From Streptomyces sp. NBC_01754 (GTDB lineage Bacteria > Actinomycetota > Actinomycetes > Streptomycetales > Streptomycetaceae), in the NCBI RefSeq assembly GCF_035918015.1, contig NZ_CP109132.1, forward strand, positions 930,001 through 994,000: 64,000 nucleotides of DNA. The letters are read 5' to 3'. The notes below the pieces were generated by a model. The model saw nothing but the letters and a program-made list of their open reading frames with translations, was not told the DNA's origin and did not search any database. This document shows, one piece after another, positions 1 to 64,000 of this stretch; the stretch's first letter is position 1; the number at the start of each line of letters is the position of its first letter. Both the position numbers and the translations under genes were made by a program.

Positions 1-2
1 CG

Positions 3-350
3 GTGCGTACGGCGGCCGTGCGGGCGGTGCTCATCATGTCGCTGACACTCGTCCAGGCCGTGGTGGCGTTCCTGTGCACCCTCGCGGGGTCGTGGCTGGC
101 CTTCCCGATGGTTCTCAGCGGGGTCGCCAGCACGGTGGTCGCCACCTGGTCGGTGCTGGACGTGTGGGTGACCCGGCAGGTGTGGAACCAGCGGCACGGC
201 GTGGTCTCGGTGCCGAGCAGCACGGCGCGCCGGATGCGGCGCGAGAGGCGCCGCGAGAGGCGCCGCGCCCGGGCCGCCGCGCGGGCGGAGGACAGCCGGT
301 CCGCCCGAATACGCCGCCGTGGCGCGGACGGGCTCTCCCGGGCGGCCTGA
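3..350 (+). CDS. Small membrane protein, possibly cut by the window edge
   Basis: The frame is open from base 3 (GTG) to a TGA at 350 and gives 115 residues. Two hydrophobic segments (about residues 8-28 and 33-52) are followed by a very basic tail rich in Arg (residues 75-105), as in small cytoplasm-facing membrane proteins. I do not recognise the family. The real start may lie upstream of the window, so this may be only the C-terminal part. It converges on the SMC-like gene that ends at 416; a weak 6-bp hairpin (357-373) lies between them. Whether it belongs with the SMC operon cannot be told from here. Confidence 0.6.
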   Translation: MRTAAVRAVLIMSLTLVQAVVAFLCTLAGSWLAFPMVLSGVASTVVATWSVLDVWVTRQVWNQRHGVVSVPSSTARRMRRERRRERRRARAAARAEDSRSARIRRRGADGLSRAA

Positions 351-415
351 CCGCCGGGCACCCCTGAGGTGCCGCCCCGCGCCGCCCCGGCACAGGCTCG
401 CTCCGCTTCCGGGGT

Positions 416-3400
416 TCAGCGGCCCGGCGTCTCCGGTGACGGGTCCGCCGCCGTGCGGGCGTTCTTCCCCGAGCGCGCCTCCGGGAGGGGCAGGGCGCCG
501 GTTGCCCCGGCGGGCTGCGGAGTCCGCTTGAACATGCGGGTCGCGGTGATCTCGCCGTGCACCGCCTCGCCGTCGGGGTCCTGCTGCGGAAGCCCAGGCC
601 TCAGGTGTTCCTCGACACTGATGTACTTCAGTCCCGCGCGCAGGTCCGCGTCGTTGCGCAAGCGGATCACGAGCGGGAACTCGGCGAGCGCCGTGGTGTC
701 GAAGAGTCCAGTCGTGTAGAGCAGTTGGACGCCCAGCGCGTCGGATACGGCGCGCTGGAGCTCCAGCAGATACGTGGCGTTGGCGCGGCCGATGGGGTTG
801 TCGAGGAAGAGCGTGCCGGCGTGGCGGTGCCGGTCGCGGCCCCGGTCGTTGCTGCGCAGGGCCGCCATGGTGCAGTACAGCGCGATGGCGGCGGTGAGCA
901 GCTGGCCGCCGGAGAAGACGTCTCCCATCTGTCCCACGGGCACCCGCTCGGCCCGGAGCACCGCGTCCGGCTTGAGGATCTCGACGGCGATGCCCTTGGG
1001 GCGCAGCGCCGCCTCGACGCCGCGCAGCAGGAGGGACATGCCGTCCCTGCGCAGATCGGAGTTCTTCTTGAGAGCCGCGTGCGTGGCCTCGTCGACGACC
1101 TCTCCGAGCCGTTCGGTGAGGGTGGCCTGGTCGGGTTCCTCGAAGCGGATGCGGAGGAACTCCTGTCCCGACCACTCCCCCAGCCCCTCGGGGAGTCGGG
1201 AGAGCCGCTGGGCGGAGCGCAGTGTGGTGAGCGCGGACTCCACCAGGCCGCGGAGCCGGTCGACGATGGAGTCGCGGTTGCGCTCCAGCTGGGCCAGCTC
1301 GTCGGTGAGGACCCGGAGCCGGGGCGCGAAGGCGGCGGCCCACTTCTCGGCGTGGTCGGGCAGGGCGGCGGCCGGGAGTTCGCGGATCTGCTGCCGGGCG
1401 GGCGTACGGACCTGTTCGTAGCGGGTGGAGTTCGCGTGCCGTACGAGTACGTCGCTCGCCTCGCGTACGGATGCCTCGGCCGTCGAGAGGTCGGCCGAGC
1501 AGCCGCGCAGTGAGCGGCGGGCCTCGGCGGCGGACTGCCGGGCCTCGTCGAGCGTGCCGGGGTACGGCTCGGGGGCCTCGGTCTCCTCGTCGGGGGTGTG
1601 CTCGCGGAGCAGGTCGCGCAGGAGGGCCGCGGTCTCGTCGAAGCCGCCGGCGGACTCCTCGGCCGTGCGGTGGGCGCGGAGCAGCTGGGCGTGGGCGGCA
1701 CGCGCGGTGTCCAGCGCGTCGGTGGCACCGGCGAGTTCGGCGGTCGCGGCGCGGAGCAGGCTCTGGGCGTGGTCCGCGTCGGCGGGGACGAGACCCTCGG
1801 GGAGTTCGGTGTGGTGGGGTTCACCGTCTGCCGGGGCGAGCCGTTCCGCTTCGCCGCGCAGCCGGCCCAGCTGTTCGCTGGCCGTGGAGGCCCGGGCCTC
1901 CAGCAGGTGGACGAGGGACTCGGCGCGTGCCGCGGCGGCCTGCCGGGAGGGTCCGTCCGCTCCGTCGGTGCCCTCCAGGAGGGTGGCGGCGCGGGTGCGG
2001 ACCTTGTTGGTGAGGCGGTCGAGTTCGGCCAGGGCGGCACTCTCGTCGCTTTCCGCGCGGGCCTGTTCGGCACGCAGGTCCGCGCCGACGCCGACCTTCT
2101 CGTAAAGCTGTGAGGCGGCCCGGTATGCCTCGCGCAGTGCGGGCAGGGACGTGCGCGCGCTGTCGGCGGACGGTTCGGGGAGGGATTCGGGGGCGCCCGC
2201 GATCTCGGCGCGTTCGGCTCGCAGGGCACGGGCCGTGCGGTGGGCGTCGTCCGCCGCCCGCTGAGTGGCCCTGCGGTCCTCGTCCGCGGCGCGTGCCCGG
2301 TCCAGGCAGGCGGCGGCCCGCGCCTCGGACTCGGCTGCCTCGTCGGTGAGTTCGCGAAGTCTGGCCTGCCAGGCGGCCCGGTCGCGGAGGCGGTGGGCGA
2401 GGCCGGCGAGCGCGTCGGCGGTGCGGCGGGCGCGCTGGGCCGCCTCCTGGCGCTCGTCGCGGACTCGGGCCGCGTCGGCGGCGGCCTCGTCGGCCTCGGC
2501 CCGGACGGTGCGGGCCTCGGCGAGTGCGGCCTGGGCGGTCTCGGCGGCGGCCCGTGCGCTGTGGGCGGCTTCGCGGAGTTCGGTGAGCATGCCGGGCGGG
2601 CAGTCGGCGCGCCAGGAGCCGATCCGGGCGGCGAGTGCGCGGTCGGCGCCGAGCCGGGCGGCGAGTGTCCTGATGTCCTCGTCACGCGCTGCCGCCCGGG
2701 CCCTGAGCTCCTGCCGCTCCTCGTCGGCGGCGTGTTCGTCGTGCATCGCCGGGTTCGGCGGGACGAGGAAGACGCCGTCCGCGGCGGAGTCCTCCTCCGC
2801 CGGGACCGGCGCCAGGAGGGCCGCGGTGGTGCCGACGGCCACGGCGGAGCGGGGCAGCAGGGCCGCGGTGCCGAGCACCTCACGGGCCCGGGTGTGCGCG
2901 CCGGGGTCGGTGATCACGACCCCGTCGACCAGTTCGGGGCGGGCGGCGAGCACGGCCGCGTGGTCGGCGGGGTCGACGGCCTGGGCGAGGTAGCGCCAGC
3001 CGGGCAGGGCCGGGATGCCGTGTTCGCCGAGGTATTCGACGGTGGCGAGGACGTCCGGGCCGGGCGGCAGCAGTCCGCCGTCACCGAGGGCGCCGAGGAT
3101 TCGGGAGTCGTCGGCGGCGGCGGTCCGCAGGTCGAAGAGCCTTCGTTCGGCGGCCGCGATGCCCTGGTCGAGCAGCTCGCGCAGTTCGCCGGCGCTGTGG
3201 TCGAACTCCTCGGCGGTGAGCGGCCGCGGGCTCTCGGGGGCGATGGGCGCCTCGGGGCCGCCCGACGCCTTGCGGGGGTGCGGCACGCCGGCGGTCGTGG
3301 GCATGCCCAGCAGATCGGCGAGGCGGGGGTCGGCCGCGATGGACTCGGCGGCTCTGCGCTCGGCGTCGTAGGACTGTTCGGCGCCGCGGGTGCCGTCGGC

Positions 3401-5140
3401 GGCCCGGGCCGCGGCGAGTTCGGCGCGGCTCTCGGCCGCCGCCGCCTCCCTCGCGTGGTCGGCCGCGGCCCGGGCGGTGTCTCTGGCGGTGTCCCAGGCG
3501 GCGACCGCGGCCTTCTCGGCGTCGTTCGCGGCGAGGGCGGCGCGGGCCGGGTCGGCGTCGGGCTCGGTGTCGTCGAGCCAGCCCGCCCGTACGGCTTCGG
3601 CGGTCTCCTGTTCGACCTCGGCCAGGCGCTGGCGCAGATGCCCGGCCTCGCTGCGGGCCCGCTGGGCCTCGGTGGCGGCGGTGGTGGCGTCGCGGTGCGC
3701 CGTCTCCCCGGTGACCTGGAGGGCCGCGGAGCGCTCCTCCTCCTCGTCGGCGACGCGCTCGCCCGCCTCGGCGGCGGTGTGCAGGGCGCGTACGAGGTCG
3801 GCGGCGGCCGTGGCACGGGCGGCGAGGGCGGGGGCGGCGTCCCGCTCGGCCTCGCGGATGGCGACGGCGACCCTGGCCGAGCGGTCGGCGGCCGCCCGGT
3901 GCCGCAGTACCGCTTCGGCGGCCTGCCAGGCGGCGTGCAGGGTCCGGGCGTCGCCCAGTTCACGGCGCTGGGCCGCCGCGCCCTTCTCCGCCGCGGCGAG
4001 GGCGAGCGAGGCGTGCCGGTAGGCCAGTTCGGCGGCGACCAGGGCTCGGTGGCCTCGGCCGGTCTCGGCCGAGGTGACGGTGTGGGCGGCGGCGGTGACC
4101 TGCTCGGCGAGCTCCGCGGTGCGGCCGCGTTCCTCGGCGGCGCGGGCGAAGAGCCTGCGGGCCAGCGTGCGGGTACGCCGCTCTGCCGCGGCGTGGACGT
4201 CGCGGCTGCGGGCCCGGGCCGCGGTGGCCTCCACGATCCGGCCCAGCAGGTCGGCGGATCCGGCGGTGAAGTCGCGCTCGGCGGTGAGCTCGGCACGCCG
4301 GCCCAGCTTGTTCCCGAAGCCGCCGACCAGGTCCGCGAGGCCGTCGGTGTCGCGGGTGTCGGTGACGGCGCGCAGCAGGAGATCGGTGAAGTCGGAGTCC
4401 TTCTTGACGGCGAACAGGCCTGCCGCCTCGCCCTCGTCGGCGTTCATCTCTCGCTGGTATCGGAAGAGTTCGGGGTCCAGGCCCAGATCCCCGAGGTGTT
4501 CGTTCCAGCGGTCGTGGATCTCTTCCCAGTGCACGTCGAGGTGCTGGTAGAACTTTCCGGCGTCCGTCAGGGCGTCCCGGAAGCCCTTCATCGTGCGGCG
4601 CCGGCCCTGGGCCCCCGAGGCCCCCTCGGCGGGGCGGCCCACCGACACGGCCTCGGCGACGGGCAGGCTGTCGAGGCTGAGTCCGGGCCCGGGGCGGAAG
4701 GAGTACCAGGCCTCGGCGAACTTGCGCGGGTCGTTGGAGACCTGGCGTCCGCGCCATTCGCTGACCTTGCCGACGACGACGCACTCGCCGGTGAGCGTGT
4801 GCTGCCATTCCAGGGCGACGTGTCCGCAGTCGTCGGCGAGCAGGAACTTGCGCAGAACGCCGGAACTGGCGCCGCCCAGGGTGTTGCGGTGGCCCGGGAG
4901 CATCACCGAGAAGATGAGCTTGAGCAGGACGGACTTGCCGCCGCCGTTCTCCAGGAAGAGCACGCCCGCGGGCGCCGGGCGGCGCGGCGGCCCGACCGGC
5001 TCCTCCTCGAAGAACTCCGCCTGGGCCGGGGCGGGGTCGGGTACGGGCTCCCCCACCCCCCGCAGGTCGAGCACGGTGTCGGCGTAGCGCGCACCGGCGG
5101 GTCCGATGGAGTAGAGGCGGACCCGGGACAACTCGTACAT
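416..5140 (-). CDS. SMC-like ATPase of a MukB/MksB/JetC-type complex
   Basis: A 1574-residue protein with split ABC ATPase halves separated by about 1300 residues of Ala/Glu/Arg-rich coiled coil, the architecture of SMC, MukB, MksB and JetC. The Walker A motif is ENGGGKS (K69, S70), the signature is FSGGQ (1409-1413), and Walker B is LFLDNPIG with D1447. The residue after the Walker B Asp, normally the catalytic Glu, is Asn (N1448). It is the last gene of a three-gene minus-strand operon behind the KITE-like and kleisin-like genes (97-bp gap to the former). By analogy it should load on DNA and translocate or extrude loops in an ATP-dependent way; chromosome organisation and plasmid defence are both possible. 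The start ATG at 5140 is preceded by a modest purine tract. The ATPase/SMC assignment is firm; the biological role is inference. Confidence 0.85.
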   Translation of the reverse strand: MYELSRVRLYSIGPAGARYADTVLDLRGVGEPVPDPAPAQAEFFEEEPVGPPRRPAPAGVLFLENGGGKSVLLKLIFSVMLPGHRNTLGGASSGVLRKFLLADDCGHVALEWQHTLTGECVVVGKVSEWRGRQVSNDPRKFAEAWYSFRPGPGLSLDSLPVAEAVSVGRPAEGASGAQGRRRTMKGFRDALTDAGKFYQHLDVHWEEIHDRWNEHLGDLGLDPELFRYQREMNADEGEAAGLFAVKKDSDFTDLLLRAVTDTRDTDGLADLVGGFGNKLGRRAELTAERDFTAGSADLLGRIVEATAARARSRDVHAAAERRTRTLARRLFARAAEERGRTAELAEQVTAAAHTVTSAETGRGHRALVAAELAYRHASLALAAAEKGAAAQRRELGDARTLHAAWQAAEAVLRHRAAADRSARVAVAIREAERDAAPALAARATAAADLVRALHTAAEAGERVADEEEERSAALQVTGETAHRDATTAATEAQRARSEAGHLRQRLAEVEQETAEAVRAGWLDDTEPDADPARAALAANDAEKAAVAAWDTARDTARAAADHAREAAAAESRAELAAARAADGTRGAEQSYDAERRAAESIAADPRLADLLGMPTTAGVPHPRKASGGPEAPIAPESPRPLTAEEFDHSAGELRELLDQGIAAAERRLFDLRTAAADDSRILGALGDGGLLPPGPDVLATVEYLGEHGIPALPGWRYLAQAVDPADHAAVLAARPELVDGVVITDPGAHTRAREVLGTAALLPRSAVAVGTTAALLAPVPAEEDSAADGVFLVPPNPAMHDEHAADEERQELRARAAARDEDIRTLAARLGADRALAARIGSWRADCPPGMLTELREAAHSARAAAETAQAALAEARTVRAEADEAAADAARVRDERQEAAQRARRTADALAGLAHRLRDRAAWQARLRELTDEAAESEARAAACLDRARAADEDRRATQRAADDAHRTARALRAERAEIAGAPESLPEPSADSARTSLPALREAYRAASQLYEKVGVGADLRAEQARAESDESAALAELDRLTNKVRTRAATLLEGTDGADGPSRQAAAARAESLVHLLEARASTASEQLGRLRGEAERLAPADGEPHHTELPEGLVPADADHAQSLLRAATAELAGATDALDTARAAHAQLLRAHRTAEESAGGFDETAALLRDLLREHTPDEETEAPEPYPGTLDEARQSAAEARRSLRGCSADLSTAEASVREASDVLVRHANSTRYEQVRTPARQQIRELPAAALPDHAEKWAAAFAPRLRVLTDELAQLERNRDSIVDRLRGLVESALTTLRSAQRLSRLPEGLGEWSGQEFLRIRFEEPDQATLTERLGEVVDEATHAALKKNSDLRRDGMSLLLRGVEAALRPKGIAVEILKPDAVLRAERVPVGQMGDVFSGGQLLTAAIALYCTMAALRSNDRGRDRHRHAGTLFLDNPIGRANATYLLELQRAVSDALGVQLLYTTGLFDTTALAEFPLVIRLRNDADLRAGLKYISVEEHLRPGLPQQDPDGEAVHGEITATRMFKRTPQPAGATGALPLPEARSGKNARTAADPSPETPGR

Positions 5141-5239
5141 GGCGGGGGACTCTCGTCGTTCAGGCGGCGGGCGGGCAGCGGCGCCGTCCGCGGGCGCGGG
5201 GGATCTTTAGGGGGCGGGTCGGGAGGCAGCGGGCGTGGG

Positions 5240-6151
5240 TCAGGAGTGGAACGGCAGACCCGCGTCGGCGGCCAGCTCCAGGCCGTCGGTGTCGGGCGGT
5301 GGCAACAGGGTGGCCGAGCCGTCGGTGACCGGGACGACGCCCAGTTCCAGCAGCTCGGCCATCGCCGCGCCGCCCGCCATGTCGCGTACCTGGAGCTGGT
5401 AGCGGGCGGTGGTGCGGTAGGTGCCGCCCGCGTCGTCCCCGGTGCGCTGCAGGAAGCCGGAGTCGGCGAGGAAGGCGACGGCCTTGCCGATGATGCCGGT
5501 GGTGGATCCGGCGAGCCGCCGGGCGTCCTTGGTGGCTCCGGTGGAGCTGCGGCGGGCGTAGACGCGCCAGCCGGATTCCAGGCCGGGGGCGTCGGTGGCC
5601 GGGTCGGTGTTGGCGCCCTGCTCCGCGGCGCGTTCCTCCAGGCGGTGGCAGGCCTGGCGGACGAAGGCGTCGACCCCGTTGACCGTGATGCGGCCGATGT
5701 AGGCGTCGTCGGCGAGGTCCTCGGGTCGGGGGAAGGCCATGGCGGCGACGGCGAGGTGGGCCAGTCCGTGCAGGAAGCGGTCGGCGGTGTCGGAGGACGC
5801 TCGCCGGGCGTAGTCGCCCATGCGGACGGCGAAGACGGAGTCCTCGCCGGCGGTGACGGCCATACCGGCGCGGGAGGAGACCTCCAGGACCACGAGTCCG
5901 AGCCCGGTGGCGACGGCGTCGGCGAGCCGGGCGAAGGCGGGATCCTCACGGTGGCGGCGCAGCAGTCCGGCGTACTCGGCGTCACGGGCGGGCAGCAGCT
6001 TGGGTTGGAGTCCGAAGGAGACGAGCCGGGCCGCGTCGGCCGCGTCCGCGGGGGTGACGGCCGCGGGAGCGGCCGTCGGGGCGGCTTCCGCCGGGTACGC
6101 GGGGTGGGGCTCGCCCGACGCGTCGGCGGGCTCGGCGTGCTGCTCGGTCAC
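5240..6151 (-). CDS. KITE/MukE-like subunit of the SMC complex
   Basis: A 303-residue protein with an Ala/Pro-rich N-terminal tail (1-40) followed by a mixed alpha/beta body. I assign it as the MukE/MksE/JetB-like winged-helix partner mainly from context: it lies between a kleisin-like gene and an SMC-like ATPase, its size is typical (200-300 residues), and its C-terminal half looks like a winged helix, ending in a segment on LAGSTTGIIGKAVAFLADSG and a strand-rich wing (about 205-270). It has no signal peptide or membrane segment and is presumably cytoplasmic. The start ATG at 6151 is 109 bp after the upstream stop. No sequence motif is decisive on its own. Confidence 0.65.
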   Translation of the reverse strand: MTEQHAEPADASGEPHPAYPAEAAPTAAPAAVTPADAADAARLVSFGLQPKLLPARDAEYAGLLRRHREDPAFARLADAVATGLGLVVLEVSSRAGMAVTAGEDSVFAVRMGDYARRASSDTADRFLHGLAHLAVAAMAFPRPEDLADDAYIGRITVNGVDAFVRQACHRLEERAAEQGANTDPATDAPGLESGWRVYARRSSTGATKDARRLAGSTTGIIGKAVAFLADSGFLQRTGDDAGGTYRTTARYQLQVRDMAGGAAMAELLELGVVPVTDGSATLLPPPDTDGLELAADAGLPFHS

Positions 6152-6260
6152 TGCGGTGGCTCCTCGGTACGGATGGTGCGGCGCTCTCGGTGCGTTCCCG
6201 GGGGTGTCCGGCGGATCGGGGCCGGGCGCGTTCCTGGGCGTGGGCGGGGACCGGGGGCCC

Positions 6261-7787
6261 TCATGACGCGTCCTTGCGGTCCGCGGCCATGCCCGCGGCG
6301 TCCAGCAGGGCCGTGCCCACTATCAGGTCGGCTCCGCCGAATTCCGGGTCCTCCAGCGGGGTTCCGTCGTCGACCGCGAAGAGGAGCCTGCGCTCGCCCT
6401 GGCGGTAGGCGGTGCCGACCGGCGGGCTCGCCGCGTGGACGGCGAGGAGCGCGACCAGGTACGGCAGGTCGGGGTCCTGGAGCCGGGCCTCGGCCAGCAG
6501 CCCGGAGAGCCGCCTGGGCACGTCGTGGTCCAGGTCGAGCAGTTCCGTGGCGTGCGCGAGCTGCTCCTCCGAGAACCTGCTGTCGTCGGGGGTGGCGATG
6601 AGGTCGGGTTCGGGCATCTCGGCGCCCAGGTGCTCCCGTTCGGCCGGGGGCGTGAGCAGCAGGTCGACGAGGTCGCCGACGCGCACGGAGACGGGGGTAC
6701 GCAGTCCGGTGCCGTGTGCGAAGAAGGCGTCGGTGGCCCGGGTGGCCCGGTCGACGGGGAGGGGCAGCAGGGGGACGACGAGCTGGCCGTACAGGTCGAG
6801 GCCCACGCGGGCGGTGGGGGCGGCGAACGCCTGCCGGTCCTGTTCCGCGCGGAACAGCGGCCCGGCCTCCAGCAGCCGGGACTGCAACTGGGTGTGGCGG
6901 CGGATGCAGTCCTTGACGATGTCGACGAGCTCGGCGGCGCGCCGCTTGTGCTCGGGTTCCTCCGCCTCGTCCCTGGCCTTGCGGATGTTGGTGAGGATCG
7001 CGTTCTCGTGGCGGTAGCGGTCGGCGACGTGGTCGAGCGCCTCGGCGATCATGTCGGGGACGGCGTTGAGCCAGTCGACGGCGCGGACGTTGCGCCGGGT
7101 CGCCTCCAGTGTCCTGCGGAGCGTCTCGGCGTACTGGACGGTGCGGTAGCGGGCCTGTTCGGCGGCGAGCTGGGCGTCGGCGAGACGGCCGCGGCTGATG
7201 AGCACCTCCAGCTTCACCTCCGCGGCGATCTGTGCGCTGGTGACGTCGGTGTCCAAGGCGCCGACCAGGACGTTGACCGCCTCGTCGGTGGCCCGCAGGT
7301 AGACGGTGCCGCCGGGGCCGGGGACCTCCTCGACGAGCTTGAAGTCGTAGTCCCGGCGGACGTAGACGCCGTCCGGTCCGAACGTGCCGTACACCGCGCG
7401 GAAGCCCCGGTCGACGCTGCCCACGTTGATCAGGTTCTCCAGGACCCAGCGGGCGACGCGCTCGTGCTCGGTGACGGGACGGTCCGGAGCCTGGGCGGCG
7501 ATCCGCGGGAGCAGTCTGGCCACTATCTGGTCGTGGTCGGCCCCGGTGTCGAAGTCCATGTTGAGGGTGACCAGGTCGATGGCGGCGAGGGCGACTTCGG
7601 CCATCGCGTAGAGCGTGTACTCGCCGGCCAGATTCGCCTTGCGGGCGTCCAGGTCGTGCAGCGGGGCGGTGCAGGCGAGCGCGCGCAGCCGACGCGAGAG
7701 CCCCTCGTCGGCGGCCGGGCCCGGGGCGGGCCGCGGTCCCGCGCCGAGCTGCGACGCAGCGGTGTGGGTGTCGGCAGGCGAAGTCAC
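6261..7787 (-). CDS. Kleisin-like (MukF/MksF/JetA-type) subunit
   Basis: A 508-residue soluble protein, first gene of the three-gene SMC operon. The helical N-terminal part (30-190) and the long charged helices around 210-300 fit a kleisin that bridges SMC heads and binds two KITE proteins, as MukF, MksF and JetA do. The assignment rests on gene order and size; there is no catalytic motif. The open frame can be extended to a TTG at 7817, but I chose GTG at 7787 because it begins 7 bases after a good -10 hexamer, implying a leaderless transcript, a common arrangement in Streptomyces. The neighbour upstream is a 5-oxoprolinase gene 58 bp away, transcribed in the same direction. Confidence 0.65.
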   Translation of the reverse strand: MTSPADTHTAASQLGAGPRPAPGPAADEGLSRRLRALACTAPLHDLDARKANLAGEYTLYAMAEVALAAIDLVTLNMDFDTGADHDQIVARLLPRIAAQAPDRPVTEHERVARWVLENLINVGSVDRGFRAVYGTFGPDGVYVRRDYDFKLVEEVPGPGGTVYLRATDEAVNVLVGALDTDVTSAQIAAEVKLEVLISRGRLADAQLAAEQARYRTVQYAETLRRTLEATRRNVRAVDWLNAVPDMIAEALDHVADRYRHENAILTNIRKARDEAEEPEHKRRAAELVDIVKDCIRRHTQLQSRLLEAGPLFRAEQDRQAFAAPTARVGLDLYGQLVVPLLPLPVDRATRATDAFFAHGTGLRTPVSVRVGDLVDLLLTPPAEREHLGAEMPEPDLIATPDDSRFSEEQLAHATELLDLDHDVPRRLSGLLAEARLQDPDLPYLVALLAVHAASPPVGTAYRQGERRLLFAVDDGTPLEDPEFGGADLIVGTALLDAAGMAADRKDAS

Positions 7788-7794
7788 GCTGCAC

Positions 7795-7800
7795 AGATTA
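7795..7800 (-). promoter_or_regulatory. Putative -10 box for a leaderless kleisin-SMC operon mRNA
   Basis: Read on the minus strand the hexamer is TAATCT, close to the Streptomyces vegetative -10 (TAGANT). The GTG start at 7787 follows after 7 bases, about where transcription should begin. No convincing -35 is seen at 17-19 bp. Confidence 0.35.
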
Positions 7801-7844
7801 GGTCCTCGCACCGACAACGGGCGAAACGGGGCGGAAGCGACCCG

Positions 7845-11459
<3,615 letters not shown>

Positions 11460-11579
11460 CCCTTCATTCTGGCCCGGCGGACGGACCGGCGCAGGCGGGG
11501 CGCGTGGTACGGCCCGGAGGACTGGTGCCCCCGGGGCGAAGCGCGTGGACGCATCACCCCCGGGGCACCCCGGCCCGCA

Positions 11580-12998
11580 TCAGACGGCCGACGCGTCCGG
11601 GCCGATCCGGCTGCGTACCGCGGTCTGCACCTCGGCCTCCTCGGCCGGGTCGGCGGCGAGCCTGCGCAGGCGTTCGGCGACCCGGATGTCCCCGGTCTCC
11701 GCGTGGAGGGCGGCCACCTCCCGGGTGGTCTCCTCACAGTCCCAGAGGCATTCGACGGCGAAGCCGGTGGCGAAGGACGGGTCGGTGGCGGCGAGGGCCC
11801 GGGCGGCCCGGCCGCGCAGATGCGAGGAGGAGGTCTCCCGGTAGACGTGGCGCAGCACGGGGGCGGCACAGGCGATCCCCAGGCGGCCGGCGCCGTCGAC
11901 GAGGGTCCACAGGCGCGGGGCGTCGGGGCCGTCGCCCCGGACCGCCTCGCGGAGCGCCGCGAGGACGAGCGGGGCGTCCTGCGCGGTGCCCCGGCAGGCC
12001 AGCACCCCGGACGCCGAGGCGCCGAGCGCGTCGGGCCGGTACGCCCAGCGCCGGGCGCGCTCCACGGCCCCGTTCCCGCACATGCGCTCGAATGCGGCGA
12101 CCGCCGCCTCCGCGACGGTCCCGGAGGGGCTGACGGCCGCCTGTTCGATCAGGTCCAGCACGGCGGGGTCCTGCGCCTCGGCGAGGTAGTGCAGGGCCGC
12201 GCACCGGGCGCCGTCGAGGCCGCTTCGGGCGGCCTCGACGATGCGGGGCCGGTCCTCGGCGCCGGCGACGGCGGTCAGGCAGCGGGCGGCGGGGACGTGG
12301 AGCAGGCTTCCGCGTTCGAGCCCCTGCTGGGCCCACTCGAAGACCGCCTGGACGCTCCAGCCGGGACGGGGCCCCCCGGGCCGCATCTGCCGCTGCCACC
12401 GGTCGAAGGAGCCCCGCTCCCCGGCGGCCCGGACCCGGCCGCCGATCGCGGCGCGCGGATCGTCCGCCCAGAGCCGCCAGGGGCGCGGCTCGAAGGCGTC
12501 CCGCACGGCGGCGGCCAGTTCGGCGTCGCCCTCCGGTGTGCCGGGGAAACGGCCGATCACGGGCTCGGCGAGCGAGCGCAGCCCGGCGTCGTCGTCGCGC
12601 AGGGCCAGCTCGTCGAGCGCCCAGGCCCAGTTGGCGCCGGTGGCGGCGTAGCGCCGCAGGAGGGCCAACGCGTCGTCACGTCCGTACGAGGCCAGGTGGC
12701 CCAGGACCGCGAGGGCCAGGCCCGTGCGGGAGTCGTCGGTGTCGAGGTGGTCCTCGGGATCCCACAGGTGGCGCTCGATCTCTTCGGTGCCGCCGTCGAG
12801 ATCGAGGTAGAGACGGGCGTAGTAGAGGGAGCGGTTCTCCACCTGCCAGTCGTGGCGCGGATCACTCAGGACGCAGTGGTTGAGTGCCGCGAGGGCTTCG
12901 GGGCGCGGTGCGGCGAGCGCGTGGAGCGTGCCGTCGCCACGGCCCCTCTGCAGCAGACCGAGCAGGGTACCGCTCGGCGCTATGAACGGATCGAACAT
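11580..12998 (-). CDS. HEAT-repeat protein
   Basis: A 472-residue soluble protein made of short paired helices, with repeated Ala/Leu-rich units such as ALHYLAEAQDPAVLDLIEQA and RGRAARALAATDPSFATGFA, in the manner of HEAT or PBS-lyase-type repeats. Such proteins are protein-binding scaffolds; no catalytic residues are visible. It lies upstream of the 5-oxoprolinase on the same strand (120 bp gap) with no obvious functional link. I do not recognise a named family. The ATG at 12998 is the start consistent with the first repeat. Confidence 0.75.
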   Translation of the reverse strand: MFDPFIAPSGTLLGLLQRGRGDGTLHALAAPRPEALAALNHCVLSDPRHDWQVENRSLYYARLYLDLDGGTEEIERHLWDPEDHLDTDDSRTGLALAVLGHLASYGRDDALALLRRYAATGANWAWALDELALRDDDAGLRSLAEPVIGRFPGTPEGDAELAAAVRDAFEPRPWRLWADDPRAAIGGRVRAAGERGSFDRWQRQMRPGGPRPGWSVQAVFEWAQQGLERGSLLHVPAARCLTAVAGAEDRPRIVEAARSGLDGARCAALHYLAEAQDPAVLDLIEQAAVSPSGTVAEAAVAAFERMCGNGAVERARRWAYRPDALGASASGVLACRGTAQDAPLVLAALREAVRGDGPDAPRLWTLVDGAGRLGIACAAPVLRHVYRETSSSHLRGRAARALAATDPSFATGFAVECLWDCEETTREVAALHAETGDIRVAERLRRLAADPAEEAEVQTAVRSRIGPDASAV

Positions 12999-13455
12999 GG
13001 GGAAAGCCTCACATCAAGCTGTCGACGCGACCGGGACTGTGCTGTTCCACGTGCCGGGGAGCCAGGGGTGTCCGGCGAGTCAGGTCCGCGGACCCCGGCC
13101 AGGAGCGGCCCAGGCCGTCTCCGCACCGTCCCGCCGCGCGCCCGGAGGGCGTGGCCCGCGGCGTCCGGTGCGTACGGTCGCGAGGCGGAGTACCGGCCTC
13201 GTACGCGGACGCGCTCGGCCGACGCCGCACCGCGGCACGGGTGCGTGCCGGGCGGGGGACGGACGGGACCCTGCGGACACGGCCTAGATCACGCGGCGAC
13301 ATGGTCGGCCGGCCGTCGTCCTCTGCCTGGTGCTCATCTTCCCCTGCCTCTCGTCGGTGGTCCGGAGCGGACCCGCGACGTCATGATGACCCAGCCATTT
13401 CGCCGACGCGACCACATTTACGGCGCACCGGTCATCCACGCGTCCCCGCGGCGCC
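12999..13455. other. Intergenic stretch without a supported gene
   Basis: About 460 bases between the HEAT-repeat and ankyrin genes. Open frames here are Arg/Pro-rich composition artefacts. No tRNA or clear terminator was found. Confidence 0.5.
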
Positions 13456-13848
13456 TCAGCGCGCACCGAAGAGTTCCAGCAGGTCGTCCTTGCCGAACAT
13501 CTGCGCGGTCTCCACGGCGGAGGGGGTTCCCGCGGCCGGATCCGCACCCGCCGCGAGCAGCGCCTCGATCACCGCGCGCTCCCCCTTGAAGACGGCTCCG
13601 GCGAGCGGCGTCTGCCCCCGGTCGTTGGCCCGGTCCGGGTCGGCGCCGCGCCCGGCGAGGGCGGCGACGGCCGGGGCGTGGCCGTGGTAGGCGGCGAGCA
13701 TCAGCAGCGAGTCGCCCCGGTCGTTCGTGAGGTTCGCCGGGACGCCCGCGTCGACGTAGGCGGCCAGGGAGTCGGTCTCGCCCCGGCGGGCCAGGTCGAA
13801 GACCTTGCTCGCCAGCTCGACCACCTCGGGATCGGGGGTTTCGCTCAT
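13456..13848 (-). CDS. Ankyrin-repeat protein
   Basis: 130 residues containing about three ankyrin repeats (roughly 20-115), seen as the spaced units GDSLLMLAAYHGHAPAVAAL, GQTPLAGAVFKGERAVIEAL and the inter-repeat turns GADPDRANDRG and GADPAAGTPS. It has no signal peptide or membrane segment and should act as a small cytoplasmic protein-binding module. Single-domain ankyrin proteins of this size are common in Streptomyces; the partner is unknown. The ATG at 13848 is preceded by a short GC-rich leader. Confidence 0.88.
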   Translation of the reverse strand: MSETPDPEVVELASKVFDLARRGETDSLAAYVDAGVPANLTNDRGDSLLMLAAYHGHAPAVAALAGRGADPDRANDRGQTPLAGAVFKGERAVIEALLAAGADPAAGTPSAVETAQMFGKDDLLELFGAR

Positions 13849-14074
13849 CGGACGGACCGCCTTCCATAACCGTTCGTGCCGTCGCCGGCCTGGTGGGAGT
13901 ACGGCGGGGGGCCGTACGAATGAACCGACAGGGTACTGCTCCGAAACCGGCGTGGGCCTGCCCGGAACCGGCGGAAGGTCACCACGGGCGGCGTTCCTTT
14001 ACGGAACGGTCACGAGCCGGGCCGGATCCGGCTCCGTCCCGAGGGACCCGGGAGGGTACTTTCCACCGCCCAGT

Positions 14075-14123
14075 CGAGTGAAAAGTACCTCTATTCACTC
14101 GTTTGCACCTTTATTCATATAGG
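14075..14123 (+). promoter_or_regulatory. Inverted-repeat operator overlapping a promoter
   Basis: A perfect 8-bp inverted repeat, CGAGTGAA (14075-14082) and TTCACTCG (14094-14101), spaced by 11 bases. The right arm contains TTCACT, which can act as a -35 with TATAGG (14118-14123) 18 bp downstream. The stretch is unusually AT-rich for this genome and lies about 60 bases before the 64-residue membrane protein gene. It looks like a repressor site; the regulator is unknown. Confidence 0.45.
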
Positions 14124-14184
14124 CACACCCTGTGATGCTGGAAGCACTCATGGTGACTGTCCCCCTCGACCAGGAGAACCGCTC

Positions 14185-14379
14185 ATGATCCTCTCCATCT
14201 CCGGCGTGGTACTGCTCGGCATCATCGTCTTCCTGTTCTTCAAGAAGGACGGGCTCAAGGCGTCCCACGCCCTCATCTGCGCCCTGTTCGGCTTCTACCT
14301 GGCCGGCACCGCCATCGCGCCCAGCATCACCGCCGGCGGGGCGAGCCTCGCCAGCATGCTGGGCGGGATCAAGTTCTGA
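14185..14379 (+). CDS. 64-residue membrane protein
   Basis: A strong ribosome site (AGGAG) precedes the ATG. The product has a hydrophobic segment at 4-18, a short basic loop (FFKKDGLK), a second hydrophobic stretch at about 26-46 and a Gly/Ser-rich end. It lies 37 bp before an FtsK-like ATPase gene that also has membrane segments, so the two are probably one operon and may form one membrane assembly. I do not recognise a characterised family. Confidence 0.8.
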   Translation: MILSISGVVLLGIIVFLFFKKDGLKASHALICALFGFYLAGTAIAPSITAGGASLASMLGGIKF

Positions 14380-14416
14380 CGCTCCGCAACCGCTCCCACC
14401 TCTCCAGGAGACCGAC

Positions 14417-16018
14417 GTGGCCCGGCGACCACTCCCCCGCATTCTGAGCAGCGGCACCGCTTCGATCACTCGCGGACGCGAGTGGGGGCGCGCGGCCGCC
14501 GACAGCGCCACCGACGTCCTCCATCCGCTGATCACGGTCACCCGGGGTCTGCGGCTGCTGGCGGGAGCAGGACGGCAGAGGTGGGCCGCGACGCCCAGGG
14601 ACCGGCGCGGGCACGTGCTGTTCCTGGTCGCGGCCTGCGTACTGGGGGTGGGGCTCATCCCCCACGGCCCCGTCCTGGCGCTGGTCTCGCTGATGGGCGC
14701 CGCCGCCTGGAAGGGCCGGGGACGGACCCCCGCGAAGACCGGTCCGGACGAGGCGGAGGCCATCCGGCTCCGGTCGCTCTACGAGGCCCTGGTGCCGCAC
14801 TTCTCGGTGCCTGACGACCCCGGCCCGCTGTTCAGTCACGGCGGCGACTGGGACAAGGCCTTCGGCTCGTCGTACGCCTTCGACGGCGACGGCCGGCTGA
14901 CCCGGCTCCAGGTGTCCTACCCCGCGTACTTCCCCGACGGCGACGCCGCGTCCCGTACCCGCGTCGAACGGGTCCTGGACGCCAAGTCCGGCCGGGGGCG
15001 CGAATACCACTTCTCCTGGGACGAGGAGGGCAACCGCCTCCTGATGACGGTGCTCGACCCGCTGCCGACGACGATCGGCGCCCAGCGCTTCGTCACCGGC
15101 CCGGGAGAGACGCTCCTCGGGTTCACGGACGCCGACGCGGTCCGGCGCACCGTCCCGGTGCTGGACGGGGGCACGCCCCGGGACGCCGCACCGGTGATCT
15201 GGCGCACCGGCCCCCGGTCCACGGAGCCGCATCTGCTGGCCGTGGGACACCCCGGGAGCGGGACCACGACCCTGCTGCGGTCCCTGGCCCTACAGGTCCT
15301 CCAGCACGGCGACCTGCTCGTCGTGGAGGGCGGCGGCACCGGTGAGTACGGCTGCCTGAGCGGACGCGACGGCGTCCTGGCCGTGGAGCGCGGCCTGTCC
15401 GGAGCCCTGGCCACGCTGGAGTGGGCCGCGCACGAGACGGAGCGCCGGCTGATCGCGGCCGACCGGGCACGCCAGGCGGGCCACCCGGCACCCGACGACG
15501 TCAGGCGCCCCCTGTGGATCCTGCTGGACCGGCCGAGCGCCCTGGGGCACCTGGCCGCGGCCGAGAGCAGGCCCGACCCGCAGGAACTGCTCCAGGTGCC
15601 GCTGCGGTACGGCCGGGCCGCCGGGGTGACCGTCGTCGTCGCGGACCAGTTCGACAGCCTGGACGCCCTCTCGGAGACCGTCCGCGCCCACACCCGGGCC
15701 CGCGCCGTCCTCGGCCCCGCCACCCGCGAGCAGGTCGAGGCGGTGCTGGGCACCCAGCCGCACACCTCGCCGACCCCGCAGGCACCCCCGGGGAGGGGCT
15801 ACGCCCGGCTCGGTACGGGGCCCGTGCTGCGGCTCCAGGTGCCCGCGACCCCGGACCCCTACGACGCGGCCACCAGCGAGGCGCACCGGCAGGCGGTCCT
15901 CGAGCTGCTGCCCGGCGGGCCGGGGCCGGTCGAGCAGGCACAGGAGTACGGGACCTCCGAGCCCGCCTCCGCGCACAAGGACCCGCTGATCGTGGCGCCG
16001 GCCGTCGCGGAGGGGTGA
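14417..16018 (+). CDS. Membrane-anchored FtsK/TraB-like ATPase with altered P-loop
   Basis: 533 residues. One or two membrane segments lie at 67-98, followed by a middle domain (110-260) and a RecA-like ATPase fold from about 265. The phosphate-loop position reads VGHPGSGTTTLLRS: the glycines are in place, but the invariant Lys is Thr (T283). A strand LLVVEGG follows (300-306) and a Walker B-like WILLDRP lies near 363. The layout resembles small FtsK/SpoIIIE-type or plasmid-transfer ATPases of streptomycetes. The start is GTG at 14417 with CAGGAG six bases before it. The substitution suggests weak or no ATP hydrolysis unless the Lys comes from elsewhere. Function is unknown. Confidence 0.7.
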   Translation: MARRPLPRILSSGTASITRGREWGRAAADSATDVLHPLITVTRGLRLLAGAGRQRWAATPRDRRGHVLFLVAACVLGVGLIPHGPVLALVSLMGAAAWKGRGRTPAKTGPDEAEAIRLRSLYEALVPHFSVPDDPGPLFSHGGDWDKAFGSSYAFDGDGRLTRLQVSYPAYFPDGDAASRTRVERVLDAKSGRGREYHFSWDEEGNRLLMTVLDPLPTTIGAQRFVTGPGETLLGFTDADAVRRTVPVLDGGTPRDAAPVIWRTGPRSTEPHLLAVGHPGSGTTTLLRSLALQVLQHGDLLVVEGGGTGEYGCLSGRDGVLAVERGLSGALATLEWAAHETERRLIAADRARQAGHPAPDDVRRPLWILLDRPSALGHLAAAESRPDPQELLQVPLRYGRAAGVTVVVADQFDSLDALSETVRAHTRARAVLGPATREQVEAVLGTQPHTSPTPQAPPGRGYARLGTGPVLRLQVPATPDPYDAATSEAHRQAVLELLPGGPGPVEQAQEYGTSEPASAHKDPLIVAPAVAEG

Positions 16019-16050
16019 CGCGGCCCCCGACCGCCGGCCGTCGCGGAGGG
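15997..16050 (+). repeat. Direct repeat of the ATPase gene's 3' end
   Basis: The 18-base unit GCCGGCCGTCGCGGAGGG occurs at 15997-16014, just before the stop codon, and again at 16033-16050. It looks like a short tandem duplication of the gene's 3' end. Confidence 0.6.
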
Positions 16051-16104
16051 ATACCACAGGCCCCGCCCGCCGCGGACCGGCCGGGCGCCTCCCGCCCCGC
16101 CGCC

Positions 16105-17601
16105 TCAGGCCACGAACGTGCGGGGCGTCTCCGCCCCGGCGCTCGCACCGGACACGACCAGCTCCGCCGCGGCGGCCAGCCGTACGGCCGCCTCGTCCGC
16201 CACGGGACCGGCCACGGTGAACGGCAGCCTCACATAGCCCTCGAAGGCGCCGTCCACGCCGAACCGGGGCCCCGAGGGCACCCGTACGCCCACCCGCTCC
16301 CCGGCCACCGCGAGACGCGAACCGGAGATCCCGCCGGTCCGCACCCAGAGGGTCAGCCCCCCGTGCGGCACCTCGAACTCCCACTCCGGCAGTTCCCGGC
16401 GCACCGCCCCCACCAGCGCGTCCCGGTTCTCACGGGCCTGGTCGCGCCGCAGGGCCACCGCCTCCTCCCAGCCGCCGGTGCCCATCAGCCAGTTGACGGC
16501 GAGCTGCTCCAGTACCGGGGTGCCCATGTCGGCGTACGCGCGGGCCGCGACCAGACTGCGGATGACGTCCGGGGCGGCCCGGACCCAGCCGATCCGCATG
16601 CCGGCCCAGAACGCCTTGCTCGCCGAGCCGACGGTCAGGACGGTGCTGCCCGCCGGGTCGAAGGCGCAGACCCGGCGGGGCATGTCGAGGGGGTCCAGGC
16701 GCAGCTCGTTCATGGTCTCGTCGACGACCAGGACGGTCCCCGCGGAGCGGGCCGCCTCGACCAGGGCGCGGCGCCGCCGCTCGTCGGCGAGGGCACCGGT
16801 CGGGTTGTGGAAGTCCGCGACGACGTAGGCCAGCCGGGGCGCGGTGTCGCGCAGGACCTGACGCCAGCGGTTCATGTCCCAGCCGCCCAGCCCCTCCTCC
16901 ATGGCCACGGGTACCAGCCGGGCTCCCGCCTCGCGCATCAGCTGGAGGATGTTGGCGTAGCTGGGCGACTCCACGGCGATGCGTTCGCCCCGGCCCGCGA
17001 AGAGATGGCAGATCGCGTCGATGGCGCCCATCGCGCCCGTGGTGACCATGATCTGTTCGGGCATGGTGGGGATGCCCTGCCCGGTGTAGCGGTCGGCGAT
17101 CGTCCGCCGCAGGGCGGGCAGGCCCGCCGGGTAGTCGCCGTGCGTGTGCGCGTACGGCGGCAGTTCCTCCAGGGCGCCGCGCACGGCCCGGGTCAGCCAC
17201 GGCTCGGGAGCGGGCAGCGAGGCGCAGCCCAGGTCGATCATCGAGCCGAGTGCCTCCGGGGGCAGCGGTTCCAGGCCGCGGGCGGGCAGCGGATTGCCCG
17301 CCGGGACGGCCGTCCAGCTGCCCGCGCCGCGCCGCGACTCCAGGAAGCCCTCGGTCCGCAGGGCCTCGTAGGCGGCGGCGACCGTGGTCCGGCTGAGCGA
17401 GAGCACGAGCGCGAGCTCCCGTTCGGCGGGGAGCCGGGCGGCGACCGGGACCCTTCCCTCCAGGACCAGCAGGCGCACCCCGTCGGCGAGGGCACGGTAG
17501 GCGGGCGGCTTGCGGCTGCCCGAGAGCAGGGGCCGGGGCTGCTGGGCCCGGAGCTGTCGGGCCAGCTGTGCGGCACCCACCGTCGACGTCCACTGCGCCA
17601 C
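16105..17601 (-). CDS. MocR-family regulator (GntR HTH plus aminotransferase fold)
   Basis: 498 residues. An N-terminal GntR winged helix (about 32-95, with LPAERELALVLSLSRTTVAA) is fused to a class I aminotransferase-like domain (about 125-480). The PLP-lysine region is VGSASKAFWAGMRIG, and the cofactor-contacting segment is DFHNPTGAL. Such proteins bind DNA and sense PLP or amino compounds. It is divergent from a YczE-type membrane protein gene, the same pairing as yczR/yczE in Bacillus, so it most likely controls that gene and itself through the palindrome at 17651-17674. Confidence 0.92.
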   Translation of the reverse strand: MAQWTSTVGAAQLARQLRAQQPRPLLSGSRKPPAYRALADGVRLLVLEGRVPVAARLPAERELALVLSLSRTTVAAAYEALRTEGFLESRRGAGSWTAVPAGNPLPARGLEPLPPEALGSMIDLGCASLPAPEPWLTRAVRGALEELPPYAHTHGDYPAGLPALRRTIADRYTGQGIPTMPEQIMVTTGAMGAIDAICHLFAGRGERIAVESPSYANILQLMREAGARLVPVAMEEGLGGWDMNRWRQVLRDTAPRLAYVVADFHNPTGALADERRRRALVEAARSAGTVLVVDETMNELRLDPLDMPRRVCAFDPAGSTVLTVGSASKAFWAGMRIGWVRAAPDVIRSLVAARAYADMGTPVLEQLAVNWLMGTGGWEEAVALRRDQARENRDALVGAVRRELPEWEFEVPHGGLTLWVRTGGISGSRLAVAGERVGVRVPSGPRFGVDGAFEGYVRLPFTVAGPVADEAAVRLAAAAELVVSGASAGAETPRTFVA

Positions 17602-17650
17602 GAAAATCAGTCCACCTTCCTCGCATTGGCCCTAGTTGAGGGCCGAACCC

Positions 17651-17674
17651 CTGCCACAGAGTGCCATGTGGCAG
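17651..17674. promoter_or_regulatory. Palindromic operator between mocR and yczE-like genes
   Basis: CTGCCACA (17651-17658) and TGTGGCAG (17667-17674) form a perfect 8-bp inverted repeat with an 8-base spacer in the 98-bp divergent intergenic region. It is placed as expected for the MocR regulator's own binding site. Confidence 0.6.
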
Positions 17675-17699
17675 TCCATTACCACTACAGGGGGCACCC

Positions 17700-18365
17700 A
17701 TGGCCGACACCTCCGCCCGGAGCGGGACCCGCGCCGTTCGGCGACTGGCCCACTTGTTCGTGGGGCTGGCGCTGTACGGGGCGAGTTCGGCGCTCATGGT
17801 CCGGGCCGGGCTCGGGCTCGAGCCGTGGGGGGTGCTGCACCAGGGCCTGGCGGAACGGACGGGCCTGTCCATCGGTGTCGTCTCGATCGCCGTCGGGGCC
17901 GTCGTGCTGCTGCTGTGGATACCGCTCAGGCAGCGTCCCGGCTTCGGCACCGTCGCCAACGTCTTCGCGGTCGGCCTCGCGATGGACGGCACGCTGGCCC
18001 TCGTACCGGACGCGCACGGGATCGCCGCGCGGATCGCGGTGCTGGCCGCGGGGGTCGGGCTGAACGGTGCCGCGACCGGGCTGTACATCTCGGCGCGCTT
18101 CGGCCCCGGGCCGCGCGACGGGCTGATGACCGGCCTGCACCGGCTCACCGGGCGGTCCCTGCGGCTGATGCGTACGGCGATCGAGGTGGCCGTCGTCGTG
18201 ACGGGTTTCCTGCTCGGCGGTTCGCTCGGCGCCGGCACCGTGCTGTACGCGCTGGCGATCGGCCCCCTCACCCAGTTCTTCCTGCGCGTGTTCGCCCTCC
18301 CCGCGCCCGGCGGCGCCCCGGGCGCCGCCGGCACCGCTCCTCCAGGGGCGATACTTCCGCGGTGA
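17700..18365 (+). CDS. YczE/YyaS-family membrane protein
   Basis: 221 residues with five hydrophobic segments. Typical family features are the opening LVGLALYGASSALMVRAGLG-like region, GLGLEPWGVLHQGLA, and GPGPRDGLMTGLHRLTG. The ATG at 17700 was chosen over an upstream in-frame start because CAGGGGG lies 6 bases before it. It is an integral membrane protein of unknown transport or regulatory role; in Bacillus its homologue is genetically paired with a MocR regulator, as here. Its TGA overlaps the GTG of the next gene, so the two are translationally coupled. Confidence 0.88.
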   Translation: MADTSARSGTRAVRRLAHLFVGLALYGASSALMVRAGLGLEPWGVLHQGLAERTGLSIGVVSIAVGAVVLLLWIPLRQRPGFGTVANVFAVGLAMDGTLALVPDAHGIAARIAVLAAGVGLNGAATGLYISARFGPGPRDGLMTGLHRLTGRSLRLMRTAIEVAVVVTGFLLGGSLGAGTVLYALAIGPLTQFFLRVFALPAPGGAPGAAGTAPPGAILPR

Positions 18366-19144
18366 CAGCAGCCGATGATGCGCCCCCGGGGCGCCACCCC
18401 TATCTGGACCACCCGTCGACGATTCCGTTCGCCCACCGGGGCGGGGCCGCGGACGGGCGGGAGAACACGGCGGCCGCCTTCCGCCGGGCGGCGGCCGTGG
18501 GCTACCGCTACTTCGAGACCGATGTGCACACCACCGCGGACGGCCGCCTGGTCGCCTTCCACGACGCCACCCTGGACCGGGTGACGGACTCCCGGGGGCG
18601 GATAGACCGGCTGCCCTGGAGCGAGGTGAGCCGGGCGCGGGTCGCGGGCAGCGAGCCGCTGCCGCTCTTCGAGGAACTGCTGGAGGAGTTCCCCGACGCC
18701 CGCTGGAACGTGGACGTCAAGGCGGAAGCGGCGCTGAGCCCACTGCTCGCCCTGATCCGCCGGACGGATGCCTGGGACCGGGTGTGCGTGGGCTCGTTCT
18801 CCGAGGCACGGGTCGCCCGGGCGCACCGTCTGGCGGGCGGGCGCCTCGCGACGTCCTACGGGGTGCGCGGCGTACTCGGGCTGCGGCTGCGTTCGTACGG
18901 CGTTCCGGCCGCGGTGCGGGCGGGGGCGGTGTGCGTCCAGGTGCCGGAGCGCAGCAACGGCATCCGGGTGGTCGACCGGGCGTTCGTCCGCACGGCGCAC
19001 GCCCGGGGGCTCCAGGTGCACGTCTGGACCGTCAACGAACCGGAGCGGATGGCGGCTCTCCTGGACCTCGGGGTGGATGGCATCATGACCGATCACATCG
19101 AGACGCTGCGCACGGTGCTGCGCGACCGGGGGGCCTGGTCCTGA
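18362..19144 (+). CDS. Glycerophosphodiester phosphodiesterase
   Basis: 260 residues. GDPD-fold motifs are clear: FAHRGGAADGRENTAAAF (catalytic His and the metal-site Glu), FETDVHTTADGRLVAFHD (metal Glu and Asp, second His), and the late VHVWTVNEPERM with GVDGIMTDHIE. It hydrolyses glycerophosphodiesters to glycerol-3-phosphate and an alcohol. There is no signal peptide, so a cytoplasmic enzyme is likely. The GTG start overlaps the preceding stop by 3 bases (GTGA), which fixes the start and points to an operon with the YczE-like gene and probably the permease 46 bp downstream. Confidence 0.93.
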   Translation: MTAADDAPPGRHPYLDHPSTIPFAHRGGAADGRENTAAAFRRAAAVGYRYFETDVHTTADGRLVAFHDATLDRVTDSRGRIDRLPWSEVSRARVAGSEPLPLFEELLEEFPDARWNVDVKAEAALSPLLALIRRTDAWDRVCVGSFSEARVARAHRLAGGRLATSYGVRGVLGLRLRSYGVPAAVRAGAVCVQVPERSNGIRVVDRAFVRTAHARGLQVHVWTVNEPERMAALLDLGVDGIMTDHIETLRTVLRDRGAWS

Positions 19145-19190
19145 CGCCGCACCCGGCCGTGTCCGCACAGGACGAGCGAGGGGACGCCGT

Positions 19191-20549
19191 GTGAGCACCG
19201 GCACCGACAGGGGTACCGAGGGGACGGCCGGCTCCGCGGCGGCCCGCAGGCGGGAGCAGCACGGCTGGTACTTCTACGACTTCGCGTGTTCCGTCTACTC
19301 CACCAGCGTCCTCACGGTCTTCCTCGGCCCCTATCTGACGACGATCGCGAAGGCCGCCGCCGACACGGACGGGTACGTCCATCCGCTGGGCATACCCGTG
19401 CGGGCCGGGTCGCTCTTCGCGTACTCCGTATCGGCGTCACTCGTGGTCGCGGTGTTCGTGATGCCCTTGGCGGGGGCCGCCGCGGACCGGACCGGACGCA
19501 AGAAGCCGCTGCTGGCGGTGGCCGCGTACGTCGGGGCGTCGGCGACGGCCGGCATGTTCTTCCTGGACGGCGAGCGCTATCTGCTGGGAGCGTTCCTGCT
19601 GATCGTGGCCAACGCGTCGGTCTCGGTGTCGATGGTGCTGTACAACGCCTATCTGCCGCAGATCTCCACCCCGCAGGAGCGCGACACGGTCTCCTCGCGC
19701 GGCTGGGCGTTCGGCTACACCTCGGGCGCGTTCGTGCTCGTGCTGAACCTGGTGCTCTACACCGGCCACGACTCCTTCGGCCTGTCCGAGTCGGACGCGG
19801 TCCGCGTCTGCCTGGCCTCGGCCGGTGTCTGGTGGGGCGCCTTCACCCTGATCCCCCTGCGGCGGCTGCGCGACCGGCGGGTGGCGCCGGCCGGTGACGG
19901 GGCGGCGCGATCGGGCCGGCGGCAGTTGCTGGCGACCCTGCGCGACATGCGCCGCCATCCGATCACGCTGGCGTTCCTCCTGGCCTACCTCGTCTACAAC
20001 GACGGCATCCAGACGGTGATCTCCCAGGCCTCGGTGTACGGCTCAGAGGAGCTCGGCCTCGACCAGACGACGCTGATCACCGCCGTGCTGCTCGTACAGG
20101 TGCTGGCGGTGGCCGGGGCGCTCGGGATGGGGCGGCTGGCCCGGGTGCACGGCGCGAAGCGCACGATCCTCGCGTCGCTGGCCGTCTGGACGCTGATCCT
20201 GGCCGGGGCCTACGTGATGCCGGCCGGCGCGCCGGTGTTCTTCTACACCCTGGCGGCGGCGATCGGTATGGTGCTGGGCGGCAGCCAGGCTCTCTCGCGC
20301 TCGCTGTTCTCCCGTCTGGTGCCGCACGGCAAGGAGGCGGAGTACTTCTCGGCCTACGAGATGAGCGACCGGGGCCTCAGCTGGTTGGGGCCATTGGTGT
20401 TCGGTCTCGGGTATCAGCTGACCGGGAGCTACCGAGATGCCATCCTGTCCCTGGTGATCTTCTTCGCGCTCGGTGCCGTGCTGCTGGCACGGGTCCCCGT
20501 ACGGGCGGGTGTGGCCGCCGCGGGGAATCCCGTTCCGGACCGGATTTAG
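19191..20549 (+). CDS. MFS permease, UMF1/Atg22-like
   Basis: 452 residues with about 12 hydrophobic segments. The N-terminal WYFYDFACSVYSTSVLTVF is characteristic of UMF1-type (Atg22-like) permeases, and the loop AAADRTGRKKPLL is the MFS loop 2-3 motif. The substrate is unknown; fungal Atg22 exports amino acids from the vacuole. The GTG start has AGGGGA upstream. It is probably cotranscribed with the glycerophosphodiesterase gene. Confidence 0.88.
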   Translation: MSTGTDRGTEGTAGSAAARRREQHGWYFYDFACSVYSTSVLTVFLGPYLTTIAKAAADTDGYVHPLGIPVRAGSLFAYSVSASLVVAVFVMPLAGAAADRTGRKKPLLAVAAYVGASATAGMFFLDGERYLLGAFLLIVANASVSVSMVLYNAYLPQISTPQERDTVSSRGWAFGYTSGAFVLVLNLVLYTGHDSFGLSESDAVRVCLASAGVWWGAFTLIPLRRLRDRRVAPAGDGAARSGRRQLLATLRDMRRHPITLAFLLAYLVYNDGIQTVISQASVYGSEELGLDQTTLITAVLLVQVLAVAGALGMGRLARVHGAKRTILASLAVWTLILAGAYVMPAGAPVFFYTLAAAIGMVLGGSQALSRSLFSRLVPHGKEAEYFSAYEMSDRGLSWLGPLVFGLGYQLTGSYRDAILSLVIFFALGAVLLARVPVRAGVAAAGNPVPDRI

Positions 20550-20726
20550 ACGTTGAAGTGAAAGGCCGGTAGTATACGCCTTTGGCCTGCCCGGAGGACC
20601 GTTACTGCGAGCGGAAGAAGCCGAACCGTTGGGTGACAACTTCCGCCATAGGTGACAAACCGGGCGGTAGTGGGTACTCAACCCTGATAAAGCAGCGGCA
20701 CGACGGGCGACGCAGGACCGGCAACG

Positions 20727-20752
20727 GGAATCTTTACCGCCGACCGGACGTT
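20727..20752 (+). promoter_or_regulatory. SigR-type promoter of rbpA
   Basis: GGGAAT, read as GGAAT at 20727-20731, is followed after exactly 18 bases by GTT at 20750-20752. This matches the SigR (disulphide-stress sigma) consensus GGAAT-N18/19-GTT. It lies about 60 bases before rbpA, which is a known SigR target in S. coelicolor. A second AT-rich stretch (TTAGAC, 20546-20551; TAGTAT, 20570-20575; 18-base spacing) may be a vegetative promoter. Confidence 0.75.
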
Positions 20753-20813
20753 GACCGGATGAAGACGACAGCGACACCAGTCCTGTGGGCGACAAGCCCG
20801 GGAGGCACGATTC

Positions 20814-21188
20814 ATGAGTGAGCGAGCTCTCCGCGGCACGCGACTCGTGGTTACCAGCTACGAGACGGACCGCGGCATCGATCTGGCCCCGCGCCAGGCG
20901 GTGGAGTACGCATGCCCGAACGGCCATCGATTTGAGATGCCGTTCTCGGTAGAGGCGGAAATTCCGCCGGAGTGGGAGTGCAAGGCGTGCGGCGCCACGG
21001 CACTCCTGGTGGACGGGGACGGCCCCGAGGAGAAGAAGGGCAAGCCTGCGCGTACGCACTGGGACATGCTCATGGAGCGGCGCACCCGCGAGGAACTCGA
21101 GGAGGTGCTGGCCGAGAGGCTGGCCGTCCTCCGCTCCGGAGCTATGAACATCGCCGTGCACCCGCGGGACAGCAGGAAGTCCGCCTGA
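20814..21188 (+). CDS. rbpA: RNA polymerase-binding protein RbpA
   Basis: 124 residues that match actinobacterial RbpA throughout: the N-terminal ALRGTRLVVTSYETDRG, the zinc-type core with YACPNGHRFEMPFS and WECKACG, the basic linker KKGKPARTHWDMLMERR and the C-terminal sigma-binding helix RTREELEEVLAERL. RbpA binds RNA polymerase and the primary sigma factor, stabilises the open complex and raises basal tolerance to rifampicin. The ATG at 20814 has GGGAGG upstream. The SigR-type promoter upstream fits induction by disulphide stress. Confidence 0.97.
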   Translation: MSERALRGTRLVVTSYETDRGIDLAPRQAVEYACPNGHRFEMPFSVEAEIPPEWECKACGATALLVDGDGPEEKKGKPARTHWDMLMERRTREELEEVLAERLAVLRSGAMNIAVHPRDSRKSA

Positions 21189-21215
21189 CCCGCACTTCGG
21201 GGCACAGCAGCACAG

Positions 21216-21270
21216 CACAAGAGCCGCGGGCCGTGACACCGACCAGGTGTCACGGCCCGCGGCTCTTGTG
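21216..21270. terminator. Strong bidirectional terminator hairpin
   Basis: A perfect 25-bp stem (21216-21240 with 21246-21270) closes a 5-base loop, GACCA. It lies between the convergent rbpA and fxsA genes and can end transcription in both directions. Confidence 0.85.
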
Positions 21271-21299
21271 CGTACGCGGGCGGGCGCTTCCGCCGGAAC

Positions 21300-21899
21300 T
21301 CAGCGGTCCAGCGGTGGCCGGTGTTCGCCGGTGCCGTCGTCGGGGCCCTGGCCGGTGTCCGTGCCGTCCTCGCGGATGACCTCGCCCTGGACCACCTTTC
21401 CGTCCGGCCGCCGCATCCGGGCCTGCTGGAAGGAGTCCGAGAAGCCTCCGGGGGGCGCCACCCGCATCCGGCGTTCCAGCGAGCGTTCGGCGTACCGCCC
21501 GAGCAGCGCGCGGACCGGGGGCAGCAGGAGCAGCAGGCCCGCCGCGTCGGAGATCATGCCCGGGATCATCAGGAGCGCGCCTCCCAGCATCAGGAAGCCG
21601 TTGCCCCTGCCGCGGGTGGCGGCCGGCTGCCCGGTGTCCGGCGCGTCCGGCTGCCCCGGCATCTGCTGGAGCGTCTCGGTGAGGTTGCGGAAGGCCCGGC
21701 GCCCCGCCCGCTTGATGACCGCGGCCCCGAGCACGGCACCGGCCACCAGGAGCAGCAGCACGGTGAAGCCGCCGGCCGCTCCGGCGACCAGGGTGAGCAG
21801 CCAGATCTCCAGCACCAGCCAGGCGGCGAGAGCCAGTGGCAGGAAGGTGCGGGCGCGCGAGCGTCGTGGACGGTTCGTGGGCGGGGTGCCGGTCGTCAT
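21300..21899 (-). CDS. fxsA: FxsA-family membrane protein
   Basis: 199 residues. Hydrophobic segments lie at about 18-36, 40-58 and 100-130, with the FxsA-type second half GNGFLMLGGALLMIPGMISD then LLLLPPVRALL, and a polar C-terminal tail. E. coli FxsA overproduction relieves F-exclusion of phage T7; the physiological role in actinobacteria is unknown. The ATG at 21899 was preferred over an upstream in-frame start at 21950 because it sits directly before the conserved region. It lies between rbpA and ppm as, from memory, in S. coelicolor. Confidence 0.88.
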   Translation of the reverse strand: MTTGTPPTNRPRRSRARTFLPLALAAWLVLEIWLLTLVAGAAGGFTVLLLLVAGAVLGAAVIKRAGRRAFRNLTETLQQMPGQPDAPDTGQPAATRGRGNGFLMLGGALLMIPGMISDAAGLLLLLPPVRALLGRYAERSLERRMRVAPPGGFSDSFQQARMRRPDGKVVQGEVIREDGTDTGQGPDDGTGEHRPPLDR

Positions 21900-21990
21900 G
21901 CCACCAGTGTGCCTGCCCGGGCGTCCGGGCGTCGTAAGAGGGGTGATCATGAGCCGGGCCGCCCGGCTCCGACGGCGCCGCGCCCGGGGT

Positions 21991-22758
21991 TCAGGTCTTC
22001 TTGCGGCCCAGGATCTTGTCCGCGCGGCCCGTGATGCCCCAGCTGGTGACCCGCCACAGGGCCTCGACCAGGATGTCCCGGCTCATCTTGGAGTCGCCGA
22101 TCTCTCGTTCCACGAACGTGATGGGCACCTCGACGACGTGATGGCCCGCCTCCACGGCTCGGCGGGCCAGGTCTACCTGGAAGCAGTAGCCCTGGGAGGA
22201 GACCTCGTCGAGGCCGAGGCCCTGGAGGGTCGCGGTGCGGAAGGCCCGGTAGCCCCCGGTGACGTCCCGGACCGAGAGGCCCAGCAGCATGCGGGAGTAG
22301 AAGCTGCCGCCGCGGGAGATCATCTCGCGGTGCCGGGGCCAGTTGACCACCCGGCCGCCGGGGACCCAGCGGGAGCCGAGCACCAGGTCGGCGTTCTTGA
22401 GCGCGGTCAGGAGCCGGGGCAGTTCCTCGGGCTGGTGGGAGCCGTCCGCGTCCATCTCGACGAGTACCCCGTAGCCGTGTTCGGAGCCCCATCGGAATCC
22501 CGCCAGGTAGGCGGCGCCGAGTCCCTCCTTGCCCTTGCGGTGCAGCACCTGGATCCGGCCGTCGTCCGCGGCGAGCTCGTCGGCCACCTTGCCGGTGCCG
22601 TCGGGGCTGTTGTCGTCGGCGATCAGGATGTCGGCTTCCGGGACGGCGGCGCGCACCCGGGCGACGATCAGTTTGATGTTCTCGACCTCGTTGTAGGTCG
22701 GGATGATCACCAAGACTTCGCCGAGCGGGCCGAACTGCCTCTGACCGCCGTCGTTCAC
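21991..22758 (-). CDS. ppm1: Polyprenol-phosphate mannose synthase
   Basis: 255 residues of a family-2 glycosyltransferase of the dolichol-phosphate mannose synthase type. Visible are VIIPTYNEVENI, the nucleotide-binding ADDNSPDGTG, the metal-binding VEMDADGSHQPEEL and GSRWVPGG. It transfers mannose from GDP-mannose to a polyprenyl phosphate at the membrane, giving the lipid-linked donor for periplasmic-side protein O-mannosylation. As usual in Streptomyces it is not fused to an apolipoprotein acyltransferase. The GTG start at 22758 has AAGGGG five bases upstream. Confidence 0.95.
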   Translation of the reverse strand: MNDGGQRQFGPLGEVLVIIPTYNEVENIKLIVARVRAAVPEADILIADDNSPDGTGKVADELAADDGRIQVLHRKGKEGLGAAYLAGFRWGSEHGYGVLVEMDADGSHQPEELPRLLTALKNADLVLGSRWVPGGRVVNWPRHREMISRGGSFYSRMLLGLSVRDVTGGYRAFRTATLQGLGLDEVSSQGYCFQVDLARRAVEAGHHVVEVPITFVEREIGDSKMSRDILVEALWRVTSWGITGRADKILGRKKT

Positions 22759-23303
22759 TACTGCCCCTTAATGTCCGTACGCAGGTGCACACCATATCCA
22801 GCGCACGGCGGCCGGGTTCCGACACGGTGGCGAGGTGTCGCGCCGGATCTCCGGACGGCCGGGGAGAAGCGGGGACAGAAGGGCGGAAACGACGGAACTG
22901 CGGATGGGGGCCCGGTGTCCTTCGGGCCGGCCTGGGACCCGCTGGCTGCGCGTCGACCGAAAGCCGTTGTCTACTGAACCGCCGGGCCCCACCCGGGTCG
23001 CACCTGCCGTCCGGACGAAGCCTTCCCTCGCCCCCGAGGCGCGGGCGCTGAACCTGGCTGTCAGTGGTGGTGCGCCGGTGCGGCGCACCACCCCGTGACC
23101 CAGCGGCGTTCGACGACTGCGTGGAGGTCTGCCCGGTCGGACGTCCAGTGGTGGACCCGGCCGAACCTACCGGCCTCCGGCCGCCTTCTGTCAACAGCCG
23201 TTCCACCTGCGGTTTCTTCTCAAAGTGCCTGGTCAGTGCCGGGACGCCACGGACCGACGTGAAGCCACCGCGCCTACGATCGGCGGTACGCGGGGTCCCG
23301 ACG
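22759..23303. other. Intergenic stretch with one hairpin
   Basis: 545 bases between ppm and the amidohydrolase gene, both on the minus strand. No coding frame is convincing and no tRNA is seen. A clear hairpin lies at 23066-23092; the remainder should hold the ppm promoter. Confidence 0.5.
23066..23092 (-). terminator. Hairpin downstream of the amidohydrolase gene
   Basis: A perfect 11-bp stem, GGTGGTGCGCC (23066-23076) with GGCGCACCACC (23082-23092), and a 5-base loop. It is placed to end the minus-strand amidohydrolase transcript. Confidence 0.55.
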
Positions 23304-24944
23304 TCACTCGTTCGGCCTCTCGTGGACGGTCTGCCCCAGGACCACGGTGCGCAGGCAGACCGGAAGGGCCTCACCCGGAGTGAGATCGGGCAGGCCGGGA
23401 GTGCCGGAACGCGGATCGGTCGACCACCGGGCCACCCGGTCGTCAGGGGCCTGGACCACCAGGTCGCCGGTACGCCAGACGGCGTAGTCCGCCGGGGCCC
23501 CGGGGACGAGCACGCCCGCGTCGTCGCGGCCGACCGCCCGCCAGCCGCCCCGGGTGTGCGCGGTGAAGCCGGCCCGTACCGAGACCCGGTGTCCGGGGGT
23601 GCGGTGGAAGGCGGCGGCCCGGACGGTCCCCCACGGATCCAGCGGGGTCACCGGGCTGTCCGAGCCGAAGGCCAGCGGTACACCCGCGCGGAGCATGGCG
23701 GCGTACGGATTGAGTGTGCCGGCCCGTTCCGCCCCCAGGCGTCGCGCGTACATGGCGTCCCGGCCTCCCCAGGCCGCGTCGAAGGCGGGCTGGACGGAGG
23801 CGGTGAGACCGAGTTCCGCGAAGGCCGCGATCGTCGCCGGGGTGAGCATCTCGGCGTGCTCCACCCGGTGCCTGGCGGCGCGCACACGGGCGAGCCCGAG
23901 GGTTTCGGCGGCGGCCCGTACGCCCGTGACGACGGCGGTCAGGGCCGCGTCTCCGATGGCGTGGAAGCCGGCCTGCAGTCCGGCCTCGGTGCACGCCGTG
24001 ACGTGCAGGGCGATCTGTTCCGCGTCCAGGTGGGCGGTCCCGGTGTGCGGGGCGTCGGCGTACGGCTCGTGCAGGCAGGCGGTGTGCGAGCCCAGGGAAC
24101 CGTCGACGAAGAGGTCGCCGGCCGCGCCGGTGGCGCCGAGCTCACGGATACGTCGGGCGCCCTTCTCGTCCTCGATCAGGTCGGCCCAGTAGCCGAAGAC
24201 CCGGGGGCCGGGCTGCTCCGCGGCGAGGGCCAGGAGGCCGGTGAAGTCGTCCTCGTCGGAGATCTCCGGGCCGGCGCACTCGTGGACGGTACCGATGCCC
24301 AGCGAGGCCGCGTGCGCCAGGGCGGCCCGCTGGGCCTCGGCACGCTGGGCGGGGGTGACGGCACCGTGGGCGGCGGAGCGCACCGCGTGATGGGCGGCGC
24401 CGGTCAGCGGGGCGTCGGGGTGGTAGCCGGCCAGGGCTCTGACGCCGGGGACCAGATCGAGGAGCGCGGTGGTCACGACGGCCGAGTGGACGTCGATCCG
24501 GGGCAGGTAGACGGGCCGGCCGCCGGCCGCCTCGTCGAGTTCGGCGCGGCTGGGCGGCCGCTGCTCGGGCCAGCGCGTCGCGTCCCAGCCGTGGCCGAGG
24601 ACGACCCGCTGGGAGGCGTGGCCGTTCACATGGGCGCTCAGCAGGCCCAGGGCTTCCGCGAGGGTGCGGGCGCCCGACAGGTCGAGTCCCGTGAGGGCGA
24701 GTCCGGTGGCGGTGGTGTGCACATGGGCGTCGGTGAACGCGGGCGTGACCAGGGCGCCTTCCAGGTCGATCACCGCGTCGACGCCGCTCGCGAAGGCGTC
24801 GGCCGCCCCTTCGGATCCCACCCAGGCGACATGGCCGCTTTCGACCACCATCGCGGTGGCGAACGGATCGGCGGGGCTGTGGACGTCTCCACCGCGCAGC
24901 AGCACGGTGCGGTGTTCGCTCTGGGGGGCGGCGCTCTCGGTCAT
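23304..24944 (-). CDS. YtcJ-like amidohydrolase
   Basis: 546 residues of the amidohydrolase superfamily, YtcJ/exoenzyme-regulator-like branch. Metal-site motifs are visible: TDAHVHTTATG (HxH), the middle GFHAIGDAAL, HRVEHAEM, and the late GSDSPVTPLDPWG with the catalytic Asp. It probably hydrolyses an amide or imide in the cytoplasm; the substrate is unknown. No signal peptide is present. The ATG at 24944 begins a typical MTESAAP leader. Confidence 0.88.
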   Translation of the reverse strand: MTESAAPQSEHRTVLLRGGDVHSPADPFATAMVVESGHVAWVGSEGAADAFASGVDAVIDLEGALVTPAFTDAHVHTTATGLALTGLDLSGARTLAEALGLLSAHVNGHASQRVVLGHGWDATRWPEQRPPSRAELDEAAGGRPVYLPRIDVHSAVVTTALLDLVPGVRALAGYHPDAPLTGAAHHAVRSAAHGAVTPAQRAEAQRAALAHAASLGIGTVHECAGPEISDEDDFTGLLALAAEQPGPRVFGYWADLIEDEKGARRIRELGATGAAGDLFVDGSLGSHTACLHEPYADAPHTGTAHLDAEQIALHVTACTEAGLQAGFHAIGDAALTAVVTGVRAAAETLGLARVRAARHRVEHAEMLTPATIAAFAELGLTASVQPAFDAAWGGRDAMYARRLGAERAGTLNPYAAMLRAGVPLAFGSDSPVTPLDPWGTVRAAAFHRTPGHRVSVRAGFTAHTRGGWRAVGRDDAGVLVPGAPADYAVWRTGDLVVQAPDDRVARWSTDPRSGTPGLPDLTPGEALPVCLRTVVLGQTVHERPNE

Positions 24945-24998
24945 GGGACCAGTTTCGCGCCTGCCCGGAACTCCTGCGCCCGCACCCCCCTCCGACCC

Positions 24999-25044
24999 GT
25001 CGGGCGGCCTCCTCGGATCTGGTCGGGCGGCCTCCTCAGATCTG
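24999..25044. repeat. 23-bp tandem repeat at the lrp-type gene end
   Basis: Two adjacent 23-base copies (24999-25021 and 25022-25044) differ at one position. The second copy contains the last codons and stop of the Lrp-type gene, so the first is a duplicated, untranslated 3' end. Confidence 0.75.
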
Positions 25045-25476
25045 CGGGGGCCGCGCCTCGTACGGGGTGGACAGGACGACGGTCGTACGGGTGGAGACGC
25101 CGGCCAGCGAGCGGATCCGGCTCAGCAGGTGCTCCAGCTCCAGGGGGGTGGCCACCCGCACCTTGAGGATGTAGTTCTCGTCACCGGCGACGCTGTGGCA
25201 CGCCTCCAACTCCGGTACGTCGGCGAGCCGTTCGGCGATGTCGTCCGGGGCACTCGGGTCGAAGGGTTTCACCGAGATGAACGCGGTCAGGGGCAGTCCG
25301 ACAGCCTCGGGGTCGACCACCGCGGCGTATCCGCGGATCACCCCGCGCTGCTCCAGCCGGCGGACGCGCTGATGAACGGCCGAGGTGGACAGGCCCGTGG
25401 CCTTACCCAGATCGGTGTAGCTCATCCGCCCGTCCTTGACGAGCAACTCCACGATGTGACGGTCCAGCTCCTCCAT
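25036..25476 (-). CDS. Lrp/AsnC-family transcription regulator
   Basis: 146 residues. The N-terminal helix-turn-helix is clear (MEELDRHIVELLVKDGRMSY, then LGKATGLSTSAVHQRVRRLE). The C-terminal RAM (ligand-binding) domain carries DENYILKVRVATPLELE. Such regulators form octamers and respond to amino acids. The ATG at 25476 was chosen because the HTH starts immediately after it; a longer in-frame start at 25566 adds only non-conserved residues. It is divergent from a small hypothetical gene at 25680, which is one possible target. Confidence 0.93.
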   Translation of the reverse strand: MEELDRHIVELLVKDGRMSYTDLGKATGLSTSAVHQRVRRLEQRGVIRGYAAVVDPEAVGLPLTAFISVKPFDPSAPDDIAERLADVPELEACHSVAGDENYILKVRVATPLELEHLLSRIRSLAGVSTRTTVVLSTPYEARPPQI

Positions 25477-25679
25477 GCGGATCAACCTATGGCCCCGAGC
25501 ACCTCCAGGCACAGCCGTGAAGGCCCCGGAAGCGCACGTTCGGGGGTCATGTGACGAACACCACACAGCTACGGATGGGTAGCCCCCGACCTGGGGGTTA
25601 CGGCCGACTCCCGACGGGAAGTGCTTGCTGTGGTCGAGGCCGTGGCGCCGAGCCGGCCCACCCGAGGGGGGAACAACCC

Positions 25680-26078
25680 ATGCAGAGCCTGAAGCTCACC
25701 GCCCGTGCCGAACCGGAACCCGTCGATTTCGACGAGGACGGCACTCCCGACGCGTACGACACCTTCGAGATGTACCGCGTGGTCTGCCCGGACTGCGCCC
25801 AGCCCATCGCCCTTCTGGCGGACGAGGACGCGCTTCCCGAGCACGCACTGTGCCCCACCCCGTGGAACCCGTTCGTACTGACCGTGTGCGCCGGTACGGG
25901 CAGCGCCGCCGCCCGGGCGCGTCCGGCCGACGAGTCGCTGGAGGCCCAGGAGCAGGAGGCCGGGCTGCTGTTGACGCTGCCTCAGGGGCTCGACTGGCGG
26001 ATGCAGCCCTTCTCGCACGCCGGCGGCCCGGGCTCGCGCCCCTTGCGACAGCCGCCCGCGCAGCGCCGAGCGGCCTGA
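25680..26078 (+). CDS. Hypothetical protein with a zinc-ribbon-like Cys cluster
   Basis: 132 residues starting at ATG 25680 behind GAGGGGGG. An acidic first third is followed by VVCPDCAQPIALLADEDALP, then HALCPTPWNPFV: a CxxC pair plus a third Cys, suggesting a small metal-binding or structural knuckle. The C-terminal third is low-complexity. I do not recognise the family. Confidence 0.75.
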   Translation: MQSLKLTARAEPEPVDFDEDGTPDAYDTFEMYRVVCPDCAQPIALLADEDALPEHALCPTPWNPFVLTVCAGTGSAAARARPADESLEAQEQEAGLLLTLPQGLDWRMQPFSHAGGPGSRPLRQPPAQRRAA

Positions 26079-26108
26079 CCCGCCTCGCTCTCGCCACCGT
26101 GCGGGCTT

Positions 26109-26128
26109 CCCCGCGGGCTCCCGCGGGG
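26109..26128 (+). terminator. Short GC-rich hairpin after the hypothetical gene
   Basis: CCCCGCGGG (26109-26117) pairs with CCCGCGGGG (26120-26128) about 30 bases after the stop. A second, imperfect stem lies at 26176-26206. Both fit transcription ends in this interval between convergent genes. Confidence 0.5.
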
Positions 26129-26300
26129 CGGCGGCGCCGTGCGCCCGCCCGCGCTCTCCTCCGGGGCAGCGGCCGGTCCCCGTGTACGGCGAGAGACACG
26201 GGGGACTGACTCCGCGCCCCGGCGCGGCACCTCCCGGGCCGCCGTGACCACGAACGGGACCGGACCATGACGGCACCCGTCCGGGTACGGCCCGTACGGC

Positions 26301-27473
26301 TCAGCGGGACTCGGGGCCCGCGAGGTGGCGGGCGATGACCATCCGCTGGATCTGGTTGGTGCCCTCGACGATCTGGAGCACCTTGGCCTCGCGCATCAGC
26401 CGCTCGACGGGGAAGTCGAGCGTGTAGCCGTACCCTCCGAGCACCTGGACCGCGTCGGTGGTGACCCGCATGGCCACGTCGGTGCAGAAGAGCTTCGCCA
26501 TCGCCGCCTGCCGTGAGAACGGCTGACCGGCGTCGCGCAGCCGGGCGGCTTCCAGATAGAGGGCGCGTCCGGCCTCGATCCCGGTGGCCATGTCGGCGAG
26601 CATGAAGCGCAGGCCCTGGAAGTCGGCGACGGGCCGGCCGAACTGGCGGCGCCCGGTGGCGTATCCGACCGCCTCGTCCAGCGCCGCCTGGGCCACGCCG
26701 ACCGCGCAGGCGGCGATCCCCAGCCGTCCCGAGTCGAGCGCGGACAGGGCGATCGCGAAGCCCTGCCCCTCGTCGCCGATCCGGCGGTCGTCGCCGATCC
26801 GTACCCCGTCGAAGTGGAGTTGGGCCGTGGGCGAGCCCTTCATGCCCATCTTCTTCTCCGGCAGCGCCGCGCCGAGCCCTTCGGCGTCCCCGGGGACCAG
26901 GAAGGCGGTGATGCCACGGGGGCCTTCCACTCCGGTGCGTGCCAGGACCGTGCAGAAGTCGGCGACGCCACCGTGTGTGATCCACGCCTTGGTGCCGGTG
27001 AGCACCCAGTCGTCGCCGTCCCGTACGGCCTTGGTGCGCAGCGACGCGGCGTCCGAGCCGGAGGCGGGCTCGGAGAGGCAGTAGGCGCCCAGCAGTCCGC
27101 CCGTGAGCATCGCCGGGAGGTGGGCGTCCCGCTGCCGGCCCGTCCCGAAGTTGGCGAGGGCGTGGCAGGCCAGCGAGTGGACGCTGACGCCGAGTCCGAC
27201 CGTGAGCCGGGCGGCGGCGAGCTCTTCGAGCACCTGGAGGTAGACCTCGTACGGCTGGTCGCCACCGCCGAACGCCGAGTCGTACGGCAGAGCGAGAAGG
27301 CCGGATCCGGAGAGGAGGGTGAAGACCTCGCGCGGGAAGTGGCCGGCTTCCTCCTCCTCGGCCGCCCGGGGGGCGATCTCCTTGGACACGATGTCGCGTA
27401 CGAGCCCGATGAGCTGCCGGGACTCCTCGCTGGGCAGTCGGCGTTCCACCGGCTGCGGGGCACGGTCGGGCAT
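26301..27473 (-). CDS. Acyl-CoA dehydrogenase
   Basis: 390 residues with the flavin dehydrogenase signatures CLSEPASGSDAASLRTKA (FAD/substrate loop) and, near the end, QVLGGYGYTLDFPVERLMR followed by VLQIVEGTNQIQR, which carries the catalytic-base Glu. It oxidises an acyl-CoA to the 2-enoyl-CoA and passes electrons to ETF. The ATG at 27473 has GGGAGGAG ten bases before it, so it was chosen over an upstream frame extension. The chain-length specificity cannot be read. Confidence 0.94.
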   Translation of the reverse strand: MPDRAPQPVERRLPSEESRQLIGLVRDIVSKEIAPRAAEEEEAGHFPREVFTLLSGSGLLALPYDSAFGGGDQPYEVYLQVLEELAAARLTVGLGVSVHSLACHALANFGTGRQRDAHLPAMLTGGLLGAYCLSEPASGSDAASLRTKAVRDGDDWVLTGTKAWITHGGVADFCTVLARTGVEGPRGITAFLVPGDAEGLGAALPEKKMGMKGSPTAQLHFDGVRIGDDRRIGDEGQGFAIALSALDSGRLGIAACAVGVAQAALDEAVGYATGRRQFGRPVADFQGLRFMLADMATGIEAGRALYLEAARLRDAGQPFSRQAAMAKLFCTDVAMRVTTDAVQVLGGYGYTLDFPVERLMREAKVLQIVEGTNQIQRMVIARHLAGPESR

Positions 27474-27686
27474 GACGGCGCTCTCCTCCCTGTCGGGTAC
27501 GACGGGCACGCACGGGGTCTGAGCGGCGCCGCCGGCTGATCCCGGGCGACGCCCGGACATCCATGGCTCCCCAGCCGATCCTTCCCTCCCGGATCACGAG
27601 AGTCGCCGGTCAGCGGCTGTGGCGGGTCGAGTATGCCCGATCGGAGCGTCCCCGTCACCGGGTCACGGTGTCCGATGATCAGGAAT

Positions 27687-27729
27687 ATTGGTCCGAACCA
27701 TTGACCAACTGGTCTAGTCCTCCTACGGT
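27687..27729 (+). promoter_or_regulatory. Chitinase-type promoter with two DasR-like sites
   Basis: Two 12-base repeats, TGGTCCGAACCA (27689-27700) and TGGTCTAGTCCT (27710-27721), flank the -35 TTGACC (27701-27706). A -10 TACGGT (27724-27729) follows at 17 bp. The longer forms at 27687-27702 and 27708-27723 resemble the DasR site consensus (ACTGGTCTAGACCAGT). This is the standard layout of streptomycete chitinase promoters. Confidence 0.8.
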
Positions 27730-27736
27730 CTCCCCC

Positions 27737-28193
27737 ATGCCTTATCGCGTCCATGCCAAATCCGGACGCGGACCCGGCATCCGTCGAAGTCCTCCCCCAC
27801 GAGGAGCCGGGCTTCAACAGCGACGCGGCGATCTCCAAGCTCAAGGAGCTCGGCATCCCGCCGGAGAAGCTGCTGCTGGGCATCGGCTTCTACGGGCGCG
27901 GCTGGACGGGCGTGACCCAGGCCGAACCTGGCGGTACGGCGACCGGGGCCGCCCCGGGGGCGTACGAGGCGGGCATCGAGGACTACAAGATCCTCAAGGA
28001 CAGCTGCCCCGTGACGGGCACCGTGGCCGGTACGGCGTACGCCCACTGCGGCTCGGACTGGTGGAGCTACGACACCCCCGCCACCATCGCCACGAAGATG
28101 GAGTGCAAGGACCAGCAGGGGCTGGGGGGCACCTTCTTCTGGGAGCTCAGCGGCGACACGTCCGACGGTGAGCTGATCAAGGCCGTCAACTGA
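27737..28193 (+). pseudogene. Truncated family-18 chitinase, promoter and C-terminus only
   Basis: From about 27816 to the stop at 28193 the frame encodes the C-terminal third of a secreted GH18 chitinase: SDAAISKLKELGIPPEKLLL, GIGFYGRGWTGV, WWSYDTPATIATKM and GGTFFWELSGDTSDGELI. The N-terminal signal, any binding domains and the catalytic DxxDxDxE strand are absent. An ATG at 27737 directly after the promoter opens a different frame; an in-frame ATG at 27752 would give 146 residues. The simplest reading is one internal deletion that joined the promoter to the 3' end. No catalysis is expected. Its position next to the SCO1431-type gene matches, from memory, chiD (SCO1429) in S. coelicolor. 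Confidence 0.85.
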
Positions 28194-28226
28194 CGCCTAC
28201 GGGGTATCCGCACGACAGGGTGGGCG

Positions 28227-28257
28227 GGGGCGGGGCGCCGGGCGGGCGCCCCGCCCC
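28227..28257 (+). terminator. Chitinase-remnant terminator
   Basis: GGGGCGGGGCGCC (28227-28239) pairs perfectly with GGCGCCCCGCCCC (28245-28257) around a 5-base loop, 34 bases after the chitinase stop. Confidence 0.75.
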
Positions 28258-28358
28258 TCCCCGTGTGTCCCGCGCCGTGCCGTACGGGTGCCGCGTAGCC
28301 GCTCACGCGGCTGGGCGGGCCGCCCCACGGCCGGAGGCGGACCGTGCCGCGCCGGAGG

Positions 28359-28502
28359 TCACATGAACCCGGCCTGGGTGACGAACACGGCGAGGACCAC
28401 GACGAGGGTCCATCCCAGGATGTGCTCCAGCACCTTCGGCCCGTCATCGGGGCCGCCGGTGCGGGCGCGGCGGAGGTTCTCGGCGGCAGGCGTCGCGGTC
28501 AT
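28359..28502 (-). CDS. 47-residue membrane protein, SCO1431 type
   Basis: Reading the minus strand from ATG 28502 to TGA 28359 gives a 47-residue protein: a polar N-terminus (MTATPAAENLRRARTGGPDD), then one membrane segment (EHILGWTLVVVLAVFVTQ). Size and sequence agree with the small SCO1431-family membrane proteins of Streptomyces, whose function is unknown. It is too short for most gene callers. Its place next to the chitinase remnant supports the identification. Confidence 0.8.
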   Translation of the reverse strand: MTATPAAENLRRARTGGPDDGPKVLEHILGWTLVVVLAVFVTQAGFM

Positions 28503-28626
28503 GGCATCTCGCTCGGTCGTTCGACAGTGGGGTCCCCCGTGACCCGACCAGAGTGCCGGAGAAGCGGGGCCCCGGGGTAGAGATCCGCGTCACAGCGCTC
28601 CCGGGTGCCGTTCGCCGCCACTGCCC

Positions 28627-28959
28627 GTGACGCCCCGCCCTCCCGGCGACGGCGGGCCGGGCAGGGTCCGGCGGACGGCTCCCCCTGTGGGCGACGTCAC
28701 ACGGCGGTACAACCGAGCGGGCCGTCCGCGGCCCCGCGCCGCCGGGACGGCGGCCCGGGACGCCTTCGACGCCTCGGCAAGCGCGTTCTCGCAGTCCGGA
28801 GCTGCCGGCCTGAACGCAGGGAACGCCGTCGTCACCGCGGGCTCGGCCCGCACCCAGTACGCGAACGGGCTCTGGCTGCGCGCGCAAGGCATCCACCACA
28901 TCGGTGGCGTGTGCGGCAACCAGCCCGGCATGCTCAAGTGGTTGAGGGAACTGCCGTGA
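28627..28959 (+). other. Uncertain open frame, possible gene fragment
   Basis: The last 65 residues of this frame look less like a composition artefact than their surroundings (for example GLWLRAQGIHHIGGVCGNQP), while the first 45 are Arg/Pro-rich. I cannot assign a family. It may be the 3' remnant of a lost gene, as the interval 28503-29075 holds no other candidate and sits where core DNA changes to accessory DNA. Confidence 0.25.
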
Positions 28960-29075
28960 CCCGACGTCGCCCCGCGCCACAGGTGCCGTACCGGGGCCGG
29001 CGGTCGGCGCCGGCTTCAGGCCCGTCATCCAAGGACAGCCGTATCCCGGCACCTCGACAACCGCTACCACTACCG

Positions 29076-29771
29076 CTACCGCGACAGTCTCTCCGTACCA
29101 GGCCTACGCCGCCCGAAGGTCTTGACGTTCTCCAGGCGCTCCGGCTCGAACGCGTCGATCGCTCCCGCTCCCAGGCCAGGGGTGTCCCTCCAGGTACGGA
29201 GCTTGCGGGCCACACCCCGTACCTTCGGGTGGGTCGGCCCGAGTGCGATGTCGAAGTGCGACTCCTGCGGCGGGACGAGGTCGCCGCCCCAGGTGACGAC
29301 ACCGTCCAACTCGGCCAGGATGTCCCGTACCACGGCCAGTTCGTGCGGGTACAGCCCTCCTCGTACGCCCAGCGGGTAGGCGTACGACCGGATCGCGATC
29401 GCCGTTCCCGACAGGTAGTTCGACTCGTGGGGCTGACGGATTCCGCGGGACGTGGTGTGGCCCGTCACGTCCTCCTTGCGCAGCTGGTCGATCTCGTAGT
29501 GGAACCGGCGGGCGACGTGGAGTAAGAGCGTCGCGGCGTCACCGCCCGCCAGGCGTACGGACCGGCCGCTTCCCTCGATGGTGTGGGACGCGGCCTCGTC
29601 GAGGATCTTCCAGCCGTTGGCCGAGCGGCCGCCGCGCCAGGTGGTTGCCGCCTGGTCGGTCCCGCCCGGGTCGGCGGCCCCGGCCGGGGCGATGTCGAGG
29701 AGGCCGAGAGCGGCGGCTCCGGCCAGGCTGCCGGCGGCGCCGAGCACACGGCGTCTGCTCAGATCGTTCAT
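29076..29771 (-). CDS. Tat-exported M15-peptidase-like protein, likely inactive
   Basis: 231 residues. The N-terminus is a Tat signal (SRRRVLGAAGSLAGAAALGL, then APAGAADPG). The body aligns with M15 (VanY/endolysin-type) peptidases: SNYLSGTAIAI sits where active members have SNHxSGTAIDL, and VVTWGGDLVPPQESHFDIA matches the second zinc motif (HFEI). Thus the first zinc His is Tyr and the zinc Asp is Ala, while the late His remains. A non-catalytic peptidoglycan-binding role is likely. Its ATG overlaps the stop of the upstream membrane-protein gene by 4 bases. Confidence 0.75.
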   Translation of the reverse strand: MNDLSRRRVLGAAGSLAGAAALGLLDIAPAGAADPGGTDQAATTWRGGRSANGWKILDEAASHTIEGSGRSVRLAGGDAATLLLHVARRFHYEIDQLRKEDVTGHTTSRGIRQPHESNYLSGTAIAIRSYAYPLGVRGGLYPHELAVVRDILAELDGVVTWGGDLVPPQESHFDIALGPTHPKVRGVARKLRTWRDTPGLGAGAIDAFEPERLENVKTFGRRRPGTERLSR

Positions 29772-30190
29772 GACGTGCCCTTCTTCTTGGTACGGCATCG
29801 GATGACGGTCAGGCGCACGGCGTAGGCGAGGCATATGAGGGCCAGGACGGGAAGCGCGATCAGGATCGGGTTCACCCAGGCCGGAACCAGGTCGTACCCC
29901 GCGTGACACTTGTCGTGCAGCGGGAACCACCGCGTGTACTCCTGGAAGTTCGCCCTGCGGTAGGCCCCGTCGTACGTCTGGCCCGCTCTGTGGCATGCCT
30001 CCTCCGGGTCCAGCGACGCCCCGGCGAGTGAGCCGATGAGGTAGGTGGCACCTGCGCCCAGCAGGAGAAGCACCGCGCTCCAGGTGAACCAGACGGGGCT
30101 GCGCCGCCATGTTCCGGAGAGCAGCGGACGGCTCCAGAACCACAGTGCGGTCAGAAGAGGGAGGAGGAGCGGGATGAGAATGGCGGTCAT
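29768..30190 (-). CDS. 140-residue membrane protein
   Basis: Hydrophobic segments lie at 3-18, 32-52 and 104-127, and the C-terminus is basic (RCRTKKKGTS, cytoplasmic). The loop between the second and third segments (about 55-103) contains two Cys (ACHRAG and HDKCHAG) and would face outside, where they could form a disulphide. It is the middle gene of a minus-strand trio with a cell-wall-binding protein upstream (27-bp gap) and a Tat-exported M15-like protein downstream (overlap). I do not recognise a family; an immunity or anchoring role is a guess. Confidence 0.75.
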   Translation of the reverse strand: MTAILIPLLLPLLTALWFWSRPLLSGTWRRSPVWFTWSAVLLLLGAGATYLIGSLAGASLDPEEACHRAGQTYDGAYRRANFQEYTRWFPLHDKCHAGYDLVPAWVNPILIALPVLALICLAYAVRLTVIRCRTKKKGTS

Positions 30191-30217
30191 GGGTCAACCC
30201 TGCATCCTCTTGCGGTC

Positions 30218-32680
30218 CTAACGATCCGCCGCCCGCTGCGCGACCTGCTTTCGGTAGGCAGCCAGGTTCTTCTTGTACTGGGCGGCCAGGCTGTTCTCCA
30301 GGCCGATGAGGGAGAGCTGACGGTCGGAGAACCCCTGACAGAACAGGGCGAGCTTTTCCGTGTTGCCCGGCAGGAGGACGTAATCCGCCGGCAGGGCGGC
30401 GCCCGCGCCCGTGATGAGCGCGAGCCGGGCCGCGTTGACGGTGGCGTCGGAGGGGCCGGCGAGGATGTCCCAGCAGCACGCGCGCGCGTTGGTGGCGTTC
30501 TGCCAGCGCCGGTCGAAGTGGCTGCGGAAGCGGGTCAAGCCGCCCCCGTTGTTGTAGTGCGCCTTCATCCAGTCGACGACGTTCCCGCCATCGGCGACGT
30601 ACTTCGCCAGGAGGTACCCGTCGACGTCCTCGATCATGTCCGTGTAGCCGAAGCTGGAGACGACGCCGGGCACGGCCAGCTTGGCCTGACAGAACGTGAG
30701 CGGCGAGGCGTACTCGTCCACCGAGTGCCGCCAGTCCGTCCAGAAGGTCATGACGTCCCCGCCCCAGCCGGCGATGTCACCGCCGGTGGACTCCTTCTTG
30801 TCGGAGGAGTCGGCGTTCTCCAGGAAGCCGTTGGCCGTGGCCATCAGGTGGGTGGCGTCGAGCTGGTATCCCGTGACGGTGTCGGTGAAGGAGTCCAGGA
30901 CCGACATACCGCGGGTGTTGCAGTACCCGACGAAGTCCTCGTCGTAGCTGCCCGCCAGCCACCACCACTGCAGACCCCGGTACTTCTCGTGACGGATGTA
31001 CTCCGTTACCAGCCGGCTGGCGTTGGTGCCCACGCCGTTCGACGACTTGTACGCGAGGGCGTGGTCGTAGAGCCGCTGCACGTAGGCGATGTACGCGTCG
31101 GCGGGACCACCGGTGTTGTTCACCGAGCCGACGCCGGGCTCGCCGTCGCGCCGCCAGACGTCCCGGTCCAGGTCGAAGGTGTCCGTACCGTTGGTGACCT
31201 CGAACTCCTTGATCTGGTTGATCGCCCAGTTGGACGGCAAGGGGTAACCGAGGTTCCCGGAGAAGCCCCAGGACATGCCGGACACGAAGGAGAATCGCGC
31301 GCCGGTCTTGGCGGTGACGTTGATACACACGTTGCGGGAGCCGTAGACACCGTGGAAGTACTTCTTGCCCCTGCTGGCAAGGCCGGCCACAACGCCGTTG
31401 AAGTAAGGTACAACGCCCTCCGGGTAGCCGTCGATCTCCCACTGCTGGGCGTCGTAGTCGACGGCGAAGTAGATCGTGGTGCCACGGTTGAAGCCGTATT
31501 GACTGGCCAGCTCATGTGCGTTGAGGGCGTGCTGGTAGCCCTGACCGTAGGTGAAGTCGGCGAGTTGGCGAGCGTTGTCCTGGTAGATCGGGAACACCCG
31601 CAGGCCGGCGTCGAAAATGGTCTGCAGCTCGCCGGGTTTGATCTCCTTGTCGAGCGTGGACCCCGGCGGGTCGTACAGGTAGCGGCCAACCATGCGATAG
31701 CTGTTGTCGTACAGCCACCGGGCGCGTGAGGCGGTGATCTCGAACCTCGTGTCCGAAGCGGTTGCCGCACGGTCCGCATTACCCATGGACACCAACAACT
31801 GCGCCCAGGTGTCGTACTCGCCTACGCCGTAATTGGCGTCGCCTTTCGTGTACAGCTGGGAGAATTTCTGGAATATCTCGACGAACTCCCGGGTCTTCGA
31901 GTCGAAGGTGCTCTTGAAGGTCGTCCGGACCTCCGAGTCGTCGAGCCCTCGCAGGATCACCGGCTCGTTGAAGACGCAGGCGGCCGTGAACAGTTCGACG
32001 AAGATGCCGGAGTCGCCCTCCCGCATGGGACGGGCCCGCAGACCGTCCTGGGTACCCGGTCCGAAGTTGCCGTTGGGGCTCAGCCCCAGTTCGTACTGGA
32101 TGGCGACGACCAGGGACTTCTGCACGTCTCGGGAGTAGATGCCGTCGCACGGGCCGATCGAGTAGGCGTCCCGCTGCCAGTAGCGGCCGTTGAGCCACTG
32201 CTGAATGGACCGGATCTTCTCCGTTCCGCCGGCCACGACGACATGCGCATCCATGTTGAGGATGCACATGAAGATCTTCGGGGTGACGACGCCGCCCGCG
32301 GTGCCCATTCCACCATCCGGGAGACCCATGTTGACCCGGAGACCCTTGACCGCCTCTGTGGTGACCGCGCCGAATTCACCGAATCCGTTCGCACCCCAGT
32401 ACCCCTTACAGAACAGGCCGTACTGAATTATTCGCACAATGTTCGAGCTCTGGTTCCAGCCGAAGCCGATGTCGCCAAGCTCCTGGACCTTGCTCACCGT
32501 GGTGGGACCGAAATTCGCGACCACCGGAGAGATTCCCAGTTCGTGCTGTAATCCCATGATCAGGGAGTTCATGGTCGGCCAGCCGGTTTTGCCGTCTTCC
32601 GGGCACCGTACGTAGCCGGCCACGTTTCCGTATGTAGCGTTGACCCACTCTTGGGCGTCAAGCACCTTTTCGTCCGCCAC
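30218..32680 (-). CDS. Peptidoglycan-binding, DUF1906 glycoside-hydrolase-like protein
   Basis: 820 residues from GTG 32680, chosen because GGGGGA lies 7 bases before it. The N-terminal third has duplicated peptidoglycan-binding modules: GLQHELGISPVVANFGPTT (about 44-62) and IQYELGLSPNGNFGPGT (about 194-210). Residues about 310-510 form a DUF1906 (Rv2525c-like, TIM-barrel) domain: NSYRMVGRYLYDPPG, RVFPIYQDN, TTIYFAVDYDAQQ with the likely catalytic Asp, and WAINQIKEFEV. The last 300 residues (from about 520) are a domain I do not recognise. There is no signal peptide despite an evident cell-wall target. It heads a trio with a membrane protein and a Tat-exported M15-like protein. Confidence 0.85.
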   Translation of the reverse strand: MADEKVLDAQEWVNATYGNVAGYVRCPEDGKTGWPTMNSLIMGLQHELGISPVVANFGPTTVSKVQELGDIGFGWNQSSNIVRIIQYGLFCKGYWGANGFGEFGAVTTEAVKGLRVNMGLPDGGMGTAGGVVTPKIFMCILNMDAHVVVAGGTEKIRSIQQWLNGRYWQRDAYSIGPCDGIYSRDVQKSLVVAIQYELGLSPNGNFGPGTQDGLRARPMREGDSGIFVELFTAACVFNEPVILRGLDDSEVRTTFKSTFDSKTREFVEIFQKFSQLYTKGDANYGVGEYDTWAQLLVSMGNADRAATASDTRFEITASRARWLYDNSYRMVGRYLYDPPGSTLDKEIKPGELQTIFDAGLRVFPIYQDNARQLADFTYGQGYQHALNAHELASQYGFNRGTTIYFAVDYDAQQWEIDGYPEGVVPYFNGVVAGLASRGKKYFHGVYGSRNVCINVTAKTGARFSFVSGMSWGFSGNLGYPLPSNWAINQIKEFEVTNGTDTFDLDRDVWRRDGEPGVGSVNNTGGPADAYIAYVQRLYDHALAYKSSNGVGTNASRLVTEYIRHEKYRGLQWWWLAGSYDEDFVGYCNTRGMSVLDSFTDTVTGYQLDATHLMATANGFLENADSSDKKESTGGDIAGWGGDVMTFWTDWRHSVDEYASPLTFCQAKLAVPGVVSSFGYTDMIEDVDGYLLAKYVADGGNVVDWMKAHYNNGGGLTRFRSHFDRRWQNATNARACCWDILAGPSDATVNAARLALITGAGAALPADYVLLPGNTEKLALFCQGFSDRQLSLIGLENSLAAQYKKNLAAYRKQVAQRAADR

Positions 32681-33763
32681 AGCAATTCCCCCATGCTCTC
32701 TGCTCACGCACGTCACCATGCGTCGAATCCCTTCTCACCCAAGCTGATCACCTCATCGCTGAAAAGGGGGCCGGGCGACCCCGGCCTCCCGCACGGAAAA
32801 TCGCATCACCCAACGTGATCGGGTGATCAGAAAGTCTCGCGCTATATGCGGATTCCTGACTCTTCCACGGAGTTCTGGGGACTTCGACCGCGAGGAGCGA
32901 TGACACTCGGCCACTCGATCGCACGCCCTGCCCTCACGCCCCCGGTCCAGCCGGTGGGCCTGCGGGCAGCGACGGGAGGCCGTCGCGCGCCCCTGCGTCG
33001 CGTCGAGTGGGGCTGGTCTCGGCCAGGCTTCCGCTGGACGCGCGCAGTGGCGCAGCACACGGAGAGTGGTGCAATTTTCGAGTGTGATGTCGGACACTGG
33101 GTTTTCCAGCCGGGCCACTGCTCGGGTGATGTCGGCAGGTGCGCACAGCACGAGACCGCGATGCCCGTTGAGGGAGGTGTCGAAGTCTCATCTCGTCAGC
33201 TCGGGAGCCTCGTTGGTTACCTGTCCTGCCGCACCCGACCCTCCTCACGCTCCGGCCGAGGGGGTCGCCCGTCCTGCGCAGGCAGAGAGGTGCTGCTGCG
33301 GGAGCCGGCGGACCGAATCGGTCTGGCACGAGGGCCTGCCGGGGCGCTGCCGACGAGCGCGGCGGCCGGCTGGCGGGAACGGGCCGGGGTGCTCGTTCAG
33401 CTGGCGGTTACGATCGCGCCCGGGGCCCGGACCCTGTTGGAGGCCGAACAACTGCAGCCGCGGCGCCTCCCTGCGGGCGATCAGCCGCATTCCATCGGCC
33501 AGTCCTTGGGGACGTCGCCGAGCTCGGTGACGGTCATCCCCACCGAGCACGGCAGCCACCGGCCCTCCTGCGTCAGCCGAGCGAGAGACTCAGGGGTGCC
33601 GCCCGCGGATTCGGTGCGGATCAGTGTGGACCGGCCACGCCGGTGGTGCTTGGGAAGCTGCACCAGGACGAGGGGAGAGGAACCGCGCCAGCACTTCTCA
33701 CGCAGCACGTCGCGCGGCCCACTCGGGTCATCGCTTCGGCGAAGTGAGCCAGGTCGGAGGCGG
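32681..33763. other. 1.1-kb stretch with no convincing gene
   Basis: Between the DUF1906 gene and the PBP gene. It opens with an AT-richer segment holding a 7-bp inverted repeat, ATCACCC (32805-32811) and GGGTGAT (32821-32827), which could be an operator for the DUF1906 operon. From about 33060 to 33760 several frames overlap without a recognisable product. One minus-strand frame near 33480-33700 looks faintly protein-like (LARLTQEGRWLPCSVGMTVT), so a decayed gene is possible. It marks the left edge of the clavam cluster. Confidence 0.45.
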
Positions 33764-35434
33764 TCAGCCGGCATCCGTAAGACTCTTCAGGAACCTGGCC
33801 GCCACCGGCCCCGCGTCCGCGCCGCCCGAACCACCGTCCTCCAGCATCACGCACCACGCCAGGTCGCTGTCACCCTGGTAGCCGATCATCCAGGCATGGG
33901 TGCGCGGCGGCTTCTCCTGACCGAACTCCGCGGTCCCGGTCTTGGCGTGCGGCTCCCCGGGGATGCCCGTCAGGGCGCTGCCCGCTCCGTACGTCACCGT
34001 CGCCCGCATCATGTCGTGCAGTGCGCCGGTCACCGAGGGGGCGAGCCGCGCCGTCGCCTCGTGCTTCTTCTTGACCGCGTCGGGCACCAGCACAGGCTGC
34101 TTGAAGACGCCCTCCTTCACCGTCGCCGCGATCGACGCCATCACCAAGGGCGAGGCCTGTACCCGGGCCTGGCCGATGGTGGACGCCGCGAGGTCGTTGT
34201 CCGACGTACTCACCGGGACCGATCCGTCGTAGGTCGAGTCGCCGACGTCCCAGACGCCGCCTATCCCGAACGCCTCGGCAGCGTCGTGCAGGGCGGAGCC
34301 GCCCACCTTGGAGCGGTGCTCCACGAACATGGTGTTGCAGGATTTGGCGAAGGAGTCCCTGAAGGTCGAGCCGGACGGCAGCGTGAACTGGTTCTGGTTC
34401 TCGAACCGCTGCCCGTCGACGTGCGCGAACTTGGGGCACTCCACCACGTCCGCGGGCTTCATGCCCGCCTGGAGCATCGCCGCCGCCGTCACCACCTTGA
34501 AGGTCGATCCGGGCGGATACTGCCCGGCCAGCGCCCGGTTGAGGCCGCCGGCCGGCCGGTTGGAGACGGCCAGGATGTTCCCGGTCGAGGGCTCCACCGC
34601 GATCAGGGCCGCGTTCACCTTCAGCCCCTCCATCGCCTCGGCGGCGGCGCTCTGCACCTTCGGGTCGATGGTGGTCTTCACGGGTGTGCCCGGTTCTGCG
34701 GAGCTCTTGGTGAGGGATGTCTCGGCCTGGCCGGACTGGCGGTCGGCGATCACCACCTCGCTGGTGGCCGCGCCCCCGCCGCCCCGCAACTGCTTGTCAT
34801 AGCGTGCCTCGAGACCGGAGGTCCCCTTTCCCTGCTCGTCCACCGAGCCCCGCAACGAGGCCGCCTGCAGGTCGTCGCCGTTGGTGTCGAGCACGGCGGC
34901 ACGCTTGGCCACCGTCTTCAGCGCGAGGGTCTGTCCGGGCTTGAGCCGGGGGTGGACCATCGGGGAGCCGAACTCCACGGTCCACTGCTCCGCCTTCTTG
35001 ATCAGGGTCGCTTCGGAGTCGTAGCGGAAGAGGCCGACTGCCGGAACGGTGAACTTCGCGGTGTACGGGACGGTGACCTCGCCCTTGTCGTTCTTCTCGC
35101 CCTCCCCCGCCGACAGCTCCGCCTTGGAGGGTTTCAGGTTGGTCAGCACCGAGGTCAGCAGGGACTCGGCGTTCTCCGGGGAGTCGGACAGCGCCGCGGC
35201 CTTCTTGGGCTCGCCCGACGCCCACGCGTCAAGGAACGACTGGAGCCGCTCGGTAGCCGCGGTGACCTCGGGGTCCTCCTCCGGCCCGTCCCCCGACCAC
35301 GCCCGGTATCCCCACCAGCCCGCGCCCGCCGCCAGGACGACAGCCACCGCCACGCCCAGCACCGGTGCTCTGCGTGGTCCGCGACGCCTGGCCCGGTCAT
35401 GACGTGCCATCTGCTGCAACGTGGGTTCGGACAC
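33764..35434 (-). CDS. Penicillin-binding transpeptidase with NTF2-like domain
   Basis: 556 residues. One N-terminal membrane anchor (24-44) is followed by an NTF2-like MecA-N-type domain (about 55-165), a linker and a transpeptidase domain. Active-site motifs are complete: S310-T-F-K313 (GSTFK), S366-C-N and K499-T-G-T. It cross-links peptidoglycan outside the membrane. It lies immediately beyond cas on the same strand, 261 bp away. Clavam clusters typically carry PBP genes, and a low-affinity PBP would be useful near a beta-lactam pathway; whether this one is beta-lactam-insensitive cannot be read from the sequence. Confidence 0.93.
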   Translation of the reverse strand: MSEPTLQQMARHDRARRRGPRRAPVLGVAVAVVLAAGAGWWGYRAWSGDGPEEDPEVTAATERLQSFLDAWASGEPKKAAALSDSPENAESLLTSVLTNLKPSKAELSAGEGEKNDKGEVTVPYTAKFTVPAVGLFRYDSEATLIKKAEQWTVEFGSPMVHPRLKPGQTLALKTVAKRAAVLDTNGDDLQAASLRGSVDEQGKGTSGLEARYDKQLRGGGGAATSEVVIADRQSGQAETSLTKSSAEPGTPVKTTIDPKVQSAAAEAMEGLKVNAALIAVEPSTGNILAVSNRPAGGLNRALAGQYPPGSTFKVVTAAAMLQAGMKPADVVECPKFAHVDGQRFENQNQFTLPSGSTFRDSFAKSCNTMFVEHRSKVGGSALHDAAEAFGIGGVWDVGDSTYDGSVPVSTSDNDLAASTIGQARVQASPLVMASIAATVKEGVFKQPVLVPDAVKKKHEATARLAPSVTGALHDMMRATVTYGAGSALTGIPGEPHAKTGTAEFGQEKPPRTHAWMIGYQGDSDLAWCVMLEDGGSGGADAGPVAARFLKSLTDAG

Positions 35435-35622
35435 TTGGCGTTGTCTCCTCGTCTGCTGCGGATACGTCTCCCGCGACCGGACCGCCTCCGGTCACCTGTC
35501 CGACACGATAACCGCTGGCCAGTTGCGCCTGGCCACCACGAAGAGCGCCAGGAGAGTGAGCCGAGAGCTGACCGGGAACTCCGGCGCCCGCGCCGGGGAC
35601 AGGAGCCCGGGAGCGGGCAGCA

Positions 35623-35676
35623 CGGCGGGCGGGCCGGTGGCGCTCCACACCCTCGGGGTGCGCCACCAGCCCGCCG
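35623..35676 (-). terminator. Compound hairpin downstream of cas
   Basis: Outer arms CGGCGGGC/GCCCGCCG (35623-35630, 35669-35676) enclose GGTGGCGC/GCGCCACC (35636-35643, 35660-35667). The structure lies 20 bases after the cas stop on the minus strand and probably ends the early clavam operon. Confidence 0.6.
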
Positions 35677-35695
35677 GGCCATGAGGACGGGCCGG

Positions 35696-37621
<1,926 letters not shown>

Positions 37622-37674
37622 TCATCCCTCCTGTCGGACGGGCCGCGGGCGGCGGGTACGGGGGCTGGAGCGGT

Positions 37675-39204
37675 TCACTCGGTCTCCTTCAGCCGTGCGG
37701 CCACGTGTTCCACGGCGTCCGCGGTGCTCACCTCGGCGGGTGGCAGGCCCTCGACGACCACTCGGTCGAAGACCTCCCGCACCACCAGGGACTTGGCCTG
37801 GTGGATCTCGGCGTCCGGTACGCCGGCGTCCATCAGCAGGAGGCTGAAGGATGACGTCGTCCCCGAGCCCTCGTGCACGCCGAGCTTCGGCCGGGTGACC
37901 GTCTCCTGCGGCAGGAGATCGCTCATGGCCTCGCGCAAGACCCATTTGTCACGGCCGTGACGGCGTTTGAGTCCGGCCTCCAGCGACACCAGCAGGTCCA
38001 GTACGTCGCGGTCCCAGTACGGGTGGGTCGACCAGTGGCCCTGGATGCCGGAGAGCACCGGAGTCATCTCGTTGAGCCCGTCGAAGGTGGCCATGTCGGA
38101 CGCCACGGCCGTGTCCAGCTGAGGCAGCCGGTCCTCCCGGTGCATACCGGCGAGCGGGATGTCGGCCCCGTAGCCGGTGAGTATGCGGCGGGCGGGCCCG
38201 TCGAGCGCCCGGTACAGGGCGGTGAGCGGCAGCAGGTACTCGATGATGTCCGGATCGATGGACTCGGACGCCCAGACCGCGTACGGAAGCTGGGCGAGCA
38301 GGTCCGCCGTGGGGACGGTGATCTCCCTGTGGGCAGAGCCGAGATGGGTGGCGACCACGCGTGCCTCGGCGAACTCGTCCGAGGTGTCGGTGCCCATGGA
38401 CAGCGTGTCCAAGGGGCCGTCGGTGTGCGCGGCGGCGAGTGCGGCGACTCCGGAAGAATCGATTCCTCCGGAGAGCACCACCAATGGCGTGGTACCGCCC
38501 GTGCGCTCCCTGACGGCCCGCTCCAGCGCCTCACGCACGGCGGCAGTCGCGTCGGCCTCGGGCAGGACCCGCCGGGACACCGGCGGGGTCCAGGTCCGGG
38601 AGGGCACGGCGGTGCCTGTACGGACGCCGATGTCCAGCACCGTGCCGGCGGGCACCTGGTGGACACCCGGCACCCGGCGGACCCTGCGCGCCTCGGCGAC
38701 GGGCCGCCCGGACGGCGGGGCCTGCGCCGTCGCCGGGACGAGGGTCTTGATCTCGGTGGCGGCGAGGACCCGGCCGGGGGCCTGGAGGGTGTAGAGGGGG
38801 ACGGAGCCGGCGTGGTCGGTGGCCAGGAGCACCCGGTCACCGAGCGCTACGGCTGCCGCGAACCGGCCGTTGAGCAGCCGGAAGGCGTGCAGGTCGTAGA
38901 CACCCAGCAGGGCGAGCAGCAGTCGCGCGTCCGTACGGGCGTCGGTGCCGGCCGGGAGGAGGCTGAGCAGTTCCTCACGGTTGTAGAGCTCGCCGGCCAC
39001 GACGAGCGCCGTGTCCCCGGAGCGGGCCACGGCGTCCCCGGCCGAACCCGAGTGCACGAGTACGGCGTTCAGGGTCTGGGTACGGAGAGGTTCGGCCACG
39101 GTTGCGTGGGCGCCTCGGGTGGCGAAGACGGGCCCGGGGGCCCGGTCTCCGCCCTGCTGGACGGAGACCAGGAACCCCGTGGCGGCGGGGAACGTGTGCG
39201 CCAT
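37675..39204 (-). CDS. bls: Beta-lactam synthetase
   Basis: 509 residues, homologous to class B asparagine synthetase but without the glutaminase Cys after Met. The PPi loop is VVLSGGIDSSG (S245-S251). The catalytic residues of S. clavuligerus BLS (Y348, E382, K443) appear with a constant offset of three as Y345 (TGYGADIP), E379 (GLNEM) and K440 (RPKLGVHEGSG). It adenylates N2-(2-carboxyethyl)arginine and closes the monocyclic beta-lactam, deoxyguanidinoproclavaminate. Only 2 bases separate it from ceaS. Confidence 0.97.
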   Translation of the reverse strand: MAHTFPAATGFLVSVQQGGDRAPGPVFATRGAHATVAEPLRTQTLNAVLVHSGSAGDAVARSGDTALVVAGELYNREELLSLLPAGTDARTDARLLLALLGVYDLHAFRLLNGRFAAAVALGDRVLLATDHAGSVPLYTLQAPGRVLAATEIKTLVPATAQAPPSGRPVAEARRVRRVPGVHQVPAGTVLDIGVRTGTAVPSRTWTPPVSRRVLPEADATAAVREALERAVRERTGGTTPLVVLSGGIDSSGVAALAAAHTDGPLDTLSMGTDTSDEFAEARVVATHLGSAHREITVPTADLLAQLPYAVWASESIDPDIIEYLLPLTALYRALDGPARRILTGYGADIPLAGMHREDRLPQLDTAVASDMATFDGLNEMTPVLSGIQGHWSTHPYWDRDVLDLLVSLEAGLKRRHGRDKWVLREAMSDLLPQETVTRPKLGVHEGSGTTSSFSLLLMDAGVPDAEIHQAKSLVVREVFDRVVVEGLPPAEVSTADAVEHVAARLKETE

Positions 39205-39206
39205 GA

Positions 39207-41134
<1,928 letters not shown>

Positions 41135-42313
41135 ATGACCGGTACGACCACCCGGGACCCGGCGGGCTTCGTGGTACACACCGCCCCGGTGGGGCTCTCG
41201 GGCGACGGACGGGACGACTTCACGGTGCTGGCCTCGACCGTGCCCACGCAGGTCAGCGCGGTGTTCACCAAGTCACGCTTCTCCGGCCCGAGCGTGGTGC
41301 TCAGCCGTGCGGCAGCGGCCGACGGGCAGGCCCGCGGGGTGGTCGTCATCGCCCGGAACGCCAATGTGGCCACCGGCCCGGAGGGCGCGGGCAACGCCCT
41401 CGAGGTGCGGAACTCGGTGGCCGCCGCCACCGGGCTCTCCGAGGACGAACTGCTGATCGCCTCCACCGGGGTGATCGGCCTCCAGTACCCCATGGAGCAG
41501 ATCCGCTCGCACATCAAGACGCTCTCCTGGCCCTTCCCCGAGGGCGGCTTCGACCGTGCGGCGCGGGCCATCATGACGACCGACACCCGGCCCAAGGAGG
41601 TCAGGGTGCGGTGCGGCGGGGCGACACTCGTCGGCATCGCCAAGGGCGTGGGAATGCTGGAGCCCGACATGGCGACCCTGCTGACCTTCTTCGCCACCGA
41701 CGCCCTGCTGCCCCAGGACACACAGGACCGGATCTTCCGGAGCGTCATGGACCTCACGTTCAACGCGGTGTCCATCGACACCGACACGTCGACAAGCGAC
41801 ACAGCGGTCCTGTTCGCGAACGGGCTGGCCGGCGAGGTGGATCCGGCGGAGTTCGAGGAGGCGCTGCACGAGGTGGCGCTCGCCCTGGTGAAGAACATCG
41901 CATCCGACGGCGAGGGGGCGAGCAAGCTCGTCGAAGTGAGGGTCACGGGGGCCCGGGACACGGCGCAGGCCAAGCGTGTCGGCAAGACCGTAGTCAACTC
42001 ACCGCTGGTCAAGACTGCCGTGCACGGCAGCGACCCCAACTGGGGCCGGGTGACGATGGCCATCGGCAAGTGCACCGACGACACCGACATCCTCCAGGAG
42101 AACGTCACCGTCCGCTTCGGCGGGACCCTGGTCTACCCCCAGAGCGCCGACGGCCCCGGTGACGCCGAACTGCGGGCGGCGGTCGCCGAGCACATGCACG
42201 GCAGCGAGGTCGTGATCGGCATCGGACTGGGCATCGGCGACGGGGAGTTCACCGTCTACGGCTGCGATCTGACGGAGGGATACGTCCGGCTGAACTCCGA
42301 GTACACCACCTGA
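41135..42313 (+). CDS. oat: Ornithine acetyltransferase (clavam OAT)
   Basis: 392 residues, ArgJ family. The autocatalytic cleavage site KGVGMLEPDMATLLTFFATD places the nucleophile at T181 (between A180 and T181), the position known for OAT2 of S. clavuligerus (393 residues). The N-terminal Ntn-type fold and late SDPNWGRV are intact. OAT moves acetyl groups between N-acetylglutamate/N-acetylornithine and ornithine/glutamate; in clavam clusters it is thought to support arginine supply, but its exact need is unsettled. It is divergent from ceaS here, whereas in S. clavuligerus it follows cas in the same direction. Confidence 0.94.
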   Translation: MTGTTTRDPAGFVVHTAPVGLSGDGRDDFTVLASTVPTQVSAVFTKSRFSGPSVVLSRAAAADGQARGVVVIARNANVATGPEGAGNALEVRNSVAAATGLSEDELLIASTGVIGLQYPMEQIRSHIKTLSWPFPEGGFDRAARAIMTTDTRPKEVRVRCGGATLVGIAKGVGMLEPDMATLLTFFATDALLPQDTQDRIFRSVMDLTFNAVSIDTDTSTSDTAVLFANGLAGEVDPAEFEEALHEVALALVKNIASDGEGASKLVEVRVTGARDTAQAKRVGKTVVNSPLVKTAVHGSDPNWGRVTMAIGKCTDDTDILQENVTVRFGGTLVYPQSADGPGDAELRAAVAEHMHGSEVVIGIGLGIGDGEFTVYGCDLTEGYVRLNSEYTT

Positions 42314-42414
42314 TCCGCCAGATCCCCCGCGCCGCCCCTGACTCAAATGCGCCGCCTTGTCACATCCACTCCGTAGGGTGACGAGTGATCAGCACAACGC
42401 GAACGAGGTGGCAC

Positions 42415-43425
42415 ATGAGTCAGTCGCGAAGGTCGGTCCTCCAGGGTGCGTTGAGCGCCGGGGCGGCGGGGCTGCTGGTCGGCGGCGCCGCCCCGCTGCC
42501 GGCCGCACAGCCCCGCCGGGGATCCACACGCACAGCGCTCGGCCTGCGCTGGCTGGGCGTGGCCGGCTGGGAGTTGTCCTTCGCGGGCCGCAGCGTGCTC
42601 TTCGATCCCTACCTGAGCCGGATGCCCTACGCCGACAAGGACGGCGCCCTCGACCCGGCGCTGCCGCTGCGCCTGGCCCCGGAGGCGGTGGAGCACGTCG
42701 CGGAGAAGGAGCTGACCGGGGCGCCCGAGCTGATCCTGATCAGCCACGGGCACTTCGACCATCTCGCCGACGTGCCGCACCTGCTGTCGCGGCCGGGCTG
42801 GGACGGCCGGCGCATCAGGACACTCTGCGACACGACGTCGCGCCACCTGCTGGCCGCGCTGGGTACCCCCGCGCACCGTATGGCAGACGTGGTGGCGGTG
42901 AGCGGAGGCGACCATCTCCAGTTCGACGGCTACAGCGTGGAGGTGTTCCGCAGTCTGCACAGCAGGCAGCAGGACTACACGTCCTTCGCCCCCGGGACGC
43001 TGGACGCCGTCCCCGCCCGGCCCCGGACCCTGGGTGACCTGGTCGAAGGGCGGACGCTGGCCTTCCAGGTGTCCGTCGACGGGGGCCCGTCCGTGCTGCT
43101 GACCGGCACGAGCAACGTCGCGGAACGGGAACTGGTCAGCGCACGGCCCGATGTGGCGGTGATCGGGATGAGCGGCCACGCCGCCGTCCACGGCTACCCG
43201 GACCGGCTGCTGACCGCTCTGGGGTCACCACCCGTGCTCCTGCCCTGCCATCACGACGACATGGTGACCCCGCTGGGCGACCCGGGGATCGCCCGCACCG
43301 CCGCCCCGGACGCGGTGACGAGGCTGGCGCAGGCCGCCGAGCGCCGGGCACCGGACGGCGGCACACGCGTACTGGCGCCCCGGCATCTGGAGCTGCTCGA
43401 CGTCACCGGGCTCCCGGCGGCCTGA
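42415..43425 (+). CDS. Tat-exported metallo-beta-lactamase-fold hydrolase
   Basis: 336 residues from ATG 42415 (GAGGTG upstream). The N-terminus is a Tat signal (SRRSVLQGALSAGAAGLLVG, A-rich cleavage region to about 32). The metal motif is SHGHFDHL (H111, H113, D115, H116). The fold resembles UlaG/lactonase-type members rather than class B beta-lactamases. It is inserted between oat and the SARP gene and is not in the S. clavuligerus cluster. A hydrolase exported beside a beta-lactam pathway invites a self-protection or unrelated lipid/lactone role; neither is shown. Confidence 0.85.
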   Translation: MSQSRRSVLQGALSAGAAGLLVGGAAPLPAAQPRRGSTRTALGLRWLGVAGWELSFAGRSVLFDPYLSRMPYADKDGALDPALPLRLAPEAVEHVAEKELTGAPELILISHGHFDHLADVPHLLSRPGWDGRRIRTLCDTTSRHLLAALGTPAHRMADVVAVSGGDHLQFDGYSVEVFRSLHSRQQDYTSFAPGTLDAVPARPRTLGDLVEGRTLAFQVSVDGGPSVLLTGTSNVAERELVSARPDVAVIGMSGHAAVHGYPDRLLTALGSPPVLLPCHHDDMVTPLGDPGIARTAAPDAVTRLAQAAERRAPDGGTRVLAPRHLELLDVTGLPAA

Positions 43426-44023
43426 ACGGAGGAGGCCGCCGGAGCGCGTAGCCTCCGCACCCGGACACCCGGCGCCCGGAGCCTTCGGGTGGTGGTGCCC
43501 GAAGCCGTCCGGCCCCGGATCACCGGACACCCGTTCGGGCGCCCCGACCTGACGTCGGCCCCCTGAGGCACTCAGTTTCCGCCATCACTGGACTAGACCG
43601 CAGAAGCGACGAGTTCGAGCCTGCGTCAGTGCGCTCGGTAGCCTCACTCTCCACACACGCCCCCTGCTTTTTCACAACAGAAGCACATACCTGCCTGGGC
43701 GCGACATTCCGAGGACACCCCCTCGCGCCGAGCGGCATATGCCAGGGCGAATACTCGGCGCCGTTCACGGTCATGACCCCTGGTCACATCACACCCTGCA
43801 CCTATTGTCCACGGCTTTCCCGAGCCAGGCTTTCGTTCCCCTCGGGACGATAGTTTTCAGCCGCGCCCCTCCAGGGCTCATTGACGCAGCAAGGTTGGCT
43901 GATTACTGTCCCAACCCGATAGGGCACAGGGCAGAAGCCGCTACGCGCGTAGTGGCCGAAGCCAGACCATTACATCCCTTCACCGAGGTTTTCCTCGTAG
44001 CGTGGAGTCCGTGACGGCAGGAG
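43426..44023. other. Gene-free stretch before the IS3 remnant
   Basis: About 600 bases with lower GC than the flanks from roughly 43580 onward. No recognisable gene, tRNA or strong terminator was found. With the degraded insertion element after it, this looks like scar tissue from a rearrangement. Confidence 0.5.
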
Positions 44024-44610
44024 ATGGTGGTCATGGCGGAGAAGCGTCGGAAGTTCACGGCTGAGTTTCGTGAGGGGGCGGTACGCATTGTCAAGGAATC
44101 CGGTCCCTGAGGTCGCGGAGGGGATCAACGAGATGGCTCCGGCGATCTGGTTCTCGCGGGCGAAGCGGGCCGTGAAGGCCACGCCGGAGGGCCGGGAGGC
44201 GTTGATCACCCGGTGACGGCGAGGAGCACCTGCTCGGCTACGCGGTGGGAGCCCACCAGAACGCGGACGCGGACCTGGTCGTGGCCGCGCTGACCATGGC
44301 AGCGGCCACCCGCTGCGGCGACGGCCACGGCAGTGAGACACACGTCCCGGAGAATCGCCCCGAGCCTGCCACCGACCGGGCGTCCCGCCCAGTCGAGGGT
44401 CCGGGTGGGTTCGCGCCACGACAACGCGGTCGGCACGGCGTTCAACCGCGTGCCGACGGCCGAGTACGTCCACCGTCACATGTTCCGCCCCGGCACCCGC
44501 ATCGAGGCGCGGACCAGGACCGTCACCTGGGTCACCGACGTCTGCGACACCCCGACGACTACACAGCGTGTGCGCGTTCAGGAACCCGATCGACCACGAA
44601 GCCGGGCACC
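44024..44610 (+). mobile_element. Degraded IS3-family insertion element
   Basis: An OrfA start survives from ATG 44024 (RBS AGGAG): MAEKRRKFTAEFREGAVRIV, then a TGA at 44108. OrfB pieces follow in three frames: HLLGYAVGAHQN, ADLVVAALTMAAATR (44224-44314), SRHDNAVGTAFNRVPTAEYV then WVTDVCDTP (about 44412-44560), and CAFRNPIDHEA (from 44570). The order matches an IS3 transposase with internal deletions and frameshifts. No intact terminal repeats were seen. It lies directly upstream of the SARP regulator gene. Confidence 0.85.
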
Positions 44611-44766
44611 GGTCCTGTCTCACCGTGAGACGGCCGCACAGGAAGGACTCCACAGATTCGAGGAAACTGCCACATCGACCAGCGCATCCACAGACATCGC
44701 GTGCGAAAATCCAGCAGTTCATGGCAGGGGAATTCGGCCATGGACAGGCAGAAACAGGAGAGCCCC

Positions 44767-45555
44767 ATGGCCGGCGTGCATATTCGCATATTGGGTCCGA
44801 TCTCCATGCTTTTTCAGAACGTCCCGGTACCCCTCGCAGGACAACGGCAGCTCCGGGTCCTCACCGCCCTCGCACTTGTCTCGGGCAGAGCCGTCTGTAC
44901 CCCCGAACTCATCGGCCACCTCTGGGGCGAGCGTCCGCCCCGGACCGCCCCCGGCCAGTTGCAGACCAGCGTGTGGATGATCCGCCGCTCACTGGCCACG
45001 GCCGGCGCACCGCAGGAAACCGTCCTGTCGACGGCCTCCGGTTACCAGCTGGACTCAGCTCACTGTGAGATCGACAGCGACATCTTCCGGCGCAACGTCG
45101 CGACGGCCAAGAACCTCATACGTGCCGGCCTCAAGGAGGAGGCGCTGGAGCTGCTCAAGGACGCGCTCGCCCTCTGGCGGGGCCCCGCTCTGGCCACGAT
45201 TTCGAGCAGTGTGCTGCAGACACGCGCCGCCCGGCTGGAAGAAGAGCGCGTCGCCGCACTGCAACAGCGTATCGGCCTGGAGATATCGCTGGGCCAGTAC
45301 GAGGAGGCCATCGGAGAACTCACCGACCTCATAGCCCTTCACCCCCTCCGGGAAGAGCCGTACGAGCATTTGATGCAGGCGCTGTACCTCTCAGGCAGGC
45401 AGGCCGACGCGCTCGCCGTGTTCCGCAGGGCCCGCAACACGCTGACCGACGAGCTGGGGATCGACCCCGGCCCCAGGCTGACCACGCTGGAGAGGGCGAT
45501 CCTCCGCCAGGACGCCGACATGCTCTCGGCCGTGCCGGGCATGGCCCGGAACTGA
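44767..45555 (+). CDS. SARP-family activator, CcaR-like
   Basis: 262 residues from ATG 44767 (AGGAG six bases before). An OmpR-type DNA-binding domain (about 5-95, IRILGPISM and PGQLQTSVWMIRRSLATAG) is followed by a bacterial transcriptional activation domain (about 100-250, DIFRRNVATAKNL to TDELGIDPGPRLTTLE). Length and sequence resemble CcaR (256 residues), the activator of cephamycin and clavulanate genes in S. clavuligerus, where it lies in the cephamycin cluster. Here it sits inside the clavam cluster next to an IS3 remnant. I noticed no in-frame TTA codon. The likely targets are ceaS, oat and claR; this is inference. Confidence 0.9.
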   Translation: MAGVHIRILGPISMLFQNVPVPLAGQRQLRVLTALALVSGRAVCTPELIGHLWGERPPRTAPGQLQTSVWMIRRSLATAGAPQETVLSTASGYQLDSAHCEIDSDIFRRNVATAKNLIRAGLKEEALELLKDALALWRGPALATISSSVLQTRAARLEEERVAALQQRIGLEISLGQYEEAIGELTDLIALHPLREEPYEHLMQALYLSGRQADALAVFRRARNTLTDELGIDPGPRLTTLERAILRQDADMLSAVPGMARN

Positions 45556-45570
45556 CGCGCCCGGCCACCC

Positions 45571-45614
45571 CACCACCACGCTCCCCGGCATCCGCGCCGG
45601 GGAGCGTGGTGGTG
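45571..45614. terminator. Bidirectional terminator after the SARP gene
   Basis: A perfect 19-bp stem (45571-45589 with 45596-45614) and a 6-base loop, between the convergent SARP and small membrane protein genes. Confidence 0.85.
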
Positions 45615-45616
45615 TG

Positions 45617-45910
45617 TCACGCGCCGAACGCCCGCCAGGCGAGGATCGCGGCACCTCCCAGCACGATGACCTGCACAGCGGCGGTGGTCCAAGCCCGCAC
45701 GGCGGTAGCGATACCGCCGGAGACCAGCAGGACGGCCAGGCAGACCAGCGCGCCCCGGGACGCCTCACGGCCGGCCGCGGCCCGGTCCGGACTGCCCGTC
45801 AGCCCCCCGGAGATCAGCACCCCGAAGAGCAGAACCGCCAGCAGGACCGCGTCCAGCACCAGGAGCAGCAGGGCCGCCCCGATGTCACCGCGCCGGGAGA
45901 CCCGTCTCAT
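45617..45910 (-). CDS. 97-residue membrane protein
   Basis: Three hydrophobic segments (about 10-34, 52-68 and 72-92) with a basic N-terminus (MRRVSRRGD) make a small integral membrane protein. It follows the large secreted SGNH protein gene on the same strand (57-bp gap), so the two may be cotranscribed. No family is recognised and it has no counterpart in the S. clavuligerus cluster that I know of. Confidence 0.65.
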   Translation of the reverse strand: MRRVSRRGDIGAALLLLVLDAVLLAVLLFGVLISGGLTGSPDRAAAGREASRGALVCLAVLLVSGGIATAVRAWTTAAVQVIVLGGAAILAWRAFGA

Positions 45911-45967
45911 CGCTCACCTCCGGTCCAGGGCCCTCCCTGGAGGGAGGGCCCGTCGGGTGGACGTGGG

Positions 45968-48900
45968 TCAGAGGCCCATGCCCTGCATGGTCCGCTCGAG
46001 GGAGTCCGCGTACAACCGGGCTCCTCCCACCTTCGGGTGGAACGACTGGGCGGAGGTCCCGAGTTCCAGGATCGGCCAGTCGATCTGTGGCTCGTCGCTC
46101 TCCACCAGGTCCAGCACGATGCCGTGGACCTGTTCGGGGTCACCGCAGACGGCCTTGCCCGCGAAGTCCTGGGCGGGGTCGGAGAACCAGGCCTTGACGC
46201 CGGCGGCCTTGGCATCGTCCACGGCGCCCTGCATCTCGGTGGCGAGGGTACTGGCCATGCTGTTCAGCCAGGGAGCTTCCTCGGTGCCGATGCCGGGGAT
46301 GCACTGCCCCGCCCCCTCGAGCAGCGGCGGGTACCCCATCAGGACGATCTTGGCGTTGGGGGCCTTCGCCTGGATTTTCTCCAGGGCGTCGGTGATGGCC
46401 GGCCGCACCCGCTCCTTGGCGAGGCGTTCGGCGGCCACGCCGATGTCCAGCCCCTGGTAGGCCGCGTCGTCCACATGGGAGTCGGCGTCCTCGAACTTCT
46501 GGTTCTGGCACAGCGTCGGCCAGCCGATGCCACCGAAGATGCACTTCTGGATGATGTAGGCGAACCTGGCGTCGTTGCCGCCGACGGAGATGGTCACCAG
46601 CGTGGTGTTCTGGTCGAGGTAGCCCTTGGAGAGCTGGGGCAGTTCGCCGTTCTCGCCGACGCTCGCGATGTTGTAGGTACGGGCGCCGGAGCAGGCGATC
46701 AGGTGGTAGTCCATGGCTGCGGACCGGTTGTCGTCCAGGGAGCCCACGGACGCCGAACGGCCCGGGATCGTGGCCTGCCGGGACCACGCCTCGGTCGAGC
46801 GGTGGCAGGCGTTGCGGGTCGAGGGGTTGTTGGGGTCGCGGTAGTTGGTCTCCCTGTAGTAGTCGACGCCGCCCGCGGCCGAGGCGCCCTCACCCGAGGA
46901 GTAGGAGTCGCCCATCGCGACGACCATGTCCCTGGGCTTGCCCGACAACGGCTGGAAGCCGGCGGCGTCCCATGCGACGTCCTCGGACCCGTTGCCGTCG
47001 GCCGCGTGCGTGGAGAGTGAGACCTTCGGGGTGGACGTGAACTGGAACACCCCGAGGGAGACCCACTTGTTCTCCCCGACACGCTGCGGGTGCACCCGCA
47101 CCGGGCTGGTGCTGTTGGTCCCGGAGATCGTGTAGGAGGCCTGACGGGTGTGGGCTCCGTGGTCGGGGATGTGCACCCAGACCCGGGCCCAGCCGGTCAT
47201 TCCGTTGGTCAGGGTCCAGGTGCCGGTCGTGCGCATCCGGGCCCCCTCCGAGGTCGACTGGTTCCTGGTGTGCGAGAACCAGAAGTGGTTGCCGTATCCG
47301 GCCCCGATCTGATGGGTGTCGATCTTGCCCGGGTAGTTGGCGCCGTCTGCCGTGAAGGTGAAGCCGAAGGTGCCGGGCGAGGTCGTCGCCCCGCAGCTGC
47401 GCCCGGACGATCCGGCCGGGGTGACGTCCGATGCCACGTCATCGATCACGTACGTGCCCGCGGGCAGCCCGCTGGAGCACCGGGGCGGGTAGGCGTTGCC
47501 GTCGGGCTGTTCGGGATAGGTGGCGTCGAAGCGATGCAGGGCGAATCCGCAGGTCGCCGCGGACTCGCAGTTCTTCCAGGCCGCCTTCTTGTTCCACCAG
47601 CAGTGCAGGAAGAACTCGTCCGCCGGGTTGTCGAGCTGGCACGCCCCGTTCGTGTCGGTGTCGCCCTCCACGATCTTGCTGGGGTCGCAGTTGTTGGTCG
47701 AGTCGCAGAACGTCCCCACCGGAGGCTTGGCCGAGGTGCGGAAGAGCGGGTCCGTCCACCAGGCGGCACGGTAGCCGGGCTGGAAGTCACCCGGGGCGAA
47801 CATCGCGGAGATCGGGCGGGCGGCCCAGCCGATCACCTTCTCCTGGTAGGGCCAGTCCTGCGGGTGGGCGGCGTGGGAGTAGTCGTCCCCGCCCCCGGAG
47901 TTCTCCAGGAACGGGGTGCGGTTGGCCTTCCACAGGGCGTTGGCCGGGTTGTTGGTGTAGCCGACGCCCCAGTGGCCGCCGTGCGAGCCGGCGCTGGACT
48001 GCGGGTAGAAGCCGGAGTTGTACGCCCAGAGCGCGAAGAACCAGTTCTCGATGTACTCCGGTCCGCCGTCGTTGACGGTCATCCCGGCGCTTTGCGTCTG
48101 GTTCCACTTGTCCACGAGGATGTTGACGCCCGCGGCGATGTTGGCGGTGTAGTCGAGGGCGACGGCCTCCTGCTTCTGTACGGACAGCGCGGTCTCGCCG
48201 GGCTTCTCGTGTCCGGCCTTGCGCATGCCGTCGGTCACCTGGACGATGCCGTAACCGCAGTCGGCCGCACCCCAGTTGACGGCCCACGGATCCGGTGCCT
48301 CCCCGTCGGAACCGTGGCTGATGCCGTAGTAGTTGCCGATCAGGGTGTTCGCGGTGACACCGGGCACGGCGAAGCGCGTGGCCTGCCACATGTTGGATTC
48401 CTGGGCGGTGACACCCAGCATCACCTGTGCGGGGATGTGGTAGCCGTCGGCCGCGTCAGGTGTTCCGTCGGGGTCGCCCACCATGGTCTTGAGGGGGAAG
48501 AGGGACTGCGGCTGATAGGCTGGCATCCCGGTGTTCTTCCAGTTGGCGGGGCGGGAGACGTGCGCGTCGAGCTTCCCGACCACGGCCTGGTCCACGGCCC
48601 ACTCGACCTGACGGGGGGTGGGCTGGAATGCCTGCTTGCGGACGTCTCCGCGTGGAACCGAGCAGTAGCGCTCGTCCTCCACGGGGTTGGTCGGCGAGGC
48701 GGCGGCGAGCTTCGGGGACGCCTCGGCGGTGCCGCGGATGAGTGCCGGCGAGGTGGCGAACCCCGCCGCGGTCTCGGCGGTCGAGCCGATCGTCGTACCG
48801 GGCCGGGCGTCCAGGGTGACGCTGCGTCCGGTGTTCAGGAGCTTCATCCCGTTCCGGGCCGTCCGTGCCGAAGCGGCTTCCTGCGGGGAGATCCGGGAGT

Positions 48901-50044
48901 CCTTGCCGTCGGCCCACGCGGTGGTGACGGCTGCTTCGCCCCGGGTGGACATGACCGCGTCCTTGGCCACCCCGGCGGTCATACGCACGGACGCCGGCAG
49001 GGCGCCGGCGGCCTTGGCCTCGCCGGTGACGTACACCGTGCCGGTGCGGGCGGAGCGGGCCAGGTCGAAGCCGGTGAGTGCGCCGGTGGCCAGACGCTGG
49101 GTGGTACCGGTGGCCTTGGCGGCGGTGCCGAACAGCCCTGCGGGGGCGCGCCGGACCTCGGCCTGCTCGGTGACGGCCCCGGTCTTCCCTGCCTTGGCGG
49201 TGGTGCCGGGCCGGTCGATGTAGACGACGGAGCCGTCCCCGGCGGCCGTGAGCTGGAAGGGGACCGCGGTGGTACGGGCGGCCACGCGTACGTCGCCGGA
49301 GGCGGTTACCCGGACCAGACGGGCGCCCTGCGCGGCGGCGTAGCCGTCGGCGAGGGGAACGGCGGAGGTCACCTGACCGGGCAGCTCCAGCGGCTTCGCC
49401 GCCTTGCCGCTCGCGGTGTCCACGCCGATGAGACGGGTCTCGTTCCGCTTCGACTCGTCGTCGGAGAACTGCGAGAAGACGGCCTTCTCCGCGGTGCCGC
49501 AGCCCGGCGAGAAGTAACCGAGGCTGGACTGGACGGGGAGCTTGGTGACCGCCCCGGTCTTCAGGTCGACGACGGCGGTGAAGGCGCCGCGGGTCATCAG
49601 CTCGGGCTTGTTGGTGAAGGTGCGGGGCGCGTACGTCACGGCGGCGCGCTCGCCGGATGCCGTGACGCAGGCGTTGCCGATCCAGGTGTCGGTGTCGAAA
49701 CCGGGCTCGGACAGGGTCGCCGCGGTCCGCCACCGGTAACCGTCCTCGGCGGCGGCGACCATGACATGGAAGCCGGTGGCGTCACCCGAGGTGCTCCAGG
49801 CCAGGTCGTCGGAGGTGCGGTAACCGGAGCCGAGCAGTTCCGCGCGGTCGTCTGCGGGTACGGCCTCCGGGAGCTCGGCGGGACCGGGCTCGGCGGCGTC
49901 CGCCTGGTCCTCCTGGGACCACCCTTGGGCCGCTCCCTGAGGTGGTGTGGGGGTTTTGGCCATCGACACCGACGGGGAGCCCGCCAACAGTGCCGTCCCT
50001 GCCGCGATTATGACAGGTATATGCCATTTTTTTCTTCGGGACAC
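45968..50044 (-). CDS. Large secreted protein with SGNH hydrolase domain
   Basis: 1358 residues with a Sec signal (about 1-29, KKWHIPVIIAAGTALLAGSP). The region to about 440 is strand-rich and may be a propeller. Next comes a lytic-transglycosylase/lysozyme-like part (VMLGVTAQESNMWQATRF, DCGYGIVQVTDGM), then a golvesin-type beta domain (WTLTNGMTGWARVWVHIPDH). The C-terminal SGNH hydrolase starts at 1040: GDSYSSGEGA (S1047), VGGNDARF (N1157) and SFHPKVGG (H1336). It is probably an extracellular enzyme acting on cell wall or lipid. It interrupts the clavam cluster and has no known role in it. Confidence 0.82.
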   Translation of the reverse strand: MSRRKKWHIPVIIAAGTALLAGSPSVSMAKTPTPPQGAAQGWSQEDQADAAEPGPAELPEAVPADDRAELLGSGYRTSDDLAWSTSGDATGFHVMVAAAEDGYRWRTAATLSEPGFDTDTWIGNACVTASGERAAVTYAPRTFTNKPELMTRGAFTAVVDLKTGAVTKLPVQSSLGYFSPGCGTAEKAVFSQFSDDESKRNETRLIGVDTASGKAAKPLELPGQVTSAVPLADGYAAAQGARLVRVTASGDVRVAARTTAVPFQLTAAGDGSVVYIDRPGTTAKAGKTGAVTEQAEVRRAPAGLFGTAAKATGTTQRLATGALTGFDLARSARTGTVYVTGEAKAAGALPASVRMTAGVAKDAVMSTRGEAAVTTAWADGKDSRISPQEAASARTARNGMKLLNTGRSVTLDARPGTTIGSTAETAAGFATSPALIRGTAEASPKLAAASPTNPVEDERYCSVPRGDVRKQAFQPTPRQVEWAVDQAVVGKLDAHVSRPANWKNTGMPAYQPQSLFPLKTMVGDPDGTPDAADGYHIPAQVMLGVTAQESNMWQATRFAVPGVTANTLIGNYYGISHGSDGEAPDPWAVNWGAADCGYGIVQVTDGMRKAGHEKPGETALSVQKQEAVALDYTANIAAGVNILVDKWNQTQSAGMTVNDGGPEYIENWFFALWAYNSGFYPQSSAGSHGGHWGVGYTNNPANALWKANRTPFLENSGGGDDYSHAAHPQDWPYQEKVIGWAARPISAMFAPGDFQPGYRAAWWTDPLFRTSAKPPVGTFCDSTNNCDPSKIVEGDTDTNGACQLDNPADEFFLHCWWNKKAAWKNCESAATCGFALHRFDATYPEQPDGNAYPPRCSSGLPAGTYVIDDVASDVTPAGSSGRSCGATTSPGTFGFTFTADGANYPGKIDTHQIGAGYGNHFWFSHTRNQSTSEGARMRTTGTWTLTNGMTGWARVWVHIPDHGAHTRQASYTISGTNSTSPVRVHPQRVGENKWVSLGVFQFTSTPKVSLSTHAADGNGSEDVAWDAAGFQPLSGKPRDMVVAMGDSYSSGEGASAAGGVDYYRETNYRDPNNPSTRNACHRSTEAWSRQATIPGRSASVGSLDDNRSAAMDYHLIACSGARTYNIASVGENGELPQLSKGYLDQNTTLVTISVGGNDARFAYIIQKCIFGGIGWPTLCQNQKFEDADSHVDDAAYQGLDIGVAAERLAKERVRPAITDALEKIQAKAPNAKIVLMGYPPLLEGAGQCIPGIGTEEAPWLNSMASTLATEMQGAVDDAKAAGVKAWFSDPAQDFAGKAVCGDPEQVHGIVLDLVESDEPQIDWPILELGTSAQSFHPKVGGARLYADSLERTMQGMGL

Positions 50045-50270
50045 GTTCTACTGCCTCTCGTCCGGACGCCCGTGTCGCGCGTGGGGGAAGCGGCGTCCGC
50101 TTCGCGCGTAGGGGAACGCGAGCCAATCAGCGGGAACTCTCCACCCCCTCTCACCCAACTCTCCCGCTATACCGACCCGCCGTCGGCTATGCGCCCTGCC
50201 TCCCCCGCCCCGCCCCGGGTCCGGCACACCCGCAGAATGGCGCGGAAATCACCGCGAGAAGGGCTGGGAC

Positions 50271-51932
50271 ATGGAGACCGAACAGTCGGGCACCACCGGC
50301 TTCGACGCCGCAGTCGACGGCGTGGTCGCCCCGACCGACACGCTGGGCGGAACCCTCCGCCTGGTGCGGACCGACGACTTCGACTCACTCGACCCCGGCA
50401 ACACGTACTACGCCTACACCTGGAACTTCCTGCGCCTCATCGGCCGGACTCTGGTCACCTTCGACGCCGCGCCCGGCAAGGCCGGCCAGCGGCTGGTCCC
50501 CGACCTGGCCGAGTCTCTCGGTGAGGCCTCGGACGGCGGACGGACCTGGACCTACCGGCTCCGGCCAGGCCTGCGCTACGAGGACGGAACCCCCGTGGTC
50601 TCGGCGGACGTCAAGTACGCGATCGCCAGGAGCAACTACGGTACGGACGTGCTGGGCGTCGGCCCCACCTACTTCCGCCATCTGCTGGGCACCGACTACG
50701 GCGGCCCCTGGCGCGAGCCGGACGTGGACGGCCCGATCACCGTGGAGACCCCTGACGACCGCACCCTGGTCCTGAGGCTGGCCGAGCCCTTCGCCGGCAT
50801 GGACCTGCTGGCCACCATGCCCAGCACCACCCCGGTCCCCCGGGCCCGCGACACCGGCATCGGCTACCGGCTCGGCCCCGTGGCGACCGGTCCGTACCGT
50901 GTCGCCTCCTACGAGCGCGGCAGGCTGGTGACCCTGGAGCGCAACCCGCACTGGGACCCGGCGACCGACCCCGTACGCCGCCGGCGGGCCGAGCGCATCG
51001 AGGTCCACCTCGGCAAGGACCCGCACGAGGTGGACCTGATGCTGCTCTCCGGCGAGGCGCACATCGACCTCGCCGGATTCGGGGTGCAGCCCGCCGCCCA
51101 GGAACGCATCCTGGCCGACCCCGGTCTGCGGGCCCACGCCGACAACCCGCTGACCGGCTTCACCTGGATCTACTGCCTGTCCAGCCGCGTCGCCCCGTTC
51201 GACAACGTGCACTGCCGGCGCGCGGTGCAGTTCGCCACGGACAAGCTGGCCATGCAGGAGGCGTATGGCGGCCCCGTCGGCGGTGACATCGCCACCACGA
51301 TCCTTCCGCCGACCATCGACGGCTACCAGCCGTTCGACCGCTACCCGGTCGGCGAGACCGGCACAGGGGATCTGGAGGCGGCCCGTGCCGAACTGGCCCT
51401 GGCCGGCATGCCGGACGGGTTCCGCACGAAGATCGCGGCTCGCAAGGACCGCCTCAAGGAGTACCGTGCGGCCGAGGCGCTCTCCGCCGGGCTGGCCCGT
51501 GTGGGCATCGAGGCCGAAGTCCTGGACTTCCCGTCCGGGGACTACTTCGACCGCTACGGCGGCAGCCCCGAGTACCTGCACGAGCACGGCATCGGGATCA
51601 TCATGTTCGGGTGGGGCGCCGACTTCCCCGACGGATACGGCTTCTTCCAGCAGATAGTCGACGGGCGCGCGATCAAGGAGCGCGGCAACCAGAACATGGG
51701 CGAGCTGGACGACCCGGAGATCAACGCCCTTCTCGACCGGGGAGCCGTCAGCGACGACCCGGCCGAACGCGCCGCCATCTGGCACCGCATCGACCGGCTG
51801 ACCATGGATCACGCCGTGATCGTGCCCTACCTCTACCCGCGCTCGCTGCTCTACCGCCACCCGGACGCGCGCAACGTGTTCGTCACGGGGTCGTTCGGGA
51901 TGTACGACTACGTGGCGCTGGGCGCCCGCTGA
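50271..51932 (+). CDS. oppA1: Oligopeptide-binding protein OppA1
   Basis: 553 residues of solute-binding family 5. Typical segments are GGTLRLVRTDDFDSLDPG, DGGRTWTYRLRPGLRYEDG, NPHWDPATDP and FGWGADFPDGYG. OppA1 of S. clavuligerus (558 residues) is needed for clavulanate formation and binds arginine-containing peptides. No signal peptide or lipobox is visible; the protein starts METEQSG and the ATG has a purine-rich leader. No ABC-transporter genes accompany it. It converges on claR with a terminator between. Confidence 0.93.
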   Translation: METEQSGTTGFDAAVDGVVAPTDTLGGTLRLVRTDDFDSLDPGNTYYAYTWNFLRLIGRTLVTFDAAPGKAGQRLVPDLAESLGEASDGGRTWTYRLRPGLRYEDGTPVVSADVKYAIARSNYGTDVLGVGPTYFRHLLGTDYGGPWREPDVDGPITVETPDDRTLVLRLAEPFAGMDLLATMPSTTPVPRARDTGIGYRLGPVATGPYRVASYERGRLVTLERNPHWDPATDPVRRRRAERIEVHLGKDPHEVDLMLLSGEAHIDLAGFGVQPAAQERILADPGLRAHADNPLTGFTWIYCLSSRVAPFDNVHCRRAVQFATDKLAMQEAYGGPVGGDIATTILPPTIDGYQPFDRYPVGETGTGDLEAARAELALAGMPDGFRTKIAARKDRLKEYRAAEALSAGLARVGIEAEVLDFPSGDYFDRYGGSPEYLHEHGIGIIMFGWGADFPDGYGFFQQIVDGRAIKERGNQNMGELDDPEINALLDRGAVSDDPAERAAIWHRIDRLTMDHAVIVPYLYPRSLLYRHPDARNVFVTGSFGMYDYVALGAR

Positions 51933-51944
51933 CATCGCCACGGA

Positions 51945-51974
51945 GGTGGCCGGCGGGCTCACCCGCCGGCCACC
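51945..51974. terminator. Terminator between oppA1 and claR
   Basis: GGTGGCCGGCGGG (51945-51957) pairs perfectly with CCCGCCGGCCACC (51962-51974) around a 4-base loop. Confidence 0.8.
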
Positions 51975-51983
51975 CCGCCGCCG

Positions 51984-53456
51984 TCAGCTCCGGCCGGCGA
52001 CGGCGGGCCGCGCCGCGGAGCGTTCCGCGGTCCGCACCGGCCGCGGCGCGCCGCCCCGCGGAGCCGGCTGCGCGCGGCGCCGCGGGCCGTCCGCTTCCGC
52101 CGTCGGCAGGGTGCCCCCCGCGCCCGTGAGACCCACCACCGCGTGGAGTTCGGCCCCGAAGTCGGCCAGCCGGGCCAGGAACTGCCGGGTCGGGGCCGTC
52201 AGGTCCGTACCGCGTGAGCTGCGCAGCAGCAGCCGTGCGCCGATCCGGAGTTCGAGCCGGTGGATGCGCCGGGTGAGAGCCGACTGGCTGATCGAGAGGA
52301 CGGCCGCGGCGCGGTTGATGCTGCCGTGGTCGGCCACCGCTTGCAGCAGACGGAGGTCCTCCACATCGACCTCGGCCGACTTGTCGGGCAGCGCCGGCGG
52401 AGTCCGGAGACTGCGTGCGGCTGCGTCGGTGCGCCGCTCCAGCTCCGCTCGCTGCCCGCGCAGCCAGTCCGCCCACCACGGATCGCGCAGCAAGTCCCCG
52501 TGGTGCTCGGAGAACCTGCTCAGGCAGCGGGCGGTGAGCAGTGCGGCCAGCTGCTGGGCCAGGGAGCCGGGGACGACGGTGGGGTCGACCAGGAGTCCGG
52601 CCGCCCGCCTGGGCCGCTCCACCAGCGAGCGGCGTACCAGCGAGGGGGCGAACACGGCCGGGCATGCCGGGGAGCCGAGACCGATGGCGTCACCGCGCCG
52701 CAGCATCCCGCGGGCCACCGACGCGCCGGTGACCTGGATCCTTGCGGGCGAGGTGAGACCGGCCGACTGGTAGACCCTGCTCACCAGGACCTCCGCCTGG
52801 GGCCCGGCCTCGGACACCCAGTTCTCCTCGCGCAGATCGGCGAGCGAGACCGCGTCGCGGCCCGCCAGCGGATGCCCGAGGGGCAGCGTCACCCAGAGCG
52901 GGTCGTCCAGGACGTCGTACGTGCGCACGGCGCGGTCGACCGCGTGGGAGAGGGTGTTCACGCCCCAGGTGTGCGCGGCGTCCACCCGGTAGCCGGCAAA
53001 CTGCCGGAGCACCTGGGCGGGTGTGTCGTGGCTGACCGAGAGAAGAACGCCCAGGGTGTCGGCCGCGTCCTCGACCAGGTCCTCCATCAGCGGTTCGGCG
53101 GTGGCGATGTCCAGGATGCGGGGTGCGTTCAACGCCTCGGTGCCCCGCCCGTAGATCTCGGTCTGCACGGCCTGGTCGACCTGGCGGAAGAACCGCCGAC
53201 CGGCGACGAGCACCCGGGCTCCGTCCGGACTCAGCCGCACCGTACGGGCGTTGCTCAGGGTGAGCCGTAGCCCGGTGGCCTGGTCCAGGCGGTCCAGGCG
53301 ACGCCGGGCGGCCGCCGCTCTCAGCCCGGTCCTGCGGGCGGCTTCGACGAGGTCGCCGCACTGTCCGACCGCGTCCAACAGCCCCAGATCCGGACGGGAG
53401 AAGGGCAACCGCGTCAGTGGGTCGGGAACGGAGGGGACATGTATCGCAGAAGGCAC
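51984..53456 (-). CDS. claR: ClaR-type LysR-family regulator
   Basis: 490 residues with the unusual two-HTH layout of ClaR. A divergent HTH lies at the N-terminus (about 24-85, LLDAVGQCGDLVEAARRTGL). A central substrate-binding-like domain follows (about 110-330), then a canonical LysR HTH near the C-terminus (366-425, LRLLQAVADHGSINRAAAVL then SQSALTRRIHRLELRIG). ClaR of S. clavuligerus (about 431 residues) activates the late clavulanate genes (car, cyp, fd, orf12 onward). This protein is longer through an Arg/Pro-rich C-terminal tail (435-490). It lies between oppA1 and car, its position in S. clavuligerus. Confidence 0.93.
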   Translation of the reverse strand: MPSAIHVPSVPDPLTRLPFSRPDLGLLDAVGQCGDLVEAARRTGLRAAAARRRLDRLDQATGLRLTLSNARTVRLSPDGARVLVAGRRFFRQVDQAVQTEIYGRGTEALNAPRILDIATAEPLMEDLVEDAADTLGVLLSVSHDTPAQVLRQFAGYRVDAAHTWGVNTLSHAVDRAVRTYDVLDDPLWVTLPLGHPLAGRDAVSLADLREENWVSEAGPQAEVLVSRVYQSAGLTSPARIQVTGASVARGMLRRGDAIGLGSPACPAVFAPSLVRRSLVERPRRAAGLLVDPTVVPGSLAQQLAALLTARCLSRFSEHHGDLLRDPWWADWLRGQRAELERRTDAAARSLRTPPALPDKSAEVDVEDLRLLQAVADHGSINRAAAVLSISQSALTRRIHRLELRIGARLLLRSSRGTDLTAPTRQFLARLADFGAELHAVVGLTGAGGTLPTAEADGPRRRAQPAPRGGAPRPVRTAERSAARPAVAGRS

Positions 53457-53580
53457 GGACGGCTTCCTTACGGTTATGGATGACGCCTCTTCTTCACCTG
53501 TGACGGCCTGTCGCGGCTCACGTTAGGCAGGCGTTCTCTTCTCCCGCTCCTCTCACCGGGAGCGGCCCCGGACAGCGCGA

Positions 53581-53612
53581 CGGCGGGCACCGCCGCAGAG
53601 CGGTGCCCGCCG
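53581..53612 (-). terminator. Terminator of car
   Basis: CGGCGGGCACCGC (53581-53593) pairs perfectly with GCGGTGCCCGCCG (53600-53612), 6-base loop, 13 bases after the car stop on the minus strand. Confidence 0.75.
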
Positions 53613-53625
53613 GGAAGGACGTGCG

Positions 53626-54369
53626 TCAGGCCTGGTCGGTGGGGCGGATGAAGATCTCGTTGACCGTGGCGTGCGGGGGCGCGGTGACGGCGTACAGGAC
53701 CGCGCCCGCGATGTCCTCGCTCCGCAACTGGCGTATCTTCGCGACCCGTTCGGTGATCGCGGCCTTGGAGGGGGCGTGGGTGATGTGGTCGCGCAACTCG
53801 GTCTCCACGGTGCCCGGCTCGATGACCACCACGCGTACGCCGCGTTCGGTGACCTCCTGGCGCAGCCCCTCGCTGAAGCCGTTGACGGCGAACTTGCTGG
53901 CGTTGTAGACGGCGCTGCCGCGTCCGACGACGCGGGCGGCGATGGACGAGATCTGGACGACCGTGCCCTGGTTACGGATCAGTTCCGGGAGCGCCGCGTG
54001 GGTCATGTACATCAGGCCCATGACGTTGGTGTCCATCATCCGGGTCCAGTCGGTGGTGTCGGCGTTCTCCACCGGTCCGAGCAGCATCAGTCCGGCGTTG
54101 TTCACCAGGATGTCGAGCCTGCCGAGCGTGTCGACGGTGAGGCGTACGGCGGCGGCCGCGGCCTGCTCGTCGGTGACGTCCAGGTCGAGGACGCGGGCGG
54201 TCGCGCCCTCGGCCTCCAGTTCGCCGCGCAGCGCTTCGAGGCGGTCTACACGGCGGGCGGCGAGGACGACCGAGGCCCCGGCTGCGGCAAGGGCGCGTGC
54301 GGTGGCCCGGCCGATTCCTGAGCTGGCTCCGGTGACGAGTGCGACTTTTCCCTGTAGCGATGAACTCAT
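53626..54369 (-). CDS. car: Clavulanate-9-aldehyde reductase (Car/Cad)
   Basis: 247 residues, the exact length of S. clavuligerus clavulanic acid dehydrogenase. Short-chain dehydrogenase features are complete: GASSGIG (14-20), NNAG (90-93), S142, Y155 and K159 (VYNASKF). The segments LLGPVENADTTDWTRMMDTN and the C-terminal ATVNEIFIRPTDQ are nearly those of Cad. It reduces clavulanate-9-aldehyde with NADPH in the last step. Its presence, with cyp and ferredoxin, points to a 5R clavulanic-acid route rather than 5S clavams. Confidence 0.96.
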   Translation of the reverse strand: MSSSLQGKVALVTGASSGIGRATARALAAAGASVVLAARRVDRLEALRGELEAEGATARVLDLDVTDEQAAAAAVRLTVDTLGRLDILVNNAGLMLLGPVENADTTDWTRMMDTNVMGLMYMTHAALPELIRNQGTVVQISSIAARVVGRGSAVYNASKFAVNGFSEGLRQEVTERGVRVVVIEPGTVETELRDHITHAPSKAAITERVAKIRQLRSEDIAGAVLYAVTAPPHATVNEIFIRPTDQA

Positions 54370-54630
54370 CTGCTCCTCGTTCTCAGGGTGGTGAACCGGG
54401 CGGGGGGGGTGCGGACCGGGAATCCGGCCGAAAGGCGTCCGACGGTGCCGCGCGCCGACCGTACCAGCCGGGTGGACGCCCGCTGAACGGCTGCCGGTGG
54501 CCGATGCTATGTGTGTTCGTGGCCGGTTATGCGGGTCCGCCCGCCCCGTGGGGGAGGGCGGACGACGGGTGGTGAGGATGGGCCCGCTACTTCACGTCGG
54601 CACGCCCGTGCAGCGACAGATGGGAGCCCC

Positions 54631-55863
54631 ATGACGCAGGACGCAGCGTCCCCGAAGGTGACGGCCGCGCCGTCCTACCCGATGGAGCGCGTCTCCCCGA
54701 TCGATCCGCCACCGCCGCTCGCCCTGTTGAGGTCCGGCCCCGCAGCGAGCCGGATCACGATGTGGGACGGCAGCCAGGTGTGGCTGGTGACGGCGCACCC
54801 GCATGTCCGGACGGTGCTGGCCGACCGCCGGTTCACCGCGGTGACCAGCGCCCCCGGCTTCCCGATGATGACGACCACGTCCGTCCTGGTGCGGGACAAG
54901 CCGCACACCGCCTCCTTCATCCGTATGGACGATCCGGACCATTCGCGGCTGCGGTCCATGCTCACCCGTGACTTCCTGCACGGCAGAGCGGAGTCGATGC
55001 GACCGGTGCTGCGGGAGCACCTGGACGAGATACTGGGCGCGCTGGTGAAGCGCGAGCGCCCGGTGGACCTGGTGCGCGGGCTGACGATCCCGGTCCCGTC
55101 GCGGGTCATCGCCCTGCTGTTCGGGGTCTCCGACGAGCAGCGCGAGCTGATCGAGAACCGGGCCGGGATCCTCATCGACCGCGGTTACCGCCCCGAGCAG
55201 GTCGCCGCCGCCCGCGACCAGCTGGACGGCCTGCTGCACGACGTGGTCGAGGAGCGCATGCGGATGCCCGAACCGGGCGACGACCTGCTGAGTCGGCTGG
55301 TGGTCGATCAGGTGCGCACGGGCAGGCTGACCGTCCAGGAGATGGTCCCGATGTGCCGGCTGCTGCTGGTGGCCGGGCACGGGACGACGACCAGTCAGGC
55401 CAGTCTCAGTCTGCTGAGTCTGGTCACCGACCAGGGCCTGGCCGACGCGCTGGCCAAGGCCCCGGAATTGCTGCCCAGGGCGGTCGAGGAGCTGTTGCGC
55501 TACCACTCCATCGTGCAGAACGGGCTGGCCCGTGCGGCGCTGGAGGACGTGGAACTGGGCGATGTCACGATCCGGGCCGGTGAGGGCGTGGTCGTGTCGC
55601 TGTCCGCGGGCAACCGCGACGACGCGGTCTTCCCGTCCCCCGACAGCCTGGACCCGCACCGGGACGCCCGCCGGCATCTGGCCTTCGGCCACGGCATCCA
55701 CCAGTGCCTGGGTCAGTGGCTGGCCAAGGTGGAGCTGGAGGAGATGCTGGCCGCCGTGCTGCGCTGGATGCCCGGTGCCCGGCTCGCCGTTCCGTTCGAG
55801 GAACTCGACTTCCGGCACGAGGTGTCCAGCTACGGGCTCGGCGCGCTGCCGGTGACCTGGTGA
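54631..55863 (+). CDS. cyp: Clavam cytochrome P450
   Basis: 410 residues from ATG 54631 (GGGAG upstream). P450 motifs are complete: I-helix VAGHGTTTSQ (248-254), ExxR at E287-R290 and heme loop FGHGIHQCLG with C359. S. clavuligerus CYP105M1 (cyp in the cluster) is essential for clavulanate and has been proposed to act in the step from N-glycyl-clavaminate toward clavaldehyde. The ferredoxin gene overlaps its stop by 4 bases, so the electron donor is coupled. It is divergent from car. Confidence 0.95.
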   Translation: MTQDAASPKVTAAPSYPMERVSPIDPPPPLALLRSGPAASRITMWDGSQVWLVTAHPHVRTVLADRRFTAVTSAPGFPMMTTTSVLVRDKPHTASFIRMDDPDHSRLRSMLTRDFLHGRAESMRPVLREHLDEILGALVKRERPVDLVRGLTIPVPSRVIALLFGVSDEQRELIENRAGILIDRGYRPEQVAAARDQLDGLLHDVVEERMRMPEPGDDLLSRLVVDQVRTGRLTVQEMVPMCRLLLVAGHGTTTSQASLSLLSLVTDQGLADALAKAPELLPRAVEELLRYHSIVQNGLARAALEDVELGDVTIRAGEGVVVSLSAGNRDDAVFPSPDSLDPHRDARRHLAFGHGIHQCLGQWLAKVELEEMLAAVLRWMPGARLAVPFEELDFRHEVSSYGLGALPVTW

Positions 55864-56072
55864 GCACCGGCCGGCTGACCGTGGCCGTGGACACGGACGT
55901 CTGCTGCGCGATGGGCCGGTGCGCGGCGACGGAGCCGAAGGTCTTCGGCCAGGCCACGGACAGCGGCACCGTCGTCCTGCTTCTGGCCGAACCTCCGGCC
56001 GAACTGCGCGAGTCGGTCCGGCTGTGCGCCGATCTCTGCCCGTGTTCGGCCATCACCGTCACCGAAGATTGA
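55860..56072 (+). CDS. fd: Ferredoxin, [3Fe-4S] type
   Basis: 70 residues. The GTG start lies within the cyp stop (GTGA), which fixes it. Cys ligands are in DVCCAMGRCAA and LCADLCPCSAI, the pattern of actinobacterial P450-partner ferredoxins. It passes electrons to the P450 beside it. Confidence 0.95.
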   Translation: MSTGRLTVAVDTDVCCAMGRCAATEPKVFGQATDSGTVVLLLAEPPAELRESVRLCADLCPCSAITVTED

Positions 56073-56104
56073 CACCACCGGTCGGCAACGGCCTTCGAGG
56101 AGTG

Positions 56105-57412
56105 ATGATGATCGATCTGCCCGGTTCCGACGCCTCCGTCCGCCCGAACGCGCAGGCCGTGCTCGACGCGGACGACACCACCCTCGGGCGGCGTACCCAC
56201 TGGGCGGTGGAACTGCTCACCACCCCCGAGACACCCCGGGACGAGGACCTGTCCGGGAACTTCGTGCCCGCCTTCCTCGCCCGGCATCCACAGGGGTTCG
56301 CGGCGACGCTCGAACAGTGGCGCGGCCAGGGCCGCTTCACCGTCACCGACTACCAGCCGGTGGCACACAAGTCGTGGGTGACCCTGGAAGGGCCGACGGG
56401 GTCGCGCTCCACGCTGTCGCTGACGCTCGACTCCACCGGCCTGATCCGGGTGCTGCACCTGGGCCCGGAGGTGGTGACGCCCCCGGTGCGCGCGTGGTCC
56501 GACCTGGCGCGGGCGCTGGAGCAGCCGGGGGTGACGTGGTCGGCACTGGTGACCCGGACGGACGGTGGGTCGGCCGAGACCCTGTACGCCAAGGACGCCG
56601 ACCGGCCGATGCCCAACGGCTCCTCGTACAAGTTGTATCTGATGCGGGCGCTGGCGGAGGCGGTGGCCACGGGCGCCGTGCGGTGGGACGACGAGGTGAC
56701 CGTCACACCGGCCCTGCGCAGCCTGCCCACCGGGGACATGCAGGAACTGCCGGACGGCACCCGGGTCCCGGTGCGCGAGACGGCGTACAAGATGATCGCG
56801 ATGAGCGACAACACCGCCGCCGACCTGATCCAGGACCTGCTCGGCCGGGACGCGGTGGAGCGCGCCGTGGTGGACGGCGGTCACAGCGATCCGGCGCTAC
56901 TGCGACCGTTCCTGACGAGCCATGAGGTCTTCGAGATCGGCTGGGGCGCCTCTGAGCTGCGGGCCGGGTGGGCGGCTTCGGACGAGGCCGGCCGCAGGCG
57001 TCTGCTGGAGCGGATCGCCGGCCCGATCACCGTGCGCGGCTCCGATCTCGGTCCGACCGTGCACCAGTTGGGCCTGGACTGGCACATGAGCGCCTGGGAC
57101 GTGGCACGGGTCCTGGGCGCACTGGTGGAGGACGGGGTACGGGACGCGAGCGGGGTCGTGAACGCCGTGCTCACGGCATACCCCGGGGTCCCGATCGACT
57201 CGGCCCGCTGGCCTCGCGCTGTGTTCAAGGGCGGTTCGTGCCCCGGGGTGATGATGTTCTGCTGGCTGCTCGAGGACGCTGGCGGCGTCCGGTACACAAT
57301 CGTGCTCCAGCAGTGTGCCGACGACCAGAAGCTGATCGGTGACGGGCAGTTCCTGCGGGGCGTGGGCGGCCGCGTCATCGAATCCAGCCTGCTCTCCGGT
57401 ACCTCCCGGTGA
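56105..57412 (+). CDS. orf12: Orf12: beta-lactamase-like protein of the clavulanate pathway
   Basis: 435 residues from ATG 56105 (GAGGAG upstream; a second ATG follows directly). The N-terminal domain (to about 125) corresponds to the steroid-isomerase-like domain of ORF12. The C-terminal domain is class A beta-lactamase-like with SSYK at S173-K176 and SDN at S234-N236, both at the published S. clavuligerus numbers, and FKGGS in place of KTG. ORF12 is essential for clavulanate, has weak cephalosporin esterase activity, and has been linked to the double inversion to 5R. Its TGA overlaps the start of orf13. Confidence 0.95.
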   Translation: MMIDLPGSDASVRPNAQAVLDADDTTLGRRTHWAVELLTTPETPRDEDLSGNFVPAFLARHPQGFAATLEQWRGQGRFTVTDYQPVAHKSWVTLEGPTGSRSTLSLTLDSTGLIRVLHLGPEVVTPPVRAWSDLARALEQPGVTWSALVTRTDGGSAETLYAKDADRPMPNGSSYKLYLMRALAEAVATGAVRWDDEVTVTPALRSLPTGDMQELPDGTRVPVRETAYKMIAMSDNTAADLIQDLLGRDAVERAVVDGGHSDPALLRPFLTSHEVFEIGWGASELRAGWAASDEAGRRRLLERIAGPITVRGSDLGPTVHQLGLDWHMSAWDVARVLGALVEDGVRDASGVVNAVLTAYPGVPIDSARWPRAVFKGGSCPGVMMFCWLLEDAGGVRYTIVLQQCADDQKLIGDGQFLRGVGGRVIESSLLSGTSR

Positions 57413-58395
57413 CCGCCAGGGACCGGTCCCTGGCCGTGCTGGTGGCCGTGCTCTGGGGGCTGAACTTCCTCGCGGTGCGGGTCGGCCTCGACCACTTCCC
57501 GCCGTTCTTCCTCGCGGCGCTGCGGTATCTGGTGCTGGCCGTGCCGGTCGTCCTGTTCGTGCCGCGCCCCGGGGTGCGGCTGCGCTGGCTTCTCGGGTAC
57601 GGACTGGGCTTCGGTGTGGCCCAGTTCGGACTGTTGTTCCTCGCCATCGAACAGGGCATGCCGTCGGGTCTGGCGTCCGTGGTGGTGCAGGCGTCGGCGC
57701 CGTTCACCGTGCTGCTGGGGGCACTGCTCCTGCGCGAGCGGGTCACCCGGCGGCAGCTGGCCGGAATCGGGCTGGCGGTGGTGGGGATGGCCGTGATCGC
57801 CGTGGACCGGGCGCGGACGGCGCCGCTGCTGCCACTGGTGCTGACCGTGCTCGCCGCCTTCGGCTGGGCGGTCGGCAACCTGGCGAGCCGCCAGGCGAAG
57901 CCCCGGTATCCCTTGCGTTTCGCGCTGTGGATGGCGGTGGTCCCACCGCTGCCGCTGTTGGCGCTGTCGGCCGTGATGGAGGGACCGGACACGGGATGGC
58001 GGGCGTTGGGGTCGGCGTTCGGCCCCGGCGGCTGGCCGAGCCTGGTCGCACTCGTCTACATCGCGGTGCTGGGCAGCGTCGTGGGATCCGGGATCTGGAC
58101 GGCGCTGCTCAAGCGCTACCCGGCCGGTGTGGTGGCGCCGTTCTCGATGCTGGTGCCGGTGGTCGGTATGGCGGGTGCCTGGCTGGCGTTGCACGAGCGG
58201 CCCACGGGGTGGGCGGTGGCCGGTGGGACGGCCGTGGTCGCCGGGGTGCTTCTCGGAACGGGCTGGCTGCCGCGCTTCCTGCGCGGGCGTACGGGCGGTA
58301 CGGCTGCCCCCCGTCCCCGAGGAGGCGGGGGGCGAACACCGGACAGTCAGCCGGCCGGGGCGACCGGCGCCTCCCAGGAGACCCAGCGTTCCTGA
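57409..58395 (+). CDS. orf13: Orf13: EamA/DMT-family exporter
   Basis: 328 residues with ten hydrophobic segments in two EamA repeats: LAVLVAVLWGLNFLAVRVGL at the start, and the second half with TVLAAFGWAVGNLASRQAK and YPAGVVAPFSMLVPVVGMAG. Orf13 is the proposed exporter of clavulanic acid or a precursor. The GTG start overlaps the orf12 stop (GTGA). Its 3' end overlaps the convergent orf14 by 49 bases. Confidence 0.92.
   Translation: MTARDRSLAVLVAVLWGLNFLAVRVGLDHFPPFFLAALRYLVLAVPVVLFVPRPGVRLRWLLGYGLGFGVAQFGLLFLAIEQGMPSGLASVVVQASAPFTVLLGALLLRERVTRRQLAGIGLAVVGMAVIAVDRARTAPLLPLVLTVLAAFGWAVGNLASRQAKPRYPLRFALWMAVVPPLPLLALSAVMEGPDTGWRALGSAFGPGGWPSLVALVYIAVLGSVVGSGIWTALLKRYPAGVVAPFSMLVPVVGMAGAWLALHERPTGWAVAGGTAVVAGVLLGTGWLPRFLRGRTGGTAAPRPRGGGGRTPDSQPAGATGASQETQRS
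58306..58333. terminator. Hairpin in the overlapping orf13/orf14 ends
   Basis: GCCCCCCG (58306-58313) pairs with CGGGGGGC (58326-58333) around 12 bases that can pair further. It lies within the end of orf13 and just past the orf14 stop. Confidence 0.5.
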
Positions 58396-59378
58396 GGGAC
58401 GAAGCCCATGGCCTCGTTGAGGGCGATCATCGGACGGTTGTCGTCGGCGTTGGCCGTCTCGATCAGCCGTACCCGGGGTTCGTACTCCCGTACATGGGCG
58501 AGGTTGGCGAGCTTGAGCAGCAGACCCAGGCGGTGGCCCCGGTGGGCGGACGCCACCACCGTCATGCCCTGGAGGGCGTACTCCGGGTTGCCTGTGGTCT
58601 TGGAGGCGCTGGTGAAGCCGGCCAGCTCCCCGGTCTCCTCGTGGACCGCGCCCACATGGTAGGCACGCCGCCCGCGGCCCACCCGCATGCGCTCGTAGCG
58701 CCGCACATGACTGGTGCGGATCGCCTCGGGCCGCCGGTCCCAGGTTTCGGGCGGGCTCTCGCCGAGCGACTGGCCGAGTTCGGACACGGCTGTCGCGAAC
58801 GCGTCGGGCGTGACGGTCCCCCAGCGCTGGAGCCGGTAACCGGCCGGGACCGCGGGGATCCCGTCGGCCAGCGGATCGTGCGCGTCCAGGTCGAGCCACT
58901 GGTGGACGCCCTCCGGGCCGTCGGACGGGGTGGCACCCAGCGCCGCCGCGAACGCGGCCGGGCCTGTGTCCCGGGGCGGACCACCGGGCAGCGCCTGGAC
59001 CAGATCGGCGACCAGGAGTGTGCGGCCGTGCTGTCCGGCCAGGGCGTGGGCCCGTCGGAACAGGGCGGTCCCGATCCCCTGGCGGCGCTCCTTGCGCGCG
59101 GTCAGCAACTGGTCGACGGCGGCGACCGGTGCCCCGTCCGGGAGCACGAGGCGCAGCGCCCCGACGGCCTGCCCGCCGAGGAAGGCGACCTCGCCGGCGA
59201 GGGTGGTGTCCGGCGGTGCGAAGCGCACCGAGCCGACCAGGTCGGCCGCGCAGGGTGGGGCGGCCGACGGCGGGACGTCCTCGGCACTGTCCGTGGTCAG
59301 CCTCAGCCAGGCGTCGAGCGTGCCCGTGTCACCGGCGTCCAGCGGGACGAACCGGAGATCCTCTGCGGTGTTGTTCAT
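58347..59378 (-). CDS. orf14: Orf14: tandem GNAT acetyltransferase-like protein
   Basis: 343 residues with two GNAT folds. The first has LLTARKERRQGIGTALFRRA (about 92-111), a good acetyl-CoA loop; the second has VVASAHRGHRLGLLLKLANL (about 278-297) and ends with NEAMGFVPQERWVSWE. Orf14 of S. clavuligerus binds acetyl-CoA in its N-terminal half; its substrate is not known, although knock-outs lower clavulanate. The ATG at 59378 overlaps the oppA2 stop, fixing the start and the operon gcaS-orf16-oppA2-orf14. Confidence 0.93.
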   Translation of the reverse strand: MNNTAEDLRFVPLDAGDTGTLDAWLRLTTDSAEDVPPSAAPPCAADLVGSVRFAPPDTTLAGEVAFLGGQAVGALRLVLPDGAPVAAVDQLLTARKERRQGIGTALFRRAHALAGQHGRTLLVADLVQALPGGPPRDTGPAAFAAALGATPSDGPEGVHQWLDLDAHDPLADGIPAVPAGYRLQRWGTVTPDAFATAVSELGQSLGESPPETWDRRPEAIRTSHVRRYERMRVGRGRRAYHVGAVHEETGELAGFTSASKTTGNPEYALQGMTVVASAHRGHRLGLLLKLANLAHVREYEPRVRLIETANADDNRPMIALNEAMGFVPQERWVSWEAPVAPAG

Positions 59379-61087
59379 ACGGAGTCGTTCTCCCGGTCGG
59401 TGCGGGTGTCGGTGACGCCCATGGCCTGGATGTCGTACAGGCCGAAGGCGGGGTGTACATAGGCGTTGGTGACGCGAGGGCCCCGGTAGTGCAGGGTCTT
59501 GTCGTGGACCAGCGGGAGGATGACCGCATGCTCCATGACCCGGCGCTCCACCTCGCGCCACAGTTCGGCGCAGGTACCGGGGTCGGCGGTGTGCAGCCCC
59601 GTGTCGATCAGTTCGTTGATCTCGGGGTCGTCGAGTTCGGCGATGTTCCAGTTGCCGCCGCCGGGCCGGATCAGCCGGCCGTCCACCAGGGGTGCCAGGA
59701 AGCCGTACTCGGTGGGGAAGTCGGCGCCCCAGTCGGTGACGATCAGGCCGAGTCCGTGCTTGCGGACGGTCTCCGGTGAACCCGCGCCCTGGCTGAAGTA
59801 GGTGGCGACGTCGAGTTCCTTGACGGTCAGCCGGATGCCGACCCGGGCGACGGACTCCACGACCGCGTCGGCGACCAGCCGGAACTTGCCCCGCTGGGTG
59901 CCGATGACCGCGTCGAAACCGTCGGGCAGCCCGGCGGCCCGGAGTTCGGCGCGGGCGGCGTCGAGGTCGCCACGCAGATCCGGGCCGGTCGGGTAACGGT
60001 CCAGCGCCTGGTGGGCGGCAAGCCTCGGCGGGAAGAGCGCCGTGGTCAGATCGCCTCCGGTGACGGGCCCGCCCCGGGCCGTCTGGAGCAGGATCTTGTC
60101 GGCCGCGTAGTGCACGGCCCGGCGTACGTGCACGTTGTCGAAGGGCGGTATGTGGGGCTGGAGCGAGACGAAGTGCAGGAAGCTCGTCTTCGGGTTGTCG
60201 GTGCGTGAGCGCAGCACGGGATCACCGGCGAGGCGGTGCTGGGCGGCGTGCTGGAGGCCACGGCCCTCCAGGTTCACGTCGAACTCCCCCGCCGTCAGCC
60301 GCTCGTCCATCTCGTCCGGGTCGAGGCCGATGGTGACGTCCACCCGGTTCGGGAGCGCGAGCCGCACGGGGTCGGTGGACCGGTCCCAGTGGGGGTTGCG
60401 TTCCAGCTGGAGTCTGCTTCCCGGTCGGTGCTCGGCGACACGGTAGGGACCGGTGCAGCGCGGGTCCTCGCCGTAGCGAGCGCCGGTGTCGGCCCGCCGG
60501 GGCACCGGGGAGACGCAGGGCTGGGCCATCAGGTGGTCGAAGTCGGAGAACGGGGCGCGCAGCCGGAAGACGATCGTGCGCGGGTCGGGGGTGAGCACGG
60601 CGGGCAGGCCGTCCTCGCCGCCGTCCCGGTAGGGCCCGGCGTACGGGCGGTCCGGGTCGTCCAGGAGCGGCACCAGGTAGGTGGGGCCGCCGGGGAGCAC
60701 GTCCTGGGCGAAGATCCGCTGGACGGCGTAGCGTACGTCGTCCGAGGTCACCGGGGTGCCGTCGTCGAAGCGGACGCCTTCGCGGAGCCGGTAGGTCCAG
60801 GTCCGGCAGCCGTCGCTCGGCACCCCCGGTGCCTCGGCCAGGTCGGGTACGGGGACGAGACCCGCCGGGCCCGGGTCGGTGGGGTAGGCCATCAGAGTGC
60901 GGTTGAGCAGGCGTTGCAGCAGCCACACCCAGACGTAGTAGGTCCGTGCGGGGTCGAGGGAGTCGACATCGGCGGAGGAGACCAGGCGCAGGGTGCCCCC
61001 GCGCCGGTCGGAGGGGTTGACCCTCGCTCCGACAGCGGCGTTCCAGCCTCCGCTCTCTCGCTCCTGAAGGTCGGTGGCGTCGCTCAT
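59375..61087 (-). CDS. oppA2: Oligopeptide-binding protein OppA2
   Basis: 570 residues of solute-binding family 5, with RRGGTLRLVSSADVDSLDPA, TWTYRLREGVRFDDGTPVT, NPHWDRSTDPVR and WGADFPTEYGFLAP. OppA2 is required for clavulanate in S. clavuligerus and mutants accumulate N-glycyl-clavaminate derivatives, so it acts after GcaS. As in OppA1 no signal peptide or lipobox is visible at the chosen ATG (61087), which overlaps the orf16 stop by 4 bases; a longer frame upstream lacks one too. Confidence 0.94.
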   Translation of the reverse strand: MSDATDLQERESGGWNAAVGARVNPSDRRGGTLRLVSSADVDSLDPARTYYVWVWLLQRLLNRTLMAYPTDPGPAGLVPVPDLAEAPGVPSDGCRTWTYRLREGVRFDDGTPVTSDDVRYAVQRIFAQDVLPGGPTYLVPLLDDPDRPYAGPYRDGGEDGLPAVLTPDPRTIVFRLRAPFSDFDHLMAQPCVSPVPRRADTGARYGEDPRCTGPYRVAEHRPGSRLQLERNPHWDRSTDPVRLALPNRVDVTIGLDPDEMDERLTAGEFDVNLEGRGLQHAAQHRLAGDPVLRSRTDNPKTSFLHFVSLQPHIPPFDNVHVRRAVHYAADKILLQTARGGPVTGGDLTTALFPPRLAAHQALDRYPTGPDLRGDLDAARAELRAAGLPDGFDAVIGTQRGKFRLVADAVVESVARVGIRLTVKELDVATYFSQGAGSPETVRKHGLGLIVTDWGADFPTEYGFLAPLVDGRLIRPGGGNWNIAELDDPEINELIDTGLHTADPGTCAELWREVERRVMEHAVILPLVHDKTLHYRGPRVTNAYVHPAFGLYDIQAMGVTDTRTDRENDSV

Positions 61088-62262
61088 CGTGTAGTCGTCT
61101 CCCGGTCGTCGGCAGGCTCGCCCGCGGTGTCTTCGGTACGGGATATCGGCAGCAGGTAGGAGCGCTGCTCGCTGGCCTGACAGCCGCGGGCGAGCTTGGC
61201 CTTGACGCTGCCGACCCCGGCGTGCAGGACGGTCGCGCCCTCCTTGGCTGCGGCGTCCAGCACCTGGTAGTACAGGACGTCGTAGTAGAGCGGCAGCTTG
61301 CCCTGGGCCTCGTAGTCGAACCCGGCGCGGTGGCCGAACCACTGCTCCTCGCCGCGGGCCCGGGACCGCAGCACCATGCCGAAACCGATGACGGTGCCGC
61401 GCTGCCGGGCCACGGAGACCAGGACGTCGTCCCCCATGATCTCGGCGATCCGGCCGATCATGCGGCCTGAGCCCTCGTCGCTGGCGGGATTGCCGTACTT
61501 GCGCAGGAGGTTGGCGTCGAGCTGTCCGAGGCGGGGGGCGAGCGCCCGGGTGAGCGGTTCGACGTTCACCTCGACGCCCGCGTCAGCGAGCGCCCGGCGT
61601 TCCAGGCGCACCCGGCGGCGGCGGTGCGCGCTCATCTCCTCGACGAACTGCTCGAAGCCGCCCGGCGGGATGTCCAGCCAGGCGTAGTGGTCGGAGGGGT
61701 GGTGGTGGTAGCCGCGGCGCTCCAGCAGGGCGACCAGAGAGGTGTCGCGTACGTCGACGTGCGGGAAGCAGACGGTGGCCGCTCCCCGGTCCGCCGCCAT
61801 CGCCTCGGCCCTCTCCAGCAGAGCGGTGAGGTCGTCCTCGGTGGCGTCGGGGGAGGTGAGCGTCCGGGTGCGGCCCAGATGCCGCCCTCCGCACACCAGG
61901 GAGGGCAGCAGGCTGTCCGGGTCGCCCCCGGCGACATCGCGCAGCACGCCGGCCGCCTCGGGGACCTCCTGCTCCAGGGCGCGCCTGAGCATGGCGTCCG
62001 GCCGGGCGAGCAGCCAGGCGGCGGACGCGTCGGCCCAGGCGGTCACCAGCCCGGCGACCGGGGCACCGCTCCGCTCGCGCAACAGGAAGTCCATCGCCGT
62101 ACCGGAGTTGTGTTCCTGGACAGTGAGCCACCGGGGGGTCTGGAAGAAGTCCTCCGCCCTCAGCAGCGAACTCCAGCCGTCCGCCTCCAGTCCGGCCGCG
62201 TTCCCGACCGCCCGTACGCCGTCCGGTCCCGTCGGCACGGCGGGTTCGGTGTACAGGCTCAC
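61084..62262 (-). CDS. orf16: Orf16: FemAB/GNAT-like protein
   Basis: 392 residues of the peptidogalycan/FemAB-like acyltransferase group, with FEQFVEEMSAHRRRRVRLER (about 204-223) and GHRAGFDYEAQGKLPLYYDV, a Tyr-rich segment typical of these proteins. Orf16 is a conserved clavulanate-cluster gene; its reaction is not established, although an aminoacyl- or acetyl-transfer is likely. The GTG start at 62262 lies within the stop of gcaS. Confidence 0.9.
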   Translation of the reverse strand: MSLYTEPAVPTGPDGVRAVGNAAGLEADGWSSLLRAEDFFQTPRWLTVQEHNSGTAMDFLLRERSGAPVAGLVTAWADASAAWLLARPDAMLRRALEQEVPEAAGVLRDVAGGDPDSLLPSLVCGGRHLGRTRTLTSPDATEDDLTALLERAEAMAADRGAATVCFPHVDVRDTSLVALLERRGYHHHPSDHYAWLDIPPGGFEQFVEEMSAHRRRRVRLERRALADAGVEVNVEPLTRALAPRLGQLDANLLRKYGNPASDEGSGRMIGRIAEIMGDDVLVSVARQRGTVIGFGMVLRSRARGEEQWFGHRAGFDYEAQGKLPLYYDVLYYQVLDAAAKEGATVLHAGVGSVKAKLARGCQASEQRSYLLPISRTEDTAGEPADDRETTTR

Positions 62263-63548
62263 CGAAGCTCTTCCTCGACGACGAAGTCCAGCAGGGCGGC
62301 GGCCTTGTCCGCGGACTCCCGGGCCTCGGCCAGGTCGGGGCCGTTGCAGTAGGTGAAGCCGACGCAGGAGGAGTTGTCCATGCGCTGGAGCAGGTGATCA
62401 CCCTTCTCGACGTGCAGCAGCACCTGGACGTTCTCCACGGCCGCCGCGGCCTCCAGCCCGTCGATGCGTGCGAGGGTTCCGCGTCGGGTCGGGTAGATCA
62501 TGCGGACCGCGGCGCCACCGCGGTGGACGACGGGCTCGATCGGCGGGGCGACGCCGATGGTGAGCAGCCAGGCGTCCAGGATCGGGCTGCGACCGGTGAC
62601 GTCGGTGACCAGCATGGTCATGCAGCTGGACGGGGTGCGCGGGTTGGCCTCGATGATCCGCCAGCCGGACACGGTGCGCCGGACCTCGGTGTGGCAGGGT
62701 CCGTGCCGGTAGCCGATCGCCTCCAAGGTCCTACGGACCACGTCGTACAGCTCGTCGCGCTCGTCATCGGGGAGCGGCACGGGGAAGGTGTGCCCGCACT
62801 CGATGTAGGCGGGGTCACCGAAGAGGTCCTTGGAGGTGACGCCGAAGACATGGGTGTGCCCGTCCACGGTCATCGTTTCGACGCTGACCTCCTCGCCCTC
62901 GACGTACTGCTCCAGCAGGACGTCACCGGTGCGCGGCTGGCCGCGCAGGCTGTGCCGGACGGCAGACAGCTCCTCCCACGCCTCGATGAGTCCGGCCATG
63001 TCGTCGACCCTGCGCACCCCGTAACTGATCGCTTCGGCCGGAGGCTTGGCGATCATGGGGAAGCCGAGCCGGCGGGCCGCCTCGTCGAGCTGCCCCCGGT
63101 GACTCACCAGCACATGCGGGATGTTGAACGGCTGGTCGCCGAGCGCGATCCGCAGCTGGTCCTTGATGTTGGCGGTGCGCACGGCAGCCGGGTCCGGTCC
63201 GGGCAGGCCGAGACGGCGTGCGGCGTGGGCCGCGAGCTCGGTGTGGTAGTCGGAGAACGAGGTGAGGCCGTCCACCAAGGGCGTGCCGTCATCGCCGGTG
63301 ACCACGGCCAGTACCGCGTCGAGATCGGTGGTGTCCACGTCGATCACCCGGTCGACGATGGCCAGCGGATGAGTTTCCCAGTAGTGTCCGTGGGTGTACC
63401 AGGATCGATCACCCGTCAGCATCCATACTTCGAGGCCGAATTCCTGAGCCTGTTTCAGCCCCAGGACGAAGGGATGGTTCTGCATGTGCTCGACGATCGC
63501 GATCCGCTTTCCGGTGAACTGCGCGTAGTCAGCCAGAGGTGTTGTCAT
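62259..63548 (-). CDS. gcaS: N-glycylclavaminate synthase, ATP-grasp
   Basis: 429 residues with an ATP-grasp fold: N-terminal RIAIVEHMQNHPFVLGLKQA, lysine-bearing FPMIAKPPAEAISYGVRRVD, VLLEQYVEGEEVSVETMTVD, and the metal site IIEANPRTPSS. GcaS (Orf17) of S. clavuligerus ligates glycine to clavaminate, the first step that commits to clavulanate. It heads the gcaS-orf16-oppA2-orf14 operon, in which every junction overlaps. Confidence 0.95.
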   Translation of the reverse strand: MTTPLADYAQFTGKRIAIVEHMQNHPFVLGLKQAQEFGLEVWMLTGDRSWYTHGHYWETHPLAIVDRVIDVDTTDLDAVLAVVTGDDGTPLVDGLTSFSDYHTELAAHAARRLGLPGPDPAAVRTANIKDQLRIALGDQPFNIPHVLVSHRGQLDEAARRLGFPMIAKPPAEAISYGVRRVDDMAGLIEAWEELSAVRHSLRGQPRTGDVLLEQYVEGEEVSVETMTVDGHTHVFGVTSKDLFGDPAYIECGHTFPVPLPDDERDELYDVVRRTLEAIGYRHGPCHTEVRRTVSGWRIIEANPRTPSSCMTMLVTDVTGRSPILDAWLLTIGVAPPIEPVVHRGGAAVRMIYPTRRGTLARIDGLEAAAAVENVQVLLHVEKGDHLLQRMDNSSCVGFTYCNGPDLAEARESADKAAALLDFVVEEELR

Positions 63549-63910
63549 CGGACGCCTCCCGTGTGGGTGATGTGCTGTCGACCGGATCCGGGCTCTCTGG
63601 GTTCAGTTGAACCGCCTACGGCCCGGCGGTGCCATGTGTCGGGCGGCAGGACGCATAGGCGGCGGGCGAGGCGCATAGGGAAGGGCGGAGGCGTTCGGAA
63701 GGACCGCCCGCCCTCCCCGGGCAGCTGGTCGACCGCACCCGCACCGTGCTCGTCGCCATCGCTCGCCCGGTGGGACCTCCACGCACTGGGGCCGGCCGGC
63801 GTGAGCCGGGCCGGGACACAGCGGCCGGCCCACGTCGCGGTCGCGTACCGGGAACCTCTGAGCTACTTCGTCAGCTCGTGACGGCCGCAGCCGGCTCGCG
63901 CTCGGCCCGC
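63549..63910. other. Gene-free edge of the cluster
   Basis: About 360 bases after the gcaS start with no supported gene. The first part should carry the promoter for gcaS. Confidence 0.45.
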
Positions 63911-64000
63911 TGCACGGCGTGTCCCGTCCACGAGGTGTCCCGGTGGCTCGGGCATCGCTCGATCAAGGTCGCGGTGGACCGGTACGGCCGCCTCACCCAG
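63911..64000 (+). pseudogene. C-terminal part of a tyrosine recombinase (remnant or partial)
   Basis: The frame ending at base 64000 reads TACPVHEVSRWLGHRSIKVA then VDRYGRLTQ. This is the C-terminal box of phage-type integrases (LGH...S...DRYGH) including the nucleophile Tyr. Upstream bases in this frame do not give the preceding HxLRH box, so the 5' part seems missing or replaced; the 3' part continues beyond the window. Confidence 0.7.

Follow-up and report, generated by a model that had tools for sequence, protein, structure and literature searches.

The DNA of Streptomyces sp. NBC_01754 analysed here (64,000 nucleotides, referred to as the window) contains a complete, rearranged clavulanic-acid-like gene cluster at 33.8-63.5 kb. 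The cluster is real and is a new member of the already described S. pratensis (flavogriseus) type. We assign a probability of roughly 0.45 to the reading that the cluster consists of two halves under separate switches, the claR link between them having been lost. New here are the pattern of SARP-type boxes at pcbR, ceaS/oat and oppA1/nocE, a contrast at claR between cluster types, the evidence of selection on unbroken late genes, the distribution of KGG and KAG in Cpe, and an IS3 remnant peculiar to this strain.

The early genes lie on the minus strand. They comprise cas (35696..36670; clavaminate synthase, matching the solved proteins 6vwq and 1drt), pah (36667..37617; proclavaminate amidinohydrolase, 1gq6), bls (37675..39204; beta-lactam synthetase, 1jgt) and ceaS (39207..40922; carboxyethylarginine synthase, matching 1upa over its whole length), the start of the last being set at the 571-aa reading of a frame that extends to 40967. 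The oat gene (41135..42313, plus strand; ornithine acetyltransferase, 1vz6) runs the other way, which bears out the inversion of the early operon described in the first-pass annotation. The minus-strand frame at 33764..35434 is pcbR/pbpR, a usual cluster member encoding a 556-aa penicillin-binding protein with MecA_N and transpeptidase domains (Pfam) and found in all 15 full clusters compared.

The late genes begin with oppA1 (50271..51932, plus; substrate-binding protein, Pfam SBP_bac_5), claR (51984..53456, minus; LysR-type regulator, Pfam HTH_1 and LysR_substrate; longest open frame, the true start of which may be internal) and car (53626..54369, minus; clavulanate dehydrogenase, 2jah). On the plus strand follow cyp (54631..55863; cytochrome P450, Pfam), fd (55860..56072; 70-aa ferredoxin, Pfam Fer4_13, in 15/15 full clusters), cpe/orf12 (56105..57412; ORF_12_N and beta-lactamase-like domain, 2xep) and orf13 (57409..58395; EamA-type transporter, Pfam). 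The minus-strand genes orf14 (58347..59378; acetyltransferase, matching 2wpw from residue 1, by which its start was placed), oppA2 (59375..61093; substrate-binding protein matching 2wok, from which its start was estimated), orf16 (61084..62262; FemAB-like acyltransferase, Pfam) and gcaS (62259..63548; N-glycyl-clavaminate synthetase, ATP-grasp by Pfam) complete the set. Every gene that had been named, from ceaS, bls, pah, cas and oat to the late genes oppA1 to gcaS, is thus present with an open frame. Nine of the ten proteins tested have sequence matches among solved proteins that are named as members of the clavulanate pathway; for the tenth, GcaS, the only solved match is the L-amino acid ligase 3vot, and the protein is 82-93% identical in 12 other full clusters. 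The genes whose absence would indicate a 5S clavam or early-only cluster, car, cpe and gcaS, are all found.

Genes do separate oat from oppA1, as had been noted, over about 8 kb (42313 to 50271) rather than 9 kb; their description as unrelated is ruled out by comparison of S. pratensis-type clusters (type A below) and by the published cluster type. They include blaB1/orf11 (42415..43425, plus; MBL-fold protein by Pfam, with an HGHFD motif), a ccaR-like SARP activator gene (44740..45555, plus; BTAD domain, start at 44740 or 44767) and a nocE homologue (45968..50044, minus; 1358 aa, GDSL-type hydrolase domain by Pfam, in 6/7 other type-A strains). To the extent covered by sequence (the S. silvae contig stops short of nocE), these three recur in every type-A cluster of the comparison, and they have been published as part of the S. 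pratensis cluster type (PMC9146315, PMC6856088, PMC12482188). A small open frame of 97 aa (45617..45910, minus) occurs in six of the seven other type-A strains, G248 being the exception.

Together with pcbR, the ceaS-gcaS core and these genes make up the whole S. pratensis-type set, and the oat-cas and oppA1-gcaS blocks with blaB1 and the SARP gene in between correspond to the arrangement in the text of PMC9146315, section 8.1. Judged from the sequence, gene content and order match those published for the S. pratensis cluster. The likeness to S. pratensis ATCC 33331, drawn through published descriptions and not DNA alignment (PMC12482188, PMC9146315, PMC6856088), extends to pcbR and cas-pah-bls-ceaS inverted to oat, to blaB1/orf11, the ccaR-like SARP and nocE in between, to oppA1 to gcaS thereafter, and to the lack of a cephamycin cluster alongside. 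The strain is, however, a relative and not ATCC 33331 itself, and to that extent the earlier suggestion of a silent S. flavogriseus/S. pratensis-type cluster stands. Its main contig measures 7.74 Mb as against a genome of 7.34 Mb (PMC6856088), and it has no carbapenem synthetase homologue to correspond to the MM 4550-like carbapenem cluster of ATCC 33331 (PMC12482188): across the whole genome a carbapenem synthetase query returned only the cluster's own BLS, at 36%. A whole-genome query with lat gave a best-scoring match of 31% identity and none at E<=1e-60. Judged by these two marker genes, NBC_01754 probably carries no other beta-lactam cluster. The claim that cephamycin genes are missing holds for biosynthetic genes, as tested with lat alone; it is limited to these because pcbR, blaB1/orf11 and the ccaR-like gene, which are cephamycin-side genes in producers, lie here within the cluster.

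Clusters with the producers' gene order (type B; S. jumonjinensis compared directly, S. clavuligerus from papers) share the core genes ceaS-gcaS. Unlike them, NBC_01754 shows a rearranged order (relative to S. jumonjinensis and other type B), no adjacent cephamycin genes, a KGG instead of a KAG motif in Cpe, a claR gene without a strong SARP box and a SARP outside the CcaR clade. Type E (G073 and G098) has all core genes and KGG in Cpe, as here, but a different order in which claR diverges from ceaS with a common SARP box. Type C (WZ.A104, A3M-1-3, S. wedmorensis, CNQ085, G288 and G326) has the early genes, gcaS, orf16, oppA1, oppA2 and a SARP in common with NBC_01754 but places gcaS between bls and pah; the stretches compared hold no homologue of claR, car, cyp, cpe or orf13, the car matches being unrelated-looking at 32-34%. 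The gene trees conflict, and a single clean branching order of the cluster types is rejected. Concatenated early enzymes place type A outside C+E+B and reject A+B+E (p 1.8e-6), the oat tree rejects B+E+C (p 0.00097), and the BLS and PAH trees do not decide.

Triple-heptamer SARP-type boxes are found upstream of pcbR, ceaS/oat and oppA1/nocE in all six complete type-A clusters. In NBC_01754 they lie at 35539..35567 (minus strand, directed at pcbR; p<1/1500), at 40982..41010 (plus strand, oriented towards oat, with heptamers identical in the six strains) and at 50137..50165 (plus strand, between nocE and oppA1). When the 36-kb stretch was shuffled, a score >=14 was reached 0.28 times on average. 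In the box scoring, rows at a sequence edge (nocE of albiflav and G224, mbl of G098) were excluded. CcaR reportedly recognises triple heptamers, and in S. clavuligerus it is reported to bind upstream of ceaS2 and claR (PMC3992018).

Using a matrix trained solely on ceaS-upstream boxes, we found a claR box scoring above all 1500 shuffles in 6/7 type-B and 2/2 type-E clusters, and in none of eight of type A. No type-A cluster has a strong SARP box before claR, and one of the eight has a weak one. The claR promoter region of NBC_01754 (53457..53625, minus) gives p 0.29 for a triple and p 0.067 for a double match. Some observations weigh against this contrast. Among type-A strains SM10 has a weak triple match (p 0.0087) and two others weak double matches (p 0.031 and 0.049); G261 exceeds the 99% threshold of the type-A matrix at claR, and S. 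jumonjinensis, a proven producer, has a double heptamer only (p 0.0007; triple p 0.033). As the cluster types are single clades, the claR contrast may reflect one evolutionary event rather than many independent ones. In the car-cyp promoters, no k-mer of 8-10 bases is common to all type-A strains and at least four others; by eye, a GTTATG-type repeat recurs there. The presence and absence of boxes fits published transcription in S. pratensis, in which ceaS2, oat2 and oppA1 are on and cyp, cpe, orf13, orf14 and oppA2 are off (PMC12482188).

These observations lead to the reading that we prefer. The SARP activator would bind the triple-heptamer boxes and switch on pcbR for self-protection, ceaS-bls-pah-cas and oat for the early pathway, and oppA1 and nocE. 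Clusters with the producers' order have a box of this kind before claR as well, and claR would then activate the late genes. In type A this box is missing or decayed, which would uncouple the late half (car, cyp-fd-cpe-orf13, orf14, oppA2, orf16 and gcaS); it would await another signal, and laboratory cultures would halt at early monocyclic intermediates. This suggests that the switch sites account for the arrest of such clusters partway under laboratory conditions. Counting against a missing claR link, S. flavogriseus reportedly transcribes ccaR and claR but not cyp, orf12, orf13 or oppA2, according to a 2013 abstract, which would place the block after claR transcription. The direction of the ceaS/oat box, towards oat, also weighs against the reading.

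In NBC_01754 the early switch may itself be weakened. The leader of the SARP gene holds a decayed IS3-family remnant of 692 bp (43987..44678; terminal repeats 43987-44010 and 44645-44669) that is about 70% identical to IS3-family elements, accounts for some 0.7 kb of the oat-oppA1 gap and is absent from all seven other type-A strains. Further upstream lies TTGACG-17-TACTGT (43881..43909, plus), a promoter-like element by conservation only; its TTGACG is kept in 8/8 type-A strains, and a sigma-70 scan did not call it. The SARP of NBC_01754 is 58% identical to the one adjoining the thn genes of S. cattleya and 43% identical to the S. jumonjinensis SARP linked to lat, and falls outside the CcaR clade. 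A plain swap to a ThnU-type SARP was rejected, since the type-A and S. cattleya SARPs join with a support of 71/28 only. The AU test of A+B+E for the SARP was not used because three rows inside the CcaR clade were left out.

The late genes are unbroken and show purifying selection. Their dN/dS in type A is 0.13-0.33 compared to 0.09-0.20 for the early genes, which is no significant difference (p 0.18), and is no higher than in type B (0.15-0.38), which includes a producer. No frame-breaking lesion was found in the late genes of six type-A strains, the internal stops flagged in the mbl, sarp, cyp, oppA2 and orf14 rows arising from over-extended starts, and such lesions are thereby ruled out as the cause of silence. 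Because the late genes are unbroken and selected, the complete pathway probably remains in use in nature.

Cpe keeps its SxxK (SSYK) and SDN motifs and carries KGG, the motif reported in non-producers. KGG is found in 8/8 type-A and type-E clusters and KAG in 7/7 of type B, three of these seven lying in genomes without a close lat. It is conceivable, if doubtful, that the full pathway is active in nature and that its end product, formed via a KGG-type Cpe, is a late clavam distinct from clavulanic acid; the cluster would then look silent only because the wrong product has been sought. Purifying selection on the late genes and a motif split that follows cluster lineage argue for this, and another unidentified clavam is allowed for in PMC12482188. 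The late genes were, however, not transcribed in the cultures of that study, and for this reason a late product was never sought under inducing conditions.

It is unlikely that the late half is both silent and defective, with Cpe and perhaps other late enzymes having lost their clavulanate function and the cluster being retained solely for its early, monocyclic, beta-lactamase-inhibiting intermediates. The KGG motif would agree with this, as would LC-MS of S. pratensis and JAC18, from which only early precursors were predicted (PMC12482188). In addition, the S. flavogriseus cpe, even when driven by a constitutive promoter, fails to rescue an S. clavuligerus mutant in cpe (PMC6478378), and wiring is therefore not the whole story for clavulanate. 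The unbroken frames, a late-gene dN/dS like that of the early genes and the conservation of GcaS all speak against such decay.

That this is an ordinary clavulanic acid cluster in shuffled order, producing clavulanate if induced, as the first-pass annotation read it, agrees with the presence of all core genes and their matches to solved pathway proteins, but is improbable given the non-producer motif in Cpe, the failed complementation by a cpe of this type and the fact that neither S. pratensis nor any of ten related isolates with this cluster type yielded clavulanate (PMC12482188). Clavulanic acid is likewise unlikely as a laboratory product of NBC_01754, since the published type is predicted to make early monocyclic beta-lactams with no detectable clavulanate (PMC12482188) and Cpe carries KGG.

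Returning to two separately switched halves, we offer a wider and decidedly tentative picture of a lineage that is rewired and not dead. In it, the SARP would drive self-protection and an early half whose intermediates inhibit beta-lactamase, the loss of one SARP box would have uncoupled claR and the late half, and the kept pathway would lead to a non-clavulanate clavam via the KGG-type Cpe; clusters with KAG and a claR box that lack a close lat (M41, G224 and G233) are then predicted to have the capacity for clavulanic acid production. The silence of the S. pratensis cluster has been an open question since at least the 2013 paper of that title. With a SARP box lacking at claR and selection still acting on the late genes, this question becomes directly testable, and the KGG/KAG split combined with the claR box provides a simple sequence rule for choosing clavulanate-like clusters as sources of beta-lactamase inhibitors.

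The genome of Streptomyces sp. NBC_01754 (G000) comprises 7.77 Mb in two contigs, the main one of 7,738,802 bases, and the window corresponds to G000:C1:930001-994000. Codon-position GC gene calling, Pfam and NCBIfam searches and comparison with solved structures confirm all the clavulanate genes named in the first-pass annotation. Of ten cluster proteins tested, nine match solved structures whose names assign them to the clavulanate pathway and which we take to be from S. clavuligerus. The sole match of GcaS among solved structures is an L-amino acid ligase; its counterparts in 12 other full-cluster genomes are 82-93% identical. The genes follow the order published for S. pratensis/flavogriseus, with oat-cas and oppA1-gcaS blocks and blaB1 and ccaR between them (PMC9146315); pcbR, orf11 and nocE are likewise noted for that cluster (PMC6856088; PMC12482188). 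The ~8 kb between oat and oppA1, previously annotated as unrelated, therefore consists of cluster genes. In S. jumonjinensis an MBL-fold gene and a SARP gene lie near a gene read as lat; this arrangement supports identifying the MBL-fold and SARP genes as orf11/blaB1 and ccaR. The kind of cluster is already known, and that of G000 is a further member.

The first-pass suggestion of an S. flavogriseus/S. pratensis strain or relative holds for a relative, while ATCC 33331 itself can be set aside. ATCC 33331 has a 7.34 Mb genome (PMC6856088) and carries an MM 4550-like carbapenem cluster (PMC12482188); in the G000 genome the only match to the carbapenem synthetase of the S. cattleya thn locus is BLS itself (36%), and the best match to lat is 31%. 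Judged by these two marker genes, G000 appears to have no second beta-lactam cluster. A 65% carbapenem synthetase homologue is present in two (G068, G088) of the eight genomes searched that share the pratensis order (type A), several of the eight being draft assemblies.

Among 392 genomes of the genus, BLS has a match in 25 (E<=1e-60), Cpe, the ORF12 protein, in 13 (E<=1e-25) and GcaS in 16 (E<=1e-60), the 13 with 82-100% GcaS identity being the Cpe-bearing ones. From this search and named genomes we compared 15 full clusters: type A (G000, G068, G081, G248, Kitasatospora papulosa G088 and S. clavifer G261), type B with the S. clavuligerus order (S. jumonjinensis, M41, S. albiflavescens, G056, G224, G233 and G001) and type E with claR divergent from ceaS (G073, G098). 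The named S. albiflavescens record stands in for G228, which by its coordinates appears to be the same assembly. The comparison also took in two partial type A clusters (SM10, S. silvae), four type C clusters and seven that are early-only (type D). S. clavuligerus was represented only by its plasmid record (L048), in which ceaS, bls and pah have matches at 59-71% identity, whereas the gcaS and cpe queries have none. Type E genome G098 combines, on C1, its clavulanate-like cluster with homologues of carbapenem synthetase (72%) and lat (79%); the positions are near 2.65, 4.40 and 4.42 Mb, the two homologues being ~19 kb apart. In type C (L020-L023, L060-L063, L073, L074) gcaS lies between bls and pah, and orf16, oppA1 and oppA2 are present; no claR, cyp, cpe or orf13 was found within the stretches examined, nor any Cpe genome-wide in G288 and G326 (E<=1e-25). 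Type C products may be of the glycyl-clavaminate type.

In a tree of concatenated CeaS-BLS-PAH-CAS every order type forms one clade, with type A outside C+E+B (A+B+E rejected by the AU test, p 1.8e-6). The oat gene contradicts this tree, rejecting B+E+C (p 0.00097), and the single-gene results are mixed; we make no firm claim about the ancestral cluster type. S. jumonjinensis, a proven producer, is nested within type B. Of the six other type B genomes, three (S. albiflavescens, G056, G001) have a 60-61% lat homologue away from the cluster and three have no close one: M41, where the best match is 30%, and G224 and G233, both without a match at E<=1e-60.

Ten flanking proteins (window flanks and L049) have no match within a few kb on each side of the cluster in other type A strains, so that the surroundings seem to differ among these strains, at least over the short stretches searched. 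On one side the G000 cluster adjoins a gene for an Rv2525c-like glycoside hydrolase with a peptidoglycan-binding domain (30218-32719), where GC falls to 65%; a 63% relative adjoins the type C cluster of G326. The BLS query also gives two equal weak matches (G000:C1:29546-29707 and 7709094-7709255), placed mirror-wise and equidistant from the main-contig ends; this placement hints at terminal inverted repeats with a length of ~29 kb or more.

Nei-Gojobori dN/dS values pooled by gene over six type A strains (Fd omitted) are 0.09-0.20 for the early genes ceaS, bls, pah, cas, oat and oppA1 and 0.13-0.33 for the late genes car, cyp, cpe, orf13, orf14, oppA2, orf16 and gcaS (Mann-Whitney p 0.18), the top value, of orf14, including an over-extended start that overlaps oppA2. 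Type B, producer included, gives 0.10-0.32 and 0.15-0.38 (p 0.14), and late genes on the G000 branch alone 0.08-0.46. These ratios, calculated without a negative control for relaxed selection, give no sign of decay. The third catalytic motif of Cpe is KGG in type A (6/6) and type E (2/2) and KAG in type B (7/7). According to PMC6478378, two non-producers have KGG and three producers KAG, and S. flavogriseus cpe fails to complement; our wider sample suggests that the motif tracks the lineage of the cluster rather than whether cephamycin genes are linked to it.

The type A SARP (44740-45555 in G000) shares 58% identity with the SARP adjoining the thn genes of S. cattleya and 43% with that linked to lat in S. 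jumonjinensis. It falls outside the CcaR clade, which itself has 100/100 support, and the tree joins it firmly to no sister group. In G000 alone, 692 extra bases (43987-44678) separate an element conserved in eight strains from the SARP start codon; they were not found in any of the seven other type A strains. The insert has imperfect terminal inverted repeats (43987-44010 and 44645-44669) with CGA at either junction, is ~70% similar to IS3-family elements with a large internal deletion and contains a short transposase-like reading (E 0.0012, under the Pfam cut-off). By these sequence features it is classed as a decayed IS3-family remnant; the rest of the genome holds one partial relative (86% over 99 bases). 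The low SARP dN/dS on the G000 branch (0.08) argues that the regulator is still in use. The leader also contains a perfect 12-base palindrome, CTACGCGCGTAG (43941-43952), identical in six of eight type A strains and possibly an operator for some regulator. Between the SARP gene and nocE lies a 97-aa open frame (45617-45910), present in six of the seven other type A strains, whose sole domain match is a sub-threshold DUF6234.

CcaR binds triple heptamers; in S. clavuligerus it binds upstream of both ceaS2 and claR (PMC3992018). In an alignment of promoter regions from six type A strains, heptamers recur every 11 bases in the ceaS-oat (CTCTCCA-N4-CTCTCCA-N4-CTATCCG) and nocE-oppA1 (CTCTCCA-N4-CTCTCAC-N4-CTCTCCC) intervals. 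Scanning ~36 kb revealed a third box directed at pcbR, all three sites being present in 6/6 strains; four further hits, weaker or shifted, each occur in single strains. Forty shuffles gave on average 0.28 hits at score >=14, with a maximum of 18.7 against 18.9 for the G000 pcbR box.

In a second test, a matrix built from six ceaS-upstream boxes only was applied to other promoters and compared with 1500 shuffled windows. The claR promoter exceeds all shuffles in six of seven type B and both type E clusters, but in none of eight of type A (Fisher p 0.0004 for 0/8 versus 8/9, the strains not being independent because cluster types are clades). In type E, claR is divergent from ceaS and the two therefore share the box. 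S. jumonjinensis claR gives p 0.033 for the triple and 0.0007 for the double heptamer; type A triples give p 0.09-0.54 in seven strains and 0.0087 in SM10, and doubles 0.031-0.11. No triple match was found with p <0.076 at cyp and car in any strain or with p <0.036 at gcaS. The oppA1 promoter of one type B strain, G224, also has a match (p 0.0007). The type-A-box matrix gives a similar picture at claR, with scores of 16-22 in six of seven type B, 18 in both type E and 6-12 in six type A strains, the 12 (G261) slightly above the 99% line (11.1). Upstream of cyp, a GTTATG-type repeat (54513-54531) that by eye recurs in several cluster types is a candidate ClaR site.

In S. pratensis, according to PMC12482188, expression is seen for ceaS2, oat2 and oppA1 but is absent for cyp, cpe, orf13, orf14 and oppA2, which coincides with the presence and absence of boxes. 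The regulatory reading, with boxes at the early genes and no strong one at claR, is nevertheless contradicted in part. Transcription of claR reportedly occurs in S. flavogriseus. Our search of papers was limited, and we do not claim that the box pattern is unreported. The interest of the cluster lies in this regulatory reading, which is testable.
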